A DNA stretch of 39,405 nucleotides from Lachnospiraceae bacterium (GTDB taxonomy: Bacteria; Bacillota; Clostridia; Lachnospirales; Lachnospiraceae): positions 1-39,405 of the forward strand of contig JAFOEY010000014.1 of NCBI GenBank assembly GCA_017387565.1. Direction: 5' to 3'. The position numbers and the translations under genes were made by a program. This document shows positions 1 through 39,405 of the stretch, one piece after another (positions within the stretch are counted from its first letter, which is position 1; each line of letters opens with the position of its first letter). The notes below the pieces were generated by a model that worked only from the letters and a program-made list of their open reading frames with translations, ran no database searches and was not told the origin of the DNA.

Positions 1-34
1 CAGTCCTCTGCTCTACCGACTGAGCTATCTGGGC
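1..34 (-). tRNA. tRNA-Phe (5' part, cut by window edge)
   Basis: Read on the minus strand, the sequence begins GCCCAGATAGCTCAGTCGG and continues through a D-arm and the 5' side of an anticodon stem (GAGGA) to the loop bases C-T-G. The first anticodon base is therefore G34. The acceptor start GCCC and the AGAGCAGAGGACTG stretch match bacterial tRNA-Phe(GAA). Only G34 is visible, so the amino acid is inferred from overall similarity. The 3' half lies outside the window. Confidence 0.8.
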
Positions 35-76
35 GTCTCACGACATTGCCTATTTTACAAGACAATTCAGTTCTTG

Positions 77-1135
77 TCAAGAACAAAATAGCATTTCTGA
101 AATCTCTTTTGTCACTTCCGATACCGGATGTTTCAAAAGCCATGTATTTTCACTCTCCGAAAGCATACCCAGCCGCTTTGCAACGGTAATTTTATTGACA
201 GTATCAAAGTATTCTTTCAACTCTTTGTATGTACCAATATGATCAAGAATGCTTTCCCGATACAACTCATACTCATGTTCGCAGGATGAAATAATCTGCA
301 TTGCCAGTTTTAATTCTCCGTTGATATCACTGGCTTCCATCAGAATATCCGGACGCTTTTTGGCGACCTGATAAAAGTAATCTTTTGCCTGCGAAAGTTT
401 CTTTTCCATGATAAAATGCTCTAACCGGGTTTTTACTTCCAGAGTTTCCTTTTTTTCACCCACCATACCAACCATGGATTCATGTACTTTTAGTTGGTTA
501 ACGATACAGTACACTTTCAAAAGAAATTCTGATATAAATCCAAAAACACGCTTTCGGTAATCATCATATCCGGTAAAATCCATTTGAGGCTCCATTTCAA
601 AAAAGATGGAAAACAGCCAGTCTACATAGGAATCAAACAGCTCACTTCTACAAATAATCATATTCCCAAAATAGGTTTTATTTTGATGAACCAGATTTTG
701 ATATGTCTCATAATAATCCGGATATTTATCCTTTAGAATTTCACCGGCCAGTATTAAATCCTTTAAATTGTGGTCTGCACCAAATCCATCATAATAAGCA
801 GAACGAAGCTCTAAGGTTTTCGTTGTCATCAAATCATACTCTGACAGGATATTCTCAATTTCTTTTGATGAATACACCTTACCGTTTTCATTAATCAGGT
901 ATCTTCGATAATGGCAGATTCCTTTGATATCTGCATCGCAACAATTATGAGCTGCCCAGTATAAACCGGTCAGCTCACTGTAATATGGATTTTTTTCTGA
1001 AATTTCTATTCCGGTATCATCCCCTATATATCCAAGATCTTTCTTTCCTTTATGTCCCACATGAAGCGGGATATACATGGGATCTTTTGGGGGTTCAAAC
1101 GGCTTATGGGTACAGACAAAAATATTTGTTTTCAT
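77..1135 (-). CDS. DUF4422 glycosyltransferase-like protein
   Basis: The 352-residue product starts with the signature of the DUF4422 family (capsule and polysaccharide-associated, glycosyltransferase-like): an N-terminal IFVCTHKPF strand, then DDTGIEISEKNPYYSELTGLYW around residues 39-60, and CHYRRYL near residue 75. DUF4422 covers about the first 230 residues. The last ~120 are helical with a tetratricopeptide-like look and are not part of the usual domain. No signal peptide or membrane segment is seen, so it is probably cytoplasmic. The ATG directly follows the TAA of the upstream ATPase gene (TAAATG) and its GGAG ribosome site lies inside that gene, so the two are translationally coupled. 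The substrate is unknown. Confidence 0.85.
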   Translation of the reverse strand: MKTNIFVCTHKPFEPPKDPMYIPLHVGHKGKKDLGYIGDDTGIEISEKNPYYSELTGLYWAAHNCCDADIKGICHYRRYLINENGKVYSSKEIENILSEYDLMTTKTLELRSAYYDGFGADHNLKDLILAGEILKDKYPDYYETYQNLVHQNKTYFGNMIICRSELFDSYVDWLFSIFFEMEPQMDFTGYDDYRKRVFGFISEFLLKVYCIVNQLKVHESMVGMVGEKKETLEVKTRLEHFIMEKKLSQAKDYFYQVAKKRPDILMEASDINGELKLAMQIISSCEHEYELYRESILDHIGTYKELKEYFDTVNKITVAKRLGMLSESENTWLLKHPVSEVTKEISEMLFCS

Positions 1136-2446
1136 TTATTGCTCCATGGCACTCAGATAGTATACAAATTGCTGAGCCGTACGTCCTGAAATTCCGCCAT
1201 GGGAAAGCTCCCATTTGTTTGCCTCGGCACGAATTTCCTCATCCGACATTTGAATACCGGCTCTGTGTGCCAACTCAGTTGCAATATGGAAATATTCTTT
1301 GGGCGAAGGTTTGGAATAGCTGATGGTAACACCAAAACGATGAACCAATGAAAGCTTCTCCTCCATGGTATCGGATTTATGAATGCCGTTATCAACCTGA
1401 ACATCGCTTCTGTCGCCCCATGTTTCTTTGATCAGGTGGCGACGGTTTGAAGTCGCATAAATCAAGATGTTTTCCGGTTTTGTTTCAACGCCGCCTTCAA
1501 TAACAGCCTTCAAAAACTTATATTCTACCTCGAATTCTTCGAATGAAAGGTCATCCATATAGATAATAAATTTATAATTTCTGTTTTTAATCTGGGCAAT
1601 CACATTGGAGAGATCTTTAAACTGGTGCTTGTAAATCTCAATCATACGAAGTCCCTGATCATAAAACTGATTGACAATTGCTTTGATACTGGTTGATTTT
1701 CCGGTGCCGCTGTCACCGAATAGTAAACAGTTATTCGCTTTTTTACCCTCAACAAAAGCTTTGGTGTTATCTACCAATTTCTTTTTCTGGATTTCGTAAC
1801 CGATTAAATCATCTAACATCACTTTATCCATATTGTTAATCGCCTGGAAGGTAATATGTCCGAATTCATCCACATTTCCGATGCGGAATGCTTTATTCAG
1901 CCCAAACATTCCCACACCGTAGTCTTTATAAAATCCGGTTACATATTCAAAAAAATCATCTTCATTGTTAGCACTCGCTAACTTCTTGCTCAATGCCTGA
2001 ACCTTTTCGCTGACATTTTTATTGTACATTAGCTCAGGTTTTCCAATGGCATGATAATCGGACAGCGTGGAAAAACAGTCAATATCCAGCGCTTTTTCCA
2101 GATAAGAAAAGTCATAATGGAATAAATTCATAAATGCCTTAAAGTCATTTTTTGCAAAGTGATTGACACTGCCGTTCTGCGCGCCGGTCTTTTCGCAAGT
2201 AATACTGAAAGGATTTTCATCCGTAATCAAAAGATAGGTCAGATAGTTCTGCCATAGATTGTCATCAAATCCGTAATCTGTTGCAATTACCAGTATTTTC
2301 TTGATTTGCTGGTATATGCGTGTAATCAGAATATCCTTATTATAATCCTGGGATTTGACCTGTGCACAAATATCTGCAAGCTCCATCAGGATGCAGTCCT
2401 TTGGTAAATCCCCGTATATGATTAGTTTTGAAATAATCTCGTTCAT
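1136..2446 (-). CDS. DUF815 family ATP-binding protein (AAA-like)
   Basis: The product has 436 residues. The N-terminal ~200 residues are unlike any domain I recognise. The C-terminal half is a P-loop ATPase: Walker A GDSGTGKST at about 244-252, Walker B KFIIYMDDL at about 292-300, and a sensor-like IYATSNRRHL segment followed by KETWGDR. This combination is typical of DUF815, a widespread AAA family of unknown role. The ATG has a GAGGA site about 7 bases upstream. The leader just upstream consists of an array of 8-bp tandem repeats, which is unusual for a promoter region. The gene runs directly into the DUF4422 gene, forming a two-gene unit. Confidence 0.85.
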   Translation of the reverse strand: MNEIISKLIIYGDLPKDCILMELADICAQVKSQDYNKDILITRIYQQIKKILVIATDYGFDDNLWQNYLTYLLITDENPFSITCEKTGAQNGSVNHFAKNDFKAFMNLFHYDFSYLEKALDIDCFSTLSDYHAIGKPELMYNKNVSEKVQALSKKLASANNEDDFFEYVTGFYKDYGVGMFGLNKAFRIGNVDEFGHITFQAINNMDKVMLDDLIGYEIQKKKLVDNTKAFVEGKKANNCLLFGDSGTGKSTSIKAIVNQFYDQGLRMIEIYKHQFKDLSNVIAQIKNRNYKFIIYMDDLSFEEFEVEYKFLKAVIEGGVETKPENILIYATSNRRHLIKETWGDRSDVQVDNGIHKSDTMEEKLSLVHRFGVTISYSKPSPKEYFHIATELAHRAGIQMSDEEIRAEANKWELSHGGISGRTAQQFVYYLSAMEQ

Positions 2447-2464
2447 GTTCTATCCTCAATATAA

Positions 2465-2583
2465 CATTTTGTTATTCTATCATTTTGTCATTCTGTCATT
2501 CTGCCATTTTGTCAGTTTGCCATTCTGTCAGTTTGTCAATTTGTCATACTGTCAGTTTGCTATTTGCCATTCTGCCATATTTT
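2465..2583. repeat. Array of ~15 degenerate 8-bp tandem repeats
   Basis: Reading the plus strand, successive units are CATTTTGT, CATTCTGT, CATTCTGC, CAGTTTGC, CAGTTTGT, CAATTTGT, CATACTGT and so on. The consensus is CATTYTGT with the third base often G. One unit near 2561 is 7 bp. The period is otherwise kept for about 119 bp. The array begins 18 bp upstream of the DUF815 start codon and fills most of the DUF815-ABC intergenic space. I see no separate promoter hexamers between it and the gene, so the promoter probably lies in or beyond the array. Confidence 0.85.
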
Positions 2584-2623
2584 AATATCCGGGACAAAAG
2601 CATGACTTTATGACCCGGATATT
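2584..2623. repeat. Perfect 10-bp inverted repeat with 20-base loop
   Basis: AATATCCGGG and CCCGGATATT face each other across a 20-base spacer, lying between the ABC gene end and the 8-bp array. Neither strand has a T-run after the stem, so it is not a canonical intrinsic terminator. The inner part (GGGACAAAAG...ATGACCC) resembles the end hairpin of the Family B element found at 18.6 and 39.2 kb, but too weakly to assign it. Confidence 0.55.
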
Positions 2624-2647
2624 ACATATCAGTGACACATCAGCTCT

Positions 2648-4504
2648 TTAAGAAGCCTCTTCAAACTGGCTGTTATACAGTTTAGCATAAAATCCGTTCT
2701 TTTCCAACAATTCCTCGTGCGTACCCTGTTCGATAATATCTCCGTCTTTCATAACCAAAATCAGATCAGCATCACGTATGGTAGAAAGTCTGTGCGCGAT
2801 AATAAAGCTGGTTCTTCCTTTCATCAGGTTATCCATTGCCTTTTGGATTCGTATTTCCGTACGTGTATCAACGGATGAGGTAGCCTCGTCCAGAATTAAG
2901 ATTTTATTGTCTGCCAAAATAGCCCGTGCAATAGTCAATAGCTGTTTCTGTCCCTGCGATACATTGCTGGCATCCTCATTTAATTCCATATCATATCCAC
3001 CGGGCAGTGTTTCAATAAAGCGGTGTGCATGCGCTGCTTTCGCTGCGGCAATGACTTCTTCATCGGTTGCATCGAGTCTTCCGTAACGGATATTTTCCAT
3101 AATACTACCTTTAAACAGCCAGGTATCCTGCAATACCATGCCAAATGCGTCGCGAAGTTCTCTTCGGTTAAAATCTTTGATATTGTGTCCGTCAATTTTA
3201 ATGGCACCTTCATTGACATCATAGAAGCGCATCAGTAGTTTTACCATGGTTGTTTTTCCGGCACCGGTCGGTCCGACGATGGCAATTTTTTGCCCCTGTT
3301 TGATTTCGGCACTAAAATCATGAATGATGATCTGGTCTTCTTTATATCCAAAGTGAACATGCTCAAAAGAGACATTTCCGACAATGTTATCTACGCTGAC
3401 AGGATTTTCAACTACCTGACTTTCTTCTTCTTCATTCAGGAATTCAAAAACACGTTCTGCTGCCGCAGCCATGGACTGCACCTGATTTGCTACCTGGGCA
3501 ATCTGCTGTATCGGCTGGGTAAAGTTTTTCACATACTGGATAAATGCCTGAATATCGCCAATCTCAATTGTTCCTTTGATTGCCAGAATACCTCCGATCA
3601 AAGCAACTGCTGCATAGCCTAAATTTCCGACAAACATCATGATGGGATGCATCATACCGGATAAAAACTGTGACTTCCATGCCGATTCATAAAGATGATC
3701 ATTGGTTTCATTGAAATCACGAATGACTTCCTCTTCTTTATTGTATGCTTTTATTACCAGGTGTCCGGTAAAATTCTCCTCCACCTGTCCGTTGATTTCT
3801 CCCAGATATTCCTGCTGAGAGCGGAAATATTTTTGTGATTTTTTCATCACGAATGCAATCAGGGAAATGGAAATCGGCAAAATAAAAAGCGCAATTAAGG
3901 TCAAAAGCGGCGATATGGAAATCATCATTATCAGAACACCCACCATCGTGGTTACCGATGTAATAATCTGATTAATGCTTTGACTCAAACTCATTCCCAG
4001 AGTATCGACATCGTTGGTAATTCTGGATAATACCTCTCCATAGGTCCGGCTTTCAAAATATTTCATGGGCATGCGGTTGATTTTTTCCGAAATTTCTTTC
4101 CGCATCCGATAACAGATTTTCTGGCTGATAGTGCTCATGATGTAGTGCTGAACAAAGGTAAAGATGGCACTGAACACATATAAAGCCAGTACAAACAATA
4201 AAATCCTGCTGATTCTGGTTAAGTCAATTCCACCTGTTCCTGCGATTTTAGCCATCAGACCGTCTGAAAGAGTTGTGGTTGCTTTTCCCAATACTTTGGG
4301 ACCCACAACATTGAATACCGTTCCGACAACGGCAAATATCATGACAACGAAAATGGCAAGTTTATATCTTCCGATATAAGCGGTCAATTTACCGATAGAG
4401 CCTTTGAAATCTTTTGCCTTTTCTGCCGGCATCATTCCGTGACCGCCCGGTCCGCCGTGTCCTCTTCTCTTTGGAGGTCTGTGATATGTTTTTTGTTCAC
4501 TCAT
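2648..4504 (-). CDS. ABC exporter subunit, canonical ATPase half (heterodimer partner)
   Basis: This is a 618-residue type IV ABC exporter half-transporter: a short Gly/His/Arg-rich cytoplasmic N-terminus (residues 6-24), six membrane helices, then a nucleotide-binding domain. Motifs are Walker A GPTGAGKTT (411-419), signature NVSQGQ (514-519), Walker B ILILDE with catalytic E540, and switch H571 (IIAHR). The signature reads SQGQ instead of SGGQ, as in the non-canonical site of heterodimeric exporters such as TM287/288, BmrCD or LmrCD. The start overlaps the stop of the upstream partner gene by ATGA and has an AGGAGG site. It probably exports drugs, lipids or peptides; the substrate is not deducible. 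Confidence 0.92.
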   Translation of the reverse strand: MSEQKTYHRPPKRRGHGGPGGHGMMPAEKAKDFKGSIGKLTAYIGRYKLAIFVVMIFAVVGTVFNVVGPKVLGKATTTLSDGLMAKIAGTGGIDLTRISRILLFVLALYVFSAIFTFVQHYIMSTISQKICYRMRKEISEKINRMPMKYFESRTYGEVLSRITNDVDTLGMSLSQSINQIITSVTTMVGVLIMMISISPLLTLIALFILPISISLIAFVMKKSQKYFRSQQEYLGEINGQVEENFTGHLVIKAYNKEEEVIRDFNETNDHLYESAWKSQFLSGMMHPIMMFVGNLGYAAVALIGGILAIKGTIEIGDIQAFIQYVKNFTQPIQQIAQVANQVQSMAAAAERVFEFLNEEEESQVVENPVSVDNIVGNVSFEHVHFGYKEDQIIIHDFSAEIKQGQKIAIVGPTGAGKTTMVKLLMRFYDVNEGAIKIDGHNIKDFNRRELRDAFGMVLQDTWLFKGSIMENIRYGRLDATDEEVIAAAKAAHAHRFIETLPGGYDMELNEDASNVSQGQKQLLTIARAILADNKILILDEATSSVDTRTEIRIQKAMDNLMKGRTSFIIAHRLSTIRDADLILVMKDGDIIEQGTHEELLEKNGFYAKLYNSQFEEAS

Positions 4505-6693
4505 AATGATGCCTCCTTTTCATTCAGTCCTAATTCTTTGGCCGATAACTGAGATTTAGCAATCTGTTCATATACTTCACAATTTTTGAGTAAGTCTTCA
4601 TGTTTACCCATTCCGACAATTTTTCCTTCATCGAGCACTAAAATCTGATCCGCATGGATAATGGTACTAATTCTCTGTGCAACAATCAGAACCGTAGAAT
4701 CCTTGATTTTATCTGCCAGTGCCTTACGAAGTGCCACATCGGTTTTCATATCCAGGGCTGAAAAACTATCATCAAATACCATGATTTTCGGTTTCTTGAC
4801 GATTGCTCTTGCAATGGCAAGTCTCTGGCGCTGACCACCGGAAACATTACTTCCGCCCTGTGCAATGGCACTATCAAAACCATCCTTTTTTTCTTCTACA
4901 AAATCCAATGCCTGCGCAATGGAAGCTGCTTCTTTGATTTCTTCCTCAGTTGCATCATGCTTACCAAATCGGAGATTGGAAGCTATCGTTCCGGAAAACA
5001 GAACACCTTTTTGAGGCACAAAGCCTATTGTTTCCCGTAAATCCTCCATCTTCATGTCCCGGATATCCACACCGTCAATGGTAATGGAACCCTCCTTGAC
5101 ATCATAAAAACGTGGTAGCAGATTAACCAGTGTGGATTTACCGCAACCCGTACTTCCGATAATGGCTGTAATCTCTCCGGGCCTTGCTGTAAAGGAAATG
5201 TCCTCCAATACATCGGCCTTCGCATTCGGATAGGCAAAGGACACATTTTCATAACGGACAACGCCTTCCCCTACATGGAAGTCCTTAGCATCCGGCTTGT
5301 CTGTTAAAGATAAAGGTGTTTTTAACACTTCGTCAATTCGATCTGCTGCAACACCGGCACGGGGCAGCATGATAGAAAGCATCGTTAAAAACAGGAAGGA
5401 CATGACAATCTGAATCGCATATATGATAAAAGCTGTCATGGCTCCGACCTGCATAGTTCCTAAATCGATTTTTTTCGCAGCCACCCAGGTAATCAAAATC
5501 GAAGTTCCGTTCATGATAATCATCATACCGGGCATCATTACAGCCATGACACGGTTTGTGAAAAGCTGTGTTTTCATTAAATCCTGATTGGCTACATCGA
5601 ACTGCTCTTCTTCTTTCTTTTCTCTGCCAAAGGCACGGATAACGGAAAGACCTGTCAGTATTTCACGGGAAACCAGATTGAGCCTGTCAACCAGCACCTG
5701 CATGATTTTGAATTTCGGCATGGCAACCGTAACTAAAAATCCAATCAGACACAACAGACAGGCTACCGCAACCACAATAATCCAGCCCATTCCCGACTGG
5801 GTATTGATAACTTTAACTACACCGCCCACACCGATAATCGGCGCATATAAAACCATACGCAGCATCATGATGGTAAACATCTGTACCTGTTGAATATCAT
5901 TGGTGCTTCTGGTAATTAAAGACGCCGTTGAAAAATTGTCAATTTCCGCATTGGAAAAGCCAATTACTTTTTCAAAAACCTTGTTTCGCAGCTTACGTCC
6001 AATATCAGCTCCGACTCTGGATGCAAACAATCCAACCAAAAGAGAGGCTGCTGCCATCAAAAGAGCCATGGCAAGCATTTTCAGTCCGGCCATCAGAAGG
6101 TAACGGATTTGTATCGAATCAACCTCCATGCCTGCCTCTTGTTGACAACTCTTGGTAAATTGAAGTGCCATGGATTTGGTTGTATTTTCACCGGTCGTTT
6201 CAACCATCTTCTCCACCCCGGCTCTGGCCTGTAAAATCATCTGTTGAATTTGATCCATCGGAATCTCTCCGGCCGCATTTTCAGAAGACGGGGCAGGAAT
6301 ATCCTTCATTTCAGACATACCTGTGGTATCCGAATTCTGCATATTCTGCAGCTGATAGGCAAGCGTAATTGGAATCAGCATATCCGAATCCAACTGTTCC
6401 AATTCATCTTCTGAATAGTCAGCTAGATAATAGATTCCGTCCCGGAAAGAATAGCTCTCCTCCCATATCTGTTTCTCATTCTCATCCATCATGTAGGAAA
6501 GCATATCATAGGTTTCTTTTGTAACCTGCTGTGGCATAATATGTTCCACACCACCATTGATAATTCCGGTATCAATAATATTAGAAGTCAATTGCGGCAA
6601 TTCCAGATCGCAATATGCTTGGACAACTAACAAGATAAAAATGACCAGAACGCTTTTCCAATAAGGGATTAAATTTTTGAATATTTTGCCCAT
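4501..6693 (-). CDS. ABC exporter subunit with degenerate ATPase site
   Basis: The preferred ATG (6693) has AAAGGAG 6-7 bases upstream and gives 730 residues; an in-frame upstream ATG at 6729 lacks such a site. After the first membrane helix there is a long, acidic, presumably extracellular insertion of about 150-180 residues before helix 2, longer than in the family core. The nucleotide-binding domain has Walker A GSTGCGKST (from 513) and a canonical NVSGGQ signature. The catalytic Glu after Walker B is Asp (FDDS, D642) and the switch His is Gln (AQR, Q673). Those two losses plus the SQGQ of the partner make one degenerate and one intact ATP site, exactly as known for heterodimeric exporters. 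Confidence 0.92.
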   Translation of the reverse strand: MGKIFKNLIPYWKSVLVIFILLVVQAYCDLELPQLTSNIIDTGIINGGVEHIMPQQVTKETYDMLSYMMDENEKQIWEESYSFRDGIYYLADYSEDELEQLDSDMLIPITLAYQLQNMQNSDTTGMSEMKDIPAPSSENAAGEIPMDQIQQMILQARAGVEKMVETTGENTTKSMALQFTKSCQQEAGMEVDSIQIRYLLMAGLKMLAMALLMAAASLLVGLFASRVGADIGRKLRNKVFEKVIGFSNAEIDNFSTASLITRSTNDIQQVQMFTIMMLRMVLYAPIIGVGGVVKVINTQSGMGWIIVVAVACLLCLIGFLVTVAMPKFKIMQVLVDRLNLVSREILTGLSVIRAFGREKKEEEQFDVANQDLMKTQLFTNRVMAVMMPGMMIIMNGTSILITWVAAKKIDLGTMQVGAMTAFIIYAIQIVMSFLFLTMLSIMLPRAGVAADRIDEVLKTPLSLTDKPDAKDFHVGEGVVRYENVSFAYPNAKADVLEDISFTARPGEITAIIGSTGCGKSTLVNLLPRFYDVKEGSITIDGVDIRDMKMEDLRETIGFVPQKGVLFSGTIASNLRFGKHDATEEEIKEAASIAQALDFVEEKKDGFDSAIAQGGSNVSGGQRQRLAIARAIVKKPKIMVFDDSFSALDMKTDVALRKALADKIKDSTVLIVAQRISTIIHADQILVLDEGKIVGMGKHEDLLKNCEVYEQIAKSQLSAKELGLNEKEASL

Positions 6694-6743
6694 ACTAGCT
6701 CCTTTTTTATCAGTCTTAACAAAAATCATTTTTAAAGAACAAA

Positions 6744-6797
6744 TGACAGGGTGTCACTTACCTTTATTTTTATATGCTATTTAGAAAATAATGTCAA
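6744..6797 (-). promoter_or_regulatory. Promoter and candidate operator of the ABC exporter operon
   Basis: On the minus strand TTGACA (6792-6797) and TATAAA (6769-6774) are separated by 17 bases. Just downstream, at 6744-6756 and near the expected transcription start, is the palindrome TGACA-GGG-TGTCA. It is suitably placed for a repressor that would sense the exporter substrate. No adjacent regulator gene is present, so the regulator is unknown. Confidence 0.7.
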
Positions 6798-6929
6798 CCG
6801 AGTTTAGATTCTTTTAATGTTTCTTTTAAATATTTCCTTTTTCTTCCTATATAATAGAACGTATCTTTTTTAAACTTATTGTGGTACTTATTTTTCATAT
6901 AAAATTTTTGCTTTTCTTTTATTCTATAA

Positions 6930-6964
6930 AAAACTACAGCACCCAAAAGCATGCTGCAGTTTTA
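6930..6964 (-). terminator. Intrinsic terminator downstream of the DUF554 gene
   Basis: AAAACTACAGCA and TGCTGCAGTTTT pair over 12 positions with one mismatch across an 11-base loop. The stem is followed by T-rich sequence on both strands, so it may act in both directions. It lies in the 369-base space between DUF554 and the ABC operon; the rest of that space holds the ABC promoter and a Family B remnant. Confidence 0.7.
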
Positions 6965-6993
6965 TTGTTTTTAAAATCAGATTTCAATTACAA

Positions 6994-7043
6994 GGGCGGA
7001 TTTCGATTGTTTTAGGATAAATACCTTTTGACTCCAACATCAT
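6994..7043 (-). repeat. Family B element, internally deleted copy
   Basis: Read on the minus strand it starts ATGATGTTGGAGTCAAAAGG, like the left end of the 18,635 copy. It then jumps into ATCCTAAAACAATCGAAATC and CGCCCT, which in the full copy lie about 45 bp further in. The right half of the element, with the large hairpin, is absent. It sits 20 bp downstream of the DUF554 stop. Confidence 0.65.
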
Positions 7044-7062
7044 AATACGTATAGAAACAATA

Positions 7063-7743
7063 TTAAAAACATCCAAGCAAAATAAAAAATATGACAGGGA
7101 CAAATAAACAAGGCAACATATTTAATGTTTTGATTTCCTTGATTTTTAAAATGGAAATGCCGGAACTGGCAATTAAGAAACCACCTACGATCGAAATCTC
7201 TGTCATCATGTCGGCACTCATAAAGTCACCCAAAAGACATGCCAACAGATAAATGACTCCCTGCCAGCAAAAAAGTACCGGCGCACAAATGGCAATACCA
7301 ATTCCGTAAGCAGATGCTAACACACAGGAAGTAACCAAATCCAGTGTTGCGTTGGTAAATAAATATGTATGATCTCCATTTAATGCACTATTAATAGGCC
7401 CCAGAATGGATAAAGTACCGATACAAAACAGTAAAATTCCGGTCGAAATTCCCTCTCCCAGCCTTCCTTTTCCGGAAAAAGACTGTGTCAGCTTTTGAAA
7501 CCGTTCATCGATATGAAGCATGGTACCAATCAGACTTCCCAATGCCAGAGCCACAATAAATAATACCGGATAATTGCTTTTTGGCATATTCTGGACAACA
7601 GCATTAATTCCCAGACCCGTTGCCGCCAGTCCCATTGCCTGAAATAATGCTTCCTTGTATTCTTCCTTAATTCCTTTTTTTATGATACTACCTATGACGG
7701 AGCCTGTCAGAATAGTAAGTGTATTTACGATTGTGCCTATCAT
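7063..7743 (-). CDS. DUF554 family membrane protein (YdfK/YqgA-like)
   Basis: The product has 226 residues and several hydrophobic segments spanning its length. The N-terminus GTIVNTLTILTGSVIGSIIKKG and the following helix with QAMGLAATGLGI are the standard DUF554 opening, and the protein has the usual family length. It is an integral membrane protein, proposed to be a transporter of unknown substrate. The ATG is preceded by an AGAAGTGAG-like site. It is monocistronic and divergent from the LRR gene, with a terminator at about 6,930-6,964. Confidence 0.85.
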   Translation of the reverse strand: MIGTIVNTLTILTGSVIGSIIKKGIKEEYKEALFQAMGLAATGLGINAVVQNMPKSNYPVLFIVALALGSLIGTMLHIDERFQKLTQSFSGKGRLGEGISTGILLFCIGTLSILGPINSALNGDHTYLFTNATLDLVTSCVLASAYGIGIAICAPVLFCWQGVIYLLACLLGDFMSADMMTEISIVGGFLIASSGISILKIKEIKTLNMLPCLFVPVIFFILLGCF

Positions 7744-7988
7744 AATTTGGTTCTCACTTCTTTTATTTCATTTTTATTATTTTTCTAAATGTCATAATAT
7801 GTCTTTCATCATTTTTTATAATTCTGCTTTTGCATATATATCCTAGCAAAAATGATTTTTTCTTTCAACTGTTGCTATATGAAAATGTTTCCGTTTGCAA
7901 AATCAAAGGTTTTTTGTTTACAGAATCAGATGTTCTTATATATAATGATGGGGATGTGAAAAGCAAATTTTTTCAAAGGATATCTTTT

Positions 7989-8888
7989 ATGCAGTACGAA
8001 AATTCCCAAGGTATTTTTACTTATCAATTCCATACCGATTCAACCATTGCCATTACCGGATACGAAGGCAATCACCGGTATGTCATAATACCGGATGAAA
8101 TAGACCAAGTCCCTGTTACCAGGGTTGAAAACAAGGCTTTTCTCAGCCAGAAGAATATTGAAAAACTGGTATTACCTTCTCATACGGAAAGAATTGGGGA
8201 TTGGGCTTTTGCTCATATGGCAGAATTAACAACATTGGAAATTCCGGCATCAGAGATACTTCTTGGGAAACAAGCTTTTATGGACTGTCCGAAATTAGAG
8301 GAAATCAAGCTCCATAATCCGGCAAGCAATTCTTATGAGGACCAGTTTATTCCACACTATACGGCTTCCGCTATTCAAGTATTAAATGATCCGCTTTTAT
8401 TTACACCGCAGACAATCGGAACCCCGGAATGGTATCATTCTTTTGACGCGGCCATTTTACGTCTTTTAAAACGACCGGATGATGATGGCTTTGAACCCGT
8501 ATTTTACGGATGGTTTGAGGTTGAAGATATTTCCGTCACACAACTCCCGGCATATGTAAAAAAAAGACGCTTTGAAAAAGCATCTCTTTCCATGAAACGT
8601 TTATTATCACCTGTCTGTTTATCAGATGAAATAAAATCGGAATATGAAGATTATATCTGTAAGCATATGCTAACCGGAATATGGGATTATATTCTTTCAG
8701 ATAAAATCATAAACAATACGGCTTACTTAAAGCTATTGTTAGATATCGGCTGTATCACAGAGAATATTCTGGATTCATGCATACAGGATCTGGCATCTCA
8801 TAACGCCGGTGAAGCTGTTGCCTTGTTATTACAATACAAAGAAACTCACTTTTCCAAAAAGGATTTCTTTTCCAACTTTAATCTGTAG
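7989..8888 (+). CDS. Leucine-rich-repeat (LRR_5/BspA-like) protein
   Basis: I start at 7989 because AAAGGA lies 8 bases upstream; the longer frame to 7830 has no such site and encodes Phe-rich sequence unlike the rest. The product has about 299 residues. Residues ~12-110 hold three to four LRR_5-type repeats (ITGYEGNHRYVIIPDEI, VENKAFLSQKNIEKLVLP, IGDWAFAHMAELTTLEIP, LGKQAFMDCPKLEEIKL). The remaining ~190 residues are helical with no domain I recognise. No signal peptide is seen, so unlike many BspA relatives it is probably cytoplasmic. It is the only gene on its strand here and converges on the PilZ gene with a 6-base gap. Confidence 0.75.
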   Translation: MQYENSQGIFTYQFHTDSTIAITGYEGNHRYVIIPDEIDQVPVTRVENKAFLSQKNIEKLVLPSHTERIGDWAFAHMAELTTLEIPASEILLGKQAFMDCPKLEEIKLHNPASNSYEDQFIPHYTASAIQVLNDPLLFTPQTIGTPEWYHSFDAAILRLLKRPDDDGFEPVFYGWFEVEDISVTQLPAYVKKRRFEKASLSMKRLLSPVCLSDEIKSEYEDYICKHMLTGIWDYILSDKIINNTAYLKLLLDIGCITENILDSCIQDLASHNAGEAVALLLQYKETHFSKKDFFSNFNL

Positions 8889-8894
8889 TAATTA

Positions 8895-9524
8895 TTATAT
8901 CAGACCTCTTAATGCCAGACATTTATTAACCTGCTGATTGCTTCCCATATGGCAACCGAATGTAACAAATCCATCCGCCGACTTTGCTCTTCTGACAACC
9001 TTTCCCGTTAGGGTAATCTTTTCTTTTAATACGGAATCTACATATGAAAACTCTACAATTTCTGTCTGCAAATGCGGTAAAGGCTCATTTTGTTCATGTA
9101 TCGTATAGGAAAAACCGGTCGCACTTAAATCTTTGATACATGCCTGCATTTCTTTCTTCATTTTATTGTTGATAACCGTACCAATTTCATTGACATATAC
9201 ACGATCCGCCTGCCGACGATTCTCTTTGGTGGATTCGGTCATAGAAATGACTTCATGATATTTAACTCCACCGACAATCAGGGAGCGAATCCGACAATTC
9301 CGAAAAATAATCGGGCCGGTTTCACTTTGAGCCGTAACCTCTATGATAATTCCCGGAACCTGAAATGACAAAATCTGTCCGTTATGCTTTAAGAGCGGAA
9401 TTAAAATGTGCTTTTTGGAAACGGATGTTTTGCTTATTTTAGTTTTCCACTCCAGCTGATTGCTGTTTTTCATTTTAACAGTGATGGTAATCGGCGATTG
9501 AACCTCTAATTCGAAAATTTTCAT
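8895..9524 (-). CDS. PilZ domain protein, putative c-di-GMP receptor
   Basis: The C-terminal half carries the PilZ signature: ENRRQADRV (the RxxxR loop) and, about 35 residues on, KDLSATGFS (the D/NxSxxG motif). Both are needed to bind cyclic di-GMP. The N-terminal ~100 residues look like a YcgR-N-type beta domain. I chose the ATG at 9524 (209 residues, MKIFELEV...), with AAGGA about 13 bases upstream. A TTG at 9572 with GAGGG 9 bases upstream is a real alternative that adds 16 residues. A diguanylate cyclase fusion is encoded at 13.1-15.0 kb, so signal maker and receptor are near each other, though not in one operon. Confidence 0.82.
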   Translation of the reverse strand: MKIFELEVQSPITITVKMKNSNQLEWKTKISKTSVSKKHILIPLLKHNGQILSFQVPGIIIEVTAQSETGPIIFRNCRIRSLIVGGVKYHEVISMTESTKENRRQADRVYVNEIGTVINNKMKKEMQACIKDLSATGFSYTIHEQNEPLPHLQTEIVEFSYVDSVLKEKITLTGKVVRRAKSADGFVTFGCHMGSNQQVNKCLALRGLI

Positions 9525-9631
9525 GTATTTTCTTTTATCCTTAAGTATGATTGTATTTGATACAAGAGGCAATAGCTTTTACCCTCATGTGATTATCACT
9601 ATATCACATAACAAAGAAATTGTCATAAAAA

Positions 9632-10006
9632 TTATTCTTCAATATGCTCCATTCCCTGCGAAATAATGGTTCTAACATGTGCATCTGCCAAAGAATAAAA
9701 AATGGATTTCCCTTCTCTTCGCGATTTTACCAGACGGCTTTGCTTTAAAATCTTTAATTGGTGAGAAATCGCCGACTGTGTCATATTAAGAGTTGCGGCC
9801 AAATCACATACACATACCTCTGCTTCAAATAATACATATAAAATACGAATACGGGTGGAATCCCCAAATACTTTAAATAACTCTGCCAGATCGTACAGTT
9901 CCTCTTCTGAAGGCATCGTTTCATTTACAATCCTTAAAAGATCCTGATGAACTTCGGTTGTCTCACAACATTCGATTCCTTCATGATTATGATGATGTTC
10001 TGCCAT
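9632..10006 (-). CDS. ArsR/SmtB-family metal sensor repressor (CadC/CzrA-like)
   Basis: This is a 124-residue winged-helix repressor. The recognition helix region TQSAISHQLKILKQSRLV is at about 76-93. Metal ligands of both known sites can be seen: a cysteine pair CVC (C65, C67) in helix 3 with an N-terminal CC at 13-14, and a helix-5 zinc site D108-x-H110-x10-H121-xx-E124. The N-terminus is also His-rich (HHHNH). This makes it a Cd/Pb/Zn-type sensor similar to CadC, which keeps both sites. It is the last gene of the efflux operon, and the palindrome at 12,482-12,505 is its likely target. Confidence 0.9.
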   Translation of the reverse strand: MAEHHHNHEGIECCETTEVHQDLLRIVNETMPSEEELYDLAELFKVFGDSTRIRILYVLFEAEVCVCDLAATLNMTQSAISHQLKILKQSRLVKSRREGKSIFYSLADAHVRTIISQGMEHIEE

Positions 10007-10222
10007 TTTTTCACCTCTTCCGTTTCTTTCTCATTCTTAATTGTTTTCTGTTTCTTATGTTTTCCGATTTTCTATTGTGTTTTTCAAAATTTTCATTCTA
10101 GTCAATCTGTTATTGACTTATCTGTTTACCATTTTTAAACAATCAACTATTTGTCTATCAAATTATCTATTTTAATCAGTCAACCATTATCTATCACATT
10201 ATCGCTCTTTTTCTGACTAAAA

Positions 10223-12142
10223 TCAAAGTTTCTTCACAAACAGGGCCCGTATCGCATTCAGTACAGCAATTACCATAACCCCGACATCGGCAAAAATTGC
10301 AAGCCACATATTGGCAATACCAAGTGCACCAAGCACAAGGCAAATCAACTTAATCCCGATTGCAAAGAAAATATTCTGATATACAATACGCAGACACTTT
10401 CTGGATATTTTGATTGCCTTGGATATTTTCAGCGGATCATCATCCATAAGTACAATATCCGCTGACTCGATTGCCGCATCAGAGCCAAGTGCTCCCATTG
10501 CGATTCCGATATCAGCCCTAGACAGTACCGGTGCATCATTGATTCCATCTCCGACAAATGCCAGCTTTTCTTTTTTACCTTTTTTCTCCAAAAGCTGTTC
10601 CACTATGCTTACTTTATCTGCCGGAAGAAGTTCACTGTAGACCTCATCAATTCCGAGCTCTTTTGCCACCTGATTAGCAACAACTTTTGTATCTCCGGTC
10701 AGCATAACGGTTTTTTTCACTCCATTTCTCTTTAGAGAAGAAATGGCTTCTTTTGCATGGGGCTTTAAGATATCAGAAATAACAATCTGTCCGACATACT
10801 GTTTATCTATGGCAACATGAACCACCGTTCCTATTTTATCACAAGGTTTGAATGCTACCCCGATTTGTTTCATCAGTTTTTCATTACCTGCTGCAACACT
10901 CTTTTCATCTACTTTCGCAATGACACCATGACCGCTGATTTCCTGCACATCATGAATACGGTTTTTGTCAACTTCTTTTCCATATGCCTTCAACAAGCTC
11001 TTGCTGATTGGATGTGTAGAAAAGCTTTCCGCATAGGCCGCCATTTCGATTACGTCTTCTTTGGGAATGGTGTTTTCATAAACGCCGTTTACTTCAAATA
11101 CTCCCTGTGTCATGGTTCCGGTTTTATCAAAAACCACATACTTCGCTTCAGATAATGCCTCTAAATAGCTGGATCCTTTTACCAGTACGCCCTGATTTGA
11201 GGCACCACCAATACCGGCAAAAAAGCTAAGTGGGATACTGATGACAAGTGCACAGGGACAGCTGATGACAAGGAATGTCAGAGCGCGGTATATATAAACC
11301 GGCCACATAGGCGACAATCCCATAAAAAGCCATCTGACAAGGGGAGGTAAAACGGCTAACGCCAATGCCCCGTAGCAGACTGCGGGTGTATAATATCTTG
11401 CAAACTTCGAAATAAAGTTTTCAGATTTCGATTTTTTGGAACCTGCATTTTCTACTAAATCCAGAATCTTCGAAACCGTCGATTCTCCAAATTCCTTGGT
11501 TGTCCGGATTTTAATCAATCCGCTTAAGTTGATGCATCCACTTATGACCTCATCATCAACACCTGCTTCTCTGGGCAGGCTCTCACCGGTCAACGCACTT
11601 GTATTTAAAGATGTATTACCTTCTATAATCGTACCGTCAATCGGAACTTTTTCTCCGGGTTTTACCACAATGATAGTTCCGATTTCTACTTCATCCGGAT
11701 CAACCTGCTCTAACTCTCCATCTTTTTCAATGTTGGCATAGTCCGGACGGATATCCATCAGTTCACTGATATTCCAACGGCTCTTTCCGACTGCATAGCT
11801 TTGAAAAAGCTCTCCAATCTGATAAAAAAGCATAACCGCTATGGCCTCAGTATAATCATTTTCACCGGATATACCCAATGCGGCTGCCGAAGCACTTCCT
11901 TCATACAGTGCTACGGCAATGGCTCCAATCGTTGCAATCGCCATCAAAAAATTTTCATCAAAAACCTGCCGGTTACAAATTCCCTTCCATGCCTTTTTTA
12001 ATACATCATATCCTATAATAATATATGGGATCATATAAAGGGCAAATCTTAAAAGCCCTTCTGCCGGTATAAACTTTAAAATAATTATGAATGCTGCCGA
12101 AACAATAATACGAACAAGCATCTTTTTTTGTTTTTTATTCAT
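10223..12142 (-). CDS. Heavy-metal P1B-type ATPase (Zn/Cd/Pb efflux type) without HMA domain
   Basis: The 639-residue product has all P-type ATPase landmarks: TGES (185-188), the transmembrane CPC metal site (295-297), the phosphorylation motif DKTGT with D339, MLTGD, and GDGINDAP. The CPC motif and the partner ArsR sensor suggest a Zn2+/Cd2+/Pb2+ exporter rather than a Cu+ pump, but copper is not excluded by sequence alone. Family members usually begin with one or more HMA domains; here the protein starts straight at the first membrane helices, and the HMA domain is a separate gene 74 bases upstream. A 216-base AT-rich gap without a gene separates it from arsR. Confidence 0.92.
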   Translation of the reverse strand: MNKKQKKMLVRIIVSAAFIIILKFIPAEGLLRFALYMIPYIIIGYDVLKKAWKGICNRQVFDENFLMAIATIGAIAVALYEGSASAAALGISGENDYTEAIAVMLFYQIGELFQSYAVGKSRWNISELMDIRPDYANIEKDGELEQVDPDEVEIGTIIVVKPGEKVPIDGTIIEGNTSLNTSALTGESLPREAGVDDEVISGCINLSGLIKIRTTKEFGESTVSKILDLVENAGSKKSKSENFISKFARYYTPAVCYGALALAVLPPLVRWLFMGLSPMWPVYIYRALTFLVISCPCALVISIPLSFFAGIGGASNQGVLVKGSSYLEALSEAKYVVFDKTGTMTQGVFEVNGVYENTIPKEDVIEMAAYAESFSTHPISKSLLKAYGKEVDKNRIHDVQEISGHGVIAKVDEKSVAAGNEKLMKQIGVAFKPCDKIGTVVHVAIDKQYVGQIVISDILKPHAKEAISSLKRNGVKKTVMLTGDTKVVANQVAKELGIDEVYSELLPADKVSIVEQLLEKKGKKEKLAFVGDGINDAPVLSRADIGIAMGALGSDAAIESADIVLMDDDPLKISKAIKISRKCLRIVYQNIFFAIGIKLICLVLGALGIANMWLAIFADVGVMVIAVLNAIRALFVKKL

Positions 12143-12216
12143 ACTGCTTTCTTCCTATCTTTTTATTCTCATAATCATCAAAGTTTAATCAAAAATTTGA
12201 TCATCTGTTTCATCTT

Positions 12217-12435
12217 CTAGAAAAATATTTCACAGTCATCTTCCACTTTTTTACAGTTAGCCAAAACTTCTTTCATTACCGCCTTGTAATCGACACCTTC
12301 TTCAAATTCCACATGCATTTTCAACGCCATAAAGTTAACCGTTGCATCTTTTACTCCGGCTGTTTTTCTGGCTGCTTCTTCCATTTTATTTGCACAGTTA
12401 GCACAGTCTACTTCAATTTTGTATGCTTTTTTCAT
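12217..12435 (-). CDS. Free-standing HMA metallochaperone
   Basis: The ATG at 12435 (72 residues) has GAGAGAGG about 8 bases upstream; a start at 12453 is less likely. The whole protein is one ferredoxin-like HMA domain with DCANCANKMEE near the N-terminus, giving the CxxC pair that binds a soft metal, and a Cys-containing C-terminus (NCKKVEDDCEIFF). It is first in the operon ahead of an ATPase lacking this domain, so it probably works as that pump's detached metal-binding domain or delivers metal to it. Confidence 0.87.
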   Translation of the reverse strand: MKKAYKIEVDCANCANKMEEAARKTAGVKDATVNFMALKMHVEFEEGVDYKAVMKEVLANCKKVEDDCEIFF

Positions 12436-12481
12436 AGCCTCTACCTCTCTCATATATTTTTGACAAATAACTATGTTTCAT

Positions 12482-12541
12482 ACATATGAACAATCATTCA
12501 TATGTTTATATTTATTATAACACCCGATTCTCTGTTGTCAA
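12482..12541 (-). promoter_or_regulatory. Promoter and ArsR-type operator of the metal efflux operon
   Basis: On the minus strand TTGACA (12,536-12,541) and TATAAT (12,514-12,519) are both perfect consensus with a 16-base spacer. Immediately downstream, covering the expected start of transcription, is ACATATGAA-N6-TTCATATGT (12,482-12,505). Its shape, with ATATGAA half sites, matches SmtB/CzrA/CadC operators. A strong promoter blocked by a metal-released repressor is the expected logic. Confidence 0.85.
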
Positions 12542-12553
12542 CCACAAAATAAA

Positions 12554-12581
12554 AAGCAAGTGTTTATCGAAACACCTGCTT
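12554..12581 (-). terminator. Terminator overlapping the Nudix gene stop
   Basis: On the minus strand AAGCAGGTGTTT and AAACACTTGCTT pair over 12 positions (one G-U) with a 4-base loop, followed by TTTATTTTG. The hairpin includes the last codons and stop of the Nudix gene. It separates that gene from the efflux promoter directly beyond. Confidence 0.85.
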
Positions 12582-13064
12582 AATGCTGTCATAATGTAAA
12601 AATATCCCCTGCCTGCCAAGCTCTGCAATTTCTTCTGCTGTCGCAAGCATAAATCCGTCCGTTTCCGCTTCTTGGGGCTTTACATCTGCCTCATCAAAGT
12701 CCAGTTCAAAACGATAAACATCTACAAAATAATTATCGCCTTCACCCGGATTTTCTCTGTGATAGGTAAATTCATATGCATCCTTACATCCGGAAACATC
12801 TAATCCGGTTTCTTCTTTTACCTCACGGATAGCAGCCTCTAACGATTCTTCTCCTGCCTGTGCAGCTCCACCGGATACTTCCCAATGTCCGGGCGCCCAT
12901 GCTTTGGTCATCACTCTCTTTGTAATCAGATACTTACCGTCCGGTCTGCAGACAACACCCAGTACGGTAAGGTGATATTCTCCATCCTGTAAAATCCAGT
13001 CATTCCGCTTCATTGTACGACCGGTTCTTTTTTTATCCCTATCATAAATATCCCATAGTTCCAT
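12564..13064 (-). CDS. Nudix hydrolase
   Basis: The start at 13064 (166 residues, MELWDIYD...) is set by AGAGGA 8 bases upstream. A complete Nudix box GX5EX7REUXEEXGU lies at residues 66-88 (G66, E72, R80-E81, E84-E85, G87), so it should hydrolyse a nucleoside-diphosphate-linked substrate with a divalent metal. The N-terminal LWDIYDRDKKRTGRTMKR layout resembles the isopentenyl-diphosphate-isomerase-like/YfcD group of Nudix proteins. The exact substrate cannot be read from the sequence. Confidence 0.88.
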   Translation of the reverse strand: MELWDIYDRDKKRTGRTMKRNDWILQDGEYHLTVLGVVCRPDGKYLITKRVMTKAWAPGHWEVSGGAAQAGEESLEAAIREVKEETGLDVSGCKDAYEFTYHRENPGEGDNYFVDVYRFELDFDEADVKPQEAETDGFMLATAEEIAELGRQGIFLHYDSIKQVFR

Positions 13065-13125
13065 ATGTATATCCTCTTTCATATTAGCAGTAAAATATGC
13101 CCACTATAAAAGTGTAATACTTCTT

Positions 13126-15045
13126 TTACAGTTGTTGCATATAACGTCTCTTTGCCTGATACATACTATGATCTGCTTTGTTAACAGCTTCCTTTAAAGT
13201 AATTTCACTGTCAGGTTCAATAATATAATAACCCATACTTGCACTGATTGTATAAGGGTAATGATTATCACTATTAGCTTTTTGCAAAAACATTTCTACG
13301 TTTTTTATTAAGTCCTCTGTTTTTTTTGCTGTATAGCCTGATCCCATCATGATAAACTCATCACCACCAAAACGGGTACAGACATCTCCTTCTGCTTTTG
13401 ATTCAATCAATGCTTTTGCCACTGTTCTGATTGCAATATCACCATTCTCATGTCCATATACATCATTAATATGTTTTAATTTATTCAAATCAGCAAACAG
13501 GATTAACATAGATTTCTTTTCTGATTTGCACTTATTGTAAAGCTTTGCCGAATATCTCTCAAATCCAAAGCGATTATATAAGTTGGTCAGGCCATCACGG
13601 ATATACATTTCCTCAAGCCGGCGCAAAGCATCATTCATGGCATTTTTCCGTCGAATATTTTCAATGGAAATATTGACATTCATCAACCACTGATAAAATG
13701 ACTGTCCATTCATTGTAAAATTTGGATTCACAAGTATGGCATACCCAAGACATCGATCCTGAAAATGAATCGGTGTAAAAATATAGGTCTTTGCTTCGTC
13801 TGTGCATTCGCATTCCGGCAATAACTGTTCTGTATCAAAATCATCTGCTTTAAAATAACTTCCATCCTTGTAGGCAGCAAGAACAGCCATGCGTTTGGGA
13901 TAAGCCAAAACAACGTCTTTTTCATATTGTTTTAATCTACCCATAAAATCCGGTGAATCGATTCCGTTGGGATGACCTTTTACTTCGGGACTGACACATA
14001 AGTACAGTCCATCACTTTTTAGAAATGGAATAAAATCTTTAAGACTATCCAGCATTTCGTCAAATGTATCACAATCAGTTAATTGTTCCGTCATTTCATT
14101 AAGAATAGTAGAATTGGAAATGTTCTTCTCCTGATTAACAAAAAAATCATGACGAAACTCTTTAAAGCTTTTTCCGCATCGTACCCAGCAACCACAGCTT
14201 TCACGAAAAACGGGTTCTGTTTTCATTATAATATTATTTGCGACTTCTTCTTCCCTGATTTTCTGAATCAGATTTTCACAAACAATTGCTCCCAACTCTT
14301 CCCGGGGACGTTTTACAGAAGAAATCCGCGGTTCATAATTAACCGCATCGGCAATATCATCAAATCCGGTAACAGCAACATCCTTTGGTACTTTTATTCC
14401 GCATTTTTCAAAACCACGGATTAATCCCATCGCCATTTCATCATTGGAACAGGCAACCGCTCTGGGCAAACCCGATGCTCTGTTAATAAAATGCTCTGCT
14501 GCTTCCAATCCGCTTTGAAAACCATAATTGCCATAAAAAATGTCTTCCTCCTGCACTTTTATGCCATGTTCTTTTAAAACATCTTCATAGGCATTTAAAC
14601 GACGAATGCTTTCCTGATTTTCCTTTGGTCCGGCAATAAACCCAATACTCTCGTATTTGTGAAAGTCCAAAAGATGCTCAATCATATCCCGCATTGCATC
14701 ATAATTATCAATTCCGGCAAAACCCAAACCATCTTCTTTGATTTCCATGGAAATAGTTGGAACAGAATGTTTTTTAACTTCGTCAAACAATTCCCGTTCA
14801 ACCTCTTTGCAGATTATGGTACTGGAGACAAGAATGATACCGTCGAACTTATCTATTTCGGCAAGGCGGAAAATATTAAATTCTCCTACATCAAATTTTC
14901 GGGATATCTCCAAACTACCTGCACAATTAAAGATAGAAAGAGAAAATCCCTGCTCAATTGCTTTTTTCCGAATACCTTCCAATAATATTTTCCATGCCTC
15001 TCCATCCCTTCCGGTTATGAAAACGGCTATATTATTTTTTTTCAT
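13126..15045 (-). CDS. LacI-type sugar-binding domain fused to GGDEF diguanylate cyclase
   Basis: The ATG at 15045 has GGAGGG 8 bases upstream, giving 639 residues. Residues ~1-285 form a periplasmic-binding-protein-like domain of the LacI/GalR type (VTGFDDIADAVNYEPRISSV near its end) but without the DNA-binding helix-turn-helix. A middle segment (~300-470) follows with no clear assignment. The C-terminus is a GGDEF domain starting RDGLTNLYNRFGFE, with the intact motif RFGGDEF at about 558-564. The RxxD inhibitory site that normally precedes it reads AEGD, so product feedback through that site is unlikely. There is no signal peptide or membrane helix, so it probably senses an intracellular sugar-like ligand and makes c-di-GMP. 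Confidence 0.88.
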   Translation of the reverse strand: MKKNNIAVFITGRDGEAWKILLEGIRKKAIEQGFSLSIFNCAGSLEISRKFDVGEFNIFRLAEIDKFDGIILVSSTIICKEVERELFDEVKKHSVPTISMEIKEDGLGFAGIDNYDAMRDMIEHLLDFHKYESIGFIAGPKENQESIRRLNAYEDVLKEHGIKVQEEDIFYGNYGFQSGLEAAEHFINRASGLPRAVACSNDEMAMGLIRGFEKCGIKVPKDVAVTGFDDIADAVNYEPRISSVKRPREELGAIVCENLIQKIREEEVANNIIMKTEPVFRESCGCWVRCGKSFKEFRHDFFVNQEKNISNSTILNEMTEQLTDCDTFDEMLDSLKDFIPFLKSDGLYLCVSPEVKGHPNGIDSPDFMGRLKQYEKDVVLAYPKRMAVLAAYKDGSYFKADDFDTEQLLPECECTDEAKTYIFTPIHFQDRCLGYAILVNPNFTMNGQSFYQWLMNVNISIENIRRKNAMNDALRRLEEMYIRDGLTNLYNRFGFERYSAKLYNKCKSEKKSMLILFADLNKLKHINDVYGHENGDIAIRTVAKALIESKAEGDVCTRFGGDEFIMMGSGYTAKKTEDLIKNVEMFLQKANSDNHYPYTISASMGYYIIEPDSEITLKEAVNKADHSMYQAKRRYMQQL

Positions 15046-15106
15046 ATATGAGCCCTCCGAGAATTCTCTCAATAACCCATTTACATTTATAGTTATAATC
15101 TGTTAT

Positions 15107-15135
15107 ATTATACCATTTTTTATATTTCAAAACAA
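15107..15135 (-). promoter_or_regulatory. Probable promoter of the GGDEF fusion gene
   Basis: TATAAT (minus strand, 15,107-15,112) has TTGTTT 17 bases upstream (15,130-15,135). The -10 is perfect and the -35 keeps three of six bases. The leader would be about 55-60 bases. Confidence 0.5.
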
Positions 15136-15196
15136 AATGTTTTTTTGACATTTTTGACACTGTTTTTGCAATCGAGAGTAGTCGATGACGCAAAAA

Positions 15197-15221
15197 GCCC
15201 GACTCATATCGTGAGCCGGGC
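15197..15221 (-). terminator. Terminator downstream of the SpoVK-like gene
   Basis: On the minus strand GCCCGGCTCA and TGAGTCGGGC pair over 10 positions with one wobble and a 5-base loop, followed directly by TTTTTG. This is a canonical intrinsic terminator 62 bases past the stop at 15,283. Confidence 0.88.
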
Positions 15222-15282
15222 ACTATTTTATAAAACGATATAAATGTTGCAAGTGACAAAAGCAAATTTTGCCATCACCCAA

Positions 15283-16662
15283 TTAACCTAATGAAATATT
15301 CTCAACATCTTCTTTTTCTAAAACCGCCAGTGTATCTTTATTTACATCTTTTAAAGACACAATACGGGAAGCCTGATTGGAAACGGCTTTCTCCAGATAG
15401 TTTCGTACATCTCTGGCATTGGCATAGTTATCTGGCTTGTTTTCACAACGGTTTTTGAAAAATTCTTTGGCAATGTCTGCAGCTTCGTCTGAAAGCTGGT
15501 AGTCCTGTCCTTTACAGAGATTTAATAAGATCTCAAACTCTTCATCAGCCGTATAATCGTCGAAATAGATGTATTTGTTGAAACGGGAACGAAGTCCCGG
15601 GTTGGAATCGATGAATTCCTGCATCAGATCCGTATATCCTGCTACGATAACGATTAAATCATCTCTATGGTCTTCCATCGCCTTGAGTAACGTATCAACC
15701 GCTTCCTGTCCAAAGTCTCCCTGTCCTTTATTGTTGGTCAGGGTATAGGCTTCATCCACAAATAAAATGCCGCCGAGCGCTTCTTCAACCACTTCCATGA
15801 CCTTGGTTGCAGTCTGTCCGATATATCCGCAAACCAGTCCGGAACGATCCACTTCTACAAGATGTCCTTTTTCAATCACACCAATGCTTGCGTATATCTT
15901 GGATAACAGTCTTGCAACGGTTGTTTTACCGGTACCGGGGTTTCCCATGAAAACCATATGTCTGTTGACACTGGTCGTCTTCATACCGTTTTCTTCTCTC
16001 ATCTTCTGAACCTTCATCAGATTGACTAAAGAATTTACATCTTCTTTTACACTCTTTAATCCGGTCAGGGAATTGAGCTGCGCTAAAAGCTCACCGGAAT
16101 CTAACTTTTCCATTTCCTCTTCTTTTGGAGGTTTGGCTACAGTTATCGGCTTTTTATCAGGACGCAGTAATCCATATTCCTTCAGATAATTGTCAAGCAT
16201 CAGACAATACTTTGACAACATCTCAACTTCTTTTTCACCTGCACAGGAATTGCTGGCAATATAACTTTGTCCGATTTCCCGAAAAGTATCCACCACGAAT
16301 TTCGCTTTTTGATTGCGGTAAATATCTCCTTTAATTTTTCTGCCTGCATCCGCCAGGACAAAATATTTTAAAGCCATCGGAATTTTGGTTCCATAGGTTT
16401 TTTCATTTAAATCGCGTTTCTTTTTTAATTCATCGGCCGTATTGGAATCAATATAAAAACCCAGCATATCGTTGATAAAGGTTTCTTCTTCTTTTTCCAG
16501 ATGACCGGACAATGTAGAAATATAGATGACAAAATTGAGAAATTCCCGACGCAGGTTTTCACGCAAAGTCATCTGCATATCCTGCTTGATGACGCCGTTT
16601 TTCTCAATATAATCACACATTTCATAGCATTGATTCATTAATTGTTTCAGATCTTTTCCCAT
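15283..16662 (-). CDS. CbxX/SpoVK-like AAA+ ATPase
   Basis: The product has 459 residues. Residues ~190-445 are an AAA+ module of the CbxX/CfqX/SpoVK family: [11 protein letters not shown], Walker [10 protein letters not shown] (240-248), the pore-like GYIGQTATK, Walker [11 protein letters not shown] (299-308) and an arginine-finger region GLRSRF. The N-terminal ~170 residues are all-helical with a TerB-like look ([17 protein letters not shown]...), not part of the SpoVK core. The ATG has a GGAG site. It lies 56 bases after thrH with no terminator between, so co-transcription is likely. SpoVK acts in spore maturation in Bacillus, but this longer protein need not share that role. Confidence 0.85.
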
Positions 16663-16718
16663 ATCTACTCCATTATTGAAAAGACTACTTTTTAATCATT
16701 ATTTGAATAGCAAACAAA

Positions 16719-17321
16719 TTAGTTCAATACTTCCTTAATAGCCGCTAACAACTCATCATATGTCTCAAAGGCCTTTAAATCCGGATTGTCTGCTTTGATC
16801 TGTTCCGTACTCTTAAATAAAAATCCGGCTTTGCTTGCTTTAATCATTCCCAGATCATTGTGACTGTCACCGCTTGCAATCGTATCATAACCGATGGACT
16901 GCAATGCTTTTACGGTTGTATATTTGGAGTTTTCGACACGCATTTTAAATCCGGTAATCTCACCGTCTTCTGCTACCTCTAAAGAATTGCAGAAAATGGT
17001 AGGCCAACCCAGCTTTTTCATAAGTGGTGTTGCAAACTGGGTAAAAGTATCGCTGATAATGATAACCTGTGTAATGGAGCGTAATTCATCTAAAAATTCT
17101 TTTGCTCCGGGTATCGGATCAATCTTTGCAATGGTATCCTGAATTTCCTTTAATCCAAGACCATGCTCTTTTAAAATACCGATACGCCATTTCATCAGTT
17201 TATCATAATCGGGCTCATCACGGGTTGTTCTCGTTAATTCCGGAATGCCGCTCTCTTTTGCAAAAGCAATCCAGATTTCCGGTACTAAAACACCCTCTAA
17301 ATCCAAACATACAATATCCAT
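16719..17321 (-). CDS. thrH: ThrH-type phosphoserine phosphatase / homoserine phosphotransferase
   Basis: This 200-residue HAD-family enzyme opens MDIVCLDLEGVLVPEIWIAF, closely matching Pseudomonas ThrH, including the ThrH-specific DLEG in place of the DxDG motif of SerB. Motif II is IISDTF (~94-99) and motif III/IV is ASGDSHNDLGM (~155-165). Known ThrH removes phosphate from phosphoserine and can transfer it to homoserine, linking serine and threonine synthesis. The ATG has GAGG 8 bases upstream. No amino-acid biosynthesis genes flank it. Confidence 0.88.
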   Translation of the reverse strand: MDIVCLDLEGVLVPEIWIAFAKESGIPELTRTTRDEPDYDKLMKWRIGILKEHGLGLKEIQDTIAKIDPIPGAKEFLDELRSITQVIIISDTFTQFATPLMKKLGWPTIFCNSLEVAEDGEITGFKMRVENSKYTTVKALQSIGYDTIASGDSHNDLGMIKASKAGFLFKSTEQIKADNPDLKAFETYDELLAAIKEVLN

Positions 17322-17428
17322 TTTTTCATCCTCACTCTTTCTGTTCTTTTATTGTTGCTGTCTATGTAAATCAATACATCCGCTTTTTAGCTTTTCTGAA
17401 CTCGTACACATAAGCTCACATATGAATT

Positions 17429-17457
17429 AGTATAGCACAATTTTATATGGTCTTCAA
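17429..17457 (-). promoter_or_regulatory. Promoter of thrH
   Basis: On the minus strand TTGAAG (17,452-17,457) and TATACT (17,429-17,434) are separated by 17 bases. The -35 lies within the last codons of the upstream DUF362 gene. The leader is about 100 bases. Confidence 0.6.
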
Positions 17458-18573
17458 TTTATACTCCCTGCTGCCAAGACCAATCTTTTGCGCATGTGCA
17501 AGGCAGGATTCCCACTCGGTATCGGGATGTGTCATTTGGAAATGATCATGGTGTTCATGCTCGTGATTATGATCATGACAGTTTTTGCAATTGTCATCTA
17601 AGATACTTCCGCTTGTGACGGGCATCTGATTACACAAATCTGCACAAGCCTGGTCTAACGCAACCGGATCAAAGGAAGCCAGCATGCCGACATTGGGAAT
17701 AATGGGAATATCATTTTCCGCATGACAGTCACAGTTGGGTGATACGTCACAAATCAGTGATATATGAAAACAAGGTCTGTCTTTGCAGACTGCCAGACTG
17801 TATTCTGCCATTTTATAATTTAACATGGCAATGGAATCAGAAAAATCTGCGGAAATGGCATCCTTGGGACAGACTGCCAGACAACGGCCGCAACCGACGC
17901 ATTTATCGTGATTGATGACAGCTTTTTTATCATTAATCTCAGGTGCCTGATGAGCACAGATCCGATAGCAGGCTCCACAACCGACACAAGTCTCGGAATT
18001 TACGCTCGGTTTTCCGTCACAGTGCTGTTCCATCTTGCCGGCACGGGAACCGCATCCCATACCGATATTTTTAATTGCTCCGCCAAACCCGGCCATTTCA
18101 TGTCCTTTAAAATGTGTGAGAGAAATAAAAATATCCGCATCCATAATAGCCTGACCGATTTTTGCTTCTTTTACATATTCGCCGTTAATGGGAACCAATG
18201 CTTCATCTGTTCCTTTTAAACCATCGCCGATAATCACATGACATCCAGTCTGAAGCGGCGAAAAGCCATTTATATATGCAGTATCCAGATGATCAAGAGC
18301 ATTTTTCCGACTGCCGACATATAACGTATTACAATCTGTTAAAAACGGTTTTCCACCCAGTTCCTTTACATAGTCTGCAACCACTTTTGCATAGTTGGGT
18401 CTTAAAAAGGCCAGATTTCCGTACTCTCCAAAGTGGATTTTGATAGCGGTAAACTTGTCTTTAAAATCAATATTCTCAAATCCGGCCTGTTTCATCAGAC
18501 GGTGAAGTTTTTGAATCAGATTTTCATTGTAAGTTGTTTTAAACGTTGTAAAATATACTGTTGATTTTTCCAT
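17443..18573 (-). CDS. DUF362 protein with two [4Fe-4S] ferredoxin motifs
   Basis: The product has 376 residues. The N-terminal ~185 are DUF362 (IKIHFGEYGN, FLTDCNTLYVGSRKNA, SLTHFKGHEMAGFGGAIKN). Two adjacent bacterial ferredoxin clusters follow, CVGCGACYRIC and CVGCGRCLAVCP, at about 195-240. Further Cys pairs (DVSPNCDCH, CKNCHDHNHEHEHHDH) and a strongly His-rich tail suggest extra metal binding. It is probably a cytoplasmic electron-transfer or assembly protein; no precise function is known for the family. The ATG has a consensus AAGGAG site. Its upstream region contains a full Family B element. Confidence 0.87.
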   Translation of the reverse strand: MEKSTVYFTTFKTTYNENLIQKLHRLMKQAGFENIDFKDKFTAIKIHFGEYGNLAFLRPNYAKVVADYVKELGGKPFLTDCNTLYVGSRKNALDHLDTAYINGFSPLQTGCHVIIGDGLKGTDEALVPINGEYVKEAKIGQAIMDADIFISLTHFKGHEMAGFGGAIKNIGMGCGSRAGKMEQHCDGKPSVNSETCVGCGACYRICAHQAPEINDKKAVINHDKCVGCGRCLAVCPKDAISADFSDSIAMLNYKMAEYSLAVCKDRPCFHISLICDVSPNCDCHAENDIPIIPNVGMLASFDPVALDQACADLCNQMPVTSGSILDDNCKNCHDHNHEHEHHDHFQMTHPDTEWESCLAHAQKIGLGSREYKLKTI

Positions 18574-18974
18574 GCCTTACTCCTTTTTGCTTATGAATTA
18601 ACTGTTCACATGATTTATATATGTTTCTTTTATCATGATGCTGAGGTCAAAAGTATTTTGTCCCCATGATACCAACGGATTGCTACGCACTTTGTGCTCT
18701 CGCAATCCTAAAACATTCGAAATCCGCCCTAATCGGGCTACTTTCTCATGTTTTGCGAGTCCCAAAGTCATACTTTTTCATGCGAGCATGAAAAGTATGA
18801 CCTTTTGACCCCAACATCATTATATTTCTATATTATTGAAAAAAATGGATATATTCAACATAAATTAAACAAAATTTTTATAGCAATATTAAACATTCAT
18901 ATTCTGCAGAATTTGAAAAAGACTATAGAATCTGCTATAGTTTTCGTAAGTATATGTAGGGGGCTTAGGCAGAT
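18574..18974. other. Divergent intergenic region (401 bp)
   Basis: Besides the Family B element, this gene-free stretch holds a small inverted repeat AAAAGACTATAG...CTATAGTTTT (18,917-18,944) about 30 bases before the K+ channel start. It could be a leader hairpin or a binding site. I see no convincing -35/-10 pair. Confidence 0.45.
18635..18820 (+). repeat. Family B element: 186-bp hairpin-rich repeat with terminal inverted repeats
   Basis: The ends match as inverted repeats: ATGATGCTGAGGTCAAAAG at 18,635 and CCTTTTGACCCCAACATCAT at 18,801-18,820 (reverse complement, a few mismatches). Inside are at least three hairpins: GGATTGC...GCAATCC with an inner GCACTTTGTGC, GCCC-TAATC-GGGC, and a long stem CATACTTTTTCATGC / GCATGAAAAGTATG with a GA loop. 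An almost identical sequence lies inverted at 39,241-39,405. It fills much of the divergent space between DUF362 and the K+ channel gene, so it probably affects their promoters. It encodes no protein. Confidence 0.88.
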
Positions 18975-20171
18975 ATGGATAAAAGCAAAATGGGAAACAG
19001 GACATGGAAAAGAAGAATTTTTGATATTATTCAGATTGGAAACAGAGAAGATGTTCCGAGCCGGCTTTTTGATATTCTGATAACAGTTTCTATTCTGCTC
19101 AATCTGTTTGCCATCTTTTTTGAAACTTTTGAAAGTTCGAAGCCCTATTCCGGGATTCTGTATCTGATTGAGCTTACTACGGTTCTCTTTTTTACGGTAG
19201 AATATATTCTGCGCCTTTGGACTTCTGATTATTTATATCCGGATAAAAAAACGTTACAGGCTGCCTTTTGCTTTCTGTTTTCCTTAACCGGCCTAATTGA
19301 TTTAATATCCTTTCTGCCCTTTTACCTGCCGTTCTTTTTCCCGGCAGGAACCGTGGCATTCAGAATGTTTCGAATTGTCCGTATATTTCGTCTCTTTCAG
19401 GTTAATTCGCGTTCTGATGCCTTTCATGTCATCGGAGAAGTATTCCGATCCAAAGCCAATCAGCTGGCATCATCGGTTTTTATCATCTTTGTTATTATGA
19501 TGGCTTCTTCTTTATGTATGTATGGTCTTGAACATCCCGTCCAGCCGGATGTCTTCAAAAATGCTTTTTCCGGTTTGTGGTGGACAGTTTCCACATTAAC
19601 CACCGTTGGATATGGAGATATTTACCCAATCACTGCTGCCGGTCAGATTTTGGGAATTTTTATTACCTTTTTAGGGATCGGTATCGTAGCTATCCCAACC
19701 GGTATTATTTCCGCAGGTTTTGTCGAGCACTATACAAAAGTCCAGAATGCACCGGATGGTGATCATGAATTTGATTTGCAGTTTATCGGTGTGGACATCA
19801 CTAAAAATCATCCCTGGGTAAACCGCAAGGTAAGAAACCTTTCTTTGATTCCCGGCGTGATTCTTGCTGTTATTTATCGGAACAATGACATCGTCATTCC
19901 AAAAGGAGATATAACCATCTGTGAAAATGACCACCTGATTATTGGTTCTCATAAACAAAAGAAGGATGTAAATATATCCTTAAAAGAAATTTATATCAAT
20001 CAGAATCACAAGTGGAAAGATACTTTGATTCGGGATCTTCCTATTTCCCGACAGACACTGATTCTTATGATAAAACGTGACAATCAAAATCTGATTCCGG
20101 ACGGATCTATGAGGATCCATTGCGACGACCGGATTCTCATATATCAGAAAGACAAGAATAGTCCTTTATAG
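18975..20171 (+). CDS. Voltage-gated-type K+ channel with two C-terminal TrkA-C domains
   Basis: The product has 398 residues. Six membrane segments lie between about residues 30 and 250. S4 is FRMFRIVRIFRLF with Arg every third position (R130, R133, R136, R139), the hallmark of a voltage sensor. The pore has the K+ selectivity filter TVGYGD (210-215). After S6, instead of a full RCK domain, there are two TrkA-C-like repeats: FIGVDITKNHPWVNRKVRNL...GDHL-type (~268-325) and a second from about 332 to 392 (LIPDGSMRIHCDDRILIY). The nucleotide-binding RCK-N part is missing. The start has AGGGGG 12 bases upstream. It ends just before a Family A palindrome, which may serve as terminator. Confidence 0.9.
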   Translation: MDKSKMGNRTWKRRIFDIIQIGNREDVPSRLFDILITVSILLNLFAIFFETFESSKPYSGILYLIELTTVLFFTVEYILRLWTSDYLYPDKKTLQAAFCFLFSLTGLIDLISFLPFYLPFFFPAGTVAFRMFRIVRIFRLFQVNSRSDAFHVIGEVFRSKANQLASSVFIIFVIMMASSLCMYGLEHPVQPDVFKNAFSGLWWTVSTLTTVGYGDIYPITAAGQILGIFITFLGIGIVAIPTGIISAGFVEHYTKVQNAPDGDHEFDLQFIGVDITKNHPWVNRKVRNLSLIPGVILAVIYRNNDIVIPKGDITICENDHLIIGSHKQKKDVNISLKEIYINQNHKWKDTLIRDLPISRQTLILMIKRDNQNLIPDGSMRIHCDDRILIYQKDKNSPL

Positions 20172-20219
20172 TATATGTTTCGTTTCTCACAATACTCAAA
20201 ATCTTTAGGGAATGGTATC

Positions 20220-20434
20220 CCTAACAGAAATATATATCTTTGCCCGCGGAATTTGGCGAGGTTTCTTGGCATTTCTTAGCGGCATAAGCGAACAAAAATA
20301 ATGCCCGGTTTCAACTGTTCGAAGACGAAGTCTGAGTTTTGAAACCGGGCATTTAATATGTATTTTGTGAGCATGCCGCTTAGAAATGCCGGAAACCGAA
20401 GTATGAAGCGGCAAAGATATATATTTCTGTTAGG
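20220..20434. repeat. Family A long-palindrome element, copy 1
   Basis: Nearly the whole 213-base unit folds back on itself. The outer arms are perfect for 24-25 bases (20,220-20,244 against 20,410-20,434), starting CTAACAGAAATATATATC. The middle arms carry ATTTCTTAGCGGCAT / ATGCCGCTTAGAAAT and GCCCGGTTTCAA / TTGAAACCGGGC, and the tip is AGAC-GAA-GTCT. It lies between the converging ends of the K+ channel and FMN reductase genes, where a bidirectional terminator would be expected. Confidence 0.92.
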
Positions 20435-20444
20435 ACGAAGGCAG

Positions 20445-21026
20445 TTATCTGATGAAATTCGTAAACACTTTTTCTTCCGCAACCGGCTGTTTGATACCGG
20501 ATGCTTTTCCCGCTTCGATGCTCTTTAAGATCCATACCATATTTTTTGCCAATGTACGCATGGTCTGCATGCCTTCTTCATCCTTTAGTACATCTTCGGG
20601 ATTAGAACCGTGCACCATATTCCAGTAGCAGGAAGAAACCAGCGGCATCTGATTAAATAAAAAGTATTTGTTCAGTACATCCAATGTTGTGCTTGTTCCT
20701 GCACGTCTTGCTGATGCAATGGCTGCTGCCGGTTTATACATCAAATCATCTTTTGCAACGCCGAATAAGCGGTCTAAAAATGCCATAACTTCACCGGAGG
20801 GAGATGCATAATACACAGGACTTCCGACAATCAGACCGTCTGCACTTTTTACAGCCTCTGCCACTTCACTGACAATTTGATTCATTTCCCCATTGACTGC
20901 CTTTACACCGATATGAAACAGTTCTGTTTCAATACCCTCTTTTTGCAATTCCTTTGCAATTTCTGTTAATGCTGTATAGGTACAGCCTTTTTCTCTTCTG
21001 CTTCCGTTAATCAATACTACTTTCAT
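20445..21026 (-). CDS. Flavodoxin-like NADPH-dependent FMN reductase
   Basis: This 193-residue protein of the NADPH-dependent FMN reductase / flavodoxin superfamily shows the N-terminal phosphate-binding loop INGSRREKGCTYTAL (residues 6-20), the GSPVYYASPSG flavin loop (~73-83) and a SARRAGTSTT segment. It is probably a cytoplasmic FMN-dependent oxidoreductase (quinone, iron or xenobiotic reduction); the substrate is not evident. Its ATG lies 5 bases from the stop of the PAP2-type gene and its ribosome site (AAAGGA) is inside that gene, so the two form an operon. It is followed after 10 bases by a Family A element. Confidence 0.87.
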   Translation of the reverse strand: MKVVLINGSRREKGCTYTALTEIAKELQKEGIETELFHIGVKAVNGEMNQIVSEVAEAVKSADGLIVGSPVYYASPSGEVMAFLDRLFGVAKDDLMYKPAAAIASARRAGTSTTLDVLNKYFLFNQMPLVSSCYWNMVHGSNPEDVLKDEEGMQTMRTLAKNMVWILKSIEAGKASGIKQPVAEEKVFTNFIR

Positions 21027-21030
21027 GTTA

Positions 21031-21690
21031 TTAGGTCGATCCTTTCATACGAAATTGTATCCTCTCCGATACGGTTTCCGGTTTTTTATAAAACAGCTGA
21101 TATCCGGCCCATGCCAACGCCATTGCAGCAAATACATCCAAAACCGAGTGCTGCTTTACAAAGACTGTCGATAAGACAATCAGAACAGAAATCACGCAAC
21201 AGGTCTTTTTCTGCCAGTTTTTTGTAAGAACCTTTTCACTCTTTAAGGCAGCTATCATAACAACAATCGAGTTATATGCATGAATACTTGGTACCACATT
21301 GGTGGATGTATCATTGCGATAAATCATCTGAACCAGCCGGACAAAAATATTGTCTCTCTCAAAATAAGCCGGACGAATATCCAATCCATTCGGGAATAAA
21401 TAGGATATGATAATAAACAGTGTCATTCCCATGTATAAATACTTTATCATCCGAATAAACTCTTCCTTATCTTTAAAAAAGAAAATCAGAAACATCCCGA
21501 CAATATAAGGAAACCAGATGAGATAGGGAACGATAAAAATCTCAAGAAACGGTATTTTATGGTCTATCCCAATTGAAACAATGGTTACCTGTTGGTTTCT
21601 TTTTTCAATCAACATAAAGCAAAGCATATATAAGGGACAATACAGGGCTGTCCACCAGTATTTCATCTTTGCTTTCAACGTGTTGTTCAT
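21031..21690 (-). CDS. PAP2-superfamily membrane phosphatase-like protein
   Basis: The product has 219 residues and about six membrane helices. Two of the three phosphatidic-acid-phosphatase motifs are clear: PSIH (134-137) and KQHSVLD (179-185, with H181 and D185). The first motif (KxxxxxxRP) is represented at most by the region before RPAY (~106). This arrangement resembles the PAP2-like/inositol-phosphotransferase (Aur1-type) subgroup rather than classic PAP2. It probably acts on a lipid-linked phosphate at the membrane. The ATG has GGAG 8 bases upstream. Confidence 0.8.
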   Translation of the reverse strand: MNNTLKAKMKYWWTALYCPLYMLCFMLIEKRNQQVTIVSIGIDHKIPFLEIFIVPYLIWFPYIVGMFLIFFFKDKEEFIRMIKYLYMGMTLFIIISYLFPNGLDIRPAYFERDNIFVRLVQMIYRNDTSTNVVPSIHAYNSIVVMIAALKSEKVLTKNWQKKTCCVISVLIVLSTVFVKQHSVLDVFAAMALAWAGYQLFYKKPETVSERIQFRMKGST

Positions 21691-21836
21691 GAAATCATCT
21701 CCATATTTACTAACCTAAAACAAAAAACTTTTTATAACAATATTTATCATTACGAATGCTTCATTACCACTCTGCTTTTACTATACCCAATTAGAATAGA
21801 AAACTTTCTCAACCGCACAATTATAAAAAGGCGGTA

Positions 21837-22862
21837 TTAATTAAAATGATATATTTTCTGTGCCAGATCATATCCTTTTTCAATAATCTTATGCCTTGCA
21901 CGTCCGTCTTTTTCTATGATTTTGGTTAAAATCTGTTTATGTACAATTTCATACATTTCCTCGCCGCGTGCATGTAAATCCTGCCACAGGGCCTCTTTTT
22001 TTGCAAGGCTTTCGGGACTTCCTTCCCGAACCAGCAGGGCTGAACTGACAGACAAAATCATTGCCAGATATTGTGCCATGTAATCCTGAAGCTTTTCATT
22101 CTCGATTTTTGATAAGTCATGCATCTCTATCATCAGGCGATTTACATACAACTGCTGGTCAATACGTCCAATCATAACCTTTTCATTGACAGACTGATCT
22201 GCCCTTCCGATTTTGTAATCATACAAATCCAAATCCATATAATACATTTTTTTAACAAACGGAAGCGGATAATATACAAAAATGTTATCCACATAAAAAG
22301 TATGCTTGGGCAATTGCAATCCACATTCCTTTAACAATGCCGTACGATATACAACAGCATGCATCAACAGATTGTGTCCCACTTTGAAATGACCGACATC
22401 GTCCCAGCCGAAAACCTTATTTTGAGGAAAAGCACTTTTGTAATCAATAACGACTTTCCGGTGCTCTCCTTCCTTATCATACATATAATTCGCAATAAAC
22501 ATATCTAATTGGCAGTCTTCTTCCTGATATGACTGTAATGCTGTAATCATACGTTTTAAGGAATCTTCATCCAGATAATCATCACTGTCCAATACTTTGA
22601 AATAAATCCCTTGTGCATGATGTAGTCCGCACATCACAGCATCTCCGTGACCACCGTTTTCTTTATATATGTAATGAACAATTTCCGGATATTCCGCTTC
22701 CAGATCTTTTCCTATTTCACCTGTTTTATCCGTTGATCCGTCATCGACAATTAAAACTTCCACTTCATTGCCACCGGAAACTGCCGATAAAACCGCCGTC
22801 TTCATATAATCCTGTGAGTTATAACAGGGAATGGCTATGGTGATTAACTTTTTTTCCAACAA
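21837..22862 (-). CDS. Family 2 glycosyltransferase
   Basis: The product has 341 residues. The GT-A fold of family 2 is clear at the N-terminus: TIAIPCYNSQDYM (7-19), VLIVDDGSTDKTGEI (~36-50), NGGHGDAVMCGLHHAQG, and the metal-binding VLDSDDYLDEDSL (~91-103). The C-terminal ~130 residues are helical without membrane segments. The start is TTG, with AAGGG about 10 bases upstream; the next ATG lies inside the catalytic fold, so TTG is required. It probably adds a sugar to a cell-surface glycan. The PAP2-type gene downstream could belong to the same envelope task. Confidence 0.87.
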   Translation of the reverse strand: MLEKKLITIAIPCYNSQDYMKTAVLSAVSGGNEVEVLIVDDGSTDKTGEIGKDLEAEYPEIVHYIYKENGGHGDAVMCGLHHAQGIYFKVLDSDDYLDEDSLKRMITALQSYQEEDCQLDMFIANYMYDKEGEHRKVVIDYKSAFPQNKVFGWDDVGHFKVGHNLLMHAVVYRTALLKECGLQLPKHTFYVDNIFVYYPLPFVKKMYYMDLDLYDYKIGRADQSVNEKVMIGRIDQQLYVNRLMIEMHDLSKIENEKLQDYMAQYLAMILSVSSALLVREGSPESLAKKEALWQDLHARGEEMYEIVHKQILTKIIEKDGRARHKIIEKGYDLAQKIYHFN

Positions 22863-23253
22863 GTTTATCTATCCCTTCTTTATTTTAACTGGTTAAAATG
22901 TATTATTTATCCGTTACAATAGCTTTCCATACCAATCAATTCATTAAAATCAGTCATTGAACCTGACATTTGATACAAAAAATTAATATTTATCATAAAA
23001 ACCAGTAATTCATATTATCATATTTTGAAAGCACTCTCAATTTATAATTTATTATATTATTCTTAATTTTTTCGACTTTTTATTATTTCTGTCACTTTCT
23101 GTCATATTTACAAATCACCAAACAAAAAACTGTCGCGCCTACCCATGTAAACGCGACAGTCCTTTTATATTTTCCCTTTTCGGATTTTATATTTTATATA
23201 TTTTTACAAAATCGAAAATCACAATACCCTACATTTTACAAGATATCCATATC
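22863..23253. other. AT-rich intergenic region (391 bp)
   Basis: This holds a terminator for the surface-protein gene near its right end and, by position, the promoter of the glycosyltransferase gene. I find no good hexamer pair and no coding sequence in it. Confidence 0.5.
23129..23160 (-). terminator. Terminator of the surface-protein gene
   Basis: On the minus strand ACTGTCGCG and CGCGACAGT form a perfect 9-bp stem with a 14-base loop, followed by TTTTTTG. It lies about 95 bases beyond the stop at 23,254. The plus strand also continues into T-rich sequence. Confidence 0.87.
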
Positions 23254-24759
23254 TTATAATCCAAATGAGGCAACAATTTTTGAAAATTCCGCAGAGTTGG
23301 AAAAACCTTTCATAACTTCATCCCTGCTTTTTCCTTTCTTCAGATAATTCAACCAATAGGCCTTTCCCTCAGAATCTGAGCTACGTCCTAAAAATGTTTC
23401 GTACAGGGTTTCTACATACTCTTCATCCGACAATTTCTTGTTTATGAATTCTTTAGAATGGAAAAAGCTTTCGGTTACCTCTGCCGGAGTCATTTTCTTG
23501 CTGTTAATCAGGTAGCACCAGGTTTCCACTCCGGCTGCTTCACCTTTTCTTTTTAACGCTTTTGCATAATTTCTTAATACAAAATGTCTTACATCGGCGT
23601 TGCAAATGCTGCTGCCATCCCGCTCCATCGTTCCTCTGGGAATATTGTATTCATCACATATTTCGGTAAATTCATTGGAATTAGCAAAGCAAGACATAAC
23701 TACGGTTCTGCTCTGTCCTTCTTGCAATGCTTTTAACCAGTAAGCCTTTCCTTCTGCATCGGGCTTTCTTCCGAGAATGGTCTGATATAAATCATCCAAA
23801 TACTCCTCATCTGTGCGGTTCTTTGCCTGATATTCCCTACTGGAGAAGAATTGATATGTAATTCCGGCTGCATCTATTTTTTGATCTACTAATTTATCAC
23901 ACCAATAATCCAATCCTTCGTCATCGTAGTTTCGGCCCAATGCAATGCTATACATGCGGCTGACAAAATTTTCAGCATCTTCTCTGGAAATTGTCTGCAT
24001 AAAGTCATCAACATTATCGGAAGGTTCATCCGACGGTTCTTGTGTTGGAGTATCGGATTTCTTACCTTCTGATTTTTTAATAATCGTATAGGTAGAAAAC
24101 TTCTCACTTGAGAAAGATGCCACAGTCTGTCCACCCTGATTATTAATATTCAACGGAATCTCTTGACATTCTCCATTATGATCACGAACAAGTGCAAGCT
24201 CTTCATTATCTTCTAATGTAATATCATTCAATACCAGCTCAATATCAACCGGATTATTTAAATCAGTCAGATTATTTTTCCAGAATTTGTCTTCTGTTAC
24301 TGCCAGTTCTCCTCGTTTTGCCTGTGCCTGCTCTTCCTCTGAAAGGTTTCCTGCCTTTGCCACAATCTGATCAACTTCAATATTTAAGGATGCAACAGCT
24401 TCTCCATCTACTACTGCAAGCGCTTTTGTATCATCATATCCGGCATCATCCTTTACCGTTAAAGCAAGATTTCCGGAATCTACAACATCCGCTGTACCAC
24501 CTATCGTGGCAGAAGTGACTTCTTGTGCATCTCCTACATCCACAACATCCGCTGCTTCTTCAAACAGTGCCTCGAAATGAATGTTTGATGTAATTTGAAA
24601 AGAAAACATGCTCTGTGTTCCGGCATCGGGTGTTAAAGGCATACCATTTAGTGATGCTGCCAGAATCTGGTATCCGGGATCCGGCGTCAACATTACCGTT
24701 GCGATTGCATTTACCGGTATATTACACTGACCACTTGCTTTCTCCGCAGCTTCTAACAT
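23254..24759 (-). CDS. C-terminal part of surface protein: DUF4214 repeats
   Basis: The open frame has 501 codons. It begins with the second half of an InlB-B-like repeat (VNAIATVMLTPDPGYQILAASLNG). A mixed region follows with VVDSGNLALTVKDD and a fragment (ELALVRDHNGECQEI...TYTIIKKSE) resembling domains before cell-wall anchors. Then comes a Pro/Ser/Asp linker (TPTQEPSDEPSDN) and three tandem DUF4214 repeats, recognised by YxxALGRxxDxEGxxYW-type motifs at about residues 270, 330 and 440 (SIALGRNYDDEG, TILGRKPDAEG, ETFLGRSSDSEG). DUF4214 occurs in secreted and S-layer-like proteins. The frame lacks a start signal and continues 24,760-26,097 in frame. Confidence 0.8.
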   Translation of the reverse strand: MLEAAEKASGQCNIPVNAIATVMLTPDPGYQILAASLNGMPLTPDAGTQSMFSFQITSNIHFEALFEEAADVVDVGDAQEVTSATIGGTADVVDSGNLALTVKDDAGYDDTKALAVVDGEAVASLNIEVDQIVAKAGNLSEEEQAQAKRGELAVTEDKFWKNNLTDLNNPVDIELVLNDITLEDNEELALVRDHNGECQEIPLNINNQGGQTVASFSSEKFSTYTIIKKSEGKKSDTPTQEPSDEPSDNVDDFMQTISREDAENFVSRMYSIALGRNYDDEGLDYWCDKLVDQKIDAAGITYQFFSSREYQAKNRTDEEYLDDLYQTILGRKPDAEGKAYWLKALQEGQSRTVVMSCFANSNEFTEICDEYNIPRGTMERDGSSICNADVRHFVLRNYAKALKRKGEAAGVETWCYLINSKKMTPAEVTESFFHSKEFINKKLSDEEYVETLYETFLGRSSDSEGKAYWLNYLKKGKSRDEVMKGFSNSAEFSKIVASFGL

Positions 24760-26097
24760 CTACTCTGCCGTATATTCTCCATGCGGACCATCGTACCCGG
24801 GGCGCAATTGATCACTACCCATATCATATCCGGCTTTTGCAATTTTGACTACCATATTTGCATCCAGATTCGGATCTGCTGTCCATCCAGGCTCATCCGA
24901 ATAATATACCTGGCTTCCGTCCTCACTGGTTACCTTTACCAGTTCTACGGTTCCATTCTCAACCCAGCTGTCATCTGAAACCTGATCTCCGGCAGCTGCA
25001 ACTTCCCCTTTATATTTTGCATTCCACCAGGATACATTTTTCCGGCTGTCAAAAGGAAACAGGCATCGAATTGCATATGTGTTATTTTGACCAGATACAT
25101 CCCAAAAACCAGATACATCCAAAATGAGACCATCAATCGGAACATCGTGTTTGACATCGGGATCATATGCTTCACTATTTTTTAAATAGTCTTCCCATTC
25201 ACGATTTGTAGATTCACTAAATCCTTTCATTCTATTATCATGATAACTCCAATATTTCAGTAGACTAAGTGCATTCTCATCTATCTGCCAGTTTCCCTGA
25301 TTATCTTTTTTGTAAATTTCAAATCCTAGATGATTGCCTCCAAGATCTTTTCCGGTTTTAATTTTTACATAGTTGTTTCCACCAGTTGAGATACCAAATA
25401 ATGTGCCTTTGTTAGCATCTGTAACATTTGACAGACAATTTTCTACCATTGATCTATCAAGTGTAACCGGATTGGTATATGAATTTTCACTATTATCTGC
25501 AGAAAACGAATAAGAGATATCTCCTACGGAATTGCCAACCCACTGGGAAAGAATATTGATACCGGGTGCTAAATACTGGGTATACTGATCTTCCCAGGAA
25601 CCGCCACCATTCTCAGGATTATTCCCAGGATTATTTCCGGGATTATTCCCAGGATTACTGGTATCATTCGTTTCTATGGAAACTACATAAATGCGTGAAT
25701 TCCCTTCATTATCTAATGTTGCCGTAAAAGAATATGTATTTGTTGTATTATTCCAGTTTCCACCAGCTGCCGGCATAGCATTTTCTGCTTCGCCTTCTGA
25801 AGCCTGTACATTATTAATCACAATGTTTTCTTTTGGATTTACCATAATCTTTACACTACTATTATTGGCAATATTACTTATCCAAATCGCTCTTCCTGCA
25901 TCAGCCAAACTTTTATCCAAAAGTACCGGTGATGTTTCTTCAATCTGATATCTAATATCCACCTTATCCAAATCATCAGCCGAAAATTTCAATTTGATTT
26001 CCGGATCATCTGCTTTTACCGATTTTGCAGGCAATAGCGAAAATGCCATAGCCAGACATAGTAACATGGCTATCCATTTTTTGATTTTTTTCCTCAT
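24760..26097 (-). CDS. N-terminal part of secreted surface protein
   Basis: The open frame has 445 codons and a textbook signal peptide: MRKKIKKW, a hydrophobic core (IAMLLCLAMAFSLL), and a cleavage site near SVKA-DD (~29). Residues ~150-165 are a NNPG tandem repeat. The rest is extracellular sequence without a domain I can name. The ATG has GGAGGG six bases upstream, a strong signal. It ends at TAG with the continuation in the same frame, so the product as it stands would be released without its DUF4214 region. Confidence 0.8.
   Translation of the reverse strand: MRKKIKKWIAMLLCLAMAFSLLPAKSVKADDPEIKLKFSADDLDKVDIRYQIEETSPVLLDKSLADAGRAIWISNIANNSSVKIMVNPKENIVINNVQASEGEAENAMPAAGGNWNNTTNTYSFTATLDNEGNSRIYVVSIETNDTSNPGNNPGNNPGNNPENGGGSWEDQYTQYLAPGINILSQWVGNSVGDISYSFSADNSENSYTNPVTLDRSMVENCLSNVTDANKGTLFGISTGGNNYVKIKTGKDLGGNHLGFEIYKKDNQGNWQIDENALSLLKYWSYHDNRMKGFSESTNREWEDYLKNSEAYDPDVKHDVPIDGLILDVSGFWDVSGQNNTYAIRCLFPFDSRKNVSWWNAKYKGEVAAAGDQVSDDSWVENGTVELVKVTSEDGSQVYYSDEPGWTADPNLDANMVVKIAKAGYDMGSDQLRPGYDGPHGEYTAE
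25616..25660. repeat. 12-bp tandem repeat encoding NNPG units
   Basis: Units of GGATTATTCCCA (plus strand) repeat about 3.5 times with single-base changes, encoding N-N-P-G on the minus strand. In-frame repeats of this kind make flexible linkers and change copy number easily. Confidence 0.8.
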
Positions 26098-26251
26098 CTT
26101 TTTCCCTCCTACAGCTTATGATTTATGTATAAGAATTACTTCATTGCTTTGCAGCATTTGTAATTCTCTATAACTAAAAATATATCATTTTTATCAATTA
26201 AATTTAAAGCACATTCCCACTTTTGTCATTTGCCTGTTTCGACAATTTTAC

Positions 26252-26348
26252 TTTCCATATAGCATGCCATCTTTTATAATAGAGTTGTATGGTATCAATA
26301 ATCTAAATTGTACCTAAGTCAACCATATATATCTCAAAGATATATATG
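26252..26348 (+). promoter_or_regulatory. Promoter and 11-bp palindrome upstream of the double-HTH regulator
   Basis: TATAAT at 26,275-26,280 has a weak TTTCCA 17 bases upstream (26,252-26,257). Between the expected transcript start and the gene is a perfect inverted repeat CATATATATCT-CAA-AGATATATATG (26,324-26,348). It could be an autoregulatory operator or leader hairpin. It also equals the joined outer arms of Family A elements. The other ~150 bp toward the surface gene show nothing I can name. Confidence 0.6.
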
Positions 26349-26378
26349 ATTAAAGGTTGTCACAAAGGGGATTTTTAT

Positions 26379-28112
26379 ATGACTTTTCAGGATTTGTTTA
26401 ACAAATATATTGACAGATTGGGCTGCAGTATCAAGGATTTAGCCGATGCATCGGGACTATCTGCCTCCACCATCAGCCGTTATAAGACCGGTGAGAGAAA
26501 ACCGTTTGCCGACAGTGAACAATTACAAAATCTTGTAAGCGGCATTGTACAGATAGCTGCAGATAAAAATATCTCTGATATCAAAGAAAAAGAAGTTTAT
26601 TTCGAACTGAAAAAGGCTTTAACTGACCAATCGGACCTACATGCTGCTTTTTCCAAAAACTTTGCGACAATTTCCGATTCAATCAAAATCAATATGAAAG
26701 AGTTAGCAACTGCTATTAATTTTGACCTTTCTTATCTGTACCGCATCCGCTCCGGTCAGAGACATCCCAATGATTTGGATGACTTTGTAGATTTGTTGTG
26801 TAAATACATCGTTAAACACCATGCAGATCAAAGTGCAAAGGATTTTTTTGCCAACTACACAGGCTGTGACGTTTCGGACTTATCGACTGAGACAGCCTTT
26901 GCATCCTGTATAAAAGACGCTCTTTTTTTAAATCATACGGAATCTACCGACAAACAGATGGAAACCTTTTTAAAAAAGCTGGATGATTTCAATCTGGATG
27001 AATATATCCGTGCCATTCATTTTGATAAACTCAAGGTTCCCCATGTTCCCTTTTATTTTCCCGTTTCCAAAACATACTATGGAATTGAGCAGATGCGCCA
27101 AGGGGAGCTGGATTTTTTTAAGGCAACAGTATTATCAAAATCTTATGAACCGATTTTTATGTGTTCCGATATGCCGATGACAAAACTTGTCGAGGATATG
27201 GACTTTAATAAAAAATGGATGTTTGCCATTGCGATGGCTTTGAAAAAGGGGCTCCATCTGAATATTATCCACAATGTTGACAGACCCTTTGAAGAAATGA
27301 TGTTGGGACTTGAAGCGTGGATTCCATTATATATGACCGGGCAGATTTCGCCTTATCATTTAAAAAATATCTCCACGGAAATTTATCATCATTTTACCTA
27401 CGTATCCGGTGCTGCCGCACTTTCCGGCGAATGTATTGACGGATATCATGAGGATGGCAAGTATCATCTGAGTACAAGCAAAGAAGAATTGGCTTATTTT
27501 CATAAAAAAGCCGACCATTTGATGCAAAAAGCATCTCCTTTAATGGAAATATATACAAAAGACGATGCCTTTCGTTTTGAAACTTTTCTGAAAAAAACAG
27601 CAGAAGAAGAAAACGATCAATATAATATTTTGTCTTCGCTTCCTATTTATACATTATCAAAGGAGCTTTTGTTACAGATTATTCAAAAAGAAGATTTACC
27701 AGGCGATGATGTATCTGCTATTCTGAATTTTTATGAAAAGCAGAAAGAGCATACGTCAAAGATTTTGAAGCAAAACAAGCTAACGGATAACATACCGGAG
27801 ATATCCCGGGAAGAATTTGAAAAGAATCCGCTAATTCTCTCTCTGTCGGAAATGTTTTTTGATAAGGAAATATTTTATACTTATGATGAATATTTACAAC
27901 ATATAAATTATTCAAAAGAATTTGCTAAAAATCATGATAATTACCATTTGCAACTTAATCAGAATTCGGCATTTCGCAATATTCAGATACGGATTGTTCC
28001 AAACCATCGGGTTCTGATTTCCAAAAGCAAAACCCCGGTGATTCATTTTGCAATTTATCATCCTAAAATGGTTAATGCCCTGCAGAACTTTATTGCGCCT
28101 GTGTTTTTATAA
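26379..28112 (+). CDS. Large regulator with two XRE-type HTH domains and an unknown C-terminal domain
   Basis: The ATG at 26379 (577 residues) has AAAGGGGA 7 bases upstream; an in-frame ATG at 26346 falls inside the upstream palindrome. Two XRE/Cro-like helix-turn-helix domains can be seen: IKDLADASGLSASTISRYKTGERKP (~18-42) and MKELATAINFDLSYLYRIRSGQRHP (~105-130). The ~400 residues after them include conserved-looking segments such as FYFPVSKTYYGIEQMRQGE and GLHLNIIHNVDRPFEEMMLGLE. I recognise these as typical of long clostridial XRE proteins but can give them no function. No membrane segment is seen. It is divergent from the surface-protein gene, which is a candidate target. Confidence 0.82.
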   Translation: MTFQDLFNKYIDRLGCSIKDLADASGLSASTISRYKTGERKPFADSEQLQNLVSGIVQIAADKNISDIKEKEVYFELKKALTDQSDLHAAFSKNFATISDSIKINMKELATAINFDLSYLYRIRSGQRHPNDLDDFVDLLCKYIVKHHADQSAKDFFANYTGCDVSDLSTETAFASCIKDALFLNHTESTDKQMETFLKKLDDFNLDEYIRAIHFDKLKVPHVPFYFPVSKTYYGIEQMRQGELDFFKATVLSKSYEPIFMCSDMPMTKLVEDMDFNKKWMFAIAMALKKGLHLNIIHNVDRPFEEMMLGLEAWIPLYMTGQISPYHLKNISTEIYHHFTYVSGAAALSGECIDGYHEDGKYHLSTSKEELAYFHKKADHLMQKASPLMEIYTKDDAFRFETFLKKTAEEENDQYNILSSLPIYTLSKELLLQIIQKEDLPGDDVSAILNFYEKQKEHTSKILKQNKLTDNIPEISREEFEKNPLILSLSEMFFDKEIFYTYDEYLQHINYSKEFAKNHDNYHLQLNQNSAFRNIQIRIVPNHRVLISKSKTPVIHFAIYHPKMVNALQNFIAPVFL

Positions 28113-28187
28113 TAAATAGGCTGAAAGAATCAAGGACATAATTGACAAATAAATAACGTACCAAAGTGTACCGAATTATTTTGAGCA

Positions 28188-28225
28188 TAAAAAAAGCCGG
28201 AAACGTTGAAATATCAAGCGTTTTC
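28188..28225 (-). terminator. Terminator of the tRNA-Tyr/tRNA-Leu unit
   Basis: On the minus strand GAAAACGCTTGA and TCAACGTTTCC pair with one bulged base, followed by GGCTTTTTTTATG. It lies just past the end of tRNA-Leu. Confidence 0.75.
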
Positions 28226-28240
28226 GACCCTTTTATGAGA

Positions 28241-28324
28241 TGCTGGTGACCGGAATCGAACCGGTACGATGTCGCCACCACAGGATTTTAAGTCCTGCGC
28301 GTCTGCCAGTTCCGCCACACCAGC
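28241..28324 (-). tRNA. tRNA-Leu (TAA)
   Basis: On the minus strand this starts GCTGGTGTGGCGGAACTGGC and ends CACCAGC plus discriminator A. The anticodon stem CAGGA/TCCTG encloses CTTAAAA, giving TAA. The long variable arm (TGGTGGCGACATCG) is the class II feature expected of Leu. CCA is not encoded. Confidence 0.97.
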
Positions 28325-28330
28325 ATGGAA

Positions 28331-28412
28331 TGGATGGAGGTGGATTCGAACCACCGAAGCAAGTTGCAGCAGATTTACAGTCTGTCCCCTTTGGCCACTC
28401 GGGAATCCATCC
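28331..28412 (-). tRNA. tRNA-Tyr (GTA)
   Basis: On the minus strand this starts GGATGGATTCCCGAGTGGCC and ends TCCATCC plus A. The anticodon loop CTGTAAA gives GTA. The long variable arm is as expected for bacterial Tyr. It is six bases upstream of tRNA-Leu, so the two are transcribed together. CCA is not encoded. Confidence 0.97.
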
Positions 28413-28448
28413 ATTTAAGGTACTTTTTCAAAGCCCTAACAATATAAA

Positions 28449-28477
28449 TTTATAACACAGTTTATATGGAATTGCAA
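28449..28477 (-). promoter_or_regulatory. Promoter of the tRNA-Tyr/Leu unit
   Basis: TTGCAA (28,472-28,477) and TATAAA (28,449-28,454) on the minus strand are spaced by 17 bases, placing the transcript start about 30 bases before tRNA-Tyr. Confidence 0.7.
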
Positions 28478-28540
28478 GTTTTTTTTACATATGCCGACGC
28501 CTTACATCGACACATTTTTCCAAGCCTTTTTCCTATGTCT

Positions 28541-30640
28541 TTACTGACGGAAACGAAGTACCACCGCAGACTTTTTCGGTAACAAAATCCGAAGCTTTCC
28601 ACCCACAACCGGACATTTCACAACATCGGTGGTAAATCCGCTTTCATCCGTCTGGATAATCCGCTCCATTTCACATTCTCTGGGTATTCCGGACTCCCAT
28701 ACCGAATATTCACGGTCTAATTCATAATCATTGTTGTTTACTAAGGTAATGTAGTGATCTCTGTCATAAAAACGGACAAATCCAAGCAGATTATAATCTC
28801 CAACCAGATATTTTAAACTTCCGAATTTAAAGGCATTGCTTTCTTTATGAATCCGAATCATGGCCTTGTGAAATTCTATCAGGTCATGGTCTTCATTTCC
28901 CCAGGGATAGGTACGTCTGTTATCGGGATCGGTAAATCCACATACACCGGCTTCGTCACCATAATAAATCGTCGGCGCTCCGGGCCATGTCATCTGTATG
29001 GTAACCGCTTCACGCATAACTGCTTTATTAACACCCTCATTGGCTGCTTCCGGTCCCATGGTATTAACACGGCCTACCCGTTTGTTGGTTCTTGTCAAAA
29101 ACCGGGAGTGATCGTGGTTGGACAGCTCATTCATGGCAATATGGAACGAATCTCCGGAAAACGCAGCCCCATGATAGTGCATGGCACCCCAGAAGCTGTC
29201 GGCATTCCCATACAAGTCTTCTCTGTAATCATCACTGTGCTTCTGCATTCCGGTCAAAAACCAGGTAATCGGTTCCATAAAAGCATCGTAATTCATGACG
29301 GTGTCCCACTCACCATTTCCAATCCATTCTCTCGGACTGCCATAGTGTTCGGCCAAAACAATTGCTTCCGGATTGGCTTCGCGTACCGCTTTATGAAAAT
29401 CTTTCCAGAACTGATGATTAAACTCCGGCGAATGACCTAAGTCTGCTGCGACATCAAGTCGCCATCCGTCTGCATTGTACGGAGGAGATACCCATTTTTT
29501 TCCAATATATAAAATATAATCATATAACTGTCGGGACCCTTCGTAATTGAGCTTCGGAAGGGTATCATGTCCCCACCAGCCATCATAAGTAGGATTATAG
29601 GGCCAGCGGTCTTGTTCATAAAAATGGAAATAATCTCTGTAAGGGCTGTCGGCTGAAATATAAGCGCCTTTTTCATATCCTTCAAAGTTTTCGTAAATAC
29701 GCTCGCGATCCAGCCATTTGTTAAAGGAACCACAGTGGTTAAACACACCGTCCAAAATGACTTTCATTCCCCGTTTATGGGCTTCTTCCACAACCTTTGC
29801 AAACAGTTCATTGGATGCTTCAAGATTTTCTTTGTTGGCAATCCGATTGATATACCGGGTGGCATCTTTATTTTCATTTTGCCACGGCTCGAGTAAATTA
29901 CCGCTATCATTCACAATCTTTCCAAAGTGCGGATCGATATAGTCATAATCCTGAATATCATATTTATGATTGGAAGGCGATACAAATAACGGATTAAAAT
30001 AGATAACATCTATCCCCAGGTCCTGCAAATAGTCCATCTTATCCATAACACCCTGTAAATCACCGCCGTAAAACTCTCTGACACCCATCGTTGCCGGATA
30101 TTTATTCCAGTCTTCCACTTTGGTTACATGTTCACCGATGTAATTGTATTCGTCTGTCAGAACATCATTGGAAGGATCTCCGTTATAGAATCGATCCACA
30201 TAAATCTGATACATTACGGCACCTTTTGCCCATCTTGGCACATGATGTCCCGGGACAATCACAAATTTATAATAATCTTCCGCAGTTTTGGCAACTCCGC
30301 GAAAATCATAGACACAGGTAAGTTTTCCTGCACTTACTTCAAAATAGTAAGAAACCTTTTCGTCATCCAGTTGGAGCTCATACTCATACCAGTCAAAAAG
30401 GTCATCACTTTTATACTTCATCATCAAATGCTTTTCATTTTTACAGACAAAGTATACTTTATCAATATTATTTTTTGCTGCACGGAATTTAATGGTTACG
30501 ATACTGTAAGGATTTGGATCCGGGGGGCAGACAAATTCGGATGACATATCCGAAAATAAAGCCCTTTTATTAAGAACAGGCCGCATGCCTGACATATAAG
30601 TCTGATTATTTTGGATTCTGGATAAATCGCTGTATAGCAT
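28541..30640 (-). CDS. GH13 alpha-amylase-family glucan hydrolase (neopullulanase/cyclomaltodextrinase type)
   Basis: The product has 699 residues. An N-terminal beta-rich domain (~1-130, CBM34-like) precedes the catalytic barrel. GH13 conserved regions are present: DGVFNHCG (297-304), GWRLDVAAD with nucleophile D396, VLAEHYG with acid/base E431, and SNHDHSR with transition-state D510. The N-terminal domain and the MYQIYVDRFYNGD segment (~143) point to the cyclomaltodextrinase/neopullulanase/maltogenic subgroup, which cuts alpha-glucans inside the cell; no signal peptide is present. The ATG has GGAGGG 8 bases upstream. It is monocistronic, with no other sugar genes alongside. Confidence 0.93.
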   Translation of the reverse strand: MLYSDLSRIQNNQTYMSGMRPVLNKRALFSDMSSEFVCPPDPNPYSIVTIKFRAAKNNIDKVYFVCKNEKHLMMKYKSDDLFDWYEYELQLDDEKVSYYFEVSAGKLTCVYDFRGVAKTAEDYYKFVIVPGHHVPRWAKGAVMYQIYVDRFYNGDPSNDVLTDEYNYIGEHVTKVEDWNKYPATMGVREFYGGDLQGVMDKMDYLQDLGIDVIYFNPLFVSPSNHKYDIQDYDYIDPHFGKIVNDSGNLLEPWQNENKDATRYINRIANKENLEASNELFAKVVEEAHKRGMKVILDGVFNHCGSFNKWLDRERIYENFEGYEKGAYISADSPYRDYFHFYEQDRWPYNPTYDGWWGHDTLPKLNYEGSRQLYDYILYIGKKWVSPPYNADGWRLDVAADLGHSPEFNHQFWKDFHKAVREANPEAIVLAEHYGSPREWIGNGEWDTVMNYDAFMEPITWFLTGMQKHSDDYREDLYGNADSFWGAMHYHGAAFSGDSFHIAMNELSNHDHSRFLTRTNKRVGRVNTMGPEAANEGVNKAVMREAVTIQMTWPGAPTIYYGDEAGVCGFTDPDNRRTYPWGNEDHDLIEFHKAMIRIHKESNAFKFGSLKYLVGDYNLLGFVRFYDRDHYITLVNNNDYELDREYSVWESGIPRECEMERIIQTDESGFTTDVVKCPVVGGKLRILLPKKSAVVLRFRQ

Positions 30641-30653
30641 TGAAAACGCCCTC

Positions 30654-30695
30654 CATAATTACCCTATATATTGTATATAATATCATAATTACCCT
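30654..30695 (-). promoter_or_regulatory. Direct 12-bp repeats upstream of the GH13 gene
   Basis: AGGGTAATTATG (minus strand) occurs twice, at 30,684-30,695 and 30,654-30,665, one start per 30 bases, i.e. about three DNA turns. The AT-rich space between (TATATACAATATAT-like) may include the -10 region. Paired sites at this spacing would suit a regulator binding one face of the helix, but the second copy is close to the ribosome site. The rest of the 535-bp space up to ftsH holds a Family A copy, the ftsH terminator and about 160 bases with nothing recognisable. Confidence 0.4.
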
Positions 30696-30726
30696 TGGCA
30701 TGCCACTATATAGTTTTATTTTTTCC

Positions 30727-30961
30727 CTTTTTGGATTTGTGTTTCCAATATATATCTTTGTCCGCCGGCTTTTACGAAGTTTCGTGTCTTTCTAAGCGGC
30801 ATGAGCGAACAAAATAATGACCGGTTTCAACTGTCCGAAGACGAAGTCTGAGTTTTGAAACCGGTCATTTCATATTATTTTGTGAGCATGCCGCTTAGAA
30901 AGACTAGAAACTGAAGTATGAGGCGGACAAAGATATATATTGGAAACACAAATCCAAAAAG
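30727..30961. repeat. Family A long-palindrome element, copy 2
   Basis: The outer arms 30,727-30,766 and 30,922-30,961 are perfectly complementary over 40 bases. The Family A core starts at TATATATCTTTG; the ~22 bases outside it (TTGGATTTGTGTTTCC...) are unique to this copy yet still paired. The middle arms read GACCGGTTTCAA / TTGAAACCGGTC where copy 1 has GCCCGG / CCGGGC, and TCTTTCT / AGAAAGA where copy 1 has CATTTCT / AGAAATG. Both differences keep the pairing. It lies between the ftsH terminator and the GH13 promoter. Confidence 0.93.
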
Positions 30962-30982
30962 AGATTTTCTTTATAAAAAGGA

Positions 30983-31013
30983 AAAAAGACAGCGGTCGCA
31001 CAGCTGTCTTTTT
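30983..31013 (-). terminator. Terminator of the core cluster, downstream of ftsH
   Basis: AAAAAGACAGC and GCTGTCTTTTT are perfectly paired over 11 bp with a 9-base loop. The T-tract works for ftsH transcripts and is also present on the other strand. Confidence 0.9.
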
Positions 31014-31175
31014 CGAGAAGGTATTTCTTTTGGGGTATAGCAAAAAACTATGTAATGTATTGGGGGGTTACAAGTATATTCTAACAAATATCTGAAAATA
31101 ATCTACTCTCACGTTTCACAAACATTACAAAGGTTTTGGTTGTTTTTTGTACATATTGCACAAATTCGGTGCGCT

Positions 31176-33002
31176 TTATTCTACATTACGGTCTTCAAAG
31201 AGCTCTGCAAACTCTTCCATGGTGATGCGTTCTTTCTCAAGTAAAAGCTCTGCACAGGCATGAAGCACGTCTTCATTTTCCAAAATCAGCTCTTTTGCCT
31301 TTTGGTAACAGTCATCCACAATGGCTTTTACTTCTGCATCAATCATACCTGCAACCTGTTCACTGTATGCTTTGGTATGGGCCAAATCACGACCGATAAA
31401 GACGTCGTCACCATTTTCATCGTAATTGATCGTTCCGATGTTTTCCGACATACCATAACGGGTTACCATACGGCGTGCTGTCTCGGTTGCCTTTTTAATA
31501 TCGCTCGATGCACCGGTCGTAATGTCATCAAAAATAATTTCTTCGGCAATTCGTCCACCAAGGGAAACCATAATCTCATGGAGCATCTTTCCTTTGGTTA
31601 AAAACATTTCATCTTTTTCGGGTAAAGGCATGGTATAACCTGCCGCACCCAGACCGGTCGGTATAATGGAAACCGTATAAACCGGTCCAACATCCGGAAG
31701 TACATGGAATAAAATCGCATGTCCTGCTTCATGGTATGCGGTAATTTTCTTTTCCTCATCGGAGATAATCCGGCTTCTTTTTTCCGTACCAATTCCGGTT
31801 TTGATAAATGCTTTTTTAATATCTTCGGCACTGATAAAAATACGATTCTCTTTTGCTGCGTTAATCGCGGATTCATTTAAGAGATTTTCCAAATCCGCAC
31901 CGGTATAACCTGCAGTTGTACGCGCGATATGTGTTAAATCCACATCATCTAAGAGCGGTTTATTTTTGGCATGAACCTTTAATATCTCTTCTCGTCCACC
32001 GACATCCGGAGGTCCGATGACAATCTTTCTGTCAAAACGACCGGGACGTAAAATGGCAGGATCCAAAATATCCACACGGTTTGTTGCTGCTAAGACAATA
32101 ATGCCGGTATTTTCCTCAAAACCGTCCATTTCCACCAATAACTGGTTTAAGGTCTGTTCTCTTTCATCATGTCCGCCACCCATACCGGTTCCACGTTTTC
32201 TGGCAACGGCATCGATTTCATCGATAAATACGATACAGGGATGGTTCTTCTGCGCATCCTCAAACAGGTCTCTGACACGGGATGCACCGACACCGACGAA
32301 CATTTCCACAAAATCCGAACCGGAAATGGAAAAGAAAGGAACGCCTGCCTCCCCGGCAATGGCTTTGGCCAATAATGTTTTACCGGTACCGGGAGGTCCT
32401 TCTAATAAAATACCTTTGGGAATCCGAGCTCCGACTTTTGTATACTGTGCCGGATTCTTTAAAAAGCTAATGATTTCTTCAAGCTCTTCCTTTTCTTCTT
32501 TCAGTCCGGCAACATCTTTTAAAGTCGTTTTATTACTGTCTCCCATAACCATACGAGCCCGGCTTTTTCCAAAATTCATCATTTTGTTGCCACCGGCGCC
32601 TCCACCCGCAGATGCATTGATTAACATCATAAAAATAACCAGGCAGACAACGGCAATCAGGATTGGCATGGCAATGGATTTAAACCAGGTATCCTGCGGA
32701 ATATTATCGCGCATGACGAAAATATCATTTCTTTCCAGTAAATCTTCCATCTCTTCCACATCCGCTACATATAGTACCGCTGTGGTTCCGTCACGAAACA
32801 GGATTTCCAAACGACCGCTGGGGGTCTGCGTATTGGGGATGATTTCGACCTCACTGATTTTACCATCCTTTATATCCTGTTTAAACTGTGCCCTCGTATA
32901 ATCACGGGGCGAACTTTTTCCCATTTCAATAAAAACGGAAATAATCAATAACACTACAATGGCGATTACAATAAATCCCATTCCTTGTCTTTTCTTTTCC
33001 AA
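31176..33002 (-). CDS. ftsH: FtsH ATP-dependent zinc metalloprotease
   Basis: This is a 608-residue membrane protease. Two membrane helices (~9-26 and ~108-129) flank an extracytoplasmic loop. The AAA module has Walker A GPPGTGKT (202-209), Walker [11 protein letters not shown], and the second region of homology with [10 protein letters not shown]. The protease carries HEAGH (424-428). It degrades membrane and some soluble proteins as a hexamer. The start is TTG with GAGGAG 8 bases upstream inside the end of hpt, so it is translationally tied to hpt. The tilS-hpt-ftsH order is the standard Firmicute arrangement. Confidence 0.97.
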
Positions 33003-33006
33003 TGAC

Positions 33007-33534
33007 TTACTCCTCTACTTCCAAAACACCTACATAAGGTAAATTTCGATATCTTTGTGCATAATCAAGACCATAACCGACAACAAACAAATCCGGGATT
33101 TCAAAACCGGTGTAGTCCGCATTAATATCCACAACCCTGCGATCCGGCTTATCCAAAAGCGCACAGAGCTTTAAAGATTTTGGATTGCGTTGTTTTAGGT
33201 TGTCCAACAGATAACTGAGTGTCCTTCCGGTATCTACAATATCTTCAATCACAATGACGTTCTTTCCGACAATCGATTCTTCCAAATCTTTTTTCATAAT
33301 AATTTTTCCGCTGGAAACGGAACTGTTCCCATAGCTTGAAACGGACATAAAATCCAATGCCACGGGGACGGTAATTCGCTTTGCGAGCTCACATGCAAAA
33401 AAACAGGCTCCCTTTAAGGTACACACCAAAAATACCTCTTCTCCTTCATAATCTTTGCTGATCTGAGCTCCCAGCTCGGCAATGCGGGCATTAACCTGTT
33501 CTTCACTCAACAGAACGCTGATCTTGTTGTTCAT
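33007..33534 (-). CDS. hpt: Hypoxanthine phosphoribosyltransferase
   Basis: The product has 175 residues. The PRPP-binding motif VIVIEDIVDTGRTL (~94-107) and the flexible-loop SVSSYGNSSVSSG (~65-77) identify a purine salvage phosphoribosyltransferase making IMP/GMP. The ATG at 33534 (GAGGAG 8 bases upstream) is preferred to the GTG one codon earlier. It overlaps the tilS stop by one base. Confidence 0.95.
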   Translation of the reverse strand: MNNKISVLLSEEQVNARIAELGAQISKDYEGEEVFLVCTLKGACFFACELAKRITVPVALDFMSVSSYGNSSVSSGKIIMKKDLEESIVGKNVIVIEDIVDTGRTLSYLLDNLKQRNPKSLKLCALLDKPDRRVVDINADYTGFEIPDLFVVGYGLDYAQRYRNLPYVGVLEVEE

Positions 33535-34874
33535 CACGTATTCTCCTCTTTCACTGTAATCTCCAGAATTTGTCTGGTTTCATCCGTAACTTTATAATAT
33601 TCACTAATCCGGTATCCGATAATCCACATAATATGGTCGCCGTCCGCAATCAGAGGAATTCGGTCTCTCATTGCAAGGGGAATTTTTTCATCCACCATAT
33701 AATCCTGCAGTTTTTTTCTTGCCGTTTTTATACAAAAAAAATAATCACCGCTTTTCCGATACCGCAATGTGGCAGTTTCTCTTATTTTATCATAATCAAA
33801 CCACTTCGTATAGTTTCCGGTCGGCACATTCTGATCTTTTTCATAGGAAAAAATTCTCATTTCCACAGCCGGCTCTATAGGTTCTTTGATATCCGAATCT
33901 GAAACATTGCTGTTCTTTTCAAAATAGAGATGATGCTGATCAACATATGCTTTCGTCTGATACAAGAGACTGATTTTCTTTCCACTCTGCCCTTCCAAAA
34001 GACCTAAAACGGCCTGTACATGCTGTCTGGTAATGTCTTTCTTTTTTTGGCAGCAGAAAGAATACATACGGTATGTCAGTTCCTGTTTCATATAGGGATG
34101 CTGATTTTTCAACCAATTGATGGCAACCCGGCATCCGGATTGTGTTGGTTCAACATATTTGACAAAAAGCCTTTCTGCCTCTTCATCCAGATACTGCAGT
34201 GCCAGATCCACACTTTCGGCACTTGCACATATATGCTCTGTCACTCCGGTGCAGATTTCTTTTTCCGCAATCGGAAGAATATCATGGCGGATACAGTTTC
34301 TGGCATAGGTTGTATCAAAATTACTCTGATCCGTCACGTAAGAAATCCCGTTTTTTGTAAGAAATTCTTCAATCTGACTGCGTGTCACACAAAGCAATGG
34401 ACGGATGTAACAATCCCTTATGGGCTGCATGCCTCTTAATCCTCTCAGGCTGCTTCCCCGAAACATCTGGAAAAGAACGGTTTCTGCCTGATCATTTTTA
34501 TGATGTGCCAGTGCAATTTTTTTCTGACTGACGGCCTCTTGTTCAAATATTTGATAGCGAAGAATTCTGGCCGATTCCTCGATTCCGGTATGATGCTCTT
34601 TCTGATAGGAAAGGACATCGATTTTTTCGATGCGGCAGGGCACCTTCCATGCATCACAAAGGTCTTTTACAAAAGCCGCTTCTTGATCAGATTCTTTCCG
34701 CAAACCGTGGTGAATATGAATTGCGGAAAGCGTAAACGGAATTTCTTTTTTTATCTGACATAGTAAGTACAACAGACAGACAGAATCGGCTCCGCCGGAT
34801 AATCCGACAACGATATGGTCGTTGGGATGAATCATATGAAATTGCTTAATAAATTGTTTTACTTTTGTAATCAT
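33534..34874 (-). CDS. tilS: tRNA(Ile)-lysidine synthase
   Basis: The product has 446 residues. The PP-loop VVGLSGGADS (22-31) and IHIHHGLR (~52-59), followed by AHHKNDQAETVLFQMFRGS, are diagnostic for TilS. This enzyme uses ATP and lysine to convert C34 of the AUA-reading tRNA-Ile to lysidine and is normally essential. The C-terminal substrate-binding domain (LRYRKSGDYFF...KKLQDYMVDEKIP) is complete. It is first of the tilS-hpt-ftsH run. Confidence 0.95.
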   Translation of the reverse strand: MITKVKQFIKQFHMIHPNDHIVVGLSGGADSVCLLYLLCQIKKEIPFTLSAIHIHHGLRKESDQEAAFVKDLCDAWKVPCRIEKIDVLSYQKEHHTGIEESARILRYQIFEQEAVSQKKIALAHHKNDQAETVLFQMFRGSSLRGLRGMQPIRDCYIRPLLCVTRSQIEEFLTKNGISYVTDQSNFDTTYARNCIRHDILPIAEKEICTGVTEHICASAESVDLALQYLDEEAERLFVKYVEPTQSGCRVAINWLKNQHPYMKQELTYRMYSFCCQKKKDITRQHVQAVLGLLEGQSGKKISLLYQTKAYVDQHHLYFEKNSNVSDSDIKEPIEPAVEMRIFSYEKDQNVPTGNYTKWFDYDKIRETATLRYRKSGDYFFCIKTARKKLQDYMVDEKIPLAMRDRIPLIADGDHIMWIIGYRISEYYKVTDETRQILEITVKEENT

Positions 34875-35040
34875 ATTGTTATTCTCTATCTGACCGGAAT
34901 TCTGATGCTCTCAAACTACTCAAAACCCTCATACTTCAATAACCTTTTGAAATTTGCTTATTTGGGATTTGCTATTTAAAATTTTACTGACATTACAGAA
35001 TTTCATCCTCTTTGCCCTTGCAACACATTATACCGCAAAA

Positions 35041-36228
35041 TCAGTTGTTGGCAAAGATACCAAAAACAATCACCGTCATATCATCCCGAATTCTGCCTCC
35101 GGCCCTGGTAATGGCCGCATTAATGATCATCACAGCCATCTGCCTCGGATTTTCAAAGGACAAATCTGCCAGAAATTCTTTCAAACTGCCTATGTTACCG
35201 TCCAGAGTATAGTCCGATGAAAATGCATCCAGGACTCCATCCGTCATCATAATTAAATAATCTCCGTCTTCTAAACCATAGGCATTTTCATCCGGCTCTT
35301 CCTTTGAAAACACACCAAGAGGTAAAGATTCGCCGGAAACTGTCCAGATATGCTTTCCCCTTTTTATAAAGGAGGCTCCCGCTCCGTATTTTAAAAACCG
35401 GCAGGTTCCCTGATATAAGTCAATTTCACAGGTATCTAAGGTAACGGTGTGGTCTTCCGTATTATTTAAACAGATCAAAGAATTCAACAAAGTCCCTGCT
35501 TTGTCTACATGAAATCCGGTCTCCATAAATTTATCGAGCAGATCTAACAGCCTCTCGCTGTCCTTTGCCGCTTCCACTCCGGAGCCCATTCCGTCGGAGA
35601 TGGCAATTAACTGCATTCCCCTGGCATATTCCCGGATTAAATAGCTGTCTCCGGATTCGGATTCATTTTCTTTTTTTGCCCTTGCAACTCCATCCAGAAT
35701 ATAATAATTCACTTCTTCTTCAAAAATCAAAAGCTTTGCTTCCTCATGGACAAAGGTTGGATTGGCTTCGTTTGACCGCAGTTTCCGGTGACAAAGCTCC
35801 GAAAGATATTCCATCAGTTCATCGGTATAAAACATTTCATCAACACGTGCTTTTATTTTCATCCCGATTTCCAGATGCTCTTCTATTTCCACGACATACA
35901 ATTCTTCAACAATTAGGTCGTTTTCCGTTAATCCCTTTTCGATTTTTCTTTTCAGCCTGTCTAAAAGGCCGGATGTCGCATAGGTTTCATTCGCCAGTTC
36001 TTTTAATGCATCCGCTGTTTCCGACAACTGGTCCGCGAGCAGACTGTTATGCTCCTGCCTCGTTTTTAAAAGATAGAGCTGCATTCCCTCTTCCGTATCC
36101 GGAGAATGTATTTCATCCTCAAAGCTTCCGGCAATCTCCTGAAGAGTATCTGCATAAAGAATCAGACGTTTCTTTCCGTATTCCGGTAAAATATTATGTT
36201 TTTCCTGTTGTAAAACACTCCGTTTCAT
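35041..36228 (-). CDS. SpoIIE-like PP2C phosphatase without the membrane domain
   Basis: The product has 395 residues. The C-terminal ~200 are a SpoIIE/PP2C phosphatase: QLIAISDGMGSGVEAAKDS, FLKYGAGASFIKR, LIMMTDGVLDAF and RDDMTVIVFGI, with the metal-binding Asp residues kept. The N-terminal ~190 residues match the cytoplasmic linker of SpoIIE. Bacillus SpoIIE is about 820 residues with ten N-terminal membrane helices; here these are absent, and the gene starts right behind a promoter, so it is not simply cut. Position between divIC and tilS is that of spoIIE. It presumably dephosphorylates an anti-anti-sigma factor like SpoIIAA, but could no longer be membrane-anchored to the septum by itself. 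Confidence 0.87.
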   Translation of the reverse strand: MKRSVLQQEKHNILPEYGKKRLILYADTLQEIAGSFEDEIHSPDTEEGMQLYLLKTRQEHNSLLADQLSETADALKELANETYATSGLLDRLKRKIEKGLTENDLIVEELYVVEIEEHLEIGMKIKARVDEMFYTDELMEYLSELCHRKLRSNEANPTFVHEEAKLLIFEEEVNYYILDGVARAKKENESESGDSYLIREYARGMQLIAISDGMGSGVEAAKDSERLLDLLDKFMETGFHVDKAGTLLNSLICLNNTEDHTVTLDTCEIDLYQGTCRFLKYGAGASFIKRGKHIWTVSGESLPLGVFSKEEPDENAYGLEDGDYLIMMTDGVLDAFSSDYTLDGNIGSLKEFLADLSFENPRQMAVMIINAAITRAGGRIRDDMTVIVFGIFANN

Positions 36229-36256
36229 AAACACCACTCATTTCCGTTTTCTTGCT

Positions 36257-36289
36257 ATTATAGTGGACAAGCTCTGAAAAAAATGTCAT
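36257..36289 (-). promoter_or_regulatory. Promoter of the spoIIE-like gene with 21-bp spacer
   Basis: On the minus strand a perfect TATAAT (36,257-36,262) has no good -35 at 17 bases but has ATGACA (36,284-36,289) at exactly 21. The Spo0A-activated spoIIE and spoIIG promoters of Bacillus are known for sigma-A hexamers spaced 21-22 bases apart. No clear 0A box remains, since a Family A element begins 16 bases further upstream. Confidence 0.6.
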
Positions 36290-36304
36290 TTTGGGGCGGG
36301 GGGA

Positions 36305-36513
36305 CAGAAAATTATATATCTTTGTCGCCTCGTACTTCAGTTTTTAGCATTTCTAAGCGGCATGCTCACAAAATATCTATTAAATGCCCGGTTTCAAAAC
36401 TCAGACTTCGTCTTCAAACAGTTGAAACCGGGCATTCTATTTTGTTCGCTTATGCCGCTAAGAAATGCACAAAACCTCGTAAAAGCCGGCGAGCAAAGAT
36501 ATATAATTTTCTG
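36305..36513. repeat. Family A long-palindrome element, copy 3 (inverted)
   Basis: The outer arms CAGAAAATTATATATCTTTG (36,305-36,324) and its exact complement (36,494-36,513) enclose the Family A core, which here reads in the opposite orientation to copies 1 and 2. The GCCCGG/CCGGGC stem and the AGAC-loop-GTCT tip are the same. The eight bases outside the TATATATCTTTG core are again unique to this copy and self-complementary. It sits between the divIC terminator and the spoIIE-like promoter. The 383-bp gap has no gene. Confidence 0.92.
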
Positions 36514-36571
36514 CTTAAAATACTTGCTATATTTATATTTTTTTCCGAGAACACAAACCCAAAAAGAGTGC

Positions 36572-36622
36572 AAAAAAATAAGACATGGATTCTGTGCCCT
36601 CTAGCATCTCAATCCATGTCTT
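36572..36622 (-). terminator. Terminator of the rqcP-yabP-yabQ-divIC operon
   Basis: AAGACATGGATT and AATCCATGTCTT are perfectly paired over 12 bp (36,611-36,622 and 36,580-36,591 on the minus strand), followed by ATTTTTTTG. The stem begins at the divIC stop codon. Confidence 0.92.
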
Positions 36623-36935
36623 ATTTCATCTTAAATACGATTTCGCCTTCCCGAACCAGTCCCAGTTTTTCTTTTGCAACTTCTTCGATATAGGCTTGAG
36701 TCTGTGTATATTTTTTAAATTCTTCCAGTTCCGTAGATCTGTTTTCTTCTTCTGCAATCTGCTCATCCAGTGCTGCTTCTGTCGACAAATATTCCTGTTG
36801 CTTTTGCTTTAGTGTATAACTGTTTACGGAAATAACCGCTAAAAGCATCAATACGACCGCCGAAACAAGAAACATACCGAAACGATTTTGCCGCTTACCG
36901 CGAAATGCAACTTTTCTTCGTGTTTTTCGTTTCAT
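36621..36935 (-). CDS. divIC: Cell-division protein of the DivIC/FtsL (septum formation initiator) family
   Basis: The product has 104 residues: a basic N-terminus (KRKTRRKVAFRGKR), one membrane helix (~21-38), then a coiled coil (QKQQEYLSTEAALDEQIAEEENR...) and the family-ending EKLGLVREGEIVF. It would sit in the divisome with FtsL and DivIB. Its ATG (GAGGGG site) lies 41 bp inside the yabQ frame. The place after yabQ is that of divIC in Bacillus. Confidence 0.92.
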   Translation of the reverse strand: MKRKTRRKVAFRGKRQNRFGMFLVSAVVLMLLAVISVNSYTLKQKQQEYLSTEAALDEQIAEEENRSTELEEFKKYTQTQAYIEEVAKEKLGLVREGEIVFKMK

Positions 36936-37440
36936 GTTGACCCCTCTTACAAGTCCCTTTTTTGTGTTTACATAATGTTATCTTAAACTTTTTTATGTTG
37001 CCCGTCAACTTCTTTTTTAAGACTTTTCGAAATTTTTTTAGTTTCCTTTTACCTTTACCGAACATGCGTTTTATCAGTGTTTTAAACGGTCTGAAAATGA
37101 GCCCAAGACAACGTAACACCATATCTAGTATCTTTTTAAGAATTGTTGACATAATTTCCACTATATATTCTCCAACCGAATATTTATACACCAACATTCC
37201 CAGTGCGATACCTGCTACTAAAAACCATCGTATGATTCCATTATTTGTTTTATAAAGCATATAAAATAAAAAAATACCTGCCCCGGTCCAAAAAACAATA
37301 TCTTCCAGGGCAATCCATATATTTCCATGCCGGAACACTCTGCGGAAAATTCGGAATACATCATATACCATCGTAATAACAATACCGGAAAAAAAACAAT
37401 ATAGTAAAAATCGGCTTTCTTCTAAAATCTGCTCACTCAT
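36895..37440 (-). CDS. yabQ: Spore cortex biosynthesis protein YabQ
   Basis: The product has 181 residues. The first ~95 hold the YabQ domain with about three membrane helices (LYCFFSGIVITMVYDVFRIFRR is the typical start). The C-terminal ~70 residues are extremely basic (KRMFGKGKRKLKKFRKVLKKK...). YabQ is needed for cortex formation in Bacillus spores. It overlaps the yabP stop by one base (TAATG) and the divIC start by 41 bp. Confidence 0.92.
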   Translation of the reverse strand: MSEQILEESRFLLYCFFSGIVITMVYDVFRIFRRVFRHGNIWIALEDIVFWTGAGIFLFYMLYKTNNGIIRWFLVAGIALGMLVYKYSVGEYIVEIMSTILKKILDMVLRCLGLIFRPFKTLIKRMFGKGKRKLKKFRKVLKKKLTGNIKKFKITLCKHKKGTCKRGQHETKNTKKSCISR

Positions 37441-37724
37441 TATTTAAACAGCTTTCCAAAAAAAGATTCTCCTTTTTGACCCATACCGGATAATTCAGAA
37501 TAGGTCAGACTGTCAATCTGTCCTTCTACATCCACTTCTCCTTTTTCCAATGACAGCCGATTCACATGCAGATTGTTTCCCTTAATCATTAACATTCCCT
37601 GATCGGTTTCCAGCAAAATTTCTGCCAAATCAAAAGAGAGCACATCACTGACTCCGCTGACCATACAGACATTGCGGTTGTTTAACATCAGCTTGTGTGC
37701 TCTCTTATTCGTTGTCTCTTCCAT
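37440..37724 (-). CDS. yabP: Sporulation protein YabP
   Basis: The start at 37724 (94 residues) has GGGAGG 7 bases upstream; a TTG two codons earlier is within the spacer. The beta-rich YabP/YqfC fold is recognisable from RNVCMVSGVSDVLSFDLAEILLETDQGMLMIKG. YabP is a sigma-E-controlled spore protein. Coupled to yabQ. Confidence 0.92.
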   Translation of the reverse strand: MEETTNKRAHKLMLNNRNVCMVSGVSDVLSFDLAEILLETDQGMLMIKGNNLHVNRLSLEKGEVDVEGQIDSLTYSELSGMGQKGESFFGKLFK

Positions 37725-37832
37725 AATCAATCCTCCCGGTGTATATAAAATGTCGGGTAAACTCGTCTGCTACCTCGATGTCATGACGAAATACCCCATT
37801 TCATATATATTCTCATCCCGGACAGATTATTC

Positions 37833-38072
37833 CTAAAGATATTCAAACATCTCTTTTGCTTCTTCTTTTTTTACTGTGTCAACGACTTCCAAAACCCGGA
37901 CACTGACATCCTTATTTCCAAAATTAATGGTAATTTTATCTCCCACTTTTACTTCGCTTCCGGCTTTGGCAACCTTGTCATTGATCAAAACACGACCTGC
38001 ATCACAGGCCTCATTTGCCACGGTTCTTCTTTTGATTAAGCGGGATACTTTTAAATATTTATCTAATCGCAT
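37833..38072 (-). CDS. rqcP: S4-domain RNA-binding protein RqcP (YabO)
   Basis: The ATG at 38072 has a consensus AGGAGG 7 bases upstream, giving 79 residues that are a single S4 domain: MRLDKYLKVSRLIKRRTVANEACDAGRV at the start. RqcP helps RqcH add alanine tails to stalled peptides on 50S subunits. Its location ahead of yabP and near mazG agrees with Bacillus yabO. The strong hairpin directly upstream of its ribosome site is noted separately. Confidence 0.9.
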   Translation of the reverse strand: MRLDKYLKVSRLIKRRTVANEACDAGRVLINDKVAKAGSEVKVGDKITINFGNKDVSVRVLEVVDTVKKEEAKEMFEYL

Positions 38073-38090
38073 AAGTGGACCTCCTCGTTC

Positions 38091-38221
38091 GCCAAATTCA
38101 AATTCTTGTGCAAGCACAAATTTGAACTTGGCTCATCGTGTATAACCGCCGATAAAACACGCTACGCGTATTTTATCGGCTGATTAGCACTCGTCAAATG
38201 CGATTATGCAAGCATATCGCA
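38091..38221. repeat. Three consecutive hairpins between HU and rqcP
   Basis: Hairpin 1 (38,091-38,132) pairs GCCAA...TTCAAATTCTTGTG with CACAAATTTGAA...TTGGC. Hairpin 2 (38,148-38,180) pairs GCCGATAAAACACG with CGTATTTTATCGGC (one mismatch). Hairpin 3 (38,199-38,221) pairs TGCGATTATGC with GCATATCGCA (one bulge). Hairpins 1 and 3 share the apex TGCAAGCA, like the TGCGAGCA/TGCTTGCA apex in Family B. None has a terminator T-run. Confidence 0.7.
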
Positions 38222-38242
38222 CTTTCCTCGTTGCCATAACAA

Positions 38243-38272
38243 AAAGGACCCTTGCGTTGCAAAGGCCCTTTA
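38243..38272 (-). terminator. Terminator of the HU gene
   Basis: On the minus strand AAAGGGCCTTTGC pairs with GCAAGGGTCCTTT (two wobbles) over a tight loop, followed by TTTTTG. It isolates the highly expressed HU gene from rqcP. Confidence 0.85.
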
Positions 38273-38293
38273 AATTTAATTCAAATCATCGAA

Positions 38294-38569
38294 TTAAGCA
38301 TTTACCAGATCTTTTAATGCTTTACCAGCTTTGAATTTAGGTGCTTTAGATGCTTCAATCTTCATTGTAGCACCAGTCTGAGGATTTCTTCCTTCTCTAG
38401 CTGCTCTTTCAGATACTTCGAATGTACCAAAGCCAACTAACTGGATTTTTTCACCTTTCTTTAATTCAGCTGCAACAACATCTGTAAAAGCTTTTAATGC
38501 CTTTTCTGCGTCTTTTTTAGAGATTTCTGCCTGATCAGCGATAGCTGCTACTAATTCTGTTTTGTTCAT
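38294..38569 (-). CDS. hup: HU-type DNA-binding protein
   Basis: The 91-residue HU homologue (MNKTELVAAIADQAEISKKDAEKALKAF) has the DNA-arm motif GRNPQTGATMKIEASKAPKFKAGKALK. It bends and packs DNA as a dimer. A consensus AGGAGG site, near-consensus promoter and own terminator indicate strong single-gene expression. Confidence 0.97.
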   Translation of the reverse strand: MNKTELVAAIADQAEISKKDAEKALKAFTDVVAAELKKGEKIQLVGFGTFEVSERAAREGRNPQTGATMKIEASKAPKFKAGKALKDLVNA

Positions 38570-38633
38570 TTTGAACTCCTCCTATTACTGAGTTTTTTCT
38601 TAATTTTAACGTCAAAAGCGACGCCTACAACTA

Positions 38634-38662
38634 GTTATAATATCTTTTCTTGTTTTTGTCAA
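38634..38662 (-). promoter_or_regulatory. Promoter of hup
   Basis: On the minus strand TTGACA (38,657-38,662), 17-base spacer, TATAAC (38,634-38,639). The leader is about 60 bases with an AGGAGG site at its end. Confidence 0.8.
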
Positions 38663-38709
38663 GAAAATATTGAAAAATAGGGCTTTTTTTGCTATTTTTA
38701 GCATATTTT

Positions 38710-39240
38710 TTAAAGCATTTTTTCAAATATTTTTACAATCTGTTTGCGCAATTTTTTTCTGGCGGATGATTCAGAAAATGTCTGTTTTCTTTTTTCTTCT
38801 TCTTTGATTTCCTGCCAGCTTTTTAAATTTTCGGGCAAGGGTTTCTTTCCATGAAGAGGCGTTCCATCCGATTCAAATACATGAGGATGTCTGCGAATCA
38901 TTTTCTGACTGATTCCATCGATTACGTCATCTATGGTAAACAGTCCTTCTTCTTCTGCAATGCAGGCATGCATAACAACCTGCATTAGTAAGTCTCCCAG
39001 TTCTTCTTTCATACTGTCGGGATTAGCGGTTTTCTCATATAACTTGATTCCGTAAACCGTTTCTGCTGCTTCCTCTAACATACAGAGAGTTAACGAACCG
39101 TGAGTCTGCCTTTTGTCCCACGGACATCCGGTTTCTGACCGGAGCTCTTTGATAATCGTACGCAAATCCTCGAATGTATAAACTTTTTCTTCTTTTCCCG
39201 TTTTCAAATATTCTTCCTGTAATTCCATATTTTTATTCAT
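38710..39240 (-). CDS. mazG: MazG-family nucleotide pyrophosphohydrolase
   Basis: This 176-residue single-domain MazG shows GCPWDKRQTHGSLTLCMLEEAAE (~37-60), EELGDLLMQVVMHA (~79-92) and RRHPHVF (~115-121): the EExxE...ExxD metal site and the family tail are kept. E. coli MazG has two such domains (263 residues); this has the first only, as in many clostridia. It removes pyrophosphate from NTPs or aberrant nucleotides. Neither ATG (39240 or 39228) has a recognisable ribosome site, because a Family B element ends exactly at the first ATG. Confidence 0.9.
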   Translation of the reverse strand: MNKNMELQEEYLKTGKEEKVYTFEDLRTIIKELRSETGCPWDKRQTHGSLTLCMLEEAAETVYGIKLYEKTANPDSMKEELGDLLMQVVMHACIAEEEGLFTIDDVIDGISQKMIRRHPHVFESDGTPLHGKKPLPENLKSWQEIKEEEKRKQTFSESSARKKLRKQIVKIFEKML

Positions 39241-39405
39241 ATGATACCAGGGTCAAAAGGTCATACTTTTCATGCTTGCATGAAAAAGTATGACTTTGGG
39301 ACCCGCAAAACATGAGAAAGTAGCCCGATTAGGGCGGATTTCGAATGTTTTAGGATTGCGAGAGCACAAAGTGCGTAGCAATCCGTTGGTATCATGGGGT
39401 CAAAA
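39241..39405 (-). repeat. Family B element (inverted, runs off the window)
   Basis: The reverse complement is nearly identical to 18,655-18,815 along its whole visible length, with only a few substitutions (e.g. TTGACCCC for TTGTCCCC, GCGGGT for GCGAGT). The end touching mazG reads ATGATACCAGGGTCAAAAGG, followed by the long stem CATACTTTTCATGC / GCATGAAAAAGTATG. The other terminus lies beyond base 39,405. Confidence 0.92.

Follow-up and report, generated by a model that had tools for sequence, protein, structure and literature searches.

The window analysed here (a stretch of 39,405 nucleotides, contig JAFOEY010000014.1 of a Lachnospiraceae bacterium) carries three long palindromes, and the question it raises is what kind of element they are and what keeps their arms complementary. 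A first-pass annotation of this DNA had placed three such palindromes here, and all of them were confirmed in the sequence. Their features, with scores for the hairpin-tip model R2 and the state of each site in related genomes (G002, G006 and G008), are as follows.

20178..20439, + strand: copy 1, a truncated full form (outer limits by eye), with left mid-arm remnant (20178-20232), core (20233-20421) and right arm stub (20422-20439)
20314..20342, + strand: apical motif of copy 1, ACTGTTCGA-AGAC.GAA.GTCT-GAGTTTTGA; R2 60.0 bits at 20300-20355
18975-20171, + strand, and 20445-21026, - strand: ion channel gene and FMN reductase gene, convergent neighbours of copy 1
Site of copy 1 in relatives: an orthologous copy in G008 and a remnant left by deletion in G002
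30724..30964, + strand: copy 2, a complete short form, with core 30751-30937 and outer arms joined straight onto it
30830..30858, + strand: apical motif of copy 2, read in the sequence; R2 57.9 bits at 30816-30871
28541-30640 and 31176-33002, both - strand: alpha-amylase gene and FtsH gene, neighbours of copy 2
Site of copy 2 in relatives: present in G002, present and inverted in G008, no element in G006
36290..36566, - strand: copy 3, an inverted, shortened full form (outer limits by eye), with core 36315-36503 and outer-arm remnant 36547-36565 (- strand)
36394..36422, - strand: apical motif of copy 3, read in the sequence; R2 63.0 bits at 36381-36436
35041-36237 and 36621-36935, both - strand: SpoIIE-domain gene and DivIC-like gene, neighbours of copy 3
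Site of copy 3 in relatives: in G002 a copy with an internal deletion, in G008 nothing but arm remnants, in G006 no element

Copies 1 and 3 belong to a longer form (about 475 bp) and are both truncated, and copy 2, the complete short form, carries an outermost arm that was absent from the earlier description. The AGAC-GAA-GTCT tip is enclosed by a conserved internal loop, CTGTYYGA/GAGTT. The arm differences quoted beforehand (GCCCGG/CCGGGC against GACCGG/CCGGTC) fall in columns 75-80 of our alignment A1, which pair with columns 117-122. No transposase adjoins the window copies, as had been remarked, the six flanking genes and four further genes being all ordinary. In the 2.9-Mb host genome, the 25-base tip (up to 3 mismatches) was found at 69 places and the outer arm at 84, with 0 for the reversed-pattern control of each, which disposes of the possibility that there were no further copies. 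The element occurs in full (467-478 bp), short (231-235 bp), intermediate, core-less and arms-only forms. Within the genus, three of the nine genomes sampled carry the repeat, each with at least 40 scored candidates, and it was not matched in the other six. Three queries against plasmids and one against phages gave no match to the repeat, and viral contigs yielded 0 matches for the 26-base tip and three for a looser tip pattern, of which two, within phage coding sequence, look like chance and the third is a foldback situated where its stretch ends.

Beyond the genus, the common part is the tip, not the arms. Its consensus is ACTGTYYGA, a mini-hairpin and GAGTTTTG, and R2 has matches in 29 of the 398 phylum genomes (own included) under 17 family labels; in 422,724 bases of control sequence it had a single match, with E = 0.35. 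Long foldbacks (at least 50 pairs spanning the tip in 220 nt) were present at 20 of 26 loci checked and in 0/200 random 220-mers of the host genome. In the tip alignment 16 of 17 pairs covary, with a score of 0.567 against 0.150 when shuffled. The conservation of the tip is partly by construction, since a pattern, or a model trained on it, was used to collect most of the tips: every row of alignment A3 except L178 was found with the tip pattern, which makes the invariance of the pattern letters a matter of construction, but not the covariation of the flanking stems. One match to the pattern (L192, in genome G137), having no symmetric foldback, was judged a chance one. The arms differ between families, the same tip sitting over different covarying arms, and this is best read as arms that need only self-complementarity, so that families differ in them. 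Triloops of the tip were GNA in 37 of 45, and tetraloops were GNNA in 11 of 16 and GNRA in 2. Loops of the GNA and GNNA kinds are a pattern associated with very stable mini-hairpins of DNA rather than RNA.

The foldback itself is strong. Folded as single-stranded RNA, copy 1 reaches -111 kcal/mol (z = -13.3), copy 2 -140 kcal/mol (z = -21.2) and copy 3 -105 kcal/mol (z = -14.9), with 0/200 shuffles as good for each copy, and copy 2 folded as DNA gives z = -19.9. In A1, built from 90 of 93 intact cores (L062, which is short, L094, which is ill-placed, and L171, which was overlooked, were left out), 98.5% of the cells are paired, against 24-46% in slid versions of the alignment, and 21 pairs show changes on both sides, against 6.2 +/- 1.6 in shuffles, so that the lack of any excess of paired changes, which would have counted against a kept structure, was not observed. 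Double transversions make up 14 of the 30 types of paired change, a figure that is the same without L114, a row kept in A1 though its right half is not element. One-sided changes yield G-U 30 times and A-C 13 times (p = 0.014), and paired columns change more slowly, 60/2014 (3.0%) against 77/1534 (5.0%) (p = 0.002). The orthologous rows were reduced from 25 to 19 by dropping six with core identity below 0.9 as likely mispaired, and among those retained three own copies are used twice.

Comparison of orthologous sites gave a further clue. In 57 pairs of an own copy and a genome matched by both flanks, 42 had the same orientation, 9 were inverted and 6 had no recognised tip, although one of the latter does hold a copy in the same orientation whose tip lacks a base; in the subset with core identity of at least 0.9 (30 pairs), the numbers were 25 and 5. 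Apparently, the middle of the hairpin has been flipped in place at some sites of the genus, with the caveat that the compared genomes are all assemblies and that the inverted cores adjoin exact arm repeats of 31-40 bp (15 bp in one partial copy), which leaves room for assembly error. Among the carriers, the window sites differ by deletions and one inversion and show no recent insertions, and the copies in the window seem to be old and to have been inherited vertically. In PMC8604942 and PMC8794818, template switching on hairpin DNA is recognised by homogenised arms together with inversion of the spacer, and both were found here, the former including double transversions (14/30 types) and the latter in 5/30 close orthologous cores, subject to the same assembly caveat. 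For this reason, although the earlier view that a structure is being kept holds for the foldback, whose paired changes lie far above the controls, paired changes alone are no proof of a kept RNA in an element with inverted cores and this share of double transversions. Template switching as described in PMC8604942 is, however, a process and not a family, and something more is needed to explain the common tip and the wobble bias; the G-U excess and the slower paired columns are beyond what it alone predicts, and hint at selection on the fold of one strand as a smaller signal.

We believe that the window palindromes are, on balance, probably a non-autonomous dispersed DNA foldback repeat, MITE- or REPIN-like, and one family of a phylum-wide superfamily that shares the hairpin tip ACTGTYYGA-[mini-hairpin]-GAGTTTTG. 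Such a superfamily of tip-recognised hairpins is apparently undescribed so far. Dispersal between genes, modular deletion forms and a preference for convergent 3' ends are directly observed. At the replication fork, the single-stranded DNA of the element would fold, and template switching from arm to arm could there repair one arm from the other and flip the core, and such repair would keep the palindrome nearly perfect; a putative trans-acting enzyme may once have recognised the folded tip and spread the copies. A more tentative proposal, possible but doubtful in our opinion, is that these are phylum-wide mobile DNA hairpins for which the tip serves as the address, a putative trans-acting enzyme of neither the Y1 nor the reverse-transcriptase kinds tested reading the folded single-strand ACTGTYYGA-[GNA/GNNA mini-hairpin]-GAGTTT and copying the strand, while the arms diverge freely and template switching keeps them palindromic.

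Two other readings would give the repeat a function in the host. In one, the copies are a family of non-coding RNA genes, transcribed into a long RNA hairpin whose conserved internal loop binds a protein, and the paired changes are selected. The strand-specific wobble bias, the slower paired columns, a count of 118 G-U against 38 A-C cells in A1 and an asymmetric internal loop common to the families, with GA on both strands, agree with it. We consider it unlikely in view of the in-place inversions and double transversions, of tetraloops that are GNNA and rarely GNRA, and of the fact that neither strand is preferred where the neighbours are in tandem (21 copies same-sense and 16 antisense; 9 and 10 in other families). 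Moreover, the window palindromes match no Rfam family at gathering score, and in 25 further loci searched at permissive E-values the palindromes drew nothing but hairpin families below threshold, microRNA precursors for instance. Like Clostridiales-1 (RF01699), the repeat is intergenic, structured and present in several copies in the host genome, but the palindromes do not match that family at gathering score. The other reading, a bidirectional terminator or insulator useful to the host between convergent genes, would account for the fact that convergent neighbours flank 40 of 87 scored copies (92 minus 5 without a gene on one side, orthologues counted more than once) against 16 of 136 background gaps, and 15 of 36 in the own genome alone, with neighbouring stop codons often 20-60 bp from the copies. 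Promoter avoidance could produce an equal bias, however, and this reading seems to us distinctly improbable for an element that is absent from six of nine genomes of the genus, whose copies erode by deletion, whose outer arm has no T-run after it, and of which several copies (by eye, uncounted) sit after the ordinary terminator of the neighbour.

As regards mobility, MITEs, ERIC, Correia, RUP and bcr elements are gene-less, dispersed inverted repeats with deletion derivatives. The window repeat resembles MITEs in having terminal inverted repeats and no gene inside, and could be the MITE of an ordinary terminal-inverted-repeat (DDE) transposon, with the outer arm TTTTCGGATTTGTGTTCCC as the recognised end. 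The persistence of outer arms in solo, arms-only and core-less remnants speaks for this, as does the likeness of the two flanks of a copy, which at several offsets exceeds that of shuffled partners (in 44 copies, orthologues included). In these same 44 copies, however, no single length or offset of target duplication stands out; 20 outer-arm stretches showed no parent transposon with the same ends, and the sole gene between two facing outer arms in them (L071, 131 aa) had no Pfam match at cut-off and none transposase-like. Since families with different arms and ends are joined here by a common tip, which sets them apart from all of those elements, we regard a DDE origin as quite improbable. 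Least probable of all, and very much so, is that these are REP/REPIN sequences moved by a Y1 RAYT transposase, even if some match to PF01797 is present in 34 of 46 carrier genomes. The remaining 12, G002, G008 and G289 among them, have none (neither PF01797 nor the reverse transcriptase PF00078 was matched in G002 and G008, two of the three genus carriers), and no R2 match turned up in the flanks of 50 of the Y1 loci from a list of 105 places. The exception is G335, where two copies enclose a RAYT (NF047646, 81.7 bits, cut-off 80) and a 13-kb stretch around it holds five of the seven R2 matches of the genome; a REPtron at this place, suggested at first sight, was set aside, since in the sequence this RAYT is surrounded by its own GTAG-footed short hairpins. 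Like REPs and REPINs, the window repeat is dispersed, intergenic, hairpin-forming and non-autonomous, with tens of copies per genome, but its common part is an apical internal loop and apparently not a GTAG or CGTC foot: by eye, neither foot is at the ends of the short form, and CGTC occurs inside the mid-arm. It is also far longer, 230-475 bp against the 20-40 bp given for REPs in PMC3733652, which bears out the unusual length noted beforehand. As regards a RAYT gene in the carriers and copies beside it, REP/RAYT membership is not borne out for this repeat; 'Clostrid' and 'Firmicutes' do not occur in the main text of PMC3733652.

If the tip-sharing foldback superfamily that we favour is real, many unrelated-looking palindromic repeats of one phylum would be joined by a single testable motif, which opens a concrete search for the factor that reads the tip. 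It would also be a dense natural case in which template switching, and not RNA selection, may account for part of the paired changes, which should caution those who look for RNAs by covariation. In-place flipping of palindromes would cause assembly breaks and strain-level variation.

As for the surroundings, a replication-strand bias is not claimed, the own contigs sampled leaning one way and the relatives giving 24/37 and 16/38. The ten proteins encoded between copies in six genomes comprise nine that are ordinary or belong to the cell surface and the RAYT of G335, and further neighbour genes of the copies look ordinary by eye. Sense-G-rich flanks were seen at 20 of 68 own copies, where the flanks were short, and at 38 of 83 copies of relatives, where they were longer.

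The foldback repeat is real and abundant. The three palindromes that the first-pass annotation had reported in the window exist as claimed, with folding that far exceeds that of shuffled sequence, and copy 2 also folds far better than shuffled sequence when DNA parameters are used. The further host copies that were sought as a check were found: 69 places in the host genome (35 forward and 34 reverse) match a 25-base tip when as many as 3 mismatches are allowed, against 0 for the reversed-pattern control, and 84 match the outermost arm (control, 0). From these places or their neighbourhoods (L001-L090), 68 distinct tips were recovered by script. Side-by-side comparison of the copies showed a modular element which, from the outside in, consists of an outer arm (TTCCCTTTTCGGATTTGTGTTCCC), a mid-arm (about 110 bases on each side) that is present only in the full form, and a core that runs from ATATATCTTTG to CAAAGATATAT with the tip inside. 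The length between outer arms is 467-478 bp in full copies and mostly 231-235 bp in short ones, and intermediates exist; folded as DNA, copy L009 gave z = -19 over 477 nt. The window copies and the incomplete forms are as follows.

20178..20439, + strand: copy 1, truncated full form
30724..30964, + strand: copy 2, complete short form
36290..36566, - strand: copy 3, truncated full form
L072: arms, with the core absent
L076: outer arms only
L074, L078, L089: one-sided internal deletions
L075, L086, L087, L088: solo halves leading into gene-like sequence

A single related palindrome at about 600-850 of L079 (G000:C31), with the tip AATGCCGGATTTC..AAAGACCTTTAGGTCT..GAAATCCGGCATT, perhaps represents a divergent sister family. 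In addition, a second palindromic repeat (ACCAGGGTCAAAAGG...) or its words lie close to some copies (L005 flank, L054, L059 and L071).

We compared the sites of the window copies with those of relatives in the same genus. Copy 2 is present in G000 (the host), G002 and G008; it has the same orientation in G002, with one tip base lost, and in G008 its core is inverted with outer arms and flanks unchanged. G008 carries copy 1, which is deleted in G002 with one arm remaining, and copy 3 shows an internal deletion in G002 and is reduced to arm remnants in G008. In G006 (88% protein identity at a neighbouring gene), the copy 2 and copy 3 sites hold no element; the stretch compared does not reach the copy 1 site. 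Genome-wide, 57 pairs of an own copy and a genome were matched by both flanks, 42 in the same orientation, 9 inverted and 6 in which no tip was recognised, including the G002 version of copy 2, and the 30 pairs with cores at least 90% identical comprised 25 in the same orientation and 5 inverted; the inversions may be assembly errors, since exact arm repeats of 31-40 bp (15 in one partial copy) adjoin the inverted cores.

Paired changes between the arms had been taken in the first-pass annotation as the mark of a structure being kept. In an alignment of 90 intact cores (36 from the host genome and 54 from relatives), RNAalifold gave 53 pairs, 21 of which had changed on both sides, against a mean of 6.2 in 500 shuffles. 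Paired cells reached 98.5% (shuffle mean, 95.9) and the covariation score 0.121 (0.070 when shuffled), and for all three measures 0/500 shuffles attained the observed value; with partners slid by 1-3 columns, 24-46% of cells paired. Asymmetric internal loops were also preserved across the alignment. The excess over controls stands, but it is not proof of RNA, considering the double transversions and the footprints of template switching. Of 30 distinct types of both-sided change, 14 were transversions on both sides, a step that no wobble intermediate bridges. According to PMC8604942, inverted repeats that undergo template switching have their arms homogenised and the spacer inverted, and both footprints occur in the foldback repeat; PMC8794818 argues that this process can create and maintain RNA stems. 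A purely mutational account is opposed by two observations on 19 orthologous pairs: one-sided changes between Watson-Crick and G-U pairs exceeded those between Watson-Crick and A-C (30 against 13; p = 0.014), and changes were less frequent in paired than in unpaired columns (60/2014 against 77/1534; p = 0.002). Our reading is that template switching acts together with a weaker selection for the fold of the tip-bearing strand.

At the DNA level, the repeat matched 3/9 genomes of the genus, with at least 40 scored candidates in each, and had no match in the other 6. The exact 26-base tip occurred in at least 82 genome-contig stretches; among the matches listed, all were MAGs named Lachnospiraceae, with JAGAJL01, CAMEJJ01 and (once) JAQXTA01 as sources. 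Among the matches listed for the tip model R2 (described below), 5/14 in G887 and 6/14 in G1045 were no more than 125 bases away from the start of a contig; the palindromes therefore probably interrupt short-read assemblies, which makes the copy numbers minimum values.

With R1, a covariance model built on the inner 112 nt, 4/299 family genomes gave a match, which was strong in two of them and weak in the other two. The two weak genomes held foldbacks with different arms and the same kind of tip, found without the tip pattern, although R1 itself contains the tip. The tip pattern matched 8/299 family genomes (control, 0), and a stricter one 9/391 class genomes, with 18 places in one of them (control, 0). 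A place listed for the tip pattern in G137 was judged a chance match; this genome nevertheless holds locus L178. In an alignment of 24 tips, taken from one viral contig in addition to 15 genomes, both sides changed in 16/17 pairs (score 0.567 against 0.150 shuffled); the loop letters were largely fixed by the search pattern, the flanking helix and terminal stem not so. The model built on these tips (R2; two rows from the host genome) matched 29/398 phylum genomes including the host at E <= 0.001, under 17 taxonomic family labels, and a control of 422,724 bases (element-free relatives plus own stretches) gave one match, with E = 0.35. At 26 R2 loci the loop was somewhat variable, yet TGT-Y-Y-G to GAGTT was kept in most. 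With folds centred on the match, at least 50 pairs spanned the tip within 220 nt at 20/26 loci (18, plus L279 and L291 after re-centring), and 25-48 pairs at L283, L287, L288, L294, L304 and L306; random 220-mers of the host genome reached at most 45 (200 tries) and 47 pairs (60 tries). Among 62 deduplicated tips, 37/45 triloops were GNA, and the 16 tetraloops included 11 GNNA and 2 GNRA. Loops of the GNA/GNNA type are associated with DNA mini-hairpins of exceptional stability, for which d(GCGAAGC) is the known example. We infer that the shared tip is the recognised one and that the foldback acts as single-stranded DNA. The repeat belongs to a tip-defined superfamily across the phylum for which no description was found, either in the full text of open-licence PMC papers or, at gathering score, as a family of Rfam release 15.

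In its way of working, the repeat is closest to MITEs and REPINs, but by test it is not a REPIN. Y1 transposases had no match in 12/46 carrier genomes, G002 and G008 among them, and R2 found no copy at 50 Y1 loci drawn from 105 listed places. In G335, a RAYT (NF047646) lies between two tip-family copies (L308, G335:C3:738500-757000), and 5/7 tip-family matches of this genome fall within the same 13-kb stretch. Its candidacy as mover is weakened by the many GTAG-footed short REP-like hairpins of the RAYT kind (GTAGGGGCGAC..GTCGCCC) that fill this stretch; such elements are treated in parts of PMC3733652, PMC6006769 and PMC3116915. Reverse transcriptases gave five matches in G000 and none in G002 or G008. 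L071, in the host genome, has two outer arms that face each other across 840 bp, and the 131-aa reading frame between them reached the cut-off of no Pfam family. The mover has either been lost in this clade or is of another kind than those searched.

Beside the window copies lie genes for an ion channel, an FMN reductase, an alpha-amylase, FtsH, a protein with a SpoIIE domain and one resembling DivIC. Both neighbours are known for 87 intact copies; they were convergent in 40, tandem in 37 and divergent in 10, against 16, 104 and 16, respectively, in 136 background gaps of 60-700 bp from 16 own stretches (convergent excess, p = 1.5e-8; host genome alone, 15/36, p = 1.3e-4). Where the neighbours were tandem, the copies did not clearly favour one strand (21 against 16). 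Of 34 copies from other tip families, 8 lay between convergent genes, 3 between divergent and 19 between tandem ones, with 4 unassigned. Copies on the same contig tended to share one orientation in G000 (60/91 pairs, p = 0.007; contigs C2, C4, C38 and C44) and G008 (44/68, p = 0.026; C1), with 11/20 pairs in G002 (p = 0.40), and no consistent relation to replication direction appeared in these three genomes.

The window also holds two copies of the Rfam Clostridiales-1 RNA (RF01699) at 18656-18820 and 39241-39405, 96% complementary to each other, one of which ends the contig; ACCAGGGTCAAAAGG-like words border the Clostridiales-1 stretch as well. At the 18.6 kb site, the stretch is absent in G008 and shortened in G002, and three more copies lie within 140 kb of the host genome. 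The listed sRNA has the appearance of a repeat that is mobile or dispersed. The same 140 kb contain two TwoAYGGAY RNAs (RF01731; L250 and L253).
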